From: Pseudomonas triclosanedens
GTDB taxonomy: Bacteria > Pseudomonadota > Gammaproteobacteria > Pseudomonadales > Pseudomonadaceae
Direction: 5' to 3'
DNA: 64,000 nt
Assembly: GCF_026686735.1 (NCBI RefSeq)
Contig: NZ_CP113432.1
Coordinates: 1,984,001-2,048,000 of the forward strand
The position numbers and the translations under genes were made by a program. This document shows, piece by piece, positions 1-64,000 of this stretch (position 1 is its first letter; every line of letters starts with the position of its first letter). The notes beneath the pieces were generated by a model that made no database searches, was not told the origin of the DNA, and saw nothing but the letters and a program-made list of their open reading frames with translations.

Positions 1-68
1 ATCTCGGCATCGAAGAGGTGCTCGAACGCCTTTACGCGGAAGTAGCTCGCCTCGGCCTCACCGAGTAA
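1..68 (+). CDS. cmk: C-terminal end of a gene, probably cytidylate kinase (partial)
   Basis: Only the last 21 codons and the TAA stop are inside the window (reading frame from base 3). The tail reads LGIEEVLERLYAEVARLGLTE. It lines up with the C-terminal helix of bacterial CMP kinase (E. coli Cmk ends [21 protein letters not shown], recalled from memory). Cytidylate kinase phosphorylates CMP/dCMP in pyrimidine salvage. The idea is strengthened by rpsA, the usual downstream neighbour of cmk, which lies about 25 kb further on. An amphipathic helix of this kind is not unique, so another identity is possible. Confidence 0.5.
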   Translation, partial: LGIEEVLERLYAEVARLGLTE

Positions 69-78
69 TGCCTGATTT

Positions 79-170
79 CCGCCCGGTAATCCGGGCGGGG
101 ATTCCACTCGATAGGAAAAGCCCTCAGCTTTTACGGAACCTTCCCGTATCGGGGGCTCCTTCCAGCCCCC
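79..170. other. Two hairpins between the cmk-like end and the permease gene
   Basis: Two strong inverted repeats sit in the 139-base gap. CCGCCCGG at 79-86 pairs with CCGGGCGG at 91-98 around a TAAT loop. GGGGGCT at 151-157 pairs with AGCCCCC at 164-170. Neither is followed by a T-run, so they are not classical intrinsic terminators. They may stabilise the end of the upstream transcript or mark a junction of the inserted locus. Confidence 0.5.
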
Positions 171-207
171 CACCATACCCGCCTGTTCATTCAAGGGCTG
201 TTCGCCC

Positions 208-1047
208 GTGGCGGATATGTTTGGTCGGGGGGGGCGCTTGTTCAATTGTTTCACACCAGCCTGCCGTCGAACGCTGATCGACCGTGCAGAACTGACTCTC
301 TCGCTGGCCAGGCGAGAGGTCGAATCCCGCTATCACGGTGCGATGCTCGGAAGGCTCTGGGTGTTTCTCGCGCCGTTCCTCATGCTGATGGTCTACACCT
401 TCGTCTTCGGCCACATCCTCAGGGCCCGTTGGGGGGCTGCCCAGGACAACACCTCATTCGCCCTCACGCTGTTCGCCGGTCTGCTGCTTAACGGCATGTT
501 CGGTGAAAGCCTGTCCCGAGCCGCCGTGGTCATGCACAACCACAGCAACTATGTGAAGAAGCTGGTCTTTCCCACAGAGGTATTACCGCTGTCATTGGTC
601 GCGGCCTCACTGGTCAATTCCGGTATTGGCTACTTGATCATTGTCGTAGCCATGCTCCTGCTGAATCACCCGCCAGGCCTGTGGGTGGTATTCCTGCCGC
701 TGTCGCTCCTGCCATTTCTCCTGTGCGTAACAGGGCTGACGTTCATGATCGCTGCATTCGGCGCCTATTTCCGCGACGTCAACCAGATCGTGCAGTTCCT
801 GCTGGTGTTGCTGCTGTTCCTCAGCCCGGTGCTCTATCCAATGACCTCGCTGCCGGAAGATGTGCGCCATTACCTCCTGCTCAATCCACTGACCATTCCG
901 GTCGAGATGGTACGTGCGCTTCTCTTCGGCACGCCGATGCCGCCCACCGCACAGATTGCCGCCTACAGCCTGGCATCCGTGTTGCTCCTGATATGCGGAG
1001 TCTGGTTGTTCCTGCGAGTAAGAGGCGGTTTTGCCGATGTGCTCTGA
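208..1047 (+). CDS. wzm: ABC-2 type polysaccharide export permease (Wzm/TagG family)
   Basis: This 279-residue protein is the membrane half of an ABC exporter for a lipid-linked surface polysaccharide such as O-antigen. An N-terminal cytoplasmic stretch with the motif SRYHGAMLGRLW, typical of this family, is followed by about six hydrophobic segments (roughly 48-70, 80-100, 128-150, 160-185, 190-210 and 250-272). The start is GTG at 208, with AAGGG ten bases upstream; ATG at 217 is an alternative. Its ATPase partner (Wzt-like) is not adjacent but lies 14 kb downstream at 14,941. The stop is only 22 bases before gspE, so the permease is probably co-transcribed with the secretion genes. A run of eight G (227-234) falls in codons 7-9. 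Confidence 0.85.
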   Translation: MADMFGRGGRLFNCFTPACRRTLIDRAELTLSLARREVESRYHGAMLGRLWVFLAPFLMLMVYTFVFGHILRARWGAAQDNTSFALTLFAGLLLNGMFGESLSRAAVVMHNHSNYVKKLVFPTEVLPLSLVAASLVNSGIGYLIIVVAMLLLNHPPGLWVVFLPLSLLPFLLCVTGLTFMIAAFGAYFRDVNQIVQFLLVLLLFLSPVLYPMTSLPEDVRHYLLLNPLTIPVEMVRALLFGTPMPPTAQIAAYSLASVLLLICGVWLFLRVRGGFADVL

Positions 1048-1069
1048 TGCAGTCATGGAGGCCGGCAAG

Positions 1070-2755
1070 ATGGATCTGCTTGGGCAGCGCCTGATATGCA
1101 AGGGGTTGGTCAGCGAGCAGGAGATCGAACGTGCTCTGGAACTGCAGAGTCGTATCGGCGGGCGTATTGGCGCAATCCTGATGCGCTCCGGAGCAATTTC
1201 CGAAACCGCGCTGTTGGATGTTCTATCCGAACAGTTGCAATTGCCTCTGGTGGGAAGGGATGTGCCCTTGCCTATGCCAACATCGCTGATTTCCCTGCTC
1301 GAGAGCTCGCCGATACGGATCGATTGGCTAATCGCCGAACAAGTGGTGCTCTGGGAGGATGGCGACACAGTGCTGATCGCGGCACGAGACCCTCTGGAGC
1401 CCTCATTGCGTGAAGTGCTGCGGCAGTTTTTCCCAGAGCGGCGGCTGCAAGGAGTGCTGAGTCGCTCCCAGGATCTCGATGCGTGGCTGCAGGTACTGGT
1501 GGAGCATGTCCAGCGCGAGGGTTGGCGTTCCGGGATATTCGCCGAAGACGATGTTCGCCACTTGCGCGAAATGGCCGAAGAGGCGCCGGTCGTTGAATTG
1601 GTCAATAACATCATCGGGCAAGCCGTCGAGAAGCGCGCGTCGGACATTCACATCGAACCTCGGGAGTTCAGCTTCCACGTGCGTTTCCGTGTCGATGGTG
1701 TACTGCAGGCTCAGTTGACCCTGCCTCGCGAGCGCTTTGCCGCCGTCGTTTCGCGCATCAAACTAATTTCGGCAATTGATATCGCCGAACGCCGCTTGCC
1801 GCAGGATGGTCGGATGACGGTGCGAGTGGGCGGGCAGGAAATGGACATCCGGGTTTCCAGCTTGCCGGGCGTACATGGGGAATCGGTGGTGATGCGCCTA
1901 TTGCCGAAGGTACGCGAAGGGTTGCGCCTGGAAAGCCTGGGCATGCTGCCCGATCATCTGGAGCTGATGCGCGTATGGACGAGTGAGCCACATGGCATTG
2001 TGTTGGTGACCGGCCCTACTGGTTCGGGCAAGTCGACGACTCTCTATGGCGGGTTGGAGTCGATCAATGATGGAGTGCGCAAGATCATCACTGTTGAGGA
2101 CCCAGTGGAATACCAGGTCCCCAACATCACGCAGGTGCAAGCGCACTCGGAGATCGGGCTGACATTCGCCGCGGCCTTGCGCTCCATCCTGCGGCAAGAC
2201 CCTGACGTCATCATGATTGGTGAGATTCGAGACCTGGAAACAGCGGAGATTGCCGTTCAGTCCTCTCTTACAGGTCACCTGGTTTTCTCCACGCTCCACA
2301 CCAACGACGCCGTCAGCGCATTCACGCGCCTCATCGACATGGGGGTCGAACCTTTCCTGGTGGCATCCCCTGTACGAGGTGTACAGGCGCAACGGTTGGT
2401 ACGCAATCTTTGTCAACACTGCTCCCAGCCTCAGCGCCCAGCACTCGATGCGAAGGAACTTGATGCGATCGACGAGGCGGCAAAGAAGCTTTTTCCGCAA
2501 CAGGAAGCGAGGTGGATGAGTGCCTCTGGATGTTCGCATTGCCAGGGCACCGGTTATCGAGGGCGACTTGGCATCTACGAAATGATCGACGTGCTTCCGC
2601 AGATGCAGGAACTGATCATGCAGCGTGCGCCGGTTGAACACATGCGCCGTCTTGCAAGCAGCCAGGGGTTCCGAACGCTGCGCGAGGACGGGTTCATCAA
2701 GGCATGGCTGGGGCTGACGTCAGTTGACGAAGTCCACCGTGTCACCAGTGGATGA
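1070..2755 (+). CDS. gspE: Type II secretion ATPase GspE
   Basis: GspE is the cytoplasmic hexameric ATPase that drives pseudopilus assembly. The 561-residue protein has the N-terminal T2SSE domain, Walker A GPTGSGKST (about residue 315), the Asp box ITVEDPVEY, Walker B DVIMIGEIRD (about 380), the His box STLHTND, and two CxxC pairs (CQHC near 447, CSHC near 487) that form the zinc-binding element of GspE. The open frame extends upstream to TTG 1031, but GGAGG at 1057-1061 sits eight bases before ATG 1070, which I take as the start. It is the first gene of an E-F-G-H-I-J-K-L-M-C-D cluster, and its stop overlaps the gspF start (ATGA). Confidence 0.95.
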   Translation: MDLLGQRLICKGLVSEQEIERALELQSRIGGRIGAILMRSGAISETALLDVLSEQLQLPLVGRDVPLPMPTSLISLLESSPIRIDWLIAEQVVLWEDGDTVLIAARDPLEPSLREVLRQFFPERRLQGVLSRSQDLDAWLQVLVEHVQREGWRSGIFAEDDVRHLREMAEEAPVVELVNNIIGQAVEKRASDIHIEPREFSFHVRFRVDGVLQAQLTLPRERFAAVVSRIKLISAIDIAERRLPQDGRMTVRVGGQEMDIRVSSLPGVHGESVVMRLLPKVREGLRLESLGMLPDHLELMRVWTSEPHGIVLVTGPTGSGKSTTLYGGLESINDGVRKIITVEDPVEYQVPNITQVQAHSEIGLTFAAALRSILRQDPDVIMIGEIRDLETAEIAVQSSLTGHLVFSTLHTNDAVSAFTRLIDMGVEPFLVASPVRGVQAQRLVRNLCQHCSQPQRPALDAKELDAIDEAAKKLFPQQEARWMSASGCSHCQGTGYRGRLGIYEMIDVLPQMQELIMQRAPVEHMRRLASSQGFRTLREDGFIKAWLGLTSVDEVHRVTSG

Positions 2756-3951
2756 CTGCGATGCGGATGCATTACGTCGCGATCGACCGAAGTGGCAAAC
2801 AATGCAAGGGAGAGGTGAACGCCACCTCGCGTGCCGACGGCCTTCGTCAACTGGAAGCACAGGGGCTGACCGCACTTCGACTGGAGCAGACCACCCGAAC
2901 TGTCGTCGGCCGCAACCGCCGGTTGCGGGCGGAGGAGCTCAATCTGGCTCTCTATGAGTTGGCGACGCTGCTTGCGGCAGGCGTCAGCCTTGCCGAAGCG
3001 GTTGAGGCGCAGGAGCGTTCTGCGCAGCACCCGCGAATCGCAGCGGCGTTGCGGTCGATAGGGGAAGGGTTGCGGCAAGGGCAGCCTTTCCCTCAGGTCC
3101 TGGAGGCCGCTGGTTTGCCCTTGCCTCGATATGCCTACCAATTGGTTGCTGCCGGAGAAATGACCGGAAACCTGGCGACTGCTCTGCGCGATTGCGTATC
3201 GCAGATGGAGTACGAAAGGCGAACCCGCGACGAGATCCGCAATGCGCTCATCTATCCCGCGATTCTGGTTCTGAGCGGTATTGGTGCGGTGGCGATGATG
3301 TTCGTCTTCGTCGTCCCCAAGTTCGCCAATCTGCTGGAGCATGCCGACCGCCTGCCGTGGCTGGCCTGGGCGGTGCTCAGTAGTGGCGTCTGGTGCAAGG
3401 AGAATGCAGTGCTGCTGCTGGTGATGCTGGTGATTGCCAGCACCCTCGGCGTCTCGTTGGCCAAAAGTCCACGCGTGCGCTCAAGGGTCTTGAGTGGCCT
3501 GTTGCATGTGCCGCTGCTGGGGGACTGGTTGCTGCAGGCAGAAATAGCCCAGTGGTCGAAGGTTCTCGGGACGTTGCTGGGAAATCGCGTCGCATTGGTT
3601 GATGCGTTGCGGTTGTCGGCGGAGGGGGTGCGCATCCCAACCCAGCGCGAGTTGCTGGAGCGAGTGACCCAGGATGTGCGAGGAGGCGCCGCGTTGTCGT
3701 TGGCGTTGGAGAACCGTCAGGCGATCACCGCAACAGGAGGCAATCTGGTTCGGGTAGGAGAGAAGTCCGGGCGGCTGGCCGACATGCTCGACAGCCTAGC
3801 CGAGTTGTATGAGGAACAGGGGCGGTCGCGCATGCGCAAGGTACTCGCGCTGGTGGAGCCCTTGGCGATCCTGCTGATTGGTGGGATTTTCGGCGTGATC
3901 ATTACGGGAGTGGTGCTGGCGATAACCAGCGCCAACGACATTGTTCTATGA
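2752..3951 (+). CDS. gspF: Type II secretion inner-membrane platform protein GspF
   Basis: GspF is the polytopic inner-membrane core that couples the ATPase to pseudopilin assembly. The 399 residues contain two T2SSF repeats. Each has the motif-rich cytoplasmic helical bundle (for example ELATLLAAGVSLAEAVEA and the copy KVLGTLLGNRVALVDAL). Hydrophobic segments lie near residues 165-190, 215-235 and 370-395. The start ATG 2752 overlaps the gspE stop; ATG 2761 and 2767 are alternatives in the same frame. A 47-base gap precedes gspG. Confidence 0.95.
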   Translation: MTAMRMHYVAIDRSGKQCKGEVNATSRADGLRQLEAQGLTALRLEQTTRTVVGRNRRLRAEELNLALYELATLLAAGVSLAEAVEAQERSAQHPRIAAALRSIGEGLRQGQPFPQVLEAAGLPLPRYAYQLVAAGEMTGNLATALRDCVSQMEYERRTRDEIRNALIYPAILVLSGIGAVAMMFVFVVPKFANLLEHADRLPWLAWAVLSSGVWCKENAVLLLVMLVIASTLGVSLAKSPRVRSRVLSGLLHVPLLGDWLLQAEIAQWSKVLGTLLGNRVALVDALRLSAEGVRIPTQRELLERVTQDVRGGAALSLALENRQAITATGGNLVRVGEKSGRLADMLDSLAELYEEQGRSRMRKVLALVEPLAILLIGGIFGVIITGVVLAITSANDIVL

Positions 3952-3998
3952 GGCGGTGACACGCCTGCCCGCAAATATCGATAGAAGACGAGGATTGT

Positions 3999-4433
3999 AT
4001 GTCCAAGCGTGCTCAGCAGGGCTTCACCTTGCTGGAAATGATCGTGGTGCTGGTGATCATCGGTTTACTGATGGGATTGGTTGGGCCTCGGCTGTTCAGG
4101 CAGGCAGACAAGGCCAAGGTCCAGACCGCCGAAACTCAAGTGAAGATGCTCAAGGGAGCACTGATGACCATGCGCCTGGATATTGGTCGATTACCCACCG
4201 AACAGGAAGGTCTGGCACTGCTCAACGCACCACCTGCGGATGAGCGGATCAAGAGCTTCTGGAAGGGCCCCTACCTGGAAGGAGGCGTTCCCCTCGATCC
4301 CTGGAACCATCCGTACAACTACAGCGACAAGCCGAGCCTCGACCAGCCATTCGTACTGTACAGCTTGGGGGCGGACGGCCAGCCCGGAGGAGATGGGGAC
4401 AATGCGGATATCGGCTACCTGCCCAGACGATGA
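3999..4433 (+). CDS. gspG: Major pseudopilin GspG
   Basis: This is the 144-residue main subunit of the periplasmic pseudopilus. The class III leader MSKRAQQG is followed by FTLLEMIVVLVIIGLL, with cleavage after Gly8 and Glu at +5, as expected for a prepilin peptidase substrate. The C-terminal half carries the GspG hallmark PLDPWNHPY and an acidic GADGQPGGDGDNADIGY loop corresponding to the calcium-binding site of major pseudopilins. No prepilin peptidase gene (gspO) lies in the locus, so processing probably depends on PilD/XcpA encoded elsewhere. Confidence 0.95.
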   Translation: MSKRAQQGFTLLEMIVVLVIIGLLMGLVGPRLFRQADKAKVQTAETQVKMLKGALMTMRLDIGRLPTEQEGLALLNAPPADERIKSFWKGPYLEGGVPLDPWNHPYNYSDKPSLDQPFVLYSLGADGQPGGDGDNADIGYLPRR

Positions 4434-4812
4434 GCGTCAGGGTGGGTTCACGTTGCTAGAGATGATCGTGGTACTTGCGCTGGTGGCGCTGCTCGGTGCG
4501 GTGGTGATGCCCAGTCTTCTGAAGATGCAGCAGGCGTGGCAGCGCCGCTTGGATATCCAGAATGTGATGGCGCAGATCCGTAGCCTGGGATACCGGGTAC
4601 GGCTGGCTGGCCAGCCAGCGGCATTCGGACCGGCAGGCATCATGCCGAGTGATCTTCTATCGATGCCGGCGGGCTGGGAGGTTGGCGCGGCGTCGCCGCT
4701 GATCTACTTGGCCAATGGTGCCTGCCTCGGCGGCGAACTGATCCTACGGCACGATGAGGCGATCGAACACATTACGTTGCCGGCTCCGCTATGCCAGCCA
4801 GCGACTCCATGA
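4402..4812 (+). CDS. gspH: Minor pseudopilin GspH
   Basis: This 136-residue minor pseudopilin carries the leader MRISATCPDDERQGG followed by FTLLEMIVVLALVALLGAVV, so it should be processed after Gly15. The frame is open further upstream, but ATG 4402, preceded by GGAGG at 4386-4390, gives a leader of sensible length. The gene overlaps the end of gspG by 32 bases. GspH sits at or near the pseudopilus tip complex with I, J and K. The rest of the protein is poorly conserved, as usual for the family, so the assignment rests on the prepilin motif and the position between G and I. Confidence 0.9.
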   Translation: MRISATCPDDERQGGFTLLEMIVVLALVALLGAVVMPSLLKMQQAWQRRLDIQNVMAQIRSLGYRVRLAGQPAAFGPAGIMPSDLLSMPAGWEVGAASPLIYLANGACLGGELILRHDEAIEHITLPAPLCQPATP

Positions 4813-5252
4813 TGAGCAGCCGCAGCGTGCAGTCGGGCTTCACTCTGCTGGAGGCGGTGGTCGCTATGACACTGCTGGTGATCGTGGGGGGAGCGCTACT
4901 GGCCTGGCTCAATACGGGATTTCACAGCGTCGAGCGAATGGCGGCGGTGCAGTACAGGATCGATGCCTCGCGGGTTGCGTTGGCACATCTGGAGCGCATC
5001 AACCCGCTCGCTCAGCCGACTGGAAGCGTTCGTCTGGGACCGTACCTGCTGGAGTGGAAGAGCCAGCCTCTGACATCGCCAATGCCGGTAGTTGGGCGCT
5101 ACAGCGGTAATCCCGGGCCCTATGACGCTGTGCTGTTTCGCGTCGAGGCGCGAATTGGTGAGGAGGGTCACGAGGAGGTTCCGTTGTTTCTGGAGTTGCC
5201 GGGGTATCAGCAGGTACGCAGTGCACAGGATCAGGGAGTGGGCGGGGTGTGA
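4809..5252 (+). CDS. gspI: Minor pseudopilin GspI
   Basis: This 147-residue minor pseudopilin has the leader MMSSRSVQSG followed by FTLLEAVVAMTLLVIVGGAL, with Glu at +5. ATG 4809 overlaps the gspH stop in an ATGA arrangement and gives a ten-residue leader; ATG 4791 in the same frame would lengthen it by six. GspI nucleates the tip complex with GspJ and GspK. The stop overlaps the GTG of gspJ, in keeping with tight translational coupling through the cluster. Confidence 0.92.
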   Translation: MMSSRSVQSGFTLLEAVVAMTLLVIVGGALLAWLNTGFHSVERMAAVQYRIDASRVALAHLERINPLAQPTGSVRLGPYLLEWKSQPLTSPMPVVGRYSGNPGPYDAVLFRVEARIGEEGHEEVPLFLELPGYQQVRSAQDQGVGGV

Positions 5253-5839
5253 AGCTGCGGCACTTGAGGGGGTTCACTCTGTTGGAGTTGCTGGTTGTAC
5301 TGGTGCTGACTTCGTTCATCACCGTTCTGCTCATGCAAGGGATGGCCTATGTCGCCAAGGTCAACGAGACCTTTCTTCTCGAAGGGCAGCAACGCCAGGC
5401 ACGTGAGTTGGTCTTTGGCTGGTTCATCGACTCTGTGGCGGCCATATCTGCACCAGAGCGGGGCGGCGGCAGTGGGCGCTTTCGAGGCGATGCAAAGAGC
5501 TTCGAAGCTGTAACGCTCGCTAGCGTGGACCGTCGCGAGGGCGTCCCCGTGGCCTTTGCATTCCGACTCGATGCGACAAGGGATGCCCCCACCCAGGATG
5601 CCGATCTGGTCTATGTGCGCCGACTGGAAGCGAACCGCTGGCCACTACTGCAACTCCCGGGGGATGCGCAGTTCGAGTATCTGGATTCGTTGGGAGCATG
5701 GCATGAGAACTGGCCGCCATCCTCGGCGCTGGTGGATTCTCTGCCTGAGGCGGTGGCCTTGTCATCGAAGCGAGAACAATTGTTCCTGTTGGCCACTGTG
5801 CAGTCACCCCGGCGCAGGTTGTCCGTCGATGATCATTGA
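5249..5839 (+). CDS. gspJ: Minor pseudopilin GspJ
   Basis: This 196-residue minor pseudopilin starts at GTG 5249, overlapping the gspI stop as GTGA. The leader MKLRHLRG is followed by FTLLELLVVLVLTSFITVLL, with Glu at +5. The remainder matches the size and loose pattern of GspJ, a tip-complex subunit binding GspI and GspK. The gene overlaps gspK by about ten bases. Confidence 0.92.
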   Translation: MKLRHLRGFTLLELLVVLVLTSFITVLLMQGMAYVAKVNETFLLEGQQRQARELVFGWFIDSVAAISAPERGGGSGRFRGDAKSFEAVTLASVDRREGVPVAFAFRLDATRDAPTQDADLVYVRRLEANRWPLLQLPGDAQFEYLDSLGAWHENWPPSSALVDSLPEAVALSSKREQLFLLATVQSPRRRLSVDDH

Positions 5840-6854
5840 GCGTATGGCAGTGGCTAGACGGGGCTCACAGGGTTTTGTCCTCGTGGGGGTGATCTGGTTT
5901 CTCGCCTGCATGACCTTGGTGGTGACTGCCGCCATGCTCTGGATCGATCGCTCAAGAGATGGTTTGGTGGCGCAGCAAACTCTGCTTCAGCGCTGTTTCG
6001 AAGAGCGTACCTTGTTGAGTCGGCTGACCTGGCTGATCGCCACGCACCGTATGACCGTGGCGGGCCAGACCACTGCGGAGAGTCTTGCGGCGCAAGTCGG
6101 TGAGATGGATCCCTCGATCCTTCCTGCGGGGGCCGAGATTCCCGTGGACGGGCGTGAGTACTGCCTTGCCAATGGCGCCTGCATAACACTGATCGACCGT
6201 GCCTCGCGCATAAGTCTCACATCCAGCGAGCCTGCGGCTATCTCCTCTCTGTTGGTCAGTCTCGGAGTACCGGTGGAAGACGTTCCTCGAATGTTGGTGG
6301 ACTTGGCTGCATACCTGCGGGATGGAAGCACTCAAACAGTGAGTGCGCGTCACCTGCGTTCTGTCATGGAAGTCTTTGTCTTGGCGTCCTGGCGTCCCTG
6401 GGAGAGCCGACTGGTGACGTCAGGCTGGAATGATAGGGTGGCCATTGATGAGGCCGCTCTGAATCTGAACACGGCGGGATCGGATGTCCTGTTGCGCGCA
6501 TGGCGCTTGTCACCGGGTGGAGTTTCCCGCTTGCTGATGGCGAGGCAGGAGCACCCCATAATTCAGCGCGTGGACGTGGATGAGCTATTGGGTACGGAGG
6601 CGGAATCCCTTCCTCAGGAAGGCTGGTCACGCTTGCCTAGTTCGGTGCTGATGATCCGCATGCGATTTCGCTCCAGCGTGATTCGCTACGAATACGAAGT
6701 GAGTTTCGAGTCCACCGATATGCGTTTGCCTCCGTGGCAATTTTTACAACGAAGGACCTTGTCGATAGATGCTCCTGAATCAAACGCTGCAACTCAGATT
6801 CATACAACGCCTGGCGTACTCGCAGCCCCGCTTGTGGCAGGTCCTTGGGGATGA
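5829..6854 (+). CDS. gspK: Large minor pseudopilin GspK
   Basis: GspK caps the pseudopilus. The 341-residue product is the large pseudopilin and has the leader MIIERMAVARRGSQG followed by FVLVGVIWFLACMTLVVTAAM. As in other GspK proteins, the +5 position is not Glu. The body contains the helix-hairpin-helix-like segment LNLNTAGSDVLLRAW typical of the family. ATG 5829 overlaps the gspJ stop; ATG 5844 is an alternative. The 3' end overlaps gspL by 86 bases, an unusually long overlap for this cluster. Confidence 0.92.
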   Translation: MIIERMAVARRGSQGFVLVGVIWFLACMTLVVTAAMLWIDRSRDGLVAQQTLLQRCFEERTLLSRLTWLIATHRMTVAGQTTAESLAAQVGEMDPSILPAGAEIPVDGREYCLANGACITLIDRASRISLTSSEPAAISSLLVSLGVPVEDVPRMLVDLAAYLRDGSTQTVSARHLRSVMEVFVLASWRPWESRLVTSGWNDRVAIDEAALNLNTAGSDVLLRAWRLSPGGVSRLLMARQEHPIIQRVDVDELLGTEAESLPQEGWSRLPSSVLMIRMRFRSSVIRYEYEVSFESTDMRLPPWQFLQRRTLSIDAPESNAATQIHTTPGVLAAPLVAGPWG

Positions 6855-7866
6855 CGGGGGGCCAGTGCTCGAATGGTCCGATTCGCCTCGGGGAGTCTGG
6901 GGAAACCTCGCAGCGCAATGGATCATTGAGCGATCACAGTGCCTCTATCGCTGCGTGGATCTGAAGCATGTGCCCAGAGGGCAGCGTGCCCGGGCGTTGG
7001 CTCTGAAACTGGGGAGCCTGTCGCCGTATCGCCACTCAGGACATTACGCGGTGTGGCGCGGTGGTTCAGTCCTGCTGTGGATGTGGGATGGGGAGCGACA
7101 ACAGGCGCTCGCGCATTCGAGCGTAACCGTGCCCAGACGCTATCGCTGCATTCCGGAACCACTTCTGCTGCCGCCCCCAACTGACCAGGCAGGTTTCGTA
7201 GGACGGATTTTAGCGACCAGGTGCGGGTTCGACCTGCAGGTATGGAGTTCCGGCTGTCTGTTGTTCAGCAGCTTCCATCGCACGTTGCCGTCCAAACAAG
7301 ACATCAATTTCGCCCTTCGCAGCATCTCTGGCTCAGAGTGGACCGCCTATCCGGAGGTCGAGACCATCGAATCCAGCACACGTCCGTGGGCATATTCGGG
7401 CTCGACTGGCAGGGGCGCGCAGTGGGAGCGCTGGCTACCTCACGCGGTGTTCTCGATAGTGATGCTGGGGTGCTCCTTTCAGCTTTCCCAGGGGGCGAGC
7501 TGGTGGTGGGCCGAACATAGCCTGGAGCGCGAAAGTGCGGCACTGAGCTCCCGTATTGAACCATTGCTCGATGCCAGGAATCGTGCGGAGCAGGCTCGCT
7601 CGGATGCTCAACTACTGAGCCAACGCATGCGAGCAGCCCCCTCTCAGATCGAAATGCTGCGGACTCTGCATGGCTTGCTTCCAGACGACAGCAAACTGCT
7701 GAACTGGCGTTATCGGGGTAACGAGTTGGAACTGCTCATCGATACACAGAATTCGGATCCAAGATTCTTCGTGCAGCGACTACAGCGGGACGGGCACTTC
7801 CAAAATGTGCGGGTCGAACCCTCATCCCGCGGGGATGGGTTGCAGTTGAGCATGACCTTAAGATGA
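6769..7866 (+). CDS. gspL: Type II secretion protein GspL
   Basis: GspL is a bitopic inner-membrane protein that links GspE to the periplasmic parts. The 365 residues comprise a cytoplasmic actin-like region (1-220), one hydrophobic segment near 222-242 (VFSIVMLGCSFQLSQ), a periplasmic coiled coil rich in Glu, Arg and Ala, and a ferredoxin-like C-terminal domain. Sequence conservation is low, so the call rests on topology, length and position between gspK and gspM. ATG 6769 lies inside the gspK frame; no closer start with a good ribosome site was seen. Confidence 0.85.
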   Translation: MLLNQTLQLRFIQRLAYSQPRLWQVLGDDGGPVLEWSDSPRGVWGNLAAQWIIERSQCLYRCVDLKHVPRGQRARALALKLGSLSPYRHSGHYAVWRGGSVLLWMWDGERQQALAHSSVTVPRRYRCIPEPLLLPPPTDQAGFVGRILATRCGFDLQVWSSGCLLFSSFHRTLPSKQDINFALRSISGSEWTAYPEVETIESSTRPWAYSGSTGRGAQWERWLPHAVFSIVMLGCSFQLSQGASWWWAEHSLERESAALSSRIEPLLDARNRAEQARSDAQLLSQRMRAAPSQIEMLRTLHGLLPDDSKLLNWRYRGNELELLIDTQNSDPRFFVQRLQRDGHFQNVRVEPSSRGDGLQLSMTLR

Positions 7867-7876
7867 GAAACTGCCA

Positions 7877-8473
7877 ATGAACGAGCTCAGGTTGGCGTCG
7901 CGCCATCAATGGCTGCGCCTGGTGCAGCAATGGCAGGACCAGCGGCGCCTAAGGTTCGCCTGCTGGTTGATCATGGCGCTGCTGGGTGCTCATGGGGTCG
8001 CTCTATGTAGCGACTGGCGGCAATCACAGCGATTGGGCTACCAGAGTGCTGAAACCAATCTCGGCAAGATGAAAGCGCTGGCCAGCCAATCCTATTGGCT
8101 GGATCGTGCTGTTCAGGCGGAGGACCTGTTGGCGAAGTTGAATGCGCAATTGTGGCAGGCACCGAATGCTTCGCTGGCTCGCGCCGACGTCCAGGCATGG
8201 CTCGATGTGCAGGTGAAGCAGGCTGGCATTCCTGAGCCCCGGATCAACGTACTACCGCCGCTGGAGTTTTCAGCAGAAGGACAGGATGCGCGCATCGAGG
8301 TCCAACTGCGCGGCGGCTTCGAGCCCAGTAGTTATGGAAGGCTTCTGCAGGCTCTGGAAAGTACGTCGCAATGGGTCAGCATTGATGCAGCGGAGGTGAG
8401 CAACGGTGTCACTCCGGCGATCAATCTTCAGCTGGCATTTCATTTTCGCAGTGGAACGCAGTCTCTTCCTTAG
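7877..8473 (+). CDS. gspM: Type II secretion protein GspM
   Basis: This 198-residue single-pass protein has a short cytoplasmic N-terminus, a hydrophobic segment around 28-46 (FACWLIMALLGAHGVAL), a coiled-coil-like periplasmic stretch and a small C-terminal domain that includes IEVQLRGGFEPSSYGRLLQAL, as in GspM proteins. GspM pairs with GspL at the inner membrane. It follows gspL by ten bases. A gap of about 160 bases, holding no recognisable gene, separates it from the GspC-like gene. Confidence 0.85.
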   Translation: MNELRLASRHQWLRLVQQWQDQRRLRFACWLIMALLGAHGVALCSDWRQSQRLGYQSAETNLGKMKALASQSYWLDRAVQAEDLLAKLNAQLWQAPNASLARADVQAWLDVQVKQAGIPEPRINVLPPLEFSAEGQDARIEVQLRGGFEPSSYGRLLQALESTSQWVSIDAAEVSNGVTPAINLQLAFHFRSGTQSLP

Positions 8474-8635
8474 TCGGGCGGCGCTGGCCCAGTCGTCGTG
8501 CGGTGCGACTTTGCACCACAATCTACAGAAGTTTCCTTCAAAGCAGCGGCCAGATACTGAGTTGGTCCGGTGACAAAATCAGAGCCCATCTGATCATCGT
8601 GGTCAGACTTGGCTAACTGCTTCCGATGGCGTCCG

Positions 8636-9118
8636 ATGGCCCCGCTCAAGCTTATTCGTTTTTACGTCCTGTTGGGCTGTGCCGGTATCGCTGCCGGCCT
8701 GTTGCTCCAGCCCCACCCTCGATTAGATGTTGACGCTAGTGCGGATGTCGAGGAGTGGGCACTACCCTCAGTTCTCTCTCGATCCCTCAATGGCACAGCG
8801 GCTTCGGAGCTGGGTGCTTTGTCGTGGTGGGCAAACCCTGATCCCCCTCCGTCGAATGCCCAGGCTTCTGAAAGCGCTTCGGGCGTGACAAAGCTCAAGG
8901 TGGATTGGTTCTTCCACGGCGTCATCGCGGTTGGCGCGAAGCGCTTCGCACTGGTGGCCAAAGACTTGTCTTCGCCCGTTGAGCGCTTTGCCGTTGGTGA
9001 TCAATTGCCCGGAGGTGAGCGGCTGGAGAGCATTGGTCAACAGGGTATCCGTTTCTCATTGTCGCAAGACAGGCAGGACAAGGATTTTGAAAGGAAACTC
9101 TATGCTCCCGTTGAATAA
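8636..9118 (+). CDS. gspC: GspC-like inner-membrane clamp protein (short form)
   Basis: This protein of about 160 residues has an N-terminal membrane anchor (FYVLLGCAGIAAGLLL), a Pro/Ser/Ala-rich linker and a domain matching the HR region of GspC: FHGVIAVGAKRFALVA, then VERFAVGDQLPGGERLESI. GspC binds the N0 domain of the secretin and connects the two membranes. Compared with usual GspC (about 270-300 residues) there is no PDZ or coiled-coil end, so substrate-recognition parts are missing. Its place just before gspD corresponds to XpsN in the Xps-type order. The frame opens at TTG 8609; I prefer ATG 8636, though neither start has a strong ribosome site. Confidence 0.75.
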   Translation: MAPLKLIRFYVLLGCAGIAAGLLLQPHPRLDVDASADVEEWALPSVLSRSLNGTAASELGALSWWANPDPPPSNAQASESASGVTKLKVDWFFHGVIAVGAKRFALVAKDLSSPVERFAVGDQLPGGERLESIGQQGIRFSLSQDRQDKDFERKLYAPVE

Positions 9119-11423
9119 GGCTTTTCCCCCATTCCCCCCACAAGCATTGCTGCTTGCCTTGTGCCTGGCTGTCAACGCCGGTTGTACCACCGAGTCACTT
9201 TCCTTCCCATCGCCGTTGGTGGCGTCTGCGGAAAAGCCGAGAGCCGACGAGAGTACGGTAGGCAATGGTCGCGAGAGCGCCTCGGTGAGCGGCTCTGGTT
9301 TATCCAGAGGGCCGACGATAGCCGCCACACCTGCACCTGAAAGGGTACCTACCGGGGGATTGGTCGACAGGACGGATCGGCTCGTGCTGGATGACAAGGC
9401 AGCAGATATCACGGTGAATGTAGAAGATGTAACACTCCCGGCGTTCATCAACGAAGTATTCGGTAACGTGCTAGGGCTGCCGTTTGAAATAGACAATGCA
9501 CTGAAGAACAAGACAGATCGCGTCACGTTGCGGCTGCAACAGTCTCAGACCCGGCAGACGGTATACAACATTGCTTCTCAGGTCATGACCAACTACGGGA
9601 TCGAGATTGCCAGGCAGGGTGGTGTACTTAGGTTCCAGATCAAGCAACTGGGGTTGAGCCCTGATGAGCCACCAATACTCATCAGTGGTGACGCAAGGCC
9701 GGACGTGCCGATTTCGTATAGGCCTGTCTTCCAGTTTGTTCCCCTGCACAACGTTGATCCCAAGGATGTCATCCCCTGGCTGAACAGTGCATACGAAAAA
9801 TCCGGTCTGAATGCCAATGCCGACGGCGCACGCGGCGGATTGATGCTCAAAGGGATGTCATCGATCGTCAGTCAGGCGGCTCAGGCCGTCGAGTTGCTGG
9901 ATAGGCCATTCATGAGGGGGCAGAACAGCCTTCGTATCGACCCGGCATTCATTACGTCCGAAAGTCTGGCCAAGCAACTGAAAGAGCTGCTCGCGGCCCA
10001 GGGTTATAGCGTGGGCATCGGCGAGGCATCTGGCAGCGTTGTTCTGGTTCCTCTGGAAAGCTCCAACGGCCTGATCGTCTTTTCTAGCCAGCAAGCGCTA
10101 TTGAATCTTGTGAGGGATTGGGCGGGGCAGGTTGATCGCGCTCCGTTGACTAGTGCGGTCGGTGAAGGTGATGGCTCGGAGAGAGAGGGGTTGTTCTTCT
10201 ATGAGGCGCGCAATACGCGAGCCAGTGAGCTTGCAAAATCGTTGCGCTCATTGGTGTCGGGGCTGAACGCTCCTGGAGGAGCCTACGGCCTGACACCCGA
10301 TTTGGCCGGGGGGGCTTCCCGTCGTGCTTCGGCCAATAGCCCTCCGCCGTTCCGTTCCCCCCAGGATCGTGGAAACTCTGATATGGGGGGGGGCAATGGC
10401 TCTTCCGGATTGTCACCACTTCTGCGGCTGGCAGGGACGCAAGCCTTGTTAGGTAGCGGGGAGAGTGGCTCGCTGATGGACAGCCTGGCCTCCAGTGTGG
10501 CTGGCAGCGGTACGATCGTCGAAGATGAAAACCGCAACGCCATTCTGTTCCGTGGACCAGGGCGAGTGTGGCAACAGATGCAGCCGCTGCTTCGTCAATT
10601 GGACAAGCCGGCACGACAGGTTCTGATTGAGGTCACTATTGCCAGCGTAGACCTGGTAGACAACCAGAGCGTCGGATTTTCCTGGGCATTTCTGGATGGG
10701 CATGCGGATAGTGGCCCTGGCTTTTCCAGGGAAATCTCAGGTAATTCGAAGACCGGTTTCACATATATGATCAATACGGCGGGTGGAGCGATGGCCGCCC
10801 TGAATGCCTTGGCAACGGACTCTCGATCCAGAATTCTTGCGACTCCCCGTGTAATGGTTAAGAGCGGTGAGCAGGCAAATATCAATGTTGGTACGGATAT
10901 TCCAGTAGTCACTGGGCAGCAGAATGACAATAGTAGTACTGGAGGGACTTCCAACATTCTTCAGAGTATTTCCTACCGGTCTACAGGGGTAATCCTGAAT
11001 GTATCGCCAGTTATTTATTCGAATAACCGAGTGGATCTGACGGTAAGTCAGGAAGTTAGCTCCTCTGGTGCGAATGGCGGTGGAGGTAGTGGAGGATCAA
11101 CGGGAAGCTTGACGCCTAGTATAACCAGGACTTCCTTGGAGACGGCCCTGACGTTACAAAGTGGAGGGTCCATCTTTATGGGGGGGTTGATTCGTGAGAA
11201 TGGCGATGATGGAAACGATGGGGTTCCATTTCTCAAGGATATACCAGGCATCGGATATCTGTTTGGTGCAAGAAATTCCAATAAATCTAAAAGTGAAGTT
11301 GTTATGTTGATTCAGCCGTACATAATCGAAGGGGCTGAGGATGCAAGAGAAATAACAGAAAAACTCCGCCAGATGGTTGAACCTGGTCTCGGTTGCAGCA
11401 AGGTTCCAGGCTCGTGTGGCTGA
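9102..11423 (+). CDS. gspD: Type II secretion secretin GspD, probable lipoprotein
   Basis: GspD forms the outer-membrane channel. The 773-residue protein starts at ATG 9102 (AAGGA seven bases upstream) and overlaps the gspC stop. The signal peptide ends ALCLAVNAGC, so Cys29 may be lipidated, as in the self-piloting secretins HxcQ and XpsD; Asn at -3 makes the lipobox imperfect. N0 lies near residues 95-175, followed by N1-N3 repeats. A Gly/Ser-rich linker spans about 387-466, and the secretin core about 510-745 with VPFLKDIPGIGYLFG. Three G-runs (10308-10314, 10385-10393, 11180-11186) fall inside the gene. A strong terminator follows. Confidence 0.95.
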   Translation: MLPLNKAFPPFPPQALLLALCLAVNAGCTTESLSFPSPLVASAEKPRADESTVGNGRESASVSGSGLSRGPTIAATPAPERVPTGGLVDRTDRLVLDDKAADITVNVEDVTLPAFINEVFGNVLGLPFEIDNALKNKTDRVTLRLQQSQTRQTVYNIASQVMTNYGIEIARQGGVLRFQIKQLGLSPDEPPILISGDARPDVPISYRPVFQFVPLHNVDPKDVIPWLNSAYEKSGLNANADGARGGLMLKGMSSIVSQAAQAVELLDRPFMRGQNSLRIDPAFITSESLAKQLKELLAAQGYSVGIGEASGSVVLVPLESSNGLIVFSSQQALLNLVRDWAGQVDRAPLTSAVGEGDGSEREGLFFYEARNTRASELAKSLRSLVSGLNAPGGAYGLTPDLAGGASRRASANSPPPFRSPQDRGNSDMGGGNGSSGLSPLLRLAGTQALLGSGESGSLMDSLASSVAGSGTIVEDENRNAILFRGPGRVWQQMQPLLRQLDKPARQVLIEVTIASVDLVDNQSVGFSWAFLDGHADSGPGFSREISGNSKTGFTYMINTAGGAMAALNALATDSRSRILATPRVMVKSGEQANINVGTDIPVVTGQQNDNSSTGGTSNILQSISYRSTGVILNVSPVIYSNNRVDLTVSQEVSSSGANGGGGSGGSTGSLTPSITRTSLETALTLQSGGSIFMGGLIRENGDDGNDGVPFLKDIPGIGYLFGARNSNKSKSEVVMLIQPYIIEGAEDAREITEKLRQMVEPGLGCSKVPGSCG

Positions 11424-11447
11424 AGATTATCTATGGCTGGTCTTTTT

Positions 11448-11472
11448 AAGGGGGGGCTTCGGCCCCTTTTTT
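11448..11472 (+). terminator. Rho-independent terminator after gspD
   Basis: GGGGC (11453-11457) pairs with GCCCC (11462-11466) around a TTCG tetraloop. AAGG lies before the stem and six T follow it. This ends the permease-T2SS transcript and separates it from the following secreted-protein gene. Confidence 0.85.
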
Positions 11473-11589
11473 GTGGCTGGGATAAACTGCCTGGAGTTCT
11501 GGTGAGGTTCTACTTGGTGGTTGCTTGTAGGAATTTTTACATGTACAGGTAGGTTATTTCTTTGTTTTCATTTTGATGTGGTGAGTAAG

Positions 11590-11619
11590 TTGTTTGATCG
11601 CTCCGGTCGACGGTATAAA
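11590..11619 (+). promoter_or_regulatory. Candidate sigma-70 promoter for the secreted surface protein gene
   Basis: TTGTTT (11590-11595) and TATAAA (11614-11619) are separated by 18 bases. If used, transcription would begin near 11626 and leave a leader of about 265 bases, long enough for post-transcriptional control. This comes from pattern matching only; other AT-rich positions in the gap could serve as promoters. Confidence 0.3.
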
Positions 11620-11891
11620 GCCAGTGGAATCGATGTGCAGTACTGGCGTTGATTTTATGTTGCTCCGATCCAGTGGGATTTGGTGGTGAGTGATAAAAAT
11701 GACATTTCTCTCCTGAGTCCGGGTTGATTTCGAGATGGAAGGGTTGGCAGTTGGCCAGCTGCGAGTCTTGATGAAATCTCGGATCGAGTGGGTTTCACAG
11801 CTCGACTTGTGGGGAACGAGATGTTGCGCGTCGGCGGATTGGTGCTGGCGAAATATACATGACTAGTCGAAATACTGGAGTTAACCTTAAT

Positions 11892-13718
11892 ATGTTGAAG
11901 AAAACTCTGCTGGGCGCCGCCATTGCTTCCGCAATGTTTGCTGGTGCTGCAAATGCCGGTGTGGTTAATATCATCGTTGGTGCAAGCTCCAACGCGTCTG
12001 TTACCCAGAACTCTCCGGGTGAAATCAATCAGTATGCTTCGGGGCAGGCAAATTATGTGCCCGGCTCCAGTATTGAAACCGGTGCAAGCTATGGAAGCCG
12101 CGCGGCGAACATCACCATCGCCCAGGAGATCTTTGGCAACCTTTCCGAAAGCACCCAGTTCGATCTGCCTGATTTGGACTACGCAATTGATCCTGCCAAG
12201 GCAGTCAACGCGGCTGTGGGGCATACCATTAAGCTGACATTGGATCGTACCGTAGCCCAGTTTGCCAATGTCATCTCGGCTAACCAGATCCAAATCGGTA
12301 CCCTCCCTGCCGGTACCGGCTTCACTATCACCTCCGGTATTGGCATCAACACCCTGAGCCTGACTCTGGACGCCGCTGGTGCGGCAGAGATCCAACAGGC
12401 ATCTGTAGCCAACCCGGCTCACGGCATTGTTCACTTCCTGTTCCGCACCAATGGTTCCACCAGTTCCGCACCTGCGAAGATTGACCATTTGCGTGCTGCG
12501 TTGCAGGGCGATGCTACATTTGTAGCTCAGTCCTTCAACCCAAATGTCAGTCTGCTGAGTGATCCGCTGAACGAGCGTCGTTTCGAGGTGACCGTATCGG
12601 CTCAGTTGGATACCACTACAGGTGCCAACGCACTGAATGCGATCAATAACGACTCGGCGGCTCCGTTCCTTGTCTTTACCTCGCTTCCTGCCGTCTATTG
12701 GGATGTACTGAATACCAATAGCTGGGGTTCATATCAGGTTCTGAACTCGTTGAACCTGGCCAATCAGGACAAGAACTTCGACCCGAACGTCTCGGTTCAG
12801 GCTGGTGCAAGCGACCCCGCGAACTACGGTGCTAACTTCCAGAGGCTTGGATCTATTCGCCTGGGGGTCAACCCCGATGTACTGAACGAAGATGGTCGTA
12901 ACATCTTCGGCTTCAACGGCAGTGATAAAATCTCCAGCTATATCTCTGGTAACTTCGCGGGCGTATCTTCTATCGCTCTGGTGAACAATAGTTGTTCCTC
13001 GTATGCCAACGGCAATACTACCGCTGCATATTCGTGGGATGCCGCCGCTATTACTAAAGCAACCGGATCCGATGGAGTAGCGAAACTGTCGGTGGAACTC
13101 AAGAATGCGGATGTCAACCAAACCTATAACATCTGCGCCGTTGCCAGCGGTACCAGCGCAATGGCTGCCCAGCAAACCTTCAATGTTGGTCCGTTGCGCG
13201 TTGACTTCGGTAACGTCCGTTATGTAGACCGCGTTATTAATGGTGGGCAGATCGACCACTTCTGGAAAAGTAGCTGTGTTGCGAGTTTGTTCAACCTGCC
13301 AGCCGGAAATAATCAGGATGCCTTCTTCGTTCGCTTGACAAATACCAGCGATGATGGCCGCTCCGGTAAGGTTCGTGGTGTTCTCTATGACCAGAATGGC
13401 AAGCGTTATCCGGCTACCGGAAGTGCCTACATCGTAGATAGCAGCGGTAAAGCCACGCTTAAGGCGCACGAGACCGGTGTGTACAGTGTCAAAGAGGTTG
13501 CCAGTGCGTTTGGCGTGAATGGCAATGACTGGAATGGCGTTAACGGTCGTGCACGTCTGATCATGGAAGGTGAATTCCCAACCTGTGAGGCCCTGGGGCT
13601 CATCCGTACTCCTAACGGCACTCTGGTGAATATGACCTCCACTACTCAGGGTAACTTTAATGGTAATTCAGGTCCGTCTACTACCGTGAATCATGAGGCT
13701 GGCAATAATCGTAACTAA
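11892..13718 (+). CDS. Secreted 608-residue protein, candidate S-layer-like T2SS substrate
   Basis: I do not recognise a family with certainty. The start is ATG 11892, with GGAG eleven bases upstream. It gives a perfect Sec signal peptide, MLKKTLLGAAIASAMFAGAANA, cleaved before GVVN; the frame extends 11 codons further up. The mature chain is rich in Asn, Ser, Thr, Ala and Gly, poor in Cys (about residues 367, 414, 461 and 564) and Lys, and has beta-like alternation and no hydrophobic helix after the signal. Codon choice is biased to GGT/CGT-type codons, suggesting high expression. The gene stands alone between two strong terminators, right after a complete T2SS and before glycan genes. An abundant surface-layer protein or other secreted structural protein is my best inference. 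Confidence 0.6.
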   Translation: MLKKTLLGAAIASAMFAGAANAGVVNIIVGASSNASVTQNSPGEINQYASGQANYVPGSSIETGASYGSRAANITIAQEIFGNLSESTQFDLPDLDYAIDPAKAVNAAVGHTIKLTLDRTVAQFANVISANQIQIGTLPAGTGFTITSGIGINTLSLTLDAAGAAEIQQASVANPAHGIVHFLFRTNGSTSSAPAKIDHLRAALQGDATFVAQSFNPNVSLLSDPLNERRFEVTVSAQLDTTTGANALNAINNDSAAPFLVFTSLPAVYWDVLNTNSWGSYQVLNSLNLANQDKNFDPNVSVQAGASDPANYGANFQRLGSIRLGVNPDVLNEDGRNIFGFNGSDKISSYISGNFAGVSSIALVNNSCSSYANGNTTAAYSWDAAAITKATGSDGVAKLSVELKNADVNQTYNICAVASGTSAMAAQQTFNVGPLRVDFGNVRYVDRVINGGQIDHFWKSSCVASLFNLPAGNNQDAFFVRLTNTSDDGRSGKVRGVLYDQNGKRYPATGSAYIVDSSGKATLKAHETGVYSVKEVASAFGVNGNDWNGVNGRARLIMEGEFPTCEALGLIRTPNGTLVNMTSTTQGNFNGNSGPSTTVNHEAGNNRN

Positions 13719-13738
13719 TAAATAGTTCTGATGAATTG

Positions 13739-13767
13739 AAAGAGGCGGCTTTTGTCGCCTCTTTCCT
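13739..13767 (+). terminator. Strong rho-independent terminator after the secreted protein gene
   Basis: AAAGAGGCG (13739-13747) pairs perfectly with CGCCTCTTT (13756-13764) around an eight-base loop. It lies 20 bases after the stop codon and isolates the gene from the glycan cluster. Confidence 0.9.
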
Positions 13768-13811
13768 TGTTTGTATTTTGCTCTATGGTGTTAGCTTGAG
13801 GTCATGGTGAG

Positions 13812-14933
13812 ATGAAGTTTAGGAGAATGGCCGTAGTTTCCAATCAAGCTTTCTCTATTGTTAATTTTCGTAGAGAGTTGATTAAAGATATCGTATCTAG
13901 TGGTGTCATGGTCTTTGCCTTTGCTCCTGATTACAATGATGAGTTAGTACGAGCGGTCAAGGAAATTGGAGCGATTCCTGTCAGTGTCGAAATGGATCGG
14001 GTGGGAGTGAACCCAATCCAAGCAATAAGGACTGTCTTGGGGTTGGTTAGAGCTATCCGTGATCTTGAAATAGATGCAGTGCTGAGTTATTTCACTAAGC
14101 CTGTAATTTATGGAGGTTTGGCCGCGAGATTCTCAGGAGTCGACAGTATCTACTCCTTCATTGAGGGGGCTGGTTATGTCTATGCTGATGGGGTTGGGTC
14201 TACCCGCCGGGTTATACTTAGGAAGTTTATTAGTTTTCTCTACCGACTTAGTCTTAGCTTTTCTTCTCGAGTGTTTTTGCTTAATAGGGATGACTACTCA
14301 TTGTTTGTTGGTGGTGGTCTCGTTAGGGCAGAGAAGGCAATTCTATTACCCGGCATAGGTTTGGATCTGGATAGGTTCAATGAGCAGACTCCAGTTGTTT
14401 CTCCTGTGGTATTTACTTTCTTGGGTCGATTGCTTCGCGAGAAGGGTGTGATCGATTTTGTCTCTGCGGCAAGAATTATTAAAAATAAGCACCCTGAGGT
14501 GGTTTTTTTGATAGTTGGTGATGTCGATGTCAATCCAGGCTCTATTGGCATAGAAGATCTAAAGGCATGGGGCGAGGAAGGGCTTGTTACTTGGGTTGGT
14601 CATGTTGCCGATGTACGCCCCTGGCTTGCAGAAACTAGTGTGCTTGTCCATCCGTCCTATTATCGAGAAGGTATTCCTAGGTCTATTCAAGAGGCTATGG
14701 CAAGTGGTCGTCCGGTAATAACAACGGACTCTGTTGGGTGTCGCGAAAGTATTGAGGATACAGTTAACGGATTTCTGGTTCCGATCCGTAGTCCGGAAAG
14801 CATAGCTCGCGCAATGGAAAGATTTATAGCTGAGCCGGAACTTATAGTTGAAATGGGGCGCCAGAGTAGACGGCTGGCCGAATTGAGATTTGATGTTCGC
14901 GAAATAAACGAAATGGTGATGGCGGTTTTTTAG
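13812..14933 (+). CDS. Glycosyltransferase, GT4 family (GT-B fold)
   Basis: The 373-residue protein has the GT4 pattern. An N-terminal Rossmann half (VVSNQAFSIVNFRRELI, LSYFTKPVIYGGLAARFSG) is followed by the donor half with FLGRLLREKGVIDFVSAA near residue 200 and SYYREGIPRSIQEAMASGRPVI near 280-300, which holds the EX7E-type acidic residues. It resembles transferases that add the first N-acetylhexosamine units in O-antigen synthesis, but donor and acceptor cannot be read. This gene and the next are clearly AT-richer than the rest of the window, suggesting separate acquisition. It is the first gene of the distal glycan operon. Confidence 0.85.
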   Translation: MKFRRMAVVSNQAFSIVNFRRELIKDIVSSGVMVFAFAPDYNDELVRAVKEIGAIPVSVEMDRVGVNPIQAIRTVLGLVRAIRDLEIDAVLSYFTKPVIYGGLAARFSGVDSIYSFIEGAGYVYADGVGSTRRVILRKFISFLYRLSLSFSSRVFLLNRDDYSLFVGGGLVRAEKAILLPGIGLDLDRFNEQTPVVSPVVFTFLGRLLREKGVIDFVSAARIIKNKHPEVVFLIVGDVDVNPGSIGIEDLKAWGEEGLVTWVGHVADVRPWLAETSVLVHPSYYREGIPRSIQEAMASGRPVITTDSVGCRESIEDTVNGFLVPIRSPESIARAMERFIAEPELIVEMGRQSRRLAELRFDVREINEMVMAVF

Positions 14934-14940
14934 CTTTCAG

Positions 14941-16188
14941 GTGTTTAAGGTGATGCTTGATAGTTCTGGTGTTGCTGTTCGTGCTGTTCGGGTTGGAAAG
15001 TGCTTTCAGGTATTCGATAGCCCTGGTAGACGTTTTCTGTATTCACTGTTTGCAGGAAAAATAAACCTCCAAAGAGAATTCTGGGCAGTTCGCGATGTTA
15101 GTTTTGATATATATCGCGGAGAGGTCGTGGGGGTGATTGGGCGGAATGGTAGTGGTAAGTCAACATTACTGCAGATGATTGCTGGAACTCTATCTCCAAA
15201 TTTCGGCTGGGTTGGTCGGAGTGGACGAGTAGCTGCGCTTTTAGAGTTGGGCGCTGGTTTTGATGTCGAAGAGACGGGAAGAAGAAATATAGAGTTTACC
15301 GCCAAGTTGCTTGGGTTGAGTTCGTCTGATGTCAAGAGTCGTGTTGAGTCGATAATAGATTTTTCTGGAATCGAAGATTTTATTGATAGGCCTGTTAAGA
15401 CATATTCTAGCGGAATGATTGTGCGCTTGGCGTTTGCAGTTGCCGCTCATGTCGATGCGGACATTGTTGTTGTGGACGAGGCGTTGGCAGTTGGAGATGC
15501 AGAGTTTCAGTTCAAATGTTTGAGTAGGTTGGATCAGTTGTTGAGTCGTGGCGTCACGGTGATTTTGGTTTCCCATGATTTGCAGTTGGTGAAATCCTAT
15601 TGTCAAAGAGTTCTGTATTTACGGTCTGGACGTCTTGTGTTCGATGGAGACTGTGAGTCAGGTTGTGAGGAGTATCAAAGAGATAGTGCTTCGAAGTTGT
15701 TTTTCTCCTCAGTTGGTGCCCCCTCTGGAACTGCAAGGGAGTCACAAGATTTATCAGGTGAAGCGGGGCAGATAATTAGTGCTGTGTTAGCAGGTGATGG
15801 AGGGGGTAGAGGATTTTTTGTCTCTGGTGAGTATGTGCATGTTGATGTGGTTGCACAAATATCCAAGTCGGTTCTTCGGCCTAGAGTTACTTTGGTTGTC
15901 AGGGATATTAGGGGCTACAATCTATATGCCATAAATAATTCGCAGTTGGGCTGCGACTTGGTAGTGGGTTGTAATGGTTTTTTTCAGGTTCGCTTTGGTT
16001 TTATTGCTGACCTTCAGGACGGTACCTATGCAGTTACAGTTCGGCTTGATGATGCTGTATCTGAAGGCGCTTTTTGTTCGATTGACAAGAAAGTTGGTGC
16101 TTTGACTTTTCGTGTTGAAAGCCCACAGAAGAAATTCGATGCTGTAGTCAATCTGCATGGAACAATTGAGGTTCTGTCTTTTTCATGA
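14941..16188 (+). CDS. wzt: ABC exporter ATPase with C-terminal carbohydrate-binding domain (Wzt-like)
   Basis: This is the 415-residue ATPase of the polysaccharide ABC exporter. Walker A GRNGSGKST lies near residue 67, the signature-like YSSGM near 155, Walker B IVVVDEAL near 173, and the H-loop VSHDLQLV near 205. Residues about 260-415 form a beta-rich extension corresponding to the Wzt C-terminal domain, which in the E. coli O9a system recognises a capped non-reducing glycan end. That implies a specifically terminated glycan here. The frame opens at GTG 14941; ATG 14953, preceded by CAGGTG, is an alternative. Its membrane partner is the permease at 208-1047, separated by the T2SS. The stop overlaps the next start (ATGA). 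Confidence 0.92.
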   Translation: MFKVMLDSSGVAVRAVRVGKCFQVFDSPGRRFLYSLFAGKINLQREFWAVRDVSFDIYRGEVVGVIGRNGSGKSTLLQMIAGTLSPNFGWVGRSGRVAALLELGAGFDVEETGRRNIEFTAKLLGLSSSDVKSRVESIIDFSGIEDFIDRPVKTYSSGMIVRLAFAVAAHVDADIVVVDEALAVGDAEFQFKCLSRLDQLLSRGVTVILVSHDLQLVKSYCQRVLYLRSGRLVFDGDCESGCEEYQRDSASKLFFSSVGAPSGTARESQDLSGEAGQIISAVLAGDGGGRGFFVSGEYVHVDVVAQISKSVLRPRVTLVVRDIRGYNLYAINNSQLGCDLVVGCNGFFQVRFGFIADLQDGTYAVTVRLDDAVSEGAFCSIDKKVGALTFRVESPQKKFDAVVNLHGTIEVLSFS

Positions 16189-17900
16189 ATTCCTCCTCTA
16201 TATTCGCAAGTGAAGCTGCTGGTGATCTCCCAGAGATCATCTTTGTTGTGCATGGCGGAGACTTGGAGGCTAAGGCTGCGCTTCTTGCAGCCACGCTGAG
16301 GGCTCGCCTTGGCTTTGGCTTTCCTATCGTGGCGGCTGTTGCAGTTCCGAGTATGGTTTGGGGTGAACTAAGTCCTTCTTCTTTACGGCTTTTTAGTCGC
16401 TTGCAGGTGACACTTAGGCTTATATGTAATGTCTTTGGGGCGAGCTATCCAATAGGGAACAAGTTTTCTGCATTGTCATTAGGCCGAGACGACAGGGCGT
16501 CGCTGTTTCTGGACAGCGATATGTATTGCATGAGTTGTCCGGATTTTTCTGAGTTTCACTCATACAGTGCGGCCTTTAAGCCTGCTGATATGGCTTTGGT
16601 GCCTACTTCGACAGGATTCTGGAAGCACCTTTACTCCCTTTGGGGGATGGACGTCCCTCTGTTGCGAGTAATTGCCAGCGTTTCTGGGGAGTTAATGCCT
16701 CCTTACTTCAATGCTGGATTCATGTGGCTTCGAAATGCTGCCGATTTCTCGACGCAGTGGCTTGAGATAGCGCAACGAATTGCTGTCGAGCCCGAGGTCG
16801 AGTATCGATGGCCCTGGCTGGATCAATTGTCATTGCCTATTGCCGCTGCATACATGAGGCTTTCTGTAAAGGTACTCTGCGAGCGCTACAACTACCCGTT
16901 GCATCTGAAGCCACTACCTGCTGATCGAACTCCGTACTTCTGCCATTACCATGACCCGTCCGTGCTTTCGCGGGAGCCATCGATTCTCCGTGATCTTTAC
17001 ATGCTACAGATGCGCTGGCCGGAGCTTGGTGAGGTGCTATCGAAGTTTGCCAACTGGAAGCCGGTTCTGGATGACATGCGTGTGCTGATGCGTTGTCATG
17101 GAGAATATGCCGGAGAGAATCTGATAATTACCGGCCCCCCGCGGAGCGGTACCAGTTTTCTGTGCCGTGTGCTTTCGGAGCGACTCCAGACAGTCATTAT
17201 CAATGAGCCGGCGGAGATTTTTCAGGCTCTCTCCGATGCTTATTCTCCCTGGGGGCTTCCACACCTATATGCGAATTTGCGTCGTGAGGTAACTGCTGGG
17301 CGCCCGGTGATGAATAAACATGTTGATGGACGCTTGGTGAGTGACACCGCGCGTGAGCCGAATATTGCGGCTCCATACATTGCTCCTATCCGTGGTCCAG
17401 GTTTTACGCTTGGAACCAAAAACACGCTGGCGTATCTCTCTCGGCTGCCGTCGCTGCTCCGCGTCATGCCTGATGCTCGTGTTGTAGCTCTTGTACGTCA
17501 CCCATACGACAGTCTTGCATCCTGGGAGGCTACGTTCGACCACTTGCGTCTAGCCGATGTGGAGGCGCAGCCATTTGGTGGGCTGGACGATCCGAGCATG
17601 ACCGGTTGTCAAAAAGCAGCATTGCGAGAGATCGCAGCGACAGAGTGCCTGCCTGTTCGCCGGGCGTTGTGGTGGCGGTTTCTGGTGACACAACTGCTTG
17701 ATGCCGGCAACCGAGTGCGATGGCTCCGATATGAGGACTTCATGCGTGCCCCTCACGCGATGGCCGAACTCCTTATGACTGATGCTCCCTTACCGGAGTT
17801 ACGACCGTTGCGCTGCGCGGGGCGAATGGATGCGCCTCAGCGGGAGCTTGTCGCCGGTGTGCTTTGTGAAATGGCAGAGCGGCTGCAATATGTCCTATGA
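16185..17900 (+). CDS. Bifunctional protein: GT-A-type glycosyltransferase fused to a sulfotransferase
   Basis: This is a 571-residue two-domain protein. Residues 1-290 look like a GT8-like nucleotide-sugar transferase with the metal-binding triad in LFLDSDMYC (about 108-112), an acceptor-loop pattern YFNAGFMWLRN and WLDQLSLP. Residues about 310-571 carry a PAPS-dependent sulfotransferase: the 5'-phosphosulfate loop ITGPPRSGTSFL (about 314-325) and the 3'-phosphate motif VVALVRHPYDSLASW (about 432-446). It could add a sugar and sulfate it, or cap the glycan. ATG 16185 overlaps the wzt stop. The link to Wzt is suggestive because Wzt exporters often need a chain-terminating modification, but the roles are inferred. 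Confidence 0.8.
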   Translation: MNSSSIFASEAAGDLPEIIFVVHGGDLEAKAALLAATLRARLGFGFPIVAAVAVPSMVWGELSPSSLRLFSRLQVTLRLICNVFGASYPIGNKFSALSLGRDDRASLFLDSDMYCMSCPDFSEFHSYSAAFKPADMALVPTSTGFWKHLYSLWGMDVPLLRVIASVSGELMPPYFNAGFMWLRNAADFSTQWLEIAQRIAVEPEVEYRWPWLDQLSLPIAAAYMRLSVKVLCERYNYPLHLKPLPADRTPYFCHYHDPSVLSREPSILRDLYMLQMRWPELGEVLSKFANWKPVLDDMRVLMRCHGEYAGENLIITGPPRSGTSFLCRVLSERLQTVIINEPAEIFQALSDAYSPWGLPHLYANLRREVTAGRPVMNKHVDGRLVSDTAREPNIAAPYIAPIRGPGFTLGTKNTLAYLSRLPSLLRVMPDARVVALVRHPYDSLASWEATFDHLRLADVEAQPFGGLDDPSMTGCQKAALREIAATECLPVRRALWWRFLVTQLLDAGNRVRWLRYEDFMRAPHAMAELLMTDAPLPELRPLRCAGRMDAPQRELVAGVLCEMAERLQYVL

Positions 17901-17966
17901 GGTGAATGTTGGATTCGTTTGATCATTTCCGCCTGCTTGACAAGTTTCTAAGAAGAGGCGCCCTGG

Positions 17967-18701
17967 ATGACTGACATCAGCATGATCATGAATTTCCATG
18001 CAGAAGGAGTTCTTGCTCAGTGGAGTCTTCTGGCGTTCCAGCGTATGCGCGCAGTTGCTTATCTTCAGGGAATCGTTGTGCAGTTGGTGGCGGTTCTCGA
18101 CTGCGCGGATACGGATACTCGGAAGATTGTCACCGGGCACGTCGCACTTGAGGCTTGTGACCAAGCGATCGAGGTATCGCATGCAGATCTAGGTCTTTCG
18201 CGAAATGCAGGGATCCCCCATGCGAGAGGCCGCTACGTAGCGTATTTGGATGGAGATGATTATTGCAGTGCCAACTGGCTGACACGGGCGCTGGCTGTGG
18301 CTCGCGCTTGCGGCGATCGTGTAGTGATTCACCCCGAATATATCGTTTCTCATGGTGCGATCCAGTCGGTTGGGCGTGTAATCGATCAGGTCGCTGATGA
18401 CTCATTCGAACTTGCGAACTGCTTCAAGTCCCATCACTGGGGTTCGGCTGTGTTCGCGCGCAGATCCATCTTCGAGGAAATTCCGTACCAAGCGACGCGG
18501 GTGCGACAAACGGGCTTTGGCTATGAGGATTGGCATTGGGGGTTGGAGGTCATCGCGTCGGGGCGACTGCATACGGTTGCTAGCAGGACCGCCTTTTTTT
18601 ATCGGCGCAAGCACGACTCGATGCTGGTTGATATGAATGATCGACAGGCAGTCGTACGTCCAAGCCGCTTTTTCGATCATCACTATGGAGTGAGGGGCTG
18701 A
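17967..18701 (+). CDS. Glycosyltransferase, GT2 family (first of a tandem pair)
   Basis: The 244-residue GT-A enzyme has the nucleotide-binding start ISMIMNFHAEG, the GLSRNAGIPHARGRYVAYLDGDDYCSANW segment (the DGDD acts as the metal-binding DXD motif, about residues 92-95) and the later GYEDWHWGLEVIASG acidic pair typical of GT2 catalytic bases. It lacks any membrane segment. It is paralogous to the next gene over its whole length. The sugar transferred is unknown. It lies in the glycan operon, one base ahead of its paralogue. Confidence 0.85.
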   Translation: MTDISMIMNFHAEGVLAQWSLLAFQRMRAVAYLQGIVVQLVAVLDCADTDTRKIVTGHVALEACDQAIEVSHADLGLSRNAGIPHARGRYVAYLDGDDYCSANWLTRALAVARACGDRVVIHPEYIVSHGAIQSVGRVIDQVADDSFELANCFKSHHWGSAVFARRSIFEEIPYQATRVRQTGFGYEDWHWGLEVIASGRLHTVASRTAFFYRRKHDSMLVDMNDRQAVVRPSRFFDHHYGVRG

Positions 18702-18702
18702 C

Positions 18703-19437
18703 ATGGGACGTGACATCGTATCCATAGTGATGACCTTCCATGCGGAGGCCCATCTGGCGCATTGGTCGTTGCTGGGCTTCGAAAGATTGCGTCGTGTCTC
18801 TGAGGCCGCTGGCATCAACATGCAACTGGTAGCGGTGCTGGATAGCGCTGATATCGATACAGGTCGCATCGTCCGTAGTCACCCGGTGTTGCGCCGATCC
18901 GATGTCTGCCTGGCCACTCGGCATAGCGATCCGGCTATCGCTCGCAACTCCGGTATCGACGCCGCCTCAGGATCTTATCTGGGCATTCTTGATGGAGATG
19001 ACTACTGCAGTGCCAATTGGGTCGTCGAGTCTCTCGGTATGTTGAGAAGATATCCACAGGTCGTGGTGCATACGGACTATCTCGTCGTGTTCGGCTCCGC
19101 TTGGGGAATGGGAAGGCTCAGCGATCAACTGATAGGGGAAGGCCAACTCGAGAGCTGCTTCAAGCATCACTTGTGGGTGTCTACAGTGATTGCTCCCCGT
19201 GAGGTCTTCCTGGCGTGTCCGTATCGCGGCTCACAGATGGCCACGAGTGGTTTCGGTTACGAAGACTGGGACTGGAGCTTGGCGGTGCTAGCGCAGGGGA
19301 TACGGCATACCACTGCCCCGGGAACGGCACTGTTCTATCGACAGAAGGTCACCCAATCAAGGCAGAGAGATGCCACTGCTCAGCAGGTGGTGTTGCAGCC
19401 CGGGCCTTTTTTCTCGTCGAAGCTCTGGAGGCACTGA
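18703..19437 (+). CDS. Glycosyltransferase, GT2 family (second of a tandem pair)
   Basis: This protein has the same length (244 residues) and layout as the preceding gene: FHAEAHLAHWSLLGFERLR against FHAEGVLAQWSLLAFQRMR, identical LDGDDYCSANW, and GFGYEDWDWSLAVLAQG against GFGYEDWHWGLEVIASG. The pair plainly arose by tandem duplication and then diverged, probably to act on different acceptors. It carries the DGDD metal motif and the ED acidic pair of GT2 enzymes. It starts one base after its neighbour's stop, and the next gene starts seven bases after its own stop. Confidence 0.85.
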   Translation: MGRDIVSIVMTFHAEAHLAHWSLLGFERLRRVSEAAGINMQLVAVLDSADIDTGRIVRSHPVLRRSDVCLATRHSDPAIARNSGIDAASGSYLGILDGDDYCSANWVVESLGMLRRYPQVVVHTDYLVVFGSAWGMGRLSDQLIGEGQLESCFKHHLWVSTVIAPREVFLACPYRGSQMATSGFGYEDWDWSLAVLAQGIRHTTAPGTALFYRQKVTQSRQRDATAQQVVLQPGPFFSSKLWRH

Positions 19438-19443
19438 TTTCTC

Positions 19444-20907
19444 ATGGGTAGGAGCATGGAGTTCAAACGCTGGCTGACCCGGGTTGCGCGCCGTAACTAT
19501 TACCGAGGTATACGCTTCCTACGGAACTATCTGACTGAGCAACAGATGCAGCACTTTGTGCTGCTCTGTGACCGCTTGAAGTACCGGTGGTTTCCTGAGT
19601 TGTATCCGTCGATCTCTTCAGCGGCGCTAGGCGCGCTGCACAATCCGGCGAAGGTGCCGGACTGGATCATCGACGAGATGCGCGCGCTCGCGCACATTGA
19701 GCCGGCGATCTATCCCACTCCCGAAGTGCTGGCCAAGTTTCATACCTGGAGTTCTCCAGAGGATACCTACGCTGCACATTTGTACCAGGACATGCTGGAC
19801 GATTTCGTGACCTTTGAGCCGGACATTATCTTTCTGGCTCCGCATATGATGCGTGGCGGGTCGGACTTGGGAACACTTCATCACGTGCAGCTTTGCGTCG
19901 CCAGAGGGCTACGTGTGACGGTGGTTCTGACGCGCGATGTGGTTTCTCCGTGGAGCCATCGATTCCCCCAGCAGGTTCGTGTCGTCGAGTTCGGTCAGCT
20001 ATCACGACAGGCCAGCGATGATGATCGGCGCTTGGTATTGCTGCGTCTGCTCCTGCAGAGCCCTGCCACAACCCTCCATCTGATCAATTCGCATCTGGGG
20101 TGGCAACTGTTCGAAAGTTTCGGCAAGCCTCTGCGTAGTAGCGGAAAGCGTCTGTTCGCAAGCCTCTATTGTGATGATCTGGACCGTTATGGTGTGCGTT
20201 GCGGATATGCCACCGAGTTCCTGCCAAAGGTGTGGAAGCATCTCGATGGGGTGATTTCCGACAATACTGCCTTTATCGATGCCTTGCGCTGGCGTGATGG
20301 AATGCCTTCTGAGCTGATGCACACCGTCTACTTCCCGGTATGCATTGAGGTAAGGCGTACATCAACGGTTGGCCGCAAGGTTCTATGGGCCAGCAGACTT
20401 GTATCTCAGAAGCGACCAAGCTTGTTGCTGGAGATTGCCAGGCGTATGCCTGACGTTCAGTTCGAAGTCTATGGCGAGTCGGATGCTGATGATTGCGGGG
20501 TAGTGGAGCGCTTGGGGCAGTTGCCCAACGTCTGCCTGCATGGACGATACGACGATTTTTCCAAGATAGCGGCGGACGATGACTATGCGCTGTTTCTTTA
20601 TACATCGGCCTATGACGGGTTGCCGAATGTACTGCTGGAAGCGACCGCATCAGGCTTGCCTGTAGTTGCTGCTGTAGTGGGAGGGATCGGCGAGCTGATC
20701 GATAGTTCACGTGGTTTCCCTCTTGAGCCAGAGGCGGGAGCATTGGCATTCGTCGAGGTCATTCGCCATGTATTGACGAATCCCGACGAGGCGTCCGAAA
20801 AAGTGAAACATGCGCAGGCATTACTGGTTGCAAGGCATGGATACCAGGCTTTCCTGCAGCAGATGGAACAACTGCCGGGATACTGGCCATGTCCTCGACG
20901 GGAATGA
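19444..20907 (+). CDS. Glycosyltransferase, GT4 family
   Basis: This is a 487-residue GT-B protein. An N-terminal extension of about 110 residues with basic and aromatic content precedes the Rossmann half (IIFLAPHMMRGGSDLGTLHHVQLC, a glycine-rich acceptor-loop motif). The donor half has VLWASRLVSQKRPSLLLEIARR near 300 and YTSAYDGLPNVLLEATASGLPVVA near 380-405 with the EX7E-type residues. ATG 19444 or 19456 may start translation. It overlaps the next gene by 19 bases. Specificity is unknown. Confidence 0.85.
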   Translation: MGRSMEFKRWLTRVARRNYYRGIRFLRNYLTEQQMQHFVLLCDRLKYRWFPELYPSISSAALGALHNPAKVPDWIIDEMRALAHIEPAIYPTPEVLAKFHTWSSPEDTYAAHLYQDMLDDFVTFEPDIIFLAPHMMRGGSDLGTLHHVQLCVARGLRVTVVLTRDVVSPWSHRFPQQVRVVEFGQLSRQASDDDRRLVLLRLLLQSPATTLHLINSHLGWQLFESFGKPLRSSGKRLFASLYCDDLDRYGVRCGYATEFLPKVWKHLDGVISDNTAFIDALRWRDGMPSELMHTVYFPVCIEVRRTSTVGRKVLWASRLVSQKRPSLLLEIARRMPDVQFEVYGESDADDCGVVERLGQLPNVCLHGRYDDFSKIAADDDYALFLYTSAYDGLPNVLLEATASGLPVVAAVVGGIGELIDSSRGFPLEPEAGALAFVEVIRHVLTNPDEASEKVKHAQALLVARHGYQAFLQQMEQLPGYWPCPRRE

Positions 20908-22118
20908 ATGGATTGCGAATGGCGAGAACAAGCGATGGATGGCGATTTTTCTCTATCGGTCGCTTTGTGGGAGTACTGGCTCGGATACTGCGGCGGTATT
21001 GGCTGGGGGCGCCAATGATAGTTAAGCAGTCCAGTATGGATGTATGTGATGGCATGCTCTGGACGAGACAGCGCCCATTACTGAGTGTGGTGATACCGTG
21101 CTTCGATGACGGGGAGTTTGTAATCGATGCACTGCGTAGTCTTGCGCGTCAGACCTTTCAGGATTTCGAAGTTTGTATTGTCGACGATGGGTCGAGTGAT
21201 CTCCGAACGATTCGTGCGCTGAATCGATTGGCAAAGTGGGTGGGGATTCCGCTGCTAAGACAGGTTAATGCGGGACCGGGTGGCGCTCGTAACGCAGGCA
21301 TCGCTCGCTCGAGGGGGCGCTACATCTGTTGCCTGGATGCTGACGACTATCTTGCTCCCGATTACTTCGAGAAGTGCCTGCTCCTGCTTGAGGCCGACAG
21401 CGGGGTTGGGCTGGCATACAGTTGGTTGCAGCTCTTTGGTGATGAGCAGAGGTTGTGCAGGACCGAGAACCTCGACATCGAATTGCTGCGTTTCGTGAAT
21501 CACTTGGGCGGAGCAGCGATATTCCGAAGAGACGATTGGCTTGCGGTAGGTGGGTACGCGGAGCGAAAGGACTGTCTCTACGAGGACTGGGATTTCTGGA
21601 TTCGCCTGGCTACTCGAGGTATTCGGGGGCGTGTGATTCCCGAGCCGCTGCATTTTTATCGCCGGCACGGTATTACGCGCTTGCGCCAGGCGAATCAGCG
21701 AGCTTGGGAGATGCACAGCCAGTTGCGGCGACATCACCCCGTATTCTTCAGTGACCGGGCCTGGCGCCGCGAGTTGCGGAGACGGCAAGTATCGCGCCCA
21801 GTGGTTAGCCCGTTGCTCAACCTGTCCCGTCCGACCCAGTACGGATCTCCTGAATCCGGTGTCTATCTGCTGCATCTGCATGCCGGTGAGACGACGCCGT
21901 CCCGTGACGCTATTGAGTCATTGCCGTCGGGTGTGTCGCTGCAGGTGGTCGTGGAACACACTGCTAGGTTGCCGGCTTGGCTCGTGCAGCGCGCTGACCT
22001 GATCTATCGACTCCCGTGGTTGCTTGATCGCCGCCACTGGTCGGCTTTCGTCGAAAACTTTTGGATGACTCGGCGGGTGGTTTGTGCGTTGAGGCCGGAG
22101 GGGGTCTCGAATGTCTGA
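20889..22118 (+). CDS. Glycosyltransferase, GT2 family
   Basis: The 409-residue protein has a GT2 domain from about residue 62. LLSVVIPCFDDGEFVIDALRSL, VDDGSSD, GGARNAGIARSRGRY and CLDADDYLAPDYF (DXD motif) are followed by the catalytic ED in LYEDWDFWIRL. About 110 further residues follow the domain and are not assigned. The first 40 residues are Arg/Trp-rich; ATG 21015 would remove them and cannot be excluded as the real start. The gene overlaps both neighbours, in line with one operon. Confidence 0.85.
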   Translation: MSSTGMNGLRMARTSDGWRFFSIGRFVGVLARILRRYWLGAPMIVKQSSMDVCDGMLWTRQRPLLSVVIPCFDDGEFVIDALRSLARQTFQDFEVCIVDDGSSDLRTIRALNRLAKWVGIPLLRQVNAGPGGARNAGIARSRGRYICCLDADDYLAPDYFEKCLLLLEADSGVGLAYSWLQLFGDEQRLCRTENLDIELLRFVNHLGGAAIFRRDDWLAVGGYAERKDCLYEDWDFWIRLATRGIRGRVIPEPLHFYRRHGITRLRQANQRAWEMHSQLRRHHPVFFSDRAWRRELRRRQVSRPVVSPLLNLSRPTQYGSPESGVYLLHLHAGETTPSRDAIESLPSGVSLQVVVEHTARLPAWLVQRADLIYRLPWLLDRRHWSAFVENFWMTRRVVCALRPEGVSNV

Positions 22119-23904
22119 GCCTGATGGCGTGGTGCTTGTCGTAACGCGAAAGCCTCTGGCTGAGGTCGAACTGGACGCCATTGCTGAATTCTTGCGGACG
22201 CAGACCATGCCTCACTGGTGCTGGCTGCTGATAGCGGAGCGTGCACCAGAATCTTTGCGCAATGATCGACGAGTCATCTACTCCGCCGAGCCACGTTTCA
22301 TCGCTATGTTCGAGCGTTTGTGGGGGTACGAGGCGAAATTATGTCTGGATCGCGCGGTCGAGGGTTTGGATCAACTGGCGATCGAGCAGGCACTGTGGTT
22401 CTTCCGTTCTCACTTGAGAGTGAGCCGCGCGGGGTACCAGTATGTTGTCGGACAGCCTTGGCGATTATCCGCGCACGGCATCAATAGCGTGGCCGATTGT
22501 CATTGGCTGCGCGGGAGGCATGTTGTCGGTAGGTGGGTGGTAGGCAACCCTAGGCGGCAATTGTTGATGGTCGTGCCTTGGCTGGAGCCGGGAGGCGCGG
22601 ATCGCTGCAATCTGGATATCGCACGATGCCTACGCTCGCGAGGGTGGACGATCACCATATTGGCGACACTGGAGTGTGAACACCGATGGGCACACCGATT
22701 CCGTGAACTTGGCGCAGATGTGTTCATCGCGCCCTGGTTTCTAGCTCCACAGACCCTGCGAGGATTTTTGCGTCACTTACTGGCGAGCCGTCGGCCTGAC
22801 CTGGTTTTGCTATCCAATAGTCGGGCCGGCTATGAGCTGCTCTCCAGATTGGATATAGGGGACGTGCCTGCGCCCTGGGTCGCATTGAACCATATGGAGG
22901 AGGCTTGGAGCGGAGGCGGCTTCCCGGCGATTGCCGTTCGGAATGATTCTTTGCTTGCAAGGCACTGGGTCGTCTCCAGTCACCTGAAACAGTGGATGGC
23001 CACGCGGAGCGTCGATGTCGGCAAGATCGACGTATTGCACTGGTTCGTCGACAGTGCAATCTGGCGGCCGTGTGCCGTTGCCAGAGCTATGGGCCGTCAG
23101 CGGTTCGGAGTTGCGACGGATGTGCCTGTCATTCTCTTCGCTGGTCGCTTGTGCCGGCAGAAGCGACCCGACCTGTTCGTCGACTGCATGGCTCGGCTCA
23201 AGCGCCTGGGAGCGGACTTCGTTGTTCTGGTGGCTGGTGATGGAGAGATGGCCAGCCATATGGAGTTACGGTTCCAGAAACTTGGTTTGAGCGAGCGGGT
23301 ACGCATGCTCGGCTGGCTAGACGATGCTGGGTTGAGAGGGGCGATGCAGATGGCGGATCTGTTCTTCCTGCCGTCACAGGCCGAAGGCATCGCGCTGGTG
23401 TTGTACGAGGCAATGGCTTGCGGGCTGCCAATCGTTGGCGCCCGGGCTGGAGGACAAGCCGAACTCGTCGGGCCAGGGTGTGGCGTGTTGATCGATCCTG
23501 ATGAGTTCGATCAGGTGCAGGCCTATTGCGAAGCGTTGACGTTATTGCTTGGTAATCGTCAGGCTTTGTGCAAGATGGGCGTTAATGCCAGGCGTCGAAT
23601 TGTCGACTCCTTTAACCGCCTTCATTTCGAGAACCGTTTGACGGAGCTTGTGGGGCAGGCGCTGGAGGAAGGAGGCGTTGCTACAGGTACGGTGAGATCC
23701 TCTAGTGAATGTCGAGCGGCTGCTCATCTCCAATGGCAGTGGTGTTGCTGGCGGTTGCTGCGCGCCATGAGGCGAGGAGCGTTGGGACGTGTACTGCTCA
23801 GGGCTGCGCCATTGCCGGTGATTCTGAAGGGAGTGCTCTACCTGTACTCGCTCGGTTGGCAAGTCGCAGAAGTATGGCGCCGCCGCTCCAGGGGGAGTGC
23901 ATGA
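22111..23904 (+). CDS. Large glycosyltransferase, GT4 family
   Basis: This 597-residue protein has an N-terminal 140 residues without a recognised domain. A GT-B transferase follows: LMVVPWLEPGGADRCNLDIARC (acceptor loop, about 150-170), then VILFAGRLCRQKRPDLFVDCMARL (about 335) and FLPSQAEGIALVLYEAMACGLPIVG (about 420-445) with the EX7E pair. The C-terminal 60 residues are basic with a weak hydrophobic patch, which may touch the membrane. The N-terminal part continues the theme of the preceding protein's tail, so the two may work together. The stop overlaps the ATG of the sulfotransferase gene. Confidence 0.82.
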   Translation: MSEPDGVVLVVTRKPLAEVELDAIAEFLRTQTMPHWCWLLIAERAPESLRNDRRVIYSAEPRFIAMFERLWGYEAKLCLDRAVEGLDQLAIEQALWFFRSHLRVSRAGYQYVVGQPWRLSAHGINSVADCHWLRGRHVVGRWVVGNPRRQLLMVVPWLEPGGADRCNLDIARCLRSRGWTITILATLECEHRWAHRFRELGADVFIAPWFLAPQTLRGFLRHLLASRRPDLVLLSNSRAGYELLSRLDIGDVPAPWVALNHMEEAWSGGGFPAIAVRNDSLLARHWVVSSHLKQWMATRSVDVGKIDVLHWFVDSAIWRPCAVARAMGRQRFGVATDVPVILFAGRLCRQKRPDLFVDCMARLKRLGADFVVLVAGDGEMASHMELRFQKLGLSERVRMLGWLDDAGLRGAMQMADLFFLPSQAEGIALVLYEAMACGLPIVGARAGGQAELVGPGCGVLIDPDEFDQVQAYCEALTLLLGNRQALCKMGVNARRRIVDSFNRLHFENRLTELVGQALEEGGVATGTVRSSSECRAAAHLQWQWCCWRLLRAMRRGALGRVLLRAAPLPVILKGVLYLYSLGWQVAEVWRRRSRGSA

Positions 23905-25130
23905 GTCGTGTGGTTGTCGTGCTGGGCATGCACCGCTCTGGTACAAGCCTGTTATCTGCGGCTCTGGAGTGCCTGGGAGTGGAGTATGGCGACCGTCTGA
24001 TTGCGCCGAGATCGGATAATCCCAAGGGGTTCTGGGAAGATGAGGACATAATCGCCCTCAATGACGAACTGTATGGCGTACTTGGTGGCTTTTCATCGAG
24101 CCTGGGGTTCGATGAGCAGCTTTTGCTGTCGATGCCGCACTGCGCTGAGTTGCAAGTGCGTTTGGCCCAATTGTTGGAACAACGCCTTCAGGCGCACTCG
24201 GTGTTCGGGATCAAGGATCCTCGTATGCCACGGCTTATGGGTGTCTGGGCGCCAATTCTGGAGGCGCAGAGCGATGCCGTCGACTATGTGATTCCACTGC
24301 GTAATCCACTGAGTGTGGCGGCGTCTCTGAAGGCGCGGGACGGGTTTCCTGACGCCAAATGTCTACTCCTCTGGTACGAGCATATGTATCGGACTCTGCC
24401 GTTCGCGCTGAGCGGGCGGGCAATCGTCATTGATTACGACGATTTGATTGATTCGCCTCGACCAGTATTGAGCAAAATTGCAACCAGAATAGGGCTGGCA
24501 GTGGATCAGGTGGCGCTGGATCGCTTCATGAATGAGGTGGTTGAACATGAGTTGCGCCATAGTGAATTCGTCGTGGCGGACCTGGAAGCGCATCCGGACA
24601 GTTTCCCAGCTTTGGTGCGGCTCTACGTTCTGCTGCGTGATCTGGTCGAAGGCAAGTGTTTCGACAGCGGAGGGGGAGCGCTTGCCAAGGTAATTGAGGA
24701 CTTTCAGTCGCTCTGGCCGCTGTTGCGGCATTGTGGGCGCCAGGATATCGAGTTATGGACCAACTGGCAGTCTCGTCTGGCTGAGAACAAGTGCGCAGAA
24801 CTCGGGCAGGAAGAGCTGCGGAGCAAGGTCGCAGCACTTGAATGCTCGGCCAGCGAGCGTGAGGCCGCCTGGAGCCTTGAACACGACCGTTTCGAGAATG
24901 AGTTGGCTGGGCTTGGGACAATGCTTGCGGAGAGGGAGTCAGCACTGAGCTGGTACCGTTCGGAACGCGAACGTCTGGAGGAGCAGGGGCTGGAGCTCTC
25001 CATGCAGTTGGCTGAGGCCAGGCGGATCGGAGCGTGTTGCCGCATATTGCGCGATAGCCTTGTCATATTCCTGACCTCGCCGTTGCGCAGGCTGCAGCGC
25101 ATCTGGCAGCGAGGGGGTGAACGCAATTGA
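23901..25130 (+). CDS. Sulfotransferase family protein with C-terminal coiled coil
   Basis: This 409-residue protein starts at ATG 23901, which overlaps the previous stop (ATGA); the open frame upstream is only read-through. The PAPS-binding P-loop VVVLGMHRSGTSLLSAAL lies at residues 4-21, with an NPKGFWED acceptor-side motif and YVIPLRNPLSVAASL as the 3'-phosphate site near 130-145. Residues about 295-385 form heptad-rich, Glu/Arg/Leu-rich coiled coil, and the end is basic and hydrophobic. It is the second sulfotransferase in the operon, supporting a sulfated glycan product. PAPS synthesis genes are not in the window. Confidence 0.82.
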   Translation: MSRVVVVLGMHRSGTSLLSAALECLGVEYGDRLIAPRSDNPKGFWEDEDIIALNDELYGVLGGFSSSLGFDEQLLLSMPHCAELQVRLAQLLEQRLQAHSVFGIKDPRMPRLMGVWAPILEAQSDAVDYVIPLRNPLSVAASLKARDGFPDAKCLLLWYEHMYRTLPFALSGRAIVIDYDDLIDSPRPVLSKIATRIGLAVDQVALDRFMNEVVEHELRHSEFVVADLEAHPDSFPALVRLYVLLRDLVEGKCFDSGGGALAKVIEDFQSLWPLLRHCGRQDIELWTNWQSRLAENKCAELGQEELRSKVAALECSASEREAAWSLEHDRFENELAGLGTMLAERESALSWYRSERERLEEQGLELSMQLAEARRIGACCRILRDSLVIFLTSPLRRLQRIWQRGGERN

Positions 25131-25223
25131 CGTGTGTGAAGGTCGTTGCTACCATTCCAGACCTTGTATCGGGAGGGTTTCGCCCATATTGAGCGAAGCG
25201 TTTCCTTAAAATCTGAATGTGGA

Positions 25224-25243
25224 GCATCCGCTTCGGCGGATGC
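25224..25243 (+). other. Perfect UUCG-capped hairpin in the rpsA upstream region
   Basis: GCATCCGC (25224-25231) and GCGGATGC (25236-25243) form an eight-pair stem closed by TTCG. No T-run follows. It may be a transcript-stabilising hairpin or part of the leader region. Confidence 0.55.
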
Positions 25244-25251
25244 AACAGGGG

Positions 25252-25291
25252 GCCGGCAGGATACCAGTCTTGATCCTGCTGGCTTCTTTTT
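25252..25291 (+). terminator. Terminator between the glycan operon and rpsA
   Basis: GCCGGCAGGAT (25252-25262) pairs with ATCCTGCTGGC (25273-25283), with one G-T pair, and is followed by TTCTTTTTC. It would end the glycan operon about 150 bases after the sulfotransferase stop. It also implies that rpsA has its own promoter in the remaining 67 bases, or that readthrough is regulated. Confidence 0.75.
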
Positions 25292-25358
25292 CATCACTTG
25301 ACCGTGTTCGCTGGTGGCGCGGAATCGGGCTTACAAGCCTTTGACTACAGGTATAGAC

Positions 25359-27041
25359 ATGAGCGAAAGCTTCGCAGAACTCTTTGAAGAAAGTCTGAAA
25401 TCCCTCGACATGCAGCCGGGTGCAATCATCACCGGCATCGTGGTCGACATCGACGGTGACTGGGTTACCGTTCATGCCGGCCTGAAGTCCGAGGGCGTCA
25501 TCCCGGTCGAGCAGTTCTACAACGAACAGGGCGAGCTGACCATCAAGGTGGGTGACGAAGTCCACGTTGCGCTGGACGCGGTTGAAGATGGCTTCGGTGA
25601 GACCAAGCTGTCCCGCGAAAAAGCCAAGCGTGCAGAATCCTGGCTGGTTCTGGAAGCTGCCTTCAACGCTGACGAAGTGGTCAAGGGCGTCATCAACGGC
25701 AAGGTCAAAGGCGGTTTCACCGTCGACGTCAGCGGTATCCGCGCGTTCCTGCCGGGCTCCCTGGTGGATGTGCGTCCGGTGCGCGACACCACTCACCTGG
25801 AAGGCAAAGAGCTCGAGTTCAAGGTCATCAAGCTGGACCAGAAGCGCAACAACGTTGTCGTTTCCCGTCGCAGTGTCCTGGAAGCCGAGAACAGCGCCGA
25901 GCGCGAAGCTCTGCTGGAATCCCTGCAGGAAGGCCAGCAGGTCAAAGGTATCGTCAAGAACCTCACCGACTACGGTGCGTTCGTTGACCTGGGCGGCGTC
26001 GATGGTCTGCTGCACATCACCGACATGGCCTGGAAGCGTATCAAGCATCCGTCGGAAATCGTCAACGTTGGCGACGAGATCGATGTCAAGGTTCTGAAGT
26101 TCGACCGCGAGCGCAACCGCGTATCCCTGGGTCTGAAGCAACTGGGCGAAGACCCATGGGTTGCTATCAAGGCTCGTTACCCGGAAGGCACCCGCGTCAT
26201 GGCCCGCGTCACCAACCTCACCGACTACGGCTGCTTCGCCGAGCTGGAAGAGGGCGTGGAAGGCCTGGTACACGTCTCCGAAATGGACTGGACCAACAAA
26301 AACATCCACCCGTCGAAAGTCGTTCAGGTTGGCGACGAAGTGGAAGTTCAGGTTCTGGACATCGACGAAGAGCGTCGTCGTATTTCCCTGGGCATCAAGC
26401 AGTGCAAGTCCAACCCATGGGAAGACTTCTCCGGCCGCTTCAACAAGGGCGACAAGATCTCCGGCACCATCAAGTCGATTACCGACTTCGGTATCTTCAT
26501 CGGTCTGGAAGGTGGCATCGACGGTCTGGTTCACCTGTCCGACATTTCCTGGAACGAAGTTGGCGAAGAAGCCGTTCGCCGCTTCAAGAAGGGCGACGAG
26601 CTGGAAACCGTCATCCTCTCCGTTGATCCGGAGCGTGAGCGCATCTCCCTGGGCATCAAGCAGCTGGAAGACGATCCGTTCTCCAACTACGCCTCGATGC
26701 ACGAGAAGGGCACCATCGTTCGCGGTACCGTGAAGGAAGTTGACGCCAAGGGCGCTGTCATCAGCCTGGGCGGCGAAATCGAAGGCATCCTGAAAGCCTC
26801 CGAAATCAGCCGTGACCGCGTTGAAGACGCTCGCAACGTTCTGAAAGAAGGCGAAGAAGTCGAAGCCAAGATCATCAGCATCGACCGTAAGAGCCGCGTC
26901 ATCAGCCTCTCCATCAAGTCCAAGGACGTTGATGATGAGAAGGATGCGATGAAAGAACTGCGTAGCAAGCAAGACGCAGAAAGCACTGGTCCGACCACTA
27001 TCGGTGACCTGATCCGTGCTCAGATGGAGAACCAGGGCTAA
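25359..27041 (+). CDS. rpsA: 30S ribosomal protein S1
   Basis: The 560-residue protein has the full set of six S1 (OB-fold) repeats, for example [61 protein letters not shown] and [22 protein letters not shown]1 binds mRNA leaders and helps initiation on the 30S subunit. Codon use is strongly biased, as for a highly expressed gene. ATG 25359 is the standard [13 protein letters not shown] start; the frame extends 15 codons upstream. In most Pseudomonas the gene lies between cmk and ihfB. Here the upstream neighbour is a sulfotransferase and the downstream one a transporter, so the context is rearranged on both sides. Confidence 0.98.
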
Positions 27042-27062
27042 TCCCTGCTTCCTCATCCAAGG

Positions 27063-27091
27063 AAAAGGGCGACTTCGGTCGCCCTTTTTCA
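27063..27091 (+). terminator. Rho-independent terminator after rpsA
   Basis: GGGCGAC (27067-27073) pairs with GTCGCCC (27078-27084) around TTCG, with AAAA before and TTTTT after. It is placed 22 bases after the rpsA stop. Confidence 0.92.
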
Positions 27092-27182
27092 TTTCCGTGC
27101 TTCTTAAGCGGCGGGCGCGCAGAGCTTTTCTCCATCTGGCACCTGGCGTTACTTTGCTCGTCCCCTTCCGGTCCTCGCGTCC

Positions 27183-28055
27183 ATGCCATACCTGCTTTTC
27201 GTTACCGTCCTCTGGGCGTTTTCTTTCAGCCTGATCGGCGAATACCTTGCCGGACAGGTCGATAGTTATTTCGCCGTACTCACCCGTGTTGTGCTCGCTG
27301 GCCTGGTTTTCCTGCCGCTGACCCGCTGGCGCGGGGTGAATCCGCGCTTCGTGGCAGGTGTGATGCTGGTGGGAGCCCTGCAGTTCGGCATCACCTACGT
27401 CTGCCTCTATCAGAGCTTCCGCGTCCTGACGGTTCCCGAGGTTCTGTTGTTCACCGTGTTGACGCCGCTGCATGTCGCGCTGATTGACGATGTGCTGAAC
27501 CGTCGTTTCAACGCCTGGGCCTTGTTGGCGGCTCTCGTGGCCGTGTTTGGCGCAGGGATCATTCGCTATGACGGCATCAGCGGTGACTTCATTGAAGGTT
27601 TCCTGCTGCTGCAACTGGCCAATGCCACCTTCGCCGCGGGTCAGGTGTTCTACAAACATCTGGTGCAGCGCTATCCCTCGGATATCCCGCAGTTTCGTCG
27701 TTTCGGCTATTTCTTCGTTGGCGCACTGCTGGTGGCGCTGCCGGGTTGGCTGCTGTTTGGAAATCCGCAGAAGTTGCCGAGCACTGGACTGCAGTGGGGG
27801 GTGCTGGTTTGGATGGGGCTGCTGGCGACGGCGCTCGGGCAGTTCTGGTGGAACAAGGGCGGCACGCTGGTGGATGCCGGTACGCTGGCTGTGATGAACA
27901 ACCTGCATGTGCCGGTGGGATTGTTGATCAATCTGCTGATCTGGAACGAGCACGCCGATCTGCCGCGACTGGCTCTGGGAGGCGCGGTAATCGTGGCTTC
28001 GCTGGGAGTCAATCGACTGGGTTTGCGCCGCCGGCCGTTGGAGCGCCGTTCGTGA
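27183..28055 (+). CDS. EamA/DMT-family transporter
   Basis: This is a 290-residue integral membrane protein with about ten hydrophobic segments in two repeats of the EamA fold, starting PYLLFVTVLWAFSFSLIGEYLAG. Members export amino acids, amines or other metabolites across the inner membrane; the pattern resembles the carboxylate/amino acid/amine subgroup. The substrate cannot be read. ATG 27183 is two bases after an in-frame upstream region with no better start. The stop overlaps the GTG of the next gene, so the two transporters form a pair. Confidence 0.88.
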   Translation: MPYLLFVTVLWAFSFSLIGEYLAGQVDSYFAVLTRVVLAGLVFLPLTRWRGVNPRFVAGVMLVGALQFGITYVCLYQSFRVLTVPEVLLFTVLTPLHVALIDDVLNRRFNAWALLAALVAVFGAGIIRYDGISGDFIEGFLLLQLANATFAAGQVFYKHLVQRYPSDIPQFRRFGYFFVGALLVALPGWLLFGNPQKLPSTGLQWGVLVWMGLLATALGQFWWNKGGTLVDAGTLAVMNNLHVPVGLLINLLIWNEHADLPRLALGGAVIVASLGVNRLGLRRRPLERRS

Positions 28056-28948
28056 GAATTTCCGGACGTGGCGTGGCGCTGTCCCTGGCGTCATCATTGC
28101 TGTTCGTGACCCTGCCTGGCTACATTCATGCGCTCGAACCGCTGACCAGCGTTCAGGTGATCGCGCATCGGGTGTTGTGGTCGATCCCGATGGTGTTGCT
28201 GCTGGTGTGGTTCACCCGCCAGGGCGGAGTGCTGCGTGACTCCTGGCGGCGCCTGTTGCGTGAGCCGTGGCTGCTCGCGTGTTTCCCGCTTACGGCAGCG
28301 ATGATGCTGGTCCAGTGGGGCGTATTCATCTGGGCGCCCATGATCGGGCGAACGCTTGAGCTATCTCTGGGATATTTCTTGCTTCCGCTGACGATGGTTA
28401 TGTGCGGCCGGGTATTCTACGGCGAGCGGCTCACCCCGTTGCAGGCCATTGCAGTTACCTTCGCGGCCCTTGGCGTACTGCACGAGCTGTGGCTGACTCG
28501 CGCATTCTCCTGGTTCACCCTGATCACCGCATTGGGTTATCCACCGTACTTCATGCTGCGCCGCAAGATGGGCGTGGACGCGCTATCGGGGTTCGTGTTC
28601 GAGATGTTGGTACTGCTGCCGTTCGCGCTCCTTGCGCTCTGGCTGACCGGCAGCGGGAGGATGCTGATGGAAACGCCCCGGCTATGGGCGTTGCTACCCC
28701 TGCTCGGGCTCATCAGCGCGCTGGCGTTCGGCGCCATGATGGCGGCCAGCCGGCTGCTGCCGATGGGGCTATTCGGAATTCTCAGCTATGTCGAGCCGGT
28801 GCTGTTGTTCGCCGTCGCTGTGCTGTTTCTGGGCGAGGCGTTCCAGCCGGCGCAGTTGTGGACGTACGGGCCGATCTGGATCGCCGTACTGCTGACCGGC
28901 TGGGACAGTGCCCGGTTGCTGCGCCGGCAGGCGCGTCGCAGGCTTTGA
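28052..28948 (+). CDS. rarD: RarD-type EamA transporter
   Basis: The 298-residue protein has ten predicted membrane segments. The RarD signature is visible: SSLLFVTLPGYIHALEPLTSVQVIAHRVLWSIP, then WAPMIGRTLELSLGYFLLPL and FGILSYVEPVLLFAVAVLFLGE near the end. The function of RarD is poorly known (export of small metabolites is presumed). GTG 28052 overlaps the stop of the first EamA gene as GTGA, which fixes the start better than the long upstream open frame. It converges on the NlpC/P60 gene with a 40-base gap. Confidence 0.85.
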   Translation: MRISGRGVALSLASSLLFVTLPGYIHALEPLTSVQVIAHRVLWSIPMVLLLVWFTRQGGVLRDSWRRLLREPWLLACFPLTAAMMLVQWGVFIWAPMIGRTLELSLGYFLLPLTMVMCGRVFYGERLTPLQAIAVTFAALGVLHELWLTRAFSWFTLITALGYPPYFMLRRKMGVDALSGFVFEMLVLLPFALLALWLTGSGRMLMETPRLWALLPLLGLISALAFGAMMAASRLLPMGLFGILSYVEPVLLFAVAVLFLGEAFQPAQLWTYGPIWIAVLLTGWDSARLLRRQARRRL

Positions 28949-28988
28949 GGGGGCGGGCGCTTCCCCCGTGGGAGGAAGCGCCGCGACG

Positions 28989-29597
28989 TTACTCGTAGCG
29001 ACGGCCGGGTAGATCGGCCTTCGCCAGGGTTTCCGGCAGGATTCGCTTGGCTGCGAGGTAGTGACGCTTCCAGTAATCGCCGTTGAGATCGGAGACGCGA
29101 ACCTTCTGGCCACGGCGCGGGGCATGCACGAACTGGTTGTCGCCGACATAGATGCCGACATGGTCGACATTGCGGCGGTTGTGGATTCGGAAGAACACCA
29201 GGTCGCCCGGTTGTAGGTCAGTGCGCTCGATCTTCGGGTTTTCCCGCATGTTGTAGATCTCGCGCGCGGTACGCGGCAGGTCTACTTCATCGACGTTCTG
29301 GAAAACGTAATTGACCAGGCCGCTGCAATCGAAGCCGCGCTTGGGCGAACTGCCCCCCCAGCGGTACGGCGTTCCGATCATGCTGAAGGCACGTTGAGTT
29401 ACCTGATGCGCTTCGCTCTTGGCCGGTTTTACGGTTTTCGAGTTGAAGGTCAGCAGTGCACTGCCCTGAACCGGAACGCGCAAGTCGACTGGCGCGGGTT
29501 GGTAGGTGCGTGAAATCTTGTTAGAGGCGTTAGCCTCGGTGGCGGCCAAGAGGGTCGCCAAGCCTATGGAAAGGCATGTCAAAAGGGTACTACGCAT
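28989..29597 (-). CDS. NlpC/P60 family peptidoglycan endopeptidase
   Basis: This is a 202-residue exported cysteine peptidase that cuts peptide stems of peptidoglycan. The start is at 29597 (MRSTLLTCLSIGLATLLAATEANA, signal peptide 1-24). The open frame goes 67 codons higher, but those residues look non-coding. The catalytic Cys91 is in RGFDCSGLVNYVF, His146 in NVDHVGIYVGDN, and a third polar residue, His158, in FVHAPRRG. TPYRWGGSSP is the usual substrate-groove motif. The cleaved protein has no lipobox, so it is probably periplasmic. It stands alone. Confidence 0.92.
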   Translation of the reverse strand: MRSTLLTCLSIGLATLLAATEANASNKISRTYQPAPVDLRVPVQGSALLTFNSKTVKPAKSEAHQVTQRAFSMIGTPYRWGGSSPKRGFDCSGLVNYVFQNVDEVDLPRTAREIYNMRENPKIERTDLQPGDLVFFRIHNRRNVDHVGIYVGDNQFVHAPRRGQKVRVSDLNGDYWKRHYLAAKRILPETLAKADLPGRRYE

Positions 29598-29943
29598 TCG
29601 GCATGTCTTCTTGCTGGTTGATGTCACCCAGACTCCGCTGGATCGCCGTTGCTCTGCGGCGTGGTTTCCCTTGGTCCGCTCAAAAATTCCACGCATTCTG
29701 AACGACTTTTCATGACAGTTTTTACCGTCCGTCGATTCTGATAGTCGCTGTGTGACTTGTCGGAGTGGCCGTGACATGTGTTCAGACGCGTTGGTCACGG
29801 TTCGACCTTATAGCTGGAAGCCCTATGGGATGGGGGCTGAGGGCGTGCGCGCGATGTGGCGCCGCGAATGACGGAAAGCCAGGTGCGATGCGGTACGGCG
29901 GAGGAAAACCCGACGAAATGCAGATTCTCGTGCTGGCCTGAAG

Positions 29944-30339
29944 TCAGCCCAGGTGCTGGAGCAGGGCGGGAAGAACCTGCTCGCGCAGCAAGGGTGCGAG
30001 GTTCTGTGGATAGTCGCTGGCGGTATCCAGCCAGGCCAGCTCCTCCAGCTCGGCGGCGGGCTGAACCGGGTGGGGGAGCGTCGCGACGAACACATGGGCG
30101 TCGACTCGCATATTCGGTTCGTTGGCCGCATCGGCCTGGAAGCGCCCCAGTGGCTTCAACGCGTTTTCCTCCAGGCGCAGGTCCAGTTCTTCCTGCAGTT
30201 CGCGCAGCAGTGCCTGTACCGGTGTTTCTCCCGTCTCATGCTTGCCGCCGGGCAACATGAAGGCGTGAGTACCTCGTTTCCGTACCAGCAACAGGCGTCC
30301 GGTGTCATCGAGCAGACAGGCGGCGGCGATGGTGATCAT
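29944..30339 (-). CDS. NUDIX hydrolase
   Basis: The 131-residue protein has the NUDIX box GGKHETGETPVQALLRELQEEL (about residues 31-52), matching GX5EX7REUXEEXGU. It should hydrolyse a nucleoside diphosphate derivative; the short beta-strand start ITIAAACLLDDTGRLLLVRKRG resembles MutT-like enzymes. The start overlaps the stop of the DHFR-like gene by ATGA, so the two are translated together. A specific substrate cannot be deduced. Confidence 0.9.
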   Translation of the reverse strand: MITIAAACLLDDTGRLLLVRKRGTHAFMLPGGKHETGETPVQALLRELQEELDLRLEENALKPLGRFQADAANEPNMRVDAHVFVATLPHPVQPAAELEELAWLDTASDYPQNLAPLLREQVLPALLQHLG

Positions 30340-30881
30340 GGCGAAGGGGTTTCCTTGAGAACCTGGTAACGCATCTGCACGATGCCACTGGGGAAGCTGC
30401 GCTGCTCCAGCAGTTGAAGGCGCTGCTCCAGCCCGACGCTGAACAGTGGAATGCCGGCGCCGAGCAGATGCGGGATGATGCTGACAATTACCTCGCCGAG
30501 CAATCCGGCTGCGAGGATGTTGCCGGCCAGACTACCTCCGCCGACTAGCCAGATGCGTTTGCAGCCCTTTGCCAGCAGGGTTTCCAGCGCTTCGCTCGGC
30601 GGGCAGTGCAGCAACTCGACCTGGGGGGCTGCCTGTGGAAGGTGATTGGAGCGGGTCATGACGACCGTCGGTTTGCCTGGGTATGGCCAGGCGCCGAAAC
30701 CGAGGCATTGCAGGTAGGTGGCACGCCCCATCAGCAGGCCGTCGATGCTGGCGTAGAAGGCATCGTAGCCGTGATCGTCGCCCGAGCCATCGTAGCCTTG
30801 CAGCCAATCGACGCTACCGTCGGGACGGGCGATGTAGCCGTCCAGGCTGGCGGCTACGTAGTAGATGAGGACGGGTGGCAT
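30336..30881 (-). CDS. RibD C-terminal/dihydrofolate reductase-like protein
   Basis: The 181-residue protein has the DHFR/RibD reductase fold: LIYYVAASLDGYIARPDGSVDWL at the start, DGLLMGRATYLQCLGFGAWPYPGKPTVVMTRS for the NADPH side, and RIWLVGGGSLAGNILAAGLL. These YyaP/YwjB-like reductases have no firmly known substrate. Its stop overlaps the start of the NUDIX gene. It is 98 bases downstream of the mechanosensitive channel gene on the same strand. Confidence 0.88.
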   Translation of the reverse strand: MPPVLIYYVAASLDGYIARPDGSVDWLQGYDGSGDDHGYDAFYASIDGLLMGRATYLQCLGFGAWPYPGKPTVVMTRSNHLPQAAPQVELLHCPPSEALETLLAKGCKRIWLVGGGSLAGNILAAGLLGEVIVSIIPHLLGAGIPLFSVGLEQRLQLLEQRSFPSGIVQMRYQVLKETPSP

Positions 30882-30978
30882 GGCGTTCTCCTGCTAGGCG
30901 CGCCCGCTCGGCGCGCCTGGATTGAGAATGGCACCGCCCTGAGGCGTCGGCCAGCGGCAACCGCTGCTGCCCCTCCGG

Positions 30979-32292
30979 TCAGGCCGGCTGCTCGGTATCG
31001 ATCGGCGATTGCCGGGCCTTGTCCTGCGAGCCATCGTGTATCAGGCCGGCTATGCCGCTGCGCAGATCCTGGCCGCTGGGTTGCTGGTAGACGCCCAGAC
31101 TGAACTCCGGCAGGACCGCCAGCAGGTAGTCGAAGATGTCGCCCTGAATCCGCTCGTAGTCCAGCCAACTGGTCGTTCGGGTGAAGCAATACACTTCCAG
31201 TGGCACACCCTCGGAAGTCGCCTGCAACTGGCGCACCATGCAGGTCATGTGGGGGTGGATATCCGGGTGAGCCTTCAGATACGCCTCGGCGTAGGCGCGG
31301 AAGGTGCCGATGTTGGTCAGTCGCCTGCGGTTGGCGGAGAGCGGAGCGGTGCCTGCGTTGGCGCTGTTCCAGTCGGCCAGCTCGCCGTGCTTGCGCTGCA
31401 GGTAGTCAGTGAGCAGACGAACGCCTGTCAGTCGCTGCGACTCCGCTTCGTCGAGGAAGCGTACCTGGCTGGAGTCGATGTAAATGCTGCGCTTGATCCG
31501 TCGCCCGCCGGACTGCTGCATGCCACGCCAGTTGCGGAACGACTCGGACATAAGGCGCCAGGTGGGGATCGAAACGATGGTCTTGTCGAAGTTCTGCACC
31601 TTGACGGTGTGCAGGGTGATGTCCACCACGTCACCGTCGGCGCCTACCTGTGGCATCTCGATCCAGTCGCCCACGCGGAGCATGTCGTTGCTGGTCAATT
31701 GTACGCTGGCGACGAAGCTCAGCAGGGTGTCCTTGTAAACCAGCAGCAGTACCGCGGACATTGCCCCCAGTCCGGAAAGCAGCAGCATCGGCGAGCGGTC
31801 GATCAGGATGGAGACGATGATGATGCCGCCGAAGACGAACAGGAACAGCTTGGCCAACTGGATATAGCCCTTGATCGAGCGCGTGCGGGCGTGTTCGGTG
31901 CGCGCATAGATGTCCAGCAGGGCGTCGAGCAGTGCGCTCACCGCCAGTAGCAGGAAGAATGCGGTGATCGCCAGCGCCAGGTTGCGCAGGAATGTCTCGG
32001 GCCGGCCCGTCAGGTTGGGGATGAGCGCGAGACCGAACTGCACCACCAGCGAGGGCACTGTCTGCGCCAGGCGCATGAAGACGCGGTTATTGCGCAGGTC
32101 GCTGACCCAGCTCAGTGCTGGCTGCCGGGCGAGCAGGTCGGCTACGCGCTGGAGTAGAAAGCGCGCCAGGCGGCCGAGCAGCCAGGCCAGGCTAAGCAGC
32201 ACGCCCAGGCCGAGGGCCGCGCTGATCAGGGGGTGTCGGTCGAGAATGGCCCAGTAGTCCTGGAGAGTCGTGAGCAGCGAGGAAAAGTCCAT
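30979..32292 (-). CDS. MscS-family mechanosensitive channel (YbdG-like)
   Basis: The 437-residue membrane protein has five N-terminal hydrophobic segments (about 23-45, 75-95, 103-127, 145-165, 170-190). The pore-lining helix and beta domain follow: SVQLTSNDMLRVGDWIEM, GDVVDITLHTVKVQNFDKTIVSIPT. This layout corresponds to the larger YbdG/MscM-like branch rather than the short MscS. It releases solutes when membrane tension rises. ATG at 32292 gives a cytoplasmic or periplasmic start MDFSSLLTTLQDYW. It is divergent from the helicase gene. Confidence 0.9.
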   Translation of the reverse strand: MDFSSLLTTLQDYWAILDRHPLISAALGLGVLLSLAWLLGRLARFLLQRVADLLARQPALSWVSDLRNNRVFMRLAQTVPSLVVQFGLALIPNLTGRPETFLRNLALAITAFFLLLAVSALLDALLDIYARTEHARTRSIKGYIQLAKLFLFVFGGIIIVSILIDRSPMLLLSGLGAMSAVLLLVYKDTLLSFVASVQLTSNDMLRVGDWIEMPQVGADGDVVDITLHTVKVQNFDKTIVSIPTWRLMSESFRNWRGMQQSGGRRIKRSIYIDSSQVRFLDEAESQRLTGVRLLTDYLQRKHGELADWNSANAGTAPLSANRRRLTNIGTFRAYAEAYLKAHPDIHPHMTCMVRQLQATSEGVPLEVYCFTRTTSWLDYERIQGDIFDYLLAVLPEFSLGVYQQPSGQDLRSGIAGLIHDGSQDKARQSPIDTEQPA

Positions 32293-32560
32293 AGGCGGTC
32301 AACTTCCTTTGGATCGGGGCGCCAGTGCGGGGTGGCGCGTGTTGCGGGGGCTACAGATTAGCCGCGAAGCTCCGGCCGTGGCGGTCGGAATGAGCGCGGC
32401 ATTGTAGCGGCAGATGTCGGCGGATGCTGTTCGTGTCCTCAGGCCTGTTCTTCCGGAAGGCAGCGAAACTCAAGGCCGCCGGTGAATAAAACCTGCGTTC
32501 GGGCGCGCCAACCGTTACGCTATGCAGCTATTTGGTCTTCATGTGATATCGAGGTCTGCC

Positions 32561-33883
32561 TTGTTCTCCCAATTCGCCCTGCACGAACGCCTGCTCAAGG
32601 CGCTCGATTCGTTGTCCTTCACCGAGCCCACGCCGGTCCAGGCCGCGGCTATTCCGAAGGCCCTGGAAGGACGCGATCTGCGGGTGACGGCGCAGACCGG
32701 CAGCGGCAAGACTGCCGCGTTCGTATTGCCGCTGCTGCACCGCCTGCTGTCCGAGGAGAGGCCCAAGAGCGGTGCCCGCGCGCTGATCCTGTTGCCGACC
32801 CGCGAGTTGGCCCAGCAGACGCTCAAGGAAGTCGAGCGCTTCGCCCAGTTCACCTTCATCAAGGCCTGCCTGATCACCGGCGGCGAAGACTTCAAGGTGC
32901 AGGGCGCGCGCCTGCGCAAGAACCCGGAAATCATCATCGGCACTCCAGGCCGCCTGAACGAACAGTTCAACGCCGGTAACCTGCCGCTGGGCGATGTGGA
33001 AGTACTGGTGCTCGATGAAGCAGACCGGATGCTCGACATGGGCTTCTCCGAAGACGTCCTCAAGCTCGCCGCCCAGTGCCCGGCCGAGCGCCAGACCCTG
33101 CTGTTCTCCGCCACCAGCGGCAGCGGCCTGCATGAAATGGTCGAGAAGGTCCTGCGTGAGCCGGAGAACCTGCAGCTCAACCGTGTCAGCGAACTGAACG
33201 AAGACGTCAGCCAGCAAGTGATCCTGACCGACGACGTCGCGCACAAGGAAGCGCTGCTGCAATGGCTGCTGGCCAACGAAACCTTCGATAAGGCCATCGT
33301 CTTCACCAATACCCGCGTTGCTGCCGACCGCCTGACCGGACGCCTGATCGCCGCCGGCCACAAGGTGTTCGTGCTGCACGGCGAGAAAGACCAGAAGGAC
33401 CGCAAGCTGGCGATCGAGCGTCTGAAGCAGGGTGCAGTGAAAATCCTGGTCGCTACCGACGTGGCCGCCCGTGGCCTGGACGTCGATGGCCTGGATCTGG
33501 TGATCAACTTCGACATCCCGCGCCGTGGCGACGAGTACGTGCATCGCATCGGTCGCACTGGCCGCGCAGGTGCCTCGGGCACCGCGATTTCCCTGGTCGG
33601 TCATGGCGACTGGAACCTGATGTCGAGCATCGAGCGATACCTCAAACTGCGCTTCGAGCTGCGGGTCATCAAGGAGCTCAAGGGCACCTACAAGGGGCCG
33701 AAGAAGGTCAAGGCGTCCGGCAAGGCTGCCGGTACCAAGAAGAAAAAGGACGACGCGAAGAAGACTGGCAGCAAGTCGCCGGCCAAGAAGAAGCCCGCTG
33801 CCAAGCCGAAATCCGGCCCGTCGAAGGTGGTGAGCCAGGACGGCATGGCGCCTCTCAAGCGCAAGAAGCTGGCAGCGGAGTGA
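32561..33883 (+). CDS. DEAD-box ATP-dependent RNA helicase
   Basis: The 440-residue helicase has all core motifs: the Q motif FTEPTPVQ, motif I AQTGSGKT, Ia PTRELAQQ, Ib TPGR, II DEADRMLD, III SAT, V DVAARGLD and VI HRIGRTGR. Residues about 385-440 are a Lys/Ala/Pro-rich tail that probably binds RNA. I prefer TTG 32561 (MFSQFALHERLL), with GAGG seven bases upstream; ATG 32522 would add 13 atypical residues. Likely roles are ribosome assembly or RNA decay (SrmB/RhlE-like). A convergent hairpin separates it from the MFS gene. Confidence 0.93.
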   Translation: MFSQFALHERLLKALDSLSFTEPTPVQAAAIPKALEGRDLRVTAQTGSGKTAAFVLPLLHRLLSEERPKSGARALILLPTRELAQQTLKEVERFAQFTFIKACLITGGEDFKVQGARLRKNPEIIIGTPGRLNEQFNAGNLPLGDVEVLVLDEADRMLDMGFSEDVLKLAAQCPAERQTLLFSATSGSGLHEMVEKVLREPENLQLNRVSELNEDVSQQVILTDDVAHKEALLQWLLANETFDKAIVFTNTRVAADRLTGRLIAAGHKVFVLHGEKDQKDRKLAIERLKQGAVKILVATDVAARGLDVDGLDLVINFDIPRRGDEYVHRIGRTGRAGASGTAISLVGHGDWNLMSSIERYLKLRFELRVIKELKGTYKGPKKVKASGKAAGTKKKKDDAKKTGSKSPAKKKPAAKPKSGPSKVVSQDGMAPLKRKKLAAE

Positions 33884-33915
33884 CCTTTTCGCACTAACTG
33901 GCTCGCCCAACCAGA

Positions 33916-33938
33916 AACGCCTCCCACTGGGAGGCGTT
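33916..33938. terminator. Bidirectional hairpin between convergent genes
   Basis: AACGCCTCCC (33916-33925) and GGGAGGCGTT (33929-33938) form a ten-pair stem with a three-base loop, between the helicase and MFS gene ends. Only a short T-rich tract follows on the plus strand, so efficiency is uncertain. Confidence 0.65.
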
Positions 33939-33953
33939 GTCGTTTCTGCGCTG

Positions 33954-35618
33954 CTAGCCCAGTGTCTCCGGCGGCGCCTCGTAGCTGCCCGATTCGTAGC
34001 TCACGCCATGCCGGATTACAGGCGGCGAGTCGCCCACGTGCAGGCTGGTGACGTTGTCGATGATTGTCTTGTCTTCGATCGTCATGCGATCGAGCATGCG
34101 CAGGTGGCCGATCCAGTTGTCCACCAGCAGCATCTCCTGCCAGATTTCCGGATTGCTCACATCGCGATACAGCGCCCAGCGCTCCGCACCGTTGCGCAGG
34201 CGCAGACGGCGTAACGGCTTGGCCGCGCGGACGAAGTCGCGGGTGCGCTCGGCGGGGATCCGGTACTCGATGGACACCAGCACCGAGCCACGCTCGGGGT
34301 TGAATACGAAGGTCGGCTGCCCCGGCAGGCCGACCGGAGCGCGGGCGATACTGGCAGAGTCGAGTTCCGGCAGCCGCGAGTTGTACAACAGCGCAACCGA
34401 GACCAGAAGCAGGCAGCCGGCGGCGATCAGCGCACCCTGCACGCCCATTGTCTCGGCGAAGTGCCCCCAGAGGAATGAGCCCGCTGCGAGGCCGCCATAG
34501 ATCGCTGTCTGATACAGCGCCAGAGCCCTTGCCTTGACCCAGTCCGGCACCAGTATCTGTACCGCCGAGTTGTAGGTCGCAACCGCGGCGATCCAGCAAC
34601 TGCCGCCGATGATCAGCGCCGGGAAGATTACCCAGAGGTTATCGACCCAGCCCAGGGTCAGCATCACCAGAGCCAGGATGGCGGCCGAGAAGCTGATCAG
34701 CCTGCTGCTGCCGATCCACTTGCGCGCCTTGCTCACCGCCGTGCTGGCGATGATGGCGCCCAGGCCGAGCGCGCCAAGCATGTAACCGTACACCGACGCA
34801 TTGCCGTCCGGGTTACGGTGCGCTAGCAGCGGTAGCAGCGCCCAGATGGCGCTGGCGGAGAGGCCGAACACCGCCGAGCGCAGCATTACCAGGCGGGTGA
34901 CACTGGAGTACTGGGTGAAGCGCAGCGCGGCGATAACGCCTTCGAAGATGTGCTCCGGTGGCAGGGTGCGTTTGGGCACGTCGCGGCGCCATTGCCAGAT
35001 GGCCCAGATCAGCGCGGCGTAGCACAGGCAGTTGAACAGGAACACCCAGGATGGCCCGGTGGCCGAGAGCAGCAGGCCGCCGATGGCCGGGCCGACCGCG
35101 CGGGCGACGTTGTAATTGACGCTATTGAGCAGCACGGCATCGCCGAGCATGCGGGCAGGCACCTGCTCGTTCACCGCCGCTTGCCAGGCGGGGATGGTGA
35201 TCGAGCTGCCCAGCGACAGCCAGAGGATCGACACGATCAGCAGCAGCGGGTCGAGATAACCCATGAATGCCAGCAGCGTCACCAGCGCGGCACCGGACAG
35301 CTCGACGGACAGCCCGACCAGCATGATCTTGCGGCGGTCGTGGTTGTCCGCCAGCACCCCGGACATGATCGACAGCAGCACCAGCGGCAACGCCGACGCG
35401 ACCTGGATCATCGCTACCATCAGCGGGCTGGCGTGAGCCTCGGTGACCACCCAGGCGGCGGCGACCGATTGTGCCCAGGTGCCCAGGTTGGCGAACAGGT
35501 TGCAGATCCAGATGATGCGGAACGCGGCGATGCTGAAGGGGGCGAGTACGCCGCTACGGGGTTCGGCAGGATCGGGCTTGAGAGGGAGGTCGTGCTTGGG
35601 TGAAACGGACTGCAGCAT
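33954..35618 (-). CDS. MFS exporter with C-terminal ABM-like domain
   Basis: The 554-residue protein has twelve hydrophobic segments within about residues 25-420, of the EntS-like MFS_3 type (WAQSVAAAWVVTEAHASPLMVAM, LSIMSGVLADNHDRRKIML with the conserved loop 2-3 motif). About 110 cytoplasmic residues follow that look like a dimeric alpha-beta barrel of the antibiotic biosynthesis monooxygenase type (SVLVSIEYRIPAERTRDFVRA, LYRDVSNPEIWQEMLLVDNW). Such fusions exist in this MFS subfamily. Export of a siderophore or toxic compound is plausible. ATG is at 35618; it converges on the helicase gene. Confidence 0.88.
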   Translation of the reverse strand: MLQSVSPKHDLPLKPDPAEPRSGVLAPFSIAAFRIIWICNLFANLGTWAQSVAAAWVVTEAHASPLMVAMIQVASALPLVLLSIMSGVLADNHDRRKIMLVGLSVELSGAALVTLLAFMGYLDPLLLIVSILWLSLGSSITIPAWQAAVNEQVPARMLGDAVLLNSVNYNVARAVGPAIGGLLLSATGPSWVFLFNCLCYAALIWAIWQWRRDVPKRTLPPEHIFEGVIAALRFTQYSSVTRLVMLRSAVFGLSASAIWALLPLLAHRNPDGNASVYGYMLGALGLGAIIASTAVSKARKWIGSSRLISFSAAILALVMLTLGWVDNLWVIFPALIIGGSCWIAAVATYNSAVQILVPDWVKARALALYQTAIYGGLAAGSFLWGHFAETMGVQGALIAAGCLLLVSVALLYNSRLPELDSASIARAPVGLPGQPTFVFNPERGSVLVSIEYRIPAERTRDFVRAAKPLRRLRLRNGAERWALYRDVSNPEIWQEMLLVDNWIGHLRMLDRMTIEDKTIIDNVTSLHVGDSPPVIRHGVSYESGSYEAPPETLG

Positions 35619-35901
35619 GGGAACGCCCTTTTACGCGAGTGACCGGCGAACGCGCTGCCGGTGCTTTCCATGCCGGGGAAGTGTAGTGGCTGGAAGCGTT
35701 CGCGCCATTGATGTCGATTAGGGTCCGTCGAGATTTTGCCGCGCGGCCCGATCGGCTGGGCTGCAACAGGACGCCAGCGGACCACCCTCGTGGCGTTATC
35801 CGTGACTCGCGCTGGCCATCTTCGACAGTGTTCTGCCAGCGGGGGATTGGTAGGCTTCTCGGATATTTCATACCCGTATTGCCAATAAGAGCGAAGAGCC
35901 G

Positions 35902-37197
35902 ATGAAGCGATTGTTTTCCTGCCTGCTGCTGGGGCTGCTTGCCGTGCCGCAAAGTCTCTGGGCCTGGTCCAATCACACGCTGGGCAGTTACATCTCCCTC
36001 CGTCAGTTGCCTGCGGTGGTGCAGGCGCCCGAGGTCGAGGTGGAGCCGCTGGAGAGCTTCCTGACCCAACAGCGCGCTGGCCTGGTGGAGTTGCTGGACA
36101 CACAGGAGGCATATGCCCGCGAGCACTTCCGTGAGTACCCGGCGCGCCCGGATAGCCTGCGCCTGAGCCTCGATGGCCGCGACGACCTACGCAAGGCATT
36201 CCTCATGGCTCTGCGCCTGAACCCCGACATCAAGCTGGCCACTGCCGTCCAGCCGCCGCCGGGTGGCGATCTGCCGGGGCATGTGGCACTCAGGCCGGCG
36301 CAGGTACTGGTGTTCCGCAATCTCTCGGGGTGGAACCAGTGGCGCTTCCTGCAACTGCAGGCCGGCGAAAAGGTGCCAGCCATCGATGTGCTGGCCAGCG
36401 CCGCCGATGAGCCGGACTTCGGTCATGATATCAACCTGTTCAGCGACAATCCGGGCGAAGTCGGCCAGCTCTACGGCTTCGGTACACAGCCGTTCGGCGA
36501 TCCGCGCTACGAGTTCAGCTCCCAGGCGCCATTCCACATGGGCTTCTACCACGAGGACGCAATCATCTTCGCCGGTGCGCCATACCTTAAGCGCAACTGG
36601 CCGGAATGGCGTGCATACCAGTTCTACGGGCTGTCGCGCTTCGCCTTCGAAAAGGGCCATCCCTACTGGGGCTACCGGTTCCTCGGCTGGGCGATGCACT
36701 ACATCCAGGACATGACCCAGCCATACCACTCCACACCGCTGCCGGGGGAGACCACCACCAGCATGTTATGGACCGCGGTGAAGGCGATGGCCGGTTTCGA
36801 TGCCGACAAGCAGACCGCGATCCAGCGCGTGGCGGACCGGCATACCGGTGTCGAGAGTTACCAGATCGACTGGTTGCGCGAGACATTGCGCCAAGGCGGA
36901 CAGTCGTCGCTTTTGGCGGCCTACGCGGATACGAGCGGGGATGGCGGTTATCCGCCGTACTCCACGGAATATCTGCGCGACGTGGTGGCGGGCGAGTCTC
37001 ATGCCCACGCTGCGGCGTTCGATGAAGCCATCGGCCATTGGCTGGAGGGCCGGAAGGTGCCGGCGGGAGATTTCAGTGCGGGGAACTCGCCGGAGCCGTT
37101 CCGCCATGATGAGCAACTGGACGAGCAGATTCTGCAATTGATCCGGCACTTCGGCTCGCACAGTCGCAACATCGCGAAGGCGGCCTTGCAGCCGTAA
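35902..37197 (+). CDS. Secreted phospholipase C / S1-P1 nuclease-fold protein
   Basis: This is a 431-residue exported protein. The signal peptide MKRLFSCLLLGLLAVPQSLWA ends before WSNHTLGSY, leaving an N-terminal Trp22 and a nearby His, as in zinc-dependent phospholipase C and P1 nuclease, where the Trp amine binds zinc. The core helix GYRFLGWAMHYIQDMTQPYHST (about 258-279) has the HX3DX2PXH zinc-ligand pattern. The long N-terminal half is not assigned. It may hydrolyse phospholipid or nucleic acid outside the cell. It is possibly a T2SS substrate, but no evidence ties it to the system in this window. Confidence 0.75.
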   Translation: MKRLFSCLLLGLLAVPQSLWAWSNHTLGSYISLRQLPAVVQAPEVEVEPLESFLTQQRAGLVELLDTQEAYAREHFREYPARPDSLRLSLDGRDDLRKAFLMALRLNPDIKLATAVQPPPGGDLPGHVALRPAQVLVFRNLSGWNQWRFLQLQAGEKVPAIDVLASAADEPDFGHDINLFSDNPGEVGQLYGFGTQPFGDPRYEFSSQAPFHMGFYHEDAIIFAGAPYLKRNWPEWRAYQFYGLSRFAFEKGHPYWGYRFLGWAMHYIQDMTQPYHSTPLPGETTTSMLWTAVKAMAGFDADKQTAIQRVADRHTGVESYQIDWLRETLRQGGQSSLLAAYADTSGDGGYPPYSTEYLRDVVAGESHAHAAAFDEAIGHWLEGRKVPAGDFSAGNSPEPFRHDEQLDEQILQLIRHFGSHSRNIAKAALQP

Positions 37198-37253
37198 GGA
37201 GAGTGGCATTCCCGCCGGGGCTGCGTGGGCCGCGGCGGGAACGCACAAGTCGC

Positions 37254-37517
37254 TTAGCCGCCGGTGCAGCCGTTGCCCCACACCTGGTACTCGACGGTGT
37301 GGCGCTGACCCTGGGAGTCTTCGTAGGTCATGCGGGCCGGCACGATGCCGCACTGGTTGGAGACGTCGGTGGTGGAAATCACATGAGCGACGTCCAGTTT
37401 CATGTCGTAGGTGTACTGCTCCACGGCCGCGCTTTGCGCCTGGTCGCCGGCATTCGCCTGCTCCGCGAGAGCGAGCGAAGAGAAACCGGCCAGGGCCAGG
37501 ATGACTACAGCTTTCAT
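37254..37517 (-). CDS. Small exported DUF2790 protein
   Basis: The 87-residue protein has a signal peptide (MKAVVILALAGFSSLALA) and a small domain YTYDMKLDVAHVISTTDVSN, then GIVPARMTYEDSQGQRHTVEYQVWGNGC, with two Cys that could form one disulfide. This is the Pseudomonas-specific DUF2790 family, often multicopy and induced under metal or other stress. No enzymatic motif is seen. It stands alone, converging on the phospholipase-like gene. Confidence 0.88.
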   Translation of the reverse strand: MKAVVILALAGFSSLALAEQANAGDQAQSAAVEQYTYDMKLDVAHVISTTDVSNQCGIVPARMTYEDSQGQRHTVEYQVWGNGCTGG

Positions 37518-38023
37518 GAATTTACCTGCCTTGTTCCCGGCGTCCGGACATGACCTGGCCGTAACGCTGAGCCGATGGCTCCGTCGGGAAGCTTTTGGGA
37601 AAGATTTACGGGTCTTGGTTGGTGTTGCGGCGCGCGCTGTAACAGCACGGAAATAATAGGATTCTGTTGAACCCAGTCATATATCCGGACGCCACAAATA
37701 CTTCGTACTCAGAGACAACAATCGAGCAACGGTGCGGGTTTCCGAGTGGGCTGCGTGGCAGGGTGACGCATGCTGGCGGGGCGAATTCCGAGGGGCGTTG
37801 CGGCTAGGGACCGCTCCTGCGGAAACCTGCTTCGTGCTGGCCTGTGCTGGAGCGGTTGTCCCGGCGGTTCGTAGGCTGGCATCAGCCCGGGTGGGCGAGA
37901 CTTTCGTGGGAACCTGCCCGCGAATCGCGCCGGTGCAGCGCAGGATCGGGTTCAGCCGTGATCGACTCGTCGCGGGCTCTTGCGGACGGAGTCCGCTCGT
38001 GGGAAACGAGCGCCGCGTGCGCA
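37518..38023. other. 506-base gap with imperfect palindromes, no gene seen
   Basis: No convincing open frame is present; the frames here are short or run antisense to the FusC gene. From about 37790 to 38015 there are repeated GC-rich inverted elements that resemble degenerate Pseudomonas REP sequences. Clear ones are GCGGAC/GTCCGC (37982-37987 with 37991-37996) and GCTCGT/ACGAGC (37995-38000 with 38006-38011), the latter pair just after the end of the FusC gene and possibly serving as its terminator. Confidence 0.5.
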
Positions 38024-40171
38024 TCAATCGCGCAGTGGCGACTGCGGATCGAGCAGCGAGGTGCGGATGAAGTGCAGGTAGCTGCACACGCGTCGTAGCG
38101 GCGAGGAATCGAAGTGTGGCGGCCTGCGGTCGTCGGTGGTGCGTGTCGCGTGGATGGCGTGCTCCACTGCCGCCAGGGCGCGCAGGCGGTTGCTTTCGCT
38201 GGGCTGGATGAACAACCGGATCAGCGAGCGTCCCAGGGCGCGGATCGCTCGCCGCCACGGCATACGCTCGGCGTACCAGGGCTCGTTCGGCAACGCCTCC
38301 TGCTCCCGGCGCAATTCGAGGATCGACAGACCGATCTCCTGCACCTGGAAGGTCCAGCGCAACAGCCGGCGCTGCACGTCCGGGCGGCCTGTGGATAATC
38401 CATAGGCTTGGTTGAGCAGATCCCGCGTGCCGCCTTCGAAGCCGGACGACAGGCCCTTCAGCGGATCGCTGATGACCCGCACCACACGCAGGCGCAGCTC
38501 GGCTTCCAGGCGTTCCCAAAGCCACGGGCGGTTGGGTGGCAGGATGACGATCGCGGCAATTACCGCCATGCCCATCGACAGCAGCATCGCCAGGTATTCA
38601 TTTATGAATGTATAGGCGTCGTAGCGCGCCAGGTTGGCTGGCAGCGAGGCGATGCAGAACCACACCAGCAGGCCGACGCCGTAACCGCTCCACTGTGGCC
38701 GGGTGATCAGGAAGGCACCGAGGGCGAATACCGGCGCGAGCACGAAGCACAGCAGTGGGAAGCCGTCGATATGCGGCAGCACGCGGAAGGTCAGGATGAA
38801 TCCCAGCGTTGCGCCGAGCAGAGTGCCCAGCGTCAGTTGCAGCGACAGCCGCTTGGGGGTGGGGGAAGCGGAGGAGAGGGCGGCGATCAGTACGGAAGTC
38901 AGCGCGAAAGTGGCGCCGCTCAGCCAGGACGTCGCGATCCAGAACACTCCTCCGACAATCACCAGCAGCGCACAACGAAATCCGGCGACGGCTGCAGCCA
39001 GGGCGTTGGCCTTGGGAGTGAAACGCTCCTTCCACTGCTCGCGCTCATGTTTGTGCGCAGCCAGCGAGGCGTGGGTCTGCGCGTAGTTGTGCATGTCGTC
39101 AGTGAAGCGGTACAGCAGCTCGGCGGCGGTCTCGAAGTCCATCTGGTCGGCGTCGCGCGGGCAGGTGTGGCTGAGCGTGGCGCGGGCCTCGCGGATGCGC
39201 GGCATGAGGTGGTGCTTGCACAGTTCCAGTTGCACTGACAGGCGCTCGGCATCGGCTTCGCTCAGTGGTCGGCCATGCCAGCTGGCGAGCAGTTCACTGA
39301 CATCGATCAGGCATGGCATCAGCACTTCCAGTACGTTGCTGGCCTGGCGTTGGCGAAGGCGGTCGAGCAGGCGCTGCAGGGCATGGAAGCGTGTTGTCAG
39401 TTGCATGAACTCGCTGTTCAGCCGCGCCAGGCGACCGCTGCGCAGGCGCATGTGCGGGTCTTCGAAGGCAGTGACGTTGCGCAGGCTCTCAAGCCCTACT
39501 ACCTCGGCCGCGATGCGTGCGCTGGCCTGCTCGAAGCGTTCGCGGTCGAGCGTGCCGTTGAGGCCGGCGCTGGCCAGCCCGGCAAAATCGCCGAAGCGGG
39601 TGTTGAGGGCATTGCGCAGGGCGGCGGTGCTGGTCTGTGGCAGGACGATGGCGCTGACCACGCCGGTGCAGAGAATCCCCAGGGTGATCTCGATTACCCG
39701 CCACAGCGCCTGCATGAAGGCGCCTTCGGGGTGCAGGGTGGCGGGAATGCCGATCATCACCGCGGTGTAGCCGGCGAGCAGGCAGGCATAGGCGCGGAAG
39801 TCCCGGTAGCGCGCAGCGCCAGCGGTGCACAGACCGACCCAGATTGCCACGCAGAGCAGGAACAGCACCCGCTCCTGGGCGAACAGGGCGATCAAGGTAA
39901 CCATCACCGTCAACCCGGTCAGGGTGCCGAGGATGCGATAGAAACTTTTCGCCAGCACCTGACCGCTTTGCGGCTGCAGCACGATGAAGGCGCTCACCAG
40001 CACCGTGTTGGGCTGCGGCAGCTCCAGGCGATAGGCCAGCCACAGCGCGGTGAAGGCTGTGATCAGCGTCTTGAGGATGAACATCCAGGCGACGCCGTCG
40101 GTATGCGCCCAGTCGGACAGGGCGAAGCGCAGCGCGGCAGCCTTGGGCAGGCGCACGGATAGACTGCTCAT
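38024..40171 (-). CDS. FusC/YccS-family aromatic acid or resistance exporter
   Basis: The protein has about 715 residues in two halves, each with a cluster of hydrophobic segments (about 30-160 and 400-530) followed by a long soluble domain. PNTVLVSAFIVLQPQSGQVLAKSFYRILGTLTG and its counterpart SGATFALTSVLIAALSSASPTPKR are the repeated family motifs. Relatives (AaeB, FusC, YccS) export aromatic carboxylates or similar compounds. I choose ATG 40171 (MSSLSVRLPKAA); the frame runs 31 codons further up with atypical Pro/Ser-rich residues. A LysR gene is divergent, as in the aaeR-aaeB arrangement. Confidence 0.88.
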   Translation of the reverse strand: MSSLSVRLPKAAALRFALSDWAHTDGVAWMFILKTLITAFTALWLAYRLELPQPNTVLVSAFIVLQPQSGQVLAKSFYRILGTLTGLTVMVTLIALFAQERVLFLLCVAIWVGLCTAGAARYRDFRAYACLLAGYTAVMIGIPATLHPEGAFMQALWRVIEITLGILCTGVVSAIVLPQTSTAALRNALNTRFGDFAGLASAGLNGTLDRERFEQASARIAAEVVGLESLRNVTAFEDPHMRLRSGRLARLNSEFMQLTTRFHALQRLLDRLRQRQASNVLEVLMPCLIDVSELLASWHGRPLSEADAERLSVQLELCKHHLMPRIREARATLSHTCPRDADQMDFETAAELLYRFTDDMHNYAQTHASLAAHKHEREQWKERFTPKANALAAAVAGFRCALLVIVGGVFWIATSWLSGATFALTSVLIAALSSASPTPKRLSLQLTLGTLLGATLGFILTFRVLPHIDGFPLLCFVLAPVFALGAFLITRPQWSGYGVGLLVWFCIASLPANLARYDAYTFINEYLAMLLSMGMAVIAAIVILPPNRPWLWERLEAELRLRVVRVISDPLKGLSSGFEGGTRDLLNQAYGLSTGRPDVQRRLLRWTFQVQEIGLSILELRREQEALPNEPWYAERMPWRRAIRALGRSLIRLFIQPSESNRLRALAAVEHAIHATRTTDDRRPPHFDSSPLRRVCSYLHFIRTSLLDPQSPLRD

Positions 40172-40514
40172 CGGGCTTAACTCGGCGGGCGCTGGTCGGG
40201 ATGGTTCGGGCCTTGGCGACCCTGTAGCTGGAGTGTGGAGCGAAGGGGTGGAAGCACGTTGCACGAAAGGCGGAGCACGGCTGCTAGTCCTGGGGTGTTG
40301 CGGGAGACCGCGTTGGGGCTGGCGATTCTAGAAGTGCGCCTGAGGCAGGATAAGCTGACGGATGGGCGAATTATTGTTACCTGAAAGAACAATAATCCCG
40401 GTGCGACAACTGTGCGACAATTCGCCGCCTGTCATGAATCTGTAACAAGACGTTGCTCTGTCGAGCGTCGTTGCAGAGGCCGCCCGCCGTGGCGTAGACA
40501 GGCTCTCAGGAGAA
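40172..40514. other. 343-base divergent regulatory region between FusC and LysR genes
   Basis: No gene is seen. The region should hold both promoters. Its most notable element is a nine-base perfect inverted repeat at 40370-40396, listed separately. Confidence 0.6.
40370..40396. promoter_or_regulatory. Candidate operator: perfect inverted repeat
   Basis: ATTATTGTT (40370-40378) and AACAATAAT (40388-40396) are perfect inverted copies separated by nine bases. This is AT-rich in an otherwise GC-rich region and lies between divergent genes, fitting a binding site for the LysR product or another dimeric regulator. Confidence 0.5.
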
Positions 40515-41468
40515 ATGATGGACCTGCTGCACAACATGCGTGCTTTCGTCTGTGTCGCCGAAACCGGCAGCTTCACCGCCGCCGCCCAGCGCATGGACCT
40601 CACCACCGCCTACGTCTCGCGGACGGTGGCGAAACTCGAAGCGCACCTGCGCACCCGCCTGCTGCACCGCACCACCCGCCGTATCGCGCTGACCGAAGCC
40701 GGCCAGCGCTATCTGCAGCGCTGCCAGCAGATTCTCGGCTACATCGAGGAGGCCGAAGCCGAAGCCGGCGACGCCCACGCCCGGCCGCACGGCAAGGTGA
40801 AGGTGCATGCCATGACCGGCATCGGCCAGCACTATCTGATCAGGGCGATCTCGCAGTACTGCGAGATCTATCCCGAGGTCAGCTTCGACCTGACGCTGGC
40901 CAACCGGATCACCGACATTCTCGACGAAGGCTACGACATCTCCGTGGTCATCGCCCCGGAGCTGCCGGATTCGGGCTTCGTCTCCAAGCGTATCGGCAAG
41001 ACCTACAGCGTACTCTGCGCCTCGCCAGAATACGTGGCGCGCCACGGCTTCCCGAACAGACCGGCGGAGCTGGCGGAGCACCGCTGTCTGCGCCTGGTGA
41101 ACTCGGTGATGTCGCTGGACCGCTGGCTGTTCGAGGGACCGCAAGGGCAGGAGATGGTCAGCATCAACCAGACCCATTTCCAGGTGAATACCGCCGATGC
41201 GATGACCGAGGCGATCATTGCCGGCATGGGTATCGGTGCGCTGCCGGTGTACTCGGCGGTGCAGGGGTTGAAGAACGGCAGCCTGGTCCGCGTGCTGCCG
41301 GATTACAGCCTGTTCCACTTGAACGTTTACGCGCTGTATCCGTCGCGCCAGTACCTCGACGCGAAGATCCGCACCTGGGTGGAATTCCTGCGCGATTGCG
41401 TGCCCGGCATGCTCGAAGAGCACGAGCGGATGATGGTCGAACATGGCGGTCGACCGCGCGCCGACTGA
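40515..41468 (+). CDS. LysR-family transcriptional regulator
   Basis: The 317-residue protein has the N-terminal LysR helix-turn-helix (MRAFVCVAETGSFTAAAQRMDLTTAYVSRTVAKLEAHL, residues 8-45) and a periplasmic-binding-like effector domain from about 90 (GKVKVHAMTGIGQHYLI onward, belonging to the CrgA/DsdC-like branch). AGGAG lies eight bases before ATG 40515; 40518 is also possible. It is divergent from the FusC exporter and probably controls it in response to a small aromatic or acidic compound; this is inferred from context. Confidence 0.92.
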   Translation: MMDLLHNMRAFVCVAETGSFTAAAQRMDLTTAYVSRTVAKLEAHLRTRLLHRTTRRIALTEAGQRYLQRCQQILGYIEEAEAEAGDAHARPHGKVKVHAMTGIGQHYLIRAISQYCEIYPEVSFDLTLANRITDILDEGYDISVVIAPELPDSGFVSKRIGKTYSVLCASPEYVARHGFPNRPAELAEHRCLRLVNSVMSLDRWLFEGPQGQEMVSINQTHFQVNTADAMTEAIIAGMGIGALPVYSAVQGLKNGSLVRVLPDYSLFHLNVYALYPSRQYLDAKIRTWVEFLRDCVPGMLEEHERMMVEHGGRPRAD

Positions 41469-41636
41469 CCTCGCGCAAGGGCGGGACATTTCTGGAAAAC
41501 CCGCCCAAAGCCGCGCCGATAGCGGTTATCAGCCTGGCTGCGAATTGGTAATACCTTGGTCGAATGGTTAGGGGAGGGTGTCGCCGTTACAACTGACGGC
41601 AACAAAAACAACACTCCCGACCGAGGTAAGAACGCC

Positions 41637-43592
<1,956 letters not shown>

Positions 43593-43606
43593 TCCGCCGC
43601 CTTGTG

Positions 43607-43635
43607 AAAACGCCCCGCTAGTCGGGGCGTTTTTC
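43607..43635 (+). terminator. Rho-independent terminator after acsA
   Basis: AAAACGCCCC (43607-43616) pairs with GGGGCGTTTT (43624-43633) around GCTAGTC, and more T follow. Confidence 0.92.
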
Positions 43636-44094
43636 TTTTTGCGCGTCAGGCCGGCGTGTAGTGATGTGCTCCCCAGTAACACCGCGGTGCAACAATATGG
43701 GGCGCTAGGAAACAATTCGCTCAGATCTGGTGCGTGCTTTTACCGGCATCCAAATGAACTTATTCGCTGGAGGTCGCGTAGAGTCTGACTCAATCAATAA
43801 TTGGCCTGAATACTGCTAGTAAATTAGGTTTTACTACTTGCTTTCGGATCACGTAAAATCCGCGCCGTCAAGCCGCCGGGGCTCACTCTCAGGCGCTTCT
43901 ATAATTACTTGTCGCATTGAAGAAATAACCGCTCAGGGGCTGTCGCTAGAATGCCGCTCACCCCGGTAGGCGTGCTTTTCCACGAGAAAGACGCCGGCGA
44001 TGCGCAGAAAACAACAACCTTCACTTCTGCACGGGCAGCCTGGGCCAACCCCTTTCTCCTGCCAATCGAAGTCCTACCCTCGAAGGAGTTACTG
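43636..44094. other. Upstream region of the aot operon, no gene
   Basis: The stretch of about 460 bases is relatively AT-rich and carries no credible gene. It contains the ArgR half-sites and promoter listed separately; the segment 43,636-43,880 shows nothing I can name. Confidence 0.6.
43889..43952 (+). promoter_or_regulatory. Tandem ArgR half-sites and promoter of the aot operon
   Basis: The ArgR half-site pattern of P. aeruginosa (TGTCGC, eight bases, AA, five bases) occurs at 43910-43930. A degenerate copy (TCAGGC, eight bases, AA) lies exactly 21 bases upstream at 43889. A -10-like TAGAAT follows at 43947-43952, so the second half-site covers the -35 position, as expected for activation. 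An extra TGTCGC lies at 43941-43946. TATAAT at 43900-43905 is an alternative, repressible -10 element. Confidence 0.65.
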
Positions 44095-44874
44095 ATGAAG
44101 AAGTTTGCACTTCTCGGTGCGCTGGCCCTGTCCGCGCTTTCCCTGGTTGCCCACGCTGACGACAAGCCGGTCCGCATCGGCATCGAAGCCGGTTATCCAC
44201 CTTTCTCCTTCAAGACTCCCGACGGCAAACTCGCCGGTTTCGACGTCGATATCGGTAACGCCCTGTGCGAAGAGATGAAGGTCAAGTGCACCTGGGTCGA
44301 GCAGGAGTTCGATGGCCTGATCCCGGCGCTGAAAGTCCGCAAGATCGACGCGATCCTCTCGTCCATGACCATTACCGACGAGCGCAAGAAGTCCGTCGAC
44401 TTCACCAACAAGTACTACCACACCCCCGCGCGCTTCGTGATGAAGGAAGGCGTCTCTCTGAACGACCCGCTGGTCGATCTCAAGGGCAAGAAGGTCGGCG
44501 TCCTGCGCGCTTCCACCCATGACCGCTACGCCACCGATGTCCTGGCTCCGGCCGGTATCGAAGTCGTGCGCTACAACTCCCAGCAGGAAGCCAACATGGA
44601 CCTAGTCTCCGGACGCCTCGATGCGGTCATGGCTGATTCGGTCAACCTCGATGACGGCTTCCTCAAGACCGACGCCGGCAAGGGCTATGCCTTCGTAGGC
44701 CCGGAATACAACGATCCGAAGTACTTCGGTGGTGGCGCCGGCATTGCTGTGCGCAAGGGCGATACCGCCCTGGCCGAGAAATTCAACGCAGCCATCGCCG
44801 GCATCCGTGCCAACGGCAAGTACAAGGAAGTGCAGGACAAGTACTTCAAGTTCGACGTCTACGGCGAGAACTGA
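44095..44874 (+). CDS. aotJ: Arginine/ornithine ABC transporter substrate-binding protein AotJ
   Basis: The 259-residue periplasmic binding protein has the signal peptide [21 protein letters not shown], cleaved before [10 protein letters not shown]. The family 3 solute-binding features are present: [43 protein letters not shown] and [18 protein letters not shown] precedes ATG 44095. It is the first gene of the aot operon and captures arginine and ornithine for AotQMP. A hairpin with a T-run right after it probably reduces downstream transcription, giving an excess of binding protein. Confidence 0.96.
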
Positions 44875-44885
44875 TCAACGTCCAG

Positions 44886-44933
44886 AAAGTGGCGCAAACC
44901 CGGGTGATTCCCTGACGTTTGTGCCACTTTTTT
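44886..44933 (+). terminator. Partial terminator between aotJ and aotQ
   Basis: AAAGTGGCGCAAAC (44886-44899) pairs with GTTTGTGCCACTTT (44917-44930) with one G-T pair, followed by TTT. It lies within the operon, so it probably attenuates rather than ends transcription. Confidence 0.75.
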
Positions 44934-45018
44934 ATTGGGAGTGATCCGCGCATGGCGCGCTCGCTCTGCAGCGTCCGCGTGGGTGCGGGCGGCGTCCGGT
45001 TTCACGAGGTGCGAAAAT

Positions 45019-45708
45019 ATGTTCAATGGCTACGGAGCCACCATCGTCGATGGTGCCTGGCTGACGCTTCAGTTGTCGTTGCTTTCGATGGCTCTGGCGA
45101 TCGCGCTGGGCCTGCTCGGTGCGGCCATCCGCCTGTCGCCAGTGAAGTGGCTGGCCTGGTGCGGCGACCTCTATGCCACCGTCATCCGTGGCGTACCGGA
45201 TCTGGTGCTTATCCTGCTGATCTTCTACGGCGGCCAGGCGGCTGTGAACTGGATCGCGCCGATGGTCGGCTATGACGACTATATCGACCTCAACCCCTTC
45301 GCATCGGGTGTCGGCACCCTGGGCTTCATTTTTGGCGCCTATCTGTCCGAGACCTTCCGCGGCGCTTTCATGGCCATCCCGAAAGGGCAGGGCGAAGCCG
45401 GCTTCGCTTACGGCATGAGCCCGCTTCAGGTGTTCTTCCGCATCCAGGTGCCGCAGATGATCCGCCTGGCCATTCCCGGCTTCACCAACAACTGGCTGGT
45501 GCTGGTCAAGGCTACTGCGCTGATCTCCGTGGTGGGCCTGCAGGACATGATGTTCAAGGCCAAGCAGGCTTCGGACGCCACTCGTGAACCTTTCACCTAT
45601 TTCCTGGCCGTGGCGGCGCTGTACCTGGTGGTGACCAGTGTATCCCTGGTGCTGTTGCGCATGCTCGAACGCCGCTATTCGGTCGGCGTGAAAGTCGCCG
45701 AGCTTTGA
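45019..45708 (+). CDS. aotQ: Arginine/ornithine ABC permease AotQ
   Basis: The 229-residue inner-membrane permease is of the HisQ/M class, with about five hydrophobic segments and the cytoplasmic EAA loop RGAFMAIPKGQGEAGFAYGMSPLQVFFRI that contacts the ATPase. ATG 45019 (MFNGYGATIVDG), with GAGG ten bases upstream, is the start; the frame is open further up but is not coding-like. It pairs with AotM to form the arginine channel. Confidence 0.95.
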   Translation: MFNGYGATIVDGAWLTLQLSLLSMALAIALGLLGAAIRLSPVKWLAWCGDLYATVIRGVPDLVLILLIFYGGQAAVNWIAPMVGYDDYIDLNPFASGVGTLGFIFGAYLSETFRGAFMAIPKGQGEAGFAYGMSPLQVFFRIQVPQMIRLAIPGFTNNWLVLVKATALISVVGLQDMMFKAKQASDATREPFTYFLAVAALYLVVTSVSLVLLRMLERRYSVGVKVAEL

Positions 45709-45727
45709 GTCAGAGGAAGCCATCGTG

Positions 45728-46423
45728 ATGTTCGACTTTTCCGTCATATGGGACAGCCTGCCGCTCTACTTCAGCGGTCTGCTGGTGACCCTCAAGCTGC
45801 TGGCCATCTCGCTGTTCTTCGGTCTGGTAGCGGCAGTGCCACTGGCTCTGATGCGCTGCTCGAAGAATGCGGCAGTGAACCTGCCGGCCTGGCTGTACAC
45901 CTACGTGATCCGCGGCACCCCGATGCTGGTGCAGCTGTTCCTCATCTATTACGGCCTGGCCCAGTTCGAGGCGGTGCGCGAAAGCTCGCTGTGGCCGCTG
46001 CTGTCCAATGCCACCTTCTGCGCCTGTGCCGCGTTCGCCATCAACACCAGCGCCTATACCGCAGAGATCCTCGCCGGCAGCCTGAAAGCCACGCCTCACG
46101 GCGAGATCGAGGCGGCCAAGGCGATGGGCATGTCGCGTATCAAGATGTATCGCCGCATCCTGCTGCCGTCGGCGCTGCGCCGTGCACTGCCGCAGTACAG
46201 CAATGAAGTGATCATGATGCTGCAGACCACCAGCCTCGCCTCCATCGTCACCCTGGTGGACATCACTGGCGCCGCGCGCACCGTGTACTCGCAGTACTAC
46301 CTGCCATTCGAGGCGTTCATCACCGCCGGTGTGTTCTACCTGGTCATGACCTTCACCCTGGTGCGCCTGTTCAAGCTGGCCGAGCGCCGTTGGCTGGCTT
46401 ATCTCGCGCCGCGCAAGCACTGA
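45728..46423 (+). CDS. aotM: Arginine/ornithine ABC permease AotM
   Basis: This second HisQ/M-type permease has about 231 residues, with five hydrophobic segments and the EAA loop GSLKATPHGEIEAAKAMGMSRIKMYRRI. The start is ATG 45728, with AGAGGAAG nine bases upstream; GTG 45725 is adjacent and in frame. The N-terminal half has RGTPMLVQLFLIYYGL, the typical polar amino acid permease motif. It forms a heterodimer with AotQ. Confidence 0.95.
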   Translation: MFDFSVIWDSLPLYFSGLLVTLKLLAISLFFGLVAAVPLALMRCSKNAAVNLPAWLYTYVIRGTPMLVQLFLIYYGLAQFEAVRESSLWPLLSNATFCACAAFAINTSAYTAEILAGSLKATPHGEIEAAKAMGMSRIKMYRRILLPSALRRALPQYSNEVIMMLQTTSLASIVTLVDITGAARTVYSQYYLPFEAFITAGVFYLVMTFTLVRLFKLAERRWLAYLAPRKH

Positions 46424-46433
46424 GGAGACGACT

Positions 46434-47546
46434 GTGGAGCGCATCGATCATCTGCTGCCCTGGGGCAGTCTTGGCAGCGAGCGCCGCCTTAGCGTGTTCC
46501 GCTATGGCAAAGGGGCGCGCAAGGTCTACATCCAGTCCAGCCTGCATGCCGACGAGCTGCCGGGCATGCGTACCGCATGGGAGTTGAAGCAGCGTCTGGC
46601 CGATCTTGAGGCGCGCGGGCAACTCAACTGCATCGTCGAACTGGTGCCGGTGGCCAATCCCATCGGCCTGGGGCAGACCCTGCAGGCCAGCCATCTTGGG
46701 CGTTTCGAGTTCGGCAGTGGGAAGAACTTCAATCGCGACTTCGTCGAGCTTTCGGCCCTGGTGGCTGAGCGCGTTGGCGAAAAGCTGGGCACCGACGAGG
46801 CAGCCAACGTCGAGCTGATCCGTCAGGCCATGCGTGATGGTCTTGACGCGTTGCCGCCGGCGCCTTCCGAGCTGCAGGGCATGCAGCGCATCCTGCTGCG
46901 CCACGCCTGCGATGCCGAGGTGGTGCTCGACCTGCATTGCGACTTCGACGCTGCCATTCACGTCTACGCGATTCCGCAGCACTGGCCGCGCTGGAAGTCT
47001 CTCGCAGCGCGCCTGAAAGCCGGCGTGGCGTTGCTTGCCGAAGATTCCGGTGGCAGTTCCTTCGACGAATCCTGTTCCCTGCCCTGGCTGCGTTTGGCAC
47101 AAGCCTATCCGCAGGCGGCGATTCCGCTGGCGTGCCTGGCGACCACTGTCGAGCTGGGTGGTGTGGGCGATACCCGTGTCGACCAGGCGCAGGCCAACGC
47201 TGAAGCCATCCTCGGCTTCCTCGCCGAACAGGGATTGATCGCCGGTGATTGGCCGGCGCCCCCGGGCGAATGCTGCGAAGGCATGCCCTTCGAAGGCACC
47301 GAATACCTCTACGCACCCCATGCCGGCGTGGTGAGTTTCCTGCGCAGGGCAGGGGAGTGGGTGGAGAAGGGCGACGCGCTGTTCGAGGTGGTCGACCCGC
47401 TGAACGACAAGGTCAGCACCGTTAGCGCCGGTACTTCCGGCGTGCTGTTCGCCATCGAGCGTGGGCGCTACGCCCAGCCGGGACTTTGGCTGGCCAAGGT
47501 GGCCGGGCGTGAGCCGTTCCGCAAGGGCCGGCTGATCAACGACTGA
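46434..47546 (+). CDS. Succinylglutamate desuccinylase/aspartoacylase family protein
   Basis: This 370-residue zinc hydrolase starts at GTG 46434, eleven bases after aotM. It has the metal ligands of the family: SLHADELPG (His and Glu near 40-43), DLHCD (His near 166) and the catalytic-type Glu in TTVELGG (about 238). The C-terminal part is a biotinyl-like beta barrel (YAPHAGVVSFLRRAGEWVEKGD). It is related to AruE but distinct. Its place inside the aot operon, between permease and ATPase genes, suggests that it deacylates an N-acyl amino acid related to arginine or ornithine. The substrate is unknown. Confidence 0.88.
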   Translation: MERIDHLLPWGSLGSERRLSVFRYGKGARKVYIQSSLHADELPGMRTAWELKQRLADLEARGQLNCIVELVPVANPIGLGQTLQASHLGRFEFGSGKNFNRDFVELSALVAERVGEKLGTDEAANVELIRQAMRDGLDALPPAPSELQGMQRILLRHACDAEVVLDLHCDFDAAIHVYAIPQHWPRWKSLAARLKAGVALLAEDSGGSSFDESCSLPWLRLAQAYPQAAIPLACLATTVELGGVGDTRVDQAQANAEAILGFLAEQGLIAGDWPAPPGECCEGMPFEGTEYLYAPHAGVVSFLRRAGEWVEKGDALFEVVDPLNDKVSTVSAGTSGVLFAIERGRYAQPGLWLAKVAGREPFRKGRLIND

Positions 47547-47563
47547 ATTCGAGAACCGACACC

Positions 47564-48328
47564 ATGTACAAACTGGAAATCCAGGACCTGCACAAGCGCT
47601 ATGGCAATCACGAGGTGCTCAAGGGCGTCTCGCTGGCGGCGAAAGCGGGCGACGTGATCAGCATCATCGGCTCCTCCGGCTCGGGCAAGAGTACCTTCCT
47701 GCGCTGCATCAACCTGCTGGAGCAGCCGCACGCCGGCAAGATCCTGCTCAACGGCGAAGAGCTCAAGCTCATACCGAACAAGGACGGCGCGCTCAAGGCT
47801 GCCGATGCCAGGCAGTTGCAGCGCATGCGCTCGCGACTGTCGATGGTGTTTCAGCACTTCAATCTGTGGTCGCACATGAGTGCGCTGGAGAACGTCATCG
47901 AGGCGCCGGTCCACGTACTGGGCGTTCCGAAGAAAGAGGCGCTGGAAAAGGCCGAGCACTACCTGGCGAAAGTCGGCGTGGCGCACCGCAAGGATGCCTA
48001 TCCGGCCCATATGAGCGGCGGCGAGCAGCAGCGCGTGGCCATTGCCCGGGCGCTGGCGGTCGAGCCGGAAGTGATGTTGTTCGACGAACCGACTTCCGCA
48101 CTGGACCCCGAGCTGGTCGGCGAAGTCCTGCGCGTGATGCAGGATCTGGCCCAGGAGGGTCGCACGATGGTGGTGGTGACCCACGAGATGGGCTTTGCCC
48201 GTGAGGTGTCGAACCAGTTGGTGTTCCTGCACAAGGGGCTGGTGGAGGAGGCGGGCTGCCCGAAGGTAGTCCTGGCCAATCCGCAATCGGAACGCCTCAA
48301 GCAGTTCCTTTCCGGCAGCTTGAAGTAA
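47564..48328 (+). CDS. aotP: Arginine/ornithine ABC transporter ATPase AotP
   Basis: This is the 254-residue ATPase of the AotJQMP importer: Walker A GSSGSGKST (about 37-45), Q-loop FQHFNLW, signature MSGGEQQR (about 150), Walker B VMLFDEPTSALDPE, H-loop VTHEMGF. It is a HisP/GlnQ-class polar amino acid ATPase. It is followed after 34 bases by argR, as in P. aeruginosa, where argR is part of the operon. Confidence 0.96.
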   Translation: MYKLEIQDLHKRYGNHEVLKGVSLAAKAGDVISIIGSSGSGKSTFLRCINLLEQPHAGKILLNGEELKLIPNKDGALKAADARQLQRMRSRLSMVFQHFNLWSHMSALENVIEAPVHVLGVPKKEALEKAEHYLAKVGVAHRKDAYPAHMSGGEQQRVAIARALAVEPEVMLFDEPTSALDPELVGEVLRVMQDLAQEGRTMVVVTHEMGFAREVSNQLVFLHKGLVEEAGCPKVVLANPQSERLKQFLSGSLK

Positions 48329-48362
48329 GCTGTCTGTCATCGTCGCCTGGTGATCTAGCCGC

Positions 48363-49346
48363 ATGACTGCACAACGCATCGGATTTCTCCTCTGGCCGCA
48401 TACGCGGGCGCTGACACTGGCGCTGGCCGAGGAGGCCCTGAGGGTCGCCCGCCGGCTGCACCCGGAGGCGCTCTACGATCCGGTGTTCATGAGCGCCGAG
48501 CCGATCGCCGAGGCGGACGGCTGGCGTCTGCCGGGGCAGGCCTGGAATGGTGTGCTGGAGCAGTGCCAGCGGATATTCCTGGTCGCCGACGAGGTGCCGC
48601 AGGCGGTGTCCGCGCCGTTGGCTGGGGCGCTGAAGCAGTTGTCGCGCAATGGCGTGAGTATCGGTGCGCTGTCCGCCGGCATCTACCCGCTGGCACAGCT
48701 CGGCCTGCTCGATGGCTACCGCGCCGCCGTGCACTGGCGCTGGCACGACGATTTCACCGAGCGTTACCCCAGGGTCATCGCCACCAATCATCTGTTCGAG
48801 TGGGATCGCGACCGTCTGAGCGCCTGTGGCGGCATGGCGGTGCTCGACCTGCTGCTGGCCGTGCTCTCCCGCGATCATGGCGCGGAGCTGGCTGGCGCGG
48901 TGTCCGAGGAACTGGTGGTGGAGCGCATCCGCGAAGGGTCCGAGCGCCAGCGTATCCCGCTGAAGAATCGCCTCGGCTCCAGTCACCCGAAGCTCACCCA
49001 GGCGGTGTTGCTGATGGAGGCGAATATCGAAGAGCCGCTGACCACCGACGAGATCGCTCAGCACGTTTGTGTCTCGCGCCGCCAGTTGGAGCGCATCTTC
49101 AAGCAGTATCTGACCCGTGTGCCCAGCCAGTACTATCTGGAGCTGCGCCTGAATCGCGCGCGGCAGATGCTGATGCAGACCAGCAAGTCGATCATCCAGA
49201 TCGGCCTGTCCTGCGGCTTCTCCAGCGGCCCGCACTTCTCCAGCGCCTATCGCAATTTCTTCGGCGTGACTCCGCGCGAAGACCGCAACCAGCGCCGCGG
49301 CCTGGGCATCGCCGAAGCGCCCCAGGTGGTCGCCGAGCGCGGCTGA
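48363..49346 (+). CDS. argR: Arginine-responsive regulator ArgR (AraC family)
   Basis: This 327-residue protein has an N-terminal DJ-1/PfpI-like (GATase-1) domain, residues about 5-180, and a C-terminal AraC double helix-turn-helix (TDEIAQHVCVSRRQLERIFKQYL, then IIQIGLSCGFSSGPHFSSAYRNFFG). In Pseudomonas ArgR senses arginine, activates aot and aru and represses biosynthetic genes. Its likely binding sites are visible upstream of aotJ and aruC in this window, so autoregulation through the operon promoter is probable. Confidence 0.95.
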   Translation: MTAQRIGFLLWPHTRALTLALAEEALRVARRLHPEALYDPVFMSAEPIAEADGWRLPGQAWNGVLEQCQRIFLVADEVPQAVSAPLAGALKQLSRNGVSIGALSAGIYPLAQLGLLDGYRAAVHWRWHDDFTERYPRVIATNHLFEWDRDRLSACGGMAVLDLLLAVLSRDHGAELAGAVSEELVVERIREGSERQRIPLKNRLGSSHPKLTQAVLLMEANIEEPLTTDEIAQHVCVSRRQLERIFKQYLTRVPSQYYLELRLNRARQMLMQTSKSIIQIGLSCGFSSGPHFSSAYRNFFGVTPREDRNQRRGLGIAEAPQVVAERG

Positions 49347-49436
49347 CGGCTCGCTCCTACAGTGCCTCTTTCCGGCTGTCTCTGTGGCCACGGCGGATAA
49401 CGCTGGCGCGTTATGCGCCCTACGACGATGACCTGC

Positions 49437-49664
49437 CTACGGTACGAAATCGCCCAATTCTGCCCGTGCGGTGGGGATGAGGGCTTCGAGGACTTCCAGC
49501 GGAACGTCTTGCTGAAATAGGTTCACGACGTATCGTTTGTTTTCGTCGTCCCGGAATATTTCCAGAATCGGCACATTGTTGATGCAGCACTCCAGTCCAA
49601 GCCCGTCTCGTGGGTTTATGTCGGAGGCGAATTGAATCCCGTATTCGATTCCATTGATCAGCAT
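49437..49664 (-). CDS. Small hypothetical protein (75 residues)
   Basis: The ORF on the minus strand lies between argR and aruC. The product starts MLINGIEYGIQFASD and contains LECCINNVPILEIFRDDENKRYVVNLF, a compact acidic protein with one Cys pair and no signal or membrane segment. The GGATGG-type sequence eight bases before the start is a fair ribosome site, and the composition is coding-like and lower in GC than its neighbours. No family is recognised; a small immunity-like or regulatory protein is possible. Confidence 0.6.
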   Translation of the reverse strand: MLINGIEYGIQFASDINPRDGLGLECCINNVPILEIFRDDENKRYVVNLFQQDVPLEVLEALIPTARAELGDFVP

Positions 49665-49783
49665 GGTTTTTCCATCCGTAGGTAGTGAGTGCTGGCTTGG
49701 CAGTTGGCGTGCGGTAGATTTTCTCGTGCCGCAAGTATTCCAGCTTCGCCGCAGGCCTTACACTGCGCCTTCCCGATGCTTTC

Positions 49784-49877
49784 TGTCGCATTTCCGTAAG
49801 CCTCGGCAATCCGTGTGTTGGCGCTATAACAAGTTGTCGCATGGCGGCAATGCCGGCCCGTTGATCGTCCCTACAAT
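49784..49877 (+). promoter_or_regulatory. ArgR half-sites and promoter of the aru operon
   Basis: TGTCGC, eight bases, AA occurs at 49784-49799 and at 49835-49850. Another half-site (TGTGTT, eight bases, AA) starts at 49814, exactly 21 bases before the last one. A -10-like TACAAT lies at 49872-49877, 37 bases after the start of the last TGTCGC, the same distance as at aotJ, so ArgR would cover the -35 position and activate. Confidence 0.68.
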
Positions 49878-49891
49878 CCATTCATCGATAG

Positions 49892-51139
<1,248 letters not shown>

Positions 51140-51188
51140 CAGCCTCCGGCTAAGCTGGATCGGCGGGGTCTGTACCTCGCCGTTCGAT

Positions 51189-51211
51189 CCGGCCGGACAA
51201 TCTTCGGCCGG
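51189..51211 (+). other. Hairpin between aruC and aruF
   Basis: CCGGCCG (51189-51195) pairs with CGGCCGG (51205-51211). No T-run follows. In the 156-base gap within the operon it may be a processing or mRNA-stability element. Confidence 0.45.
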
Positions 51212-51295
51212 TTCTCCGAATGCCCTGGTTTGCGCGGCACAGGCTGTGTTGCGCCCAAGAATCACGAAACTTTGTCTGGTTAGAGGAGTGACGCC

Positions 51296-52312
51296 ATGCT
51301 GGTGATGCGCCCCGCCCAAGTGGCCGACCTGCAACAGGTGCAGCGTCTAGCCGCGGACAGCCCGGTCGGCGTCACGTCGCTGCCGGACGACGCGGAACGG
51401 TTGAAAGACAAGATTCTCGCCTCGGAGGCGTCGTTCGCCGCCGAGGTGAGTTTCAATGGCGAGGAAAGCTATTTCTTCGTGCTCGAAGACACAGCCAACG
51501 GCCGCCTGGTCGGCTGCTCGGCGATCGTGGCCTCCGCCGGGTTCTCCGAGCCGTTCTACAGCTTCCGCAACGAGACCTTCGTTCATGCCTCCCGTGAGCT
51601 GAAGATCCACAACAAGATTCACGTCCTCTCGCTGTGCCATGACCTTACCGGCAACAGCCTGCTGACCAGTTTCTACGTCGAGCGCGACCTGGTGAACACT
51701 CCGGTCGCCGAGCTGAACTCCCGTGGCCGTCTGCTGTTCATGGCCAGCCATCCGGAGCGTTTCGCCGACGCGGTGGTGGTGGAGATCGTCGGCTACAGCG
51801 ATGACCAGGGCCAGTCGCCGTTCTGGAACGCCATCGGGCGCAATTTCTTTGACCTCGACTACAGCGCCGCGGAGAAGCTCTCGGGCCTCAAGAGCCGTAC
51901 CTTCCTCGCCGAGCTGATGCCACATTACCCGATCTACGTGCCGCTGCTGCCGGATGAGGCGCAGGAGTCGATGGGCCAGGTCCATCCGCGCGCGCAGATC
52001 ACCTTCGACATCCTGATGCGCGACGGTTTCGAGTCCGACAACTACATCGACATCTTCGACGGCGGGCCGACCCTGCACGCGCGGACCTCCAGCATCCGCT
52101 CTATCGCCCAGAGCCGGCAGGTTCCTGTGCGCATCGGAGAGGGCGCCAAGGGGAATCGTGGCTATCTGATCACTAACGGGCAGTTGCAGGATTTTCGCGC
52201 CATTGTCGTCGAACTTGACTGGGCTCCCGGCAAGCCGGTGACCCTGAACCAGGAAGCCGCCGACGTCCTGGGCGTTGGCGAAGGCGCCAGCGTGCGTCTG
52301 GTCGCGATCTGA
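51296..52312 (+). CDS. aruF: Arginine N-succinyltransferase alpha subunit AruF
   Basis: The 338-residue subunit of arginine/ornithine succinyltransferase carries out the first AST-pathway step, transferring succinyl from succinyl-CoA to arginine. The AstA family start MLVMRPAQVADLQQVQRLA (GNAT-like) is followed by LCHDLTGNSLLTSFYVERD and GRNFFDLDYSAAEKLSGL. AGAGGAG lies upstream of ATG 51296. Pseudomonas, unlike E. coli, encodes two AstA-type subunits in tandem, aruF and aruG. Confidence 0.96.
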   Translation: MLVMRPAQVADLQQVQRLAADSPVGVTSLPDDAERLKDKILASEASFAAEVSFNGEESYFFVLEDTANGRLVGCSAIVASAGFSEPFYSFRNETFVHASRELKIHNKIHVLSLCHDLTGNSLLTSFYVERDLVNTPVAELNSRGRLLFMASHPERFADAVVVEIVGYSDDQGQSPFWNAIGRNFFDLDYSAAEKLSGLKSRTFLAELMPHYPIYVPLLPDEAQESMGQVHPRAQITFDILMRDGFESDNYIDIFDGGPTLHARTSSIRSIAQSRQVPVRIGEGAKGNRGYLITNGQLQDFRAIVVELDWAPGKPVTLNQEAADVLGVGEGASVRLVAI

Positions 52313-52323
52313 GGGGAAAGAGC

Positions 52324-54834
<2,511 letters not shown>

Positions 54835-54835
<1 letters not shown>

Positions 54836-56181
54836 TGACCGCCTATGAAATGAACTTCGACGGTCTGGTCGGACCGACGCACAACTACGGCGGCCTGTCA
54901 TACGGCAACGTGGCCTCGCAGAGCAACAGTCAGGTCGCGTCCAACCCGCGCGAAGCGGCCAGGCAGGGCCTGGCGAAGATGAAGGCGCTGATGGAAATGG
55001 GCTTCAAGCAGGGTGTGTTCGCCCCGCAGGAGCGCCCGGCGGTTGCCTCGCTGCGTGCCCTGGGCTTCTCCGGCAGCGATGCCGAGGTGATCGCCAAGGC
55101 TGCCAGGGAAGCCCTGCCGCTGCTCGCCGCGGTCAGTTCGGCATCCTGCATGTGGACCGCCAACGCCGCCACTGTCAGTCCTGGCGCGGACACCGCCGAT
55201 GGGCGCGTGCACTTCACCGCAGCCAACCTGAACTGCAAGTTCCATCGTTCCATCGAGCATCCGCAGACCAGCCGCATCCTCGCGGCGATGTTCAACGACG
55301 AGAAATACTTCGCCCATCACGCCGCGCTGCCTGCGGTCTCGCAGTTCGGCGACGAGGGGGCGGCCAACCATACGCGCTTCTGCAAGTCCTACGGCGAAGC
55401 CGGCGTGGAGTTCTTCGTCTTCGGCCGCAGCGCATTCGACAGCCGCTTCCCGGCTCCGCAGCGCTACCCGGCGCGGCAGACCCTGGAAGCCTGTCAGGCT
55501 GTCGCCCGCCTGCACGGCCTGAGCGACGACGGTGTGGTCTACGCCCAGCAGAACCCGGCGGTGATCGACCAGGGCGTGTTCCACAATGACGTGATCGCGG
55601 TGGGGAATGGCGAAGTGCTGTTCCACCATGAGGATGCCTTCCTCGACACCGAGCGCGTGCTGGCCGAACTGCACGACAAGCTGGGCCGCCGTGGCGGTCG
55701 CTTCCGGGCCGTATGCGTGCCGCGTGACCAGGTTACGGTCGAGGATGCGGTGAAGTCCTATCTGTTCAACAGCCAGTTGCTGACCCGCGCCGATGGCAAC
55801 ATGCTTCTGATCGTCCCCGAAGAGTGCCGCAAGAACGAGCGCGTCTGGAGATACCTGTCGCGCCTGACCGCCGAGGATGGCCCGATCCGCGAGGTGAAGG
55901 TGTTCGACCTCAAGCAGAGCATGCAGAACGGCGGAGGCCCCGCCTGCCTGCGCCTGCGCGTGGCGCTGAGCGACAAGGAGCTGGCGGCGGTCAATCCGGG
56001 CGTCATCATGACCCCGACCCTGCACGACACCCTGGTCACATGGGTCGACAAGCACTACCGCGATCGCCTGTCCGAAGCCGACCTGGCCGACCCGCAATTG
56101 CTCATCGAATGCCGGACGGCGTTGGATGAATTGAGCCAGATCCTTAAACTGGGCTCGGTTTATCCGTTCCAGCAGAACTGA
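54835..56181 (+). CDS. aruB: N-succinylarginine dihydrolase AruB
   Basis: This 448-residue amidinotransferase-fold hydrolase carries out the second AST step, releasing two ammonia and CO2 from succinylarginine. [18 protein letters not shown] opens the protein, [20 protein letters not shown] holds the catalytic His, and Cys371 in [14 protein letters not shown] is the nucleophile. The length matches E. coli AstB. The start is ATG 54835 within TGATG at the aruD stop; GTG 54832 is less likely. Confidence 0.95.
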
Positions 56182-56332
56182 TGACCGGCCCACTGCCTGC
56201 CTGCGCTTGCTCATGCAGCGTTAGGAACAGGCTCAAGATGCTCATTTACAGCGCGTAAACTGCGCTCTTTCGCCTGTTCTTGCCTCGCCTGAGCTGCGCT
56301 CGGCGAGGCATTGAGCGGGTCAGGTGACTGAC

Positions 56333-56614
56333 ATGACCGAAAGCCTCCCGTTGATTCTCGAAGACACCAAGGGCGAGCGCCGCGAGACCCACACCGCGCG
56401 CCTGGCCATCCGCCTGGAGGGACGTGAGCTGTGGCTGGAAGCCGACGGCAAGGGCGGCCTGGTGATCTACGCCGACTCGCACGAGGATGACGTCGAGATA
56501 CCGTTGCTGGTGGTGCGCCCGCAGGCGGTGAACCAGTTGGGCCTGAGCCTGGAGCTGGAGGCTGCCGAAGTCCATGAACATGGTCCAGACTGTGGGTGTG
56601 ATCATCACCACTGA
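56333..56614 (+). CDS. Small conserved protein of the aru operon with His/Cys-rich tail
   Basis: The protein has 93 residues. An N-terminal acidic/basic beta-rich part (SLPLILEDTKGERRETHTARL, GRELWLEADGKGGLVIYAD) is followed by HEHGPDCGCDHHH at the end, which could bind a metal ion. I recognise it by position: P. aeruginosa has a small hypothetical gene between aruB and aruE (PA0900). Its function is unknown. ATG 56333 follows CAGGTG; GTG 56324 is in frame. Confidence 0.75.
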   Translation: MTESLPLILEDTKGERRETHTARLAIRLEGRELWLEADGKGGLVIYADSHEDDVEIPLLVVRPQAVNQLGLSLELEAAEVHEHGPDCGCDHHH

Positions 56615-56665
56615 CCGCGGAACCCACGGCCGTGTGCGGCCGTCTGGTGCGATGGAGGCGTCCGC

Positions 56666-57664
56666 ATGCTAGCTCTGGGCAAATTGCTCGAACTGACCCT
56701 CGCCGGCCGTGAGCCGACGGAAAAAATCCAGTTGACGGCGGATGGCACGCGCTTGCACTGGCTTGCCGAAGGCGCCCTGGAGATCACGCCGACCGTCGCT
56801 CGCGACAACGGTCGCGATCTGCTGTTGTCGGCGGGTATCCACGGTAACGAGACTGCGCCCATCGAGTTGCTCGATCGTCTCCTGCAGCGCATTGCCCGTG
56901 GCGAGCTGAAGCCTGCCTCGCGGGTGTTGTTCCTGCTCGGTAACCCCGAAGCCATGCGCCGTGGCGAGCGGTATCTGGAGCAGGACATCAACCGCTTGTT
57001 CTGCGGGCGTCACGAGGACGGCAGCGGTAACGAGGCCCTGCGCGCCGCCGAACTGGAGCGCCTTGCCGCGGCGTTCTTCTCTCGTGCGGAGCGGCCTCGC
57101 CTGCACTATGACCTGCATACGGCCATCCGAGGTTCGAAGATCGAGCAATTCGCGCTCTATCCGTGGAGCGAGGGACGCGAGCATTCCCGCGATGAGTTGG
57201 CCCGCCTGCGTAGCGCCGGGATCGATGCAGTGCTGTTGCAGAGCAAACCGGGCATTACCTTCAGTGCCTACACCTATAGTTGCCTGGGCGCCGAGGCGTT
57301 CACCCTGGAACTGGGCAAGGCGCGGCCGTTCGGGCAGAACCAGGCGGTCAACCTCGACCGTCTGGAGATCATGCTGCAGGCGCTGATTCGCGGCGACGAG
57401 CCGACCGACGATGGCGCGCCGCTCGATGGTCTCAAGCTCTTCGCGGTATCCCGTGAAGTAATCAAGCACAGCGACCATTTCCGCCTGCATCTGGATGATG
57501 CTGTGGATAATTTCACCGAGCTCGACCAGGGCTACCTGCTTGCCGAAGATATCGGCGGTACACGCTGGATCGTCGAAGAGCGCGGTGCGCGAATCATCTT
57601 TCCAAACCCTAGGGTCAAGAACGGTCTGCGGGCTGGCATTCTGGTGGTTCCAACCGAGCTCTGA
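56666..57664 (+). CDS. aruE: Succinylglutamate desuccinylase AruE
   Basis: The 332-residue zinc hydrolase carries out the fifth and last AST step, giving glutamate and succinate. The zinc ligands are in [15 protein letters not shown] (His and Glu, about 56-60) and [10 protein letters not shown] (His about 150); [14 protein letters not shown] carries the catalytic Glu. It starts at ATG 56666, with GGAGG upstream. It ends the aru operon, followed by a terminator-like hairpin. Confidence 0.95.
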
Positions 57665-57672
57665 GGCTCACG

Positions 57673-57699
57673 GGCGCACGACCTTCGTGCGCCTTGTTT
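57673..57699 (+). terminator. Terminator after aruE
   Basis: GGCGCACGA (57673-57681) pairs with TCGTGCGCC (57685-57693), followed by TTGTTT. It closes the aru operon before the threonine aldolase gene. Confidence 0.7.
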
Positions 57700-57755
57700 C
57701 CCCGGTGGCGAGCGCTTAGCATCGGCTCTTTCCGCCTGATGCCAGGGAGCCCGCC

Positions 57756-58760
57756 ATGTCTTTCATCGACCTTCGCAGTGACACCGTGACCTTGCCCACC
57801 GCCGGTATGCGCGAAGCGATGGCGCGGGCCGAGCTGGGCGACGACGTGTATGGCGAAGACCCGAGCGTCAACCGCCTGGAAGCAACCCTGGCCGAGCGCC
57901 TGGGCTTCGCTGCCGCTCTCTTCGTGCCGACCGGCACCATGAGCAACCTGCTCGGCCTGATGGCTCATTGCGGCCGGGGTGACGAGTACATCGTCGGTCA
58001 GCAGGCGCACACTTATAAATATGAAGGTGGCGGCGCCGCGGTGCTGGGTTCCATCCAGCCGCAGCCCATTGACGGCGATGCCGACGGTTCGCTGGACCTG
58101 GACAAAGTCGAGGCGGCGATCAAGCAGGACGACTTCCACTTCGCTCGTACCCGCCTGCTGGCGCTGGAGAACACCATGCAGGGTAAGGTGCTTCCGCTGA
58201 CCTACCTGGCCGCCGCGCGCGAGCTGACCCTGCGTCGCGGGCTGGCGCTGCATCTGGATGGCGCTCGCCTGTACAACGCGGCGGTGAAGCTGGGCGTCGA
58301 TGCTGGCGAGATTACCCGCCACTTCGATTCCGTGTCTGTTTGCCTGTCCAAGGGCCTTGGCGCACCGGTGGGGTCGGTGCTGTGTGGCGACGCCGAGGTG
58401 ATCGGCCGCGCGCGCCGGCTGCGCAAGATGGTCGGAGGCGGCATGCGCCAGGCCGGCGGCCTGGCAGCGGCTGCGCTCTATGCACTGGATCATCAGGTTG
58501 AGCGACTGGCAGAGGATCACGCCAACGCCGAGGCACTGGGGCGTGGCCTCACCGAACTGGGTTATTCCATCGAGCCGGTGCAGACCAACATGGTCTACGT
58601 CGATGCCGGGGGGCAGGCGTCGGCCCTGGCGGCCCATCTCCTCGAGCGTGGCATCCGCGTCAGCCCGGCGGCGCGCTTGCGCCTGGTTACCCATCTCGAT
58701 GTGAAAAGTGCGGACATTCCCGGTATTGTCGAAGCTTTTGCCGCCTTTCGTCGATCCTGA
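57756..58760 (+). CDS. ltaE: Low-specificity L-threonine aldolase
   Basis: The 334-residue PLP enzyme cleaves threonine or allo-threonine to glycine and acetaldehyde. [20 protein letters not shown] opens the chain; the PLP Lys is in [18 protein letters not shown] (about 198), and [16 protein letters not shown] holds the conserved Asp and Arg. Its own ribosome site (CAGGGAG) precedes ATG 57756. It is not part of the AST pathway but occurs here between aruE and alaS, as in P. aeruginosa. Confidence 0.93.
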
Positions 58761-58769
58761 CAGCAAATA

Positions 58770-58798
58770 TTGCGCGATGGGCGTTAACTATCGCGCAA
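58770..58798. other. Perfect inverted repeat in the ltaE-alaS gap
   Basis: TTGCGCGAT (58770-58778) and ATCGCGCAA (58790-58798) are perfect inverted copies with an eleven-base spacer. No T-run follows. It could be an ltaE terminator, a transcript-end hairpin or an operator for alaS. Confidence 0.5.
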
Positions 58799-58826
58799 AG
58801 ACACTACAACCTTGATGCGGGGCCGA

Positions 58827-58832
58827 TATAAT
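58827..58832 (+). promoter_or_regulatory. Candidate -10 element of the alaS promoter
   Basis: TATAAT (58827-58832) is a consensus -10 followed by a GC-rich discriminator (GCGGCCC). CTACAA at 58804-58809 with a 17-base spacer is a weak -35. The start would be about 42 bases before the alaS ATG. Confidence 0.45.
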
Positions 58833-58881
58833 GCGGCCCTTTGCCGGCGATTCGTGGCCGCATTTTTCCGTGGAAGAACCT

Positions 58882-61506
58882 ATGAAAAGCGCTGAAATCC
58901 GTGAAGCCTTCCTCCGCTTCTTCGAAGAGAAGGGGCACACCCGCGTAGCGTCCAGTTCGCTGATTCCGGCGAACGACCCGACCCTGCTGTTCACCAACGC
59001 AGGCATGAACCAGTTCAAGGATTGCTTCCTGGGCCTGGAAAAGCGCGCCTATACCCGTGCCACCACCAGCCAGAAATGCGTGCGTGCCGGCGGCAAGCAC
59101 AACGATCTGGAAAACGTCGGTTACACCGCGCGCCACCACACCTTCTTTGAAATGCTGGGCAATTTCAGCTTCGGCGACTACTTCAAGCGCGACGCGATCA
59201 CCTACGCCTGGGAATTCCTGACCTCTGAAAAATGGCTGAACCTGCCCAAGGAAAAGCTCTGGGTCACCGTCTATGCCAGCGATGACGAGGCGTACGACAT
59301 CTGGACCAAGGAAGTCGGCATTCCGGCGGAGCGCATGGTGCGCATCGGCGACAACAAGGGCGCCCCTTACGCCTCGGATAACTTCTGGGCGATGGGCGAC
59401 ACTGGCCCGTGCGGCCCGTGCACCGAAATCTTCTTCGACCACGGCGCCGATATCTGGGGTGGCCCGCCCGGCTCGCCGGAAGAAGACGGCGACCGCTACA
59501 TCGAGATCTGGAACAACGTCTTCATGCAGTTCAACCGCACTGCGGACGGCGTCATGCACCCGCTGCCGGCGCCGAGCGTGGATACCGGTATGGGCCTGGA
59601 GCGTATCAGCGCAGTGCTGCAGCATGTCCACTCGAACTACGAGATCGACCTGTTCCAGAGCCTGCTGAAGGCTTCCGCCGAAGCTATCGGCTGCGCCAAC
59701 GACGACGCGCCGTCGCTGAAAGTGGTCGCCGACCATATCCGTTCCTGCGGCTTCCTGATTGCCGACGGCGTGCTGCCGTCCAACGAAGGCCGCGGCTACG
59801 TACTGCGCCGCATCATCCGCCGCGCTTGCCGCCACGGCAACAAGCTGGGCGCCAAGGGCACCTTCTTCCACAAGATCGTGGCCGCGCTGGTAGGCGAGAT
59901 GGGGGGAGCCTTCCCCGAGCTCAAGCAGCAGCAGGCACACATCGAGCGCGTGCTCAAGACAGAAGAAGAGCAATTCGCCAAGACCCTGGAGCAGGGCCTG
60001 AAGATACTCGAACAGGATCTCGCCGAACTGAAAGGCACCGTCATTCCGGGCAATGTGGTGTTCAAGCTGTATGACACCTATGGCTTCCCGGTGGACCTGA
60101 CCAACGATATCGCCCGTGAGCGCAGCCTGACCCTGGACGAGGAGGGCTTCGAGCGCGAGATGGAGGCCCAGCGCGAGCGTGCGCGCTCTGCCAGCGCCTT
60201 CGGCATGGACTACAACAGCCTGGTGAAGGTCGACGGCGATACCCGCTTCCTCGGCTACCAGGGGATTTCCGGCGCAGGCCAGATCATCGCGCTATTCAAG
60301 GACGGCAAGGCCGTCGAACAGCTCGCCGAAGGCGAAGAGGGTGTAGTCGTCCTCGACCAGACTCCGTTCTACGCCGAGTCGGGCGGCCAGGTCGGTGACA
60401 GCGGCTACCTGGCCGGTGCCGGTGTGCGCTTTGACGTGCGCGACACCACCAAGGCGGGCGGCGCACACCTTCACCACGGCGTGGTCGCCCAGGGCAGCCT
60501 GAACGTCGGTGCGGCCGTGAAGGCCGAAGTCGACGGCTCGGTACGCCAGGCCACCGCGCTGAATCACTCCGCGACTCACCTGTTGCACGCCGCGTTGCGC
60601 CAGGTACTGGGTGATCACGTCCAGCAGAAAGGCTCCCTGGTGGACAGCCAGCGCCTGCGTTTCGACTTCAGCCACTTCGAGGCGATCAAGCCCGAGCAAC
60701 TGAAGCAACTGGAAGACATCGTCAACGCCGAAATCCGCAAGAACTCCAAGGTCGAGACCGAGGAAACCGACATTGACACCGCCAAGGCCAAGGGGGCAAT
60801 GGCGCTGTTTGGCGAGAAGTACGGTGATCAGGTGCGCGTGCTGAGCATGGGCGGTGACTTCTCCGTCGAACTGTGCGGCGGTACCCACGTCTCCCGTACT
60901 GGCGATATCGGCCTGTTCAAGATTACCAGCGAAGGTGGCGTGGCTTCCGGCGTGCGCCGTATCGAGGCGGTCACCGGCGCAGCGGCGCTGGCGTATCTCA
61001 ATGGTGCGGAAGAGCAGCTCAAGGAAGCGGCCGGCCTCGTCAAGGGCAGCCGTGACAACCTGTTGGACAAGCTCTCCAGCCTGATCGAGCGCAACCGCCA
61101 ATTGGAAAAGGAGCTGGAGCAGCTCAAGGCCAAGGCCGCCAGCGCGGCGGGCGATGATCTGGCCGGCTCCGCCGTTGACGTGGACGGGGTCAAGGTTCTG
61201 GCTTCGCGCCTCGACGGCCTGGACGGCAAGGCGCTGCTGGCGCTGGTCGATCAGTTGAAGAACAAGCTCGGCAGCGGCGTGATCCTGCTTGGAGGGGTGT
61301 TCGAAGAGAAGGTGGTGCTGGTCGCGGGTGTTACCCAGGACCTGACCTCCAGGCTCAAGGCTGGCGATCTTATGAAGCAGGCCGCAGCGGCCGTGGGCGG
61401 GAAAGGCGGCGGCCGCCCGGACATGGCCCAGGGCGGCGGCACCGATGCCGGCAAGCTGGACGAAGCCTTGGCGCTGGCCCGTACTTTTGTGGAACAGGGC
61501 CGCTGA
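58882..61506 (+). CDS. alaS: Alanyl-tRNA synthetase
   Basis: The 874-residue class II synthetase has the aminoacylation core ([25 protein letters not shown], then [20 protein letters not shown] and [17 protein letters not shown]). Its editing domain carries the HX3H metal motif in [12 protein letters not shown] (about 560-570) and [13 protein letters not shown] (about 665), and the C-Ala domain follows. The start is ATG 58882 ([10 protein letters not shown]); the frame opens 17 codons earlier. It charges tRNA-Ala and clears mischarged Ser and Gly. Confidence 0.98.
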
Positions 61507-61606
61507 GGCCCTGAAAACCGTGGCTCGCAGCGCGTCCGGCGAGCCTTGGCAGCATGCGTTGACGCATGTTTAATGGGCGCCCTTCAGGAATCAGGCGGCT
61601 TTTGAA

Positions 61607-62842
61607 ATGGCTTTGATCGTACAGAAGTTTGGAGGCACCTCCGTCGGCACCGTCGAGCGAATCGAGCAGGTGGCCGAGAAGGTGAAGAAGTTCCGGGAAG
61701 CGGGCGACGACATCGTCGTAGTGGTATCCGCCATGAGCGGCGAGACCAACCGCCTGATTGGTCTGGCGAAGCAGATCATGGATCAGCCGATTCTGCGCGA
61801 ACTGGACGTCATGGTGTCCACTGGCGAGCAGGTGACCATTGCCCTGCTGAGCATGGCGCTGATGAAGCGGGGCGTGCCGGCTGTGTCCTACACCGGTAAT
61901 CAGGTCCGCATCCTGACCGATAGCGCTCACACCAAGGCACGCATCCTGAGCATCGATGATGCCAATATCCGAGCTGACCTCAAGGCCGGTCGCGTGGTCG
62001 TGGTCGCTGGCTTCCAGGGTGTCGACGAACACGGCAACATCACCACGCTCGGCCGTGGCGGTTCCGATACCACCGGTGTGGCCCTGGCGGCGGCGCTGAA
62101 GGCCGACGAATGCCAGATCTACACTGACGTAGATGGTGTCTACACCACCGATCCGCGCGTAGTGCCGCAGGCTCGCCGCCTGGACAAGATCACCTTCGAA
62201 GAGATGCTGGAAATGGCCAGTCTCGGCTCCAAGGTGCTGCAGATCCGCTCGGTGGAGTTCGCCGGCAAGTACAACGTCCCGCTGCGCGTACTGCACAGCT
62301 TCCAGGAGGGTCCGGGCACCCTCATTACCCTTGATGAAGAGGAATCCATGGAACAGCCGATCATCTCCGGCATCGCCTTCAATCGCGACGAAGCCAAGCT
62401 GACCATCCGTGGCGTACCGGATACTCCCGGCGTTGCTTTCAAGATTCTTGGTCCGATCAGCGCTGCCAATTTCGAAGTCGACATGATCGTGCAGAACGTT
62501 TCGCACGATAACACCACCGATTTCACCTTCACCGTGCACCGCAACGACTACCAGGGTGCTCTGGAAATCCTCAAGCAGACCGCCGCCAACATCGGTGCGC
62601 GTGAAGCTTCCGGCGACACCAACATCGCCAAGGTTTCCATTGTCGGCGTTGGCATGCGCTCTCATGCGGGCGTTGCCAGCCGTATGTTCGAAGCGCTGGC
62701 CAAGGAATCGATCAATATCCAGATGATCTCCACCTCCGAGATCAAGGTTTCCGTGGTTATCGAAGAGAAGTACCTCGAACTGGCGGTACGTGCTCTGCAC
62801 ACGGCATTTGAGCTGGACGCCCCGGCCCGACAGGGCGAGTGA
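61607..62842 (+). CDS. lysC: Aspartate kinase
   Basis: This 411-residue aspartokinase starts the aspartate family pathway. It has the kinase start ALIVQKFGGTSVGTVERIEQ, the ATP-side TLGRGGSDTTGVALAAAL, and two ACT domains from about 265 (ILRGVPDTPG-like and VSIVGVGMRSHAG) for feedback control by lysine and threonine. An in-frame ATG at 62348 (MEQPIISGIAF), after GAGGAA, could be the internal start of the beta subunit of an alpha2-beta2 enzyme. A terminator follows. Confidence 0.97.
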   Translation: MALIVQKFGGTSVGTVERIEQVAEKVKKFREAGDDIVVVVSAMSGETNRLIGLAKQIMDQPILRELDVMVSTGEQVTIALLSMALMKRGVPAVSYTGNQVRILTDSAHTKARILSIDDANIRADLKAGRVVVVAGFQGVDEHGNITTLGRGGSDTTGVALAAALKADECQIYTDVDGVYTTDPRVVPQARRLDKITFEEMLEMASLGSKVLQIRSVEFAGKYNVPLRVLHSFQEGPGTLITLDEEESMEQPIISGIAFNRDEAKLTIRGVPDTPGVAFKILGPISAANFEVDMIVQNVSHDNTTDFTFTVHRNDYQGALEILKQTAANIGAREASGDTNIAKVSIVGVGMRSHAGVASRMFEALAKESINIQMISTSEIKVSVVIEEKYLELAVRALHTAFELDAPARQGE

Positions 62843-62857
62843 GGGGAGTCGAATTCG

Positions 62858-62892
62858 AAAGGCGCGGCTAATCCGCGCCTTTTGTCGTTTTT
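62858..62892 (+). terminator. Rho-independent terminator after lysC
   Basis: AAAGGCGCGG (62858-62867) pairs with CCGCGCCTTT (62873-62882) around CTAAT, with a T-rich tract following. Confidence 0.9.
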
Positions 62893-63027
62893 GACTGCCC
62901 AGTAGGAACTTTCTTTCCGACAGGACTGGTCAATACTTGGGTGAAGGGTTCGTGCACTTGATCTATACGAATCTGCCACCATTTCTTTTTTGCAGACTGT
63001 TTATCCGTAATACGTAAGGAGAAAGGA

Positions 63028-63213
63028 ATGCTGATTCTGACTCGCCGGGTCGGAGAGACCCTGATGGTGGGTGACGACGTCACCGTGACTGTGCTGGGCG
63101 TTAAAGGAAATCAGGTGCGAATCGGCGTGAATGCGCCGAAGGAAGTTGCTGTGCACCGTGAAGAGATCTACCAGCGGATCCAGAAAGAGAAAGACCAAGA
63201 ACCAAACCATTAA
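63028..63213 (+). CDS. rsmA: Carbon storage/secondary metabolism regulator RsmA (CsrA)
   Basis: The 61-residue RNA-binding dimer is complete: [47 protein letters not shown], with the conserved Arg44 in the HRE motif. It represses translation at GGA-containing leaders and is antagonised by RsmY/RsmZ RNAs. GGAGAAAGGA precedes ATG 63028. In P. aeruginosa RsmA controls secretion and surface polysaccharide genes. It lies between lysC and tRNA-Ser, as expected for Pseudomonas. Confidence 0.97.
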
Positions 63214-63231
63214 TTTTTCTAAAATTTTTCT

Positions 63232-63259
63232 TTGCAAACGGGGAAAACATGGATATCAT
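63232..63259 (+). promoter_or_regulatory. Promoter of tRNA-Ser
   Basis: TTGCAA (63232-63237) and TATCAT (63254-63259), spaced 16 bases apart, are followed by a GCGCCCC discriminator typical of stable-RNA promoters under stringent control. Confidence 0.65.
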
Positions 63260-63273
63260 GCGCCCCGTGTTGC

Positions 63274-63366
<93 letters not shown>

Positions 63367-63430
63367 GCAACTCCTAGTTGCAATGCGCATGTCCAGATAC
63401 GTAAGTGTCTGAAATGATTGAAAAATCATG

Positions 63431-63459
63431 TTGACAAAGAAAGCGCATGAAACTAGAAT
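63431..63459 (+). promoter_or_regulatory. Promoter of tRNA-Arg copy 1
   Basis: Consensus -35 TTGACA (63431-63436) and -10 TAGAAT (63454-63459) are 17 bases apart and followed by GCGCCC. This is one of the strongest sigma-70 promoters in the window. Confidence 0.85.
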
Positions 63460-63475
63460 TTGCGCCCTCATCAGC

Positions 63476-63552
63476 GCACTCATAGCTCAGCTGGATAGAG
63501 TACTCGGCTACGAACCGAGCGGTCGGAGGTTCGAATCCTCCTGAGTGCGCCA
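63476..63552 (+). tRNA. tRNA-Arg, anticodon ACG (copy 1)
   Basis: The 77-base tRNA has acceptor GCACTCA (63476-63482) with TGAGTGC (63542-63548), discriminator G, encoded CCA, and anticodon stem CTCGG/CCGAG around CTACGAA (anticodon ACG, where A34 is normally converted to inosine). It reads CGU, CGC and CGA. Confidence 0.96.
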
Positions 63553-63650
63553 TATGCGAGGCAACGCGAAAGCGAGGCTTCAGTGGCAGAAGGGCAGATG
63601 CCTGGCTTGCTGCAACCAGTTGGTGAATCTGGTTAAACTGCACCGACGAC

Positions 63651-63727
63651 GCACTCATAGCTCAGCTGGATAGAGTACTCGGCTACGAACCGAGCGGTCG
63701 GAGGTTCGAATCCTCCTGAGTGCGCCA
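63651..63727 (+). tRNA. tRNA-Arg, anticodon ACG (copy 2)
   Basis: This copy is identical in sequence to copy 1 over all 77 bases and lies 98 bases after it. It has no separate consensus promoter in the spacer, so it is probably co-transcribed with copy 1 and released by processing. The shared terminator follows ten bases later. Confidence 0.96.
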
Positions 63728-63736
63728 ATATACGAA

Positions 63737-63768
63737 GGGCCTGCAGAAATGCAGGCCCTTTTTCTTTT
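63737..63768 (+). terminator. Rho-independent terminator after the tRNA-Arg pair
   Basis: GGGCCTGCA (63737-63745) pairs with TGCAGGCCC (63750-63758) around GAAA, and is followed by TTTTTCTTTT. Confidence 0.93.
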
Positions 63769-63779
63769 GCGTCGATTTT

Positions 63780-64000
63780 CTAGCGTTTCTTCTTGCCTAT
63801 CACGCAGCCGTCCTCGTCGAAGGAGACCGTGCGCGCGCCACGTCCACGTTGCTTGTCGGCCTTGTAGTGGAAATGCGTGCTGCCGTTCTGCTGGCTTATA
63901 GTGTCAGGCCTGCCCAGCGCGCTCTCCACATCGCTTCTGGTCATGCCAGCCTTGATCCTGCCCTCGATGATCGCCTTGCGCCGCTCGCCTCCGACAACGC
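63780..64000 (-). CDS. Small SmpA/BamE-like protein, 3' part only
   Basis: The gene runs in from beyond the right edge on the minus strand and stops at TAG (63782-63780). About 72 codons are visible; the end reads FDEDGCVIGKKKR. Before that, AGMTRSDVESALGRPD matches the short GM(T/S)XXXVXXXLGXPD motif of SmpA/OmlA-type small domains. The start and any signal peptide are outside the window. No specific function can be given. Confidence 0.6.
   Translation of the reverse strand, partial: VVGGERRKAIIEGRIKAGMTRSDVESALGRPDTISQQNGSTHFHYKADKQRGRGARTVSFDEDGCVIGKKKR

Follow-up and report, generated by a model that had tools for sequence, protein, structure and literature searches.

The window analysed here, a stretch of 64,000 nucleotides from Pseudomonas triclosanedens (contig NZ_CP113432.1), contains a 25-kb island between cmk on the left and rpsA on the right, in which wzm, eleven genes of a type II secretion system (T2SS), a secreted-protein gene (slp), a glycosyltransferase gene (gt1) and wzt follow one another on the forward strand. 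We consider it probable, at roughly 0.72, that the island encodes a surface coat together with its assembly route: a dedicated T2SS would export the S-layer-type protein Slp, which would be anchored on an O-polysaccharide that is exported by the ABC transporter and is perhaps sulfated. This reading is based on gene content, gene order, conservation, co-occurrence, codon adaptation and a predicted fold, and from these we infer the export by the island T2SS, the formation of an array, the glycan type, its sulfation and the anchoring. Profile matches and gene order confirmed the preliminary description of a Wzm-like permease and a Wzt-like ATPase enclosing eleven T2SS genes, a secreted-protein gene and a glycosyltransferase gene. 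The features are as follows.

L008:17376-18068, just before the window: cmk, left flank
208..1047 (+): wzm, ABC-2 polysaccharide exporter permease, 279 aa, GTG start (PF01061 3.3e-25, PF12698 5.5e-8)
1070..2755 (+): gspE, T2SS ATPase (PF00437, T2SSE, 1.3e-133); start uncertain, ATG 1055 or 1070
2752..3951 (+): gspF, inner-membrane protein (PF00482, T2SSF, 2.2e-49)
3999..4433 (+): gspG, major pseudopilin (TIGR01710 178.9 bits, cut-off 88.85)
4402..4812 (+): gspH, minor pseudopilin (N_methyl; order)
4791..5252 (+): gspI, minor pseudopilin (N_methyl; order)
5249..5839 (+): gspJ, minor pseudopilin (N_methyl; weak T2SSJ 0.0015, under cut-off)
5844..6854 (+): gspK, minor pseudopilin (order, size, synteny, one hydrophobic N-terminal segment)
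6769..7866 (+): gspL (order, size, synteny)
7877..8473 (+): gspM (T2SSM_b 0.031, under curated cut-off; syntenic)
8609..9118 (+): gspC-like gene, 169 aa (one hydrophobic segment, HR-type domain; T2SSC 0.0024, under curated cut-off)
9102..11423 (+): gspD, secretin with a lipobox-like N-terminus (Secretin 7.2e-45)
11448..11471 (+): terminator-like hairpin in the gspD/slp gap (fold z -2.2; 6 of 200 shuffles fold at least as well)
11892..13718 (+): slp, secreted S-layer-type protein of 608 aa and candidate T2SS substrate (signal-peptide-like N-terminus, conservation, codon adaptation, predicted fold)
13738..13765 (+): terminator-like hairpin 3' of slp with a U-rich tail (fold z -6.4; 0 of 200 shuffles as good)
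13812..14933 (+): gt1, glycosyltransferase (PF13692 1.3e-31)
14941..16188 (+): wzt, ABC exporter ATPase with a C-terminal Wzt_C domain (PF00005 1.2e-19, PF14524 1.5e-13)
16185..17900 (+): 571-aa protein with a sulfotransferase-family domain at residues 313-530 (PF13469 3.3e-12)
17967-18701, 18703-19437, 19444-20907, 20889-22118, 22111-23904 (+): five glycosyltransferase genes (Pfam matches)
23901..25130 (+): second sulfotransferase-family gene (PF13469 4.3e-7)
25359..27041 (+): rpsA, right flank (rpsA match in E. coli; layout)

The T2SS components were recognised by the Pfam profiles T2SSE, T2SSF, T2SSG, Secretin and N_methyl, all over their cut-offs, and form a near-complete system in the order E-F-G-H-I-J-K-L-M-(C/orf2)-D, in which GspK and GspL, for which Pfam gave no match at E 10, were placed by position only. 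Among the TIGR profiles, GspG was over its cut-off, and GspE (TIGR02533, 571.7 bits; cut-off 630), GspF (TIGR02120, 246 bits; cut-off 424), GspD (TIGR02517, 259 bits; cut-off 351) and GspH (TIGR01708, 29 bits) were under theirs; the GspC-like protein had no PDZ match. The exporter pair, with PF01061, PF00005 and PF14524 over cut-off and five hydrophobic segments in Wzm, is a Wzm/Wzt-type ABC O-antigen exporter. The 22-base gap described earlier between the permease gene and gspE stands if gspE starts at ATG 1070; ATG 1055 and other starts are also possible.

The genes from wzm to wzt keep this order in other species, where their proteins are about 40-90% identical, and the arrangement therefore is not due to chance. 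The proposed search for this order elsewhere found the layout whole in six of the eight slp-bearing genomes fetched, and the remaining two have a split island with its parts retained; environmental strains with the intact island include P. schmalbachii Milli4 and P. jinjuensis JCM 21621. In G088, for instance, wzm and the T2SS are on one contig, and slp and wzt are on another. In all eight (including G014, G023, G004, G003, G001, G015 and G088), wzm adjoins gspE. Of 25 genomes within the genus, 7 had both slp and a window-type GspD, and 18 had neither. This co-occurrence, the shared layout and the codon adaptation of slp (see below) support the view that the T2SS, the secreted protein and the exporter belong together, and carriage of the three independently of one another was not found in the genomes examined.

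A different explanation would be that the island T2SS is a general-purpose secretion system, with Slp as an abundant protein among its substrates and with glycan genes that lie nearby for historical reasons. In the seven slp genomes of the genus, every GspD found, the window-type one included, scored under the TIGR02517 cut-off, so that the island T2SS may be the main T2SS and serve other substrates, and the P. triclosanedens genome, in which four secretin matches also speak for this explanation, had no further GspD over that cut-off beside the window-type one. 'Only T2SS' is not certain for G004 and G014, where an ORF that encodes about 850 aa matches a secretin profile at 136-139 bits and lies close to a match for a GspE-type ATPase. 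We regard a general-purpose system as quite improbable, because 18 of the 25 genus genomes do without both the window-type GspD and slp, because G088, which has two GspD genes over the TIGR02517 cut-off, retains the island T2SS as well, and because of the constant adjacency of wzm and gspE.

The Pseudomonas locus belongs to an already known type, published in Aeromonas salmonicida. The preliminary description had likened it to the Aeromonas loci in outline and had set it apart by its whole T2SS; this contrast was mistaken, as the available part of the A. salmonicida article describes a wbsalmo cluster with its own Sps T2SS, in the order wzm, Sps T2SS genes, vapA and wzt (PMC4483657), and the parallel is thus one of layout, not of outline alone. 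According to the available parts of PMC4483657 and PMC4413209, A. hydrophila AH-1 likewise has wzm, T2SS genes, the S-layer gene last and wzt, and wzt of A. salmonicida, like wzt here, is followed by an ORF with a sulfotransferase domain. The sizes of several AH-1 Sps proteins (SpsE 551, F 399, G 144, M 198, Orf2 166 and D 743) are near those here, whereas SpsL has 252 aa against 365 in GspL, and VapA has 469 aa against 608 in Slp, a comparison made by size. In other respects the loci differ: slp and wzt are separated here by gt1, which in relatives is joined by a galE-like gene; the site is cmk-rpsA here and oprM-UDP-ep in Aeromonas; among the genes of this island, none was recognised as rml-type; and in AH-1 a truncated wzm lies upstream, while the complete one is next to wzt.

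The A. salmonicida authors themselves favoured an insertion between wzm and wzt (PMC4483657, available part), and the T2SS-slp block could likewise have been merely inserted into an O-antigen cluster, without a functional tie to the glycan. The GC content of the island (0.46-0.61, against mostly 0.60-0.67 in most of the remaining window) agrees with such an event. It is nevertheless an unlikely account, because G088 has kept wzm together with the T2SS and likewise wzt together with slp, and because a third lineage, G732, has wzm and wzt enclosing, in a different gene order, both T2SS genes and a gene for a secreted protein. Among the matches listed in the literature search, there was no publication on this Pseudomonas locus and no precedent for a split wzm/wzt exporter or for the nesting of the G732 type.

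At the class level, Slp-type matches were found in 6 of 369 genomes and GspD above 380 bits in 8, with five genomes common to both; leaving out the P. triclosanedens genome, such a GspD was present in 4 of 5 Slp-type genomes against 3 of 363 others. We did not rely on a p value for this comparison, since the 380-bit cut-off was set after the scores were known, at most three candidates were scored per genome per search, three of the genomes with both an Slp-type match and GspD are from one family, the Slp-type match of G744 covers the N-terminal quarter only (7e-4), and G636 (Slp-type match of 28.6 bits) has no GspD of the related type. In plasmids, the Slp cluster (P0016) had no match, and GspD (P0068) matched 768 records, none of them over 80% of the query and all below 60% identity.

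The slp gene starts 468 bases after gspD, and the hairpins after gspD and after slp make it reasonable to call slp monocistronic, as was done earlier. The terminator/promoter scan adds no statistical support, because it gave fewer sites than its shuffles (13 against 17.3 for terminators, with the hairpin at 11448-11471 not among them). Slp has a Sec-type signal at its N-terminus (judged by eye), a pI of 5.1 and four cysteines, all conserved, and a profile search gave no match over any cut-off. Its identity among relatives (74-87%) is not unusual beside that of GspG (83-90%) and of GspE and GspF (74-81%). Alone among the island genes, slp has core-like codon adaptation (core genes of the window 0.344-0.833, one core gene, MFS, being left out of the test), which is not ribosomal-like.

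Slp might also be a secreted adhesin or a biofilm-matrix protein that binds the polysaccharide but does not build a regular lattice. We think this fairly unlikely, because a bulk coat protein would need just such a gene, single, codon-adapted and bounded by hairpins of its own, and because the same layout yields an S-layer in Aeromonas (PMC4483657, available part). Two further S-layer systems resemble the coat proposed here in gene setting. In the NpdA S-layer of Delftia / Paracidovorax, a gsp cluster lies upstream of the secreted surface-layer protein; the available part of the article mentions no wzm/wzt nesting, and it lists NpdA orthologs across Beta- and Gammaproteobacteria, including Pseudomonas mendocina, so that an S-layer gene in a Pseudomonas has already been predicted in print (PMC10765051). 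Similarly, the gene for Slr4 of the marine Pseudoalteromonas tunicata, which its authors modelled on Caulobacter RsaA, adjoins a T2SS operon that is thought to be dedicated (PMC7821379, available part).

Structure prediction gave residues 461-589 of Slp a TM1070/ASRT-like fold, for whose superfamily sugar binding has been predicted (PMC2739507, available part). The full-length model was poor (pLDDT 58), and fold matches beyond the C-terminal domain therefore weigh little. For this domain, Foldseek found no PDB match at E <= 0.001, the best row being a carbohydrate-binding module (0.034), with TM1070 at 0.067 and about 9% identity; a PDB sequence search with Slp found no relative (best E 0.91). 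Asn 49, at the end of strand 42-49 in the domain model, does not vary across 26 rows and may correspond to TM1070 N32; a near-absolute Asn at the end of strand 2 is a trait of the ASRAH superfamily (PMC2739507, available part). The Slp domain differs from this superfamily (TM1070 / Anabaena sensory rhodopsin transducer) in lacking two signatures described there: the Trp at the start of strand 1 occurs only in rows near the Pseudomonas proteins and is not a conserved feature of the whole Slp domain family, and the ASRT-like H/C ligand signature SHEshChhN is absent from the family alignment.

In the proposed route, Slp would pass the inner membrane via Sec, fold in the periplasm, where its four conserved cysteines may take part, and be exported by a dedicated machine, GspEFGHIJKLM-C-D. 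The secretin of this machine seems to be self-targeting, judging from its lipobox-like start, and the short GspC-like partner has no PDZ match. Wzm and Wzt, the island glycosyltransferases and the two sulfotransferase-family proteins would make and export the O-polysaccharide. Slp would then assemble at the cell surface and be held to this glycan, most likely by its TM1070/ASRT-like C-terminal domain.

The Slp-type C-terminal domain recurs in secreted proteins of three other genomes of the class that have a related GspD. A wider and tentative possibility is that the T2SS and wzm/wzt together form a modular cassette for building coats, found repeatedly in Gammaproteobacteria with varying surface proteins and gene orders (Aeromonas, Pseudomonas and G732), that its surface proteins share a lectin-like C-terminal domain reading the sulfated O-polysaccharide which the cassette exports, and that selection retains the parts even where the island and its exporter have been split across the genome. 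With the shared domain reading the glycan of its own cassette, secretion and anchoring would be matched as one unit. If correct, the coat reading would give Pseudomonas sensu stricto, for which good genetic tools exist, a candidate S-layer that comes with a secretion machine of its own, so that the coupling of S-layer export to a glycan anchor in Gram-negatives could be tested in bacteria other than fish pathogens; on this reading, one shared C-terminal domain is also predicted to bind glycan. The locus shows, in addition, that wzm and wzt can lie apart.

Sequence comparison favors reading this region as a putative dedicated T2SS for an S-layer-type protein, the 608-residue Slp, which would be coupled to an O-polysaccharide exported by an ABC transporter (probability about 0.72). 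The components are as follows.

208-25130, + strand: island, from wzm (exporter permease) through the second sulfotransferase gene, with rpsA beyond its right end
Gene order, all + strand: wzm, gspE-F-G-H-I-J-K-L-M-C-D, slp, gt1 (first glycosyltransferase), wzt (exporter ATPase)
Gene order after wzt, all + strand: sulfotransferase-domain protein, five glycosyltransferases, second sulfotransferase-family protein

The genome consists of one contig of 6.2 Mb, in which the window (G000:C1:1984001-2048000) is preceded by genes that we take, by recognition of their translations, to be gyrA, serC, pheA, hisC, tyrA/aroA and cmk. Since cmk, rpsA and ihfB are contiguous in one Escherichia coli record, the island separates a pair that is adjacent there. 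Next after rpsA (window 27041-27183) comes a gene resembling an EamA-type transporter gene, whereas ihfB has this place in the E. coli record. The GC content of the island is 0.46-0.61, against mostly 0.60-0.67 across the remaining window. The spacing from wzm to gspD varies between overlaps and gaps of 135 bases, and slp is set off by gaps of 468 bases (from gspD) and 93 bases (to gt1), each containing a hairpin. A second Wzm/Wzt pair, with the genes side by side, was seen elsewhere in the genome (L153 6150-7972, G000:C1 near 5772667).

Codon adaptation was calculated against 27 genes of the ribosomal-protein region, including fusA, tuf and rpoA. The slp gene (CAI 0.474, GC3 0.57; z given GC3 = 13.4) is alone among the island genes in having core-like adaptation, the remaining 21 giving CAI 0.195-0.371 (z 0.6-5.7) and 20 core genes of the window 0.344-0.833 (z 4.4-20.5), and this is consistent with an abundant product.

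The preliminary description had suggested looking for the same order in other genomes and for co-occurrence of slp with this T2SS, and both were found. The slp gene is present in 7 of the 25 genus genomes, and the window-type GspD in the identical set; in the family, slp carriers number 8 of 398, these seven included, and the same profile gave partial matches in two other genomes among 369 in the class. Close Slp homologues come, where a species is named, from Pseudomonas schmalbachii, P. nitroreducens, P. jinjuensis, P. delhiensis and P. citronellolis. The whole wzm-to-wzt order is retained in six of the eight slp genomes, including the present one. In G015, a cmk-wzm-gspE-M block lies about 2 Mb from a gspC-gspD-slp-gt1-wzt-...-rpsA block, possibly through misassembly. 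In G088, from another genus, wzm-gspE-...-gspD is on contig C10 and slp-(galE-like)-gt1-wzt-glycosyltransferases-sulfotransferase on C1, both distant from contig ends; cmk and slp are separated by other genes, and no rpsA match was found within the surrounding 60 kb. A gene between slp and gt1, presumably galE-like by recognition, also occurs in G014, G004, G003 and G001. Glycosyltransferase content differs among the slp genomes, the fifth being matched full-length only in G014 and G004.

The layout is already known because of published systems. According to the excerpts of these reports, wzm and wzt of Aeromonas salmonicida A450 flank T2SS genes and vapA, and wzt and vapA mutants lose O-antigen and A-layer, respectively (PMC4483657); A. 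hydrophila AH-1 has a comparable block downstream of a truncated wzm (PMC4413209); and T2SS genes adjoin those of the S-layer proteins NpdA, with orthologs reported for Pseudomonas mendocina (PMC10765051), and Slr4 (PMC7821379). Among the matches listed in our literature search, none was found describing the Pseudomonas island, its split exporter or the following case. In the gammaproteobacterium G732 (C42, L181), wzm is followed by gspI-to-D, then by genes for a 484-residue secreted protein and an acyltransferase-like protein, and lastly by gspE-F-G-H and wzt. Thus, T2SS and secreted-protein genes lie between wzm and wzt in two lineages here, in addition to the published Aeromonas. The 484-residue protein aligned C-terminally with a protein of G680 (E 3e-5), but with the Slp domain profile it reached only E 0.42.

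Slp residues 440-608 as query retrieved 13 more proteins (37-42% identity), including those of Cellvibrio (two), Alteromonas and Ningiella. With a domain profile made without them, secreted proteins carrying the domain were also detected in G573, G680 and G429 (E 1e-17 to 2e-10, assuming a database size of 1000). Tandem secreted-protein pairs with a common Slp C-terminal domain were seen in G573 (L085 2-3250) and G680 (L154 15199-18249), with a GspD of the same clade on a different contig. In G680, the two secreted-protein genes are followed, one gene further on, by two sulfotransferase-family genes, and G744 has T2SS genes, a 594-residue secreted-protein gene and a sulfotransferase gene, the 594-residue protein being unmatched by the Slp domain profile. 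Sulfotransferase-family genes near secreted surface-type protein genes (window 16185-17900 and 23901-25130; L154 12643-14159; L156 13887-14714) were seen across distant genomes, and in the excerpts for A. salmonicida a sulfotransferase-domain ORF is likewise next after wzt (PMC4483657).

The GspD clusters P0065 (15 members) and P0068 (1249) have 59-60% identity to the window GspD, and the Slp cluster P0016 (625) has 63% to Slp. Both GspD clusters are labelled Pseudomonas aeruginosa by NCBI, and some isolates so labelled may carry a relative of the island. The N-terminus of the window GspD is lipobox-like but atypical at position -3; a loose lipobox pattern fits 104 among the 120 GspD relatives listed, the window GspD not being one of them. 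From this lipobox-like start, we infer a secretin that would be independent of a separate pilotin. Window-type GspD scores 256-270 bits with TIGR02517, under its cut-off of 351. A GspD over that cut-off was found in one of the eight slp genomes (G088, at two loci). The present genome has four secretin matches. A further ORF of about 850 residues in G004 (C22:407028-407822) and G014 (C28:56902-57699) matches secretins at 136-139 bits, with a GspE-type ATPase match nearby.
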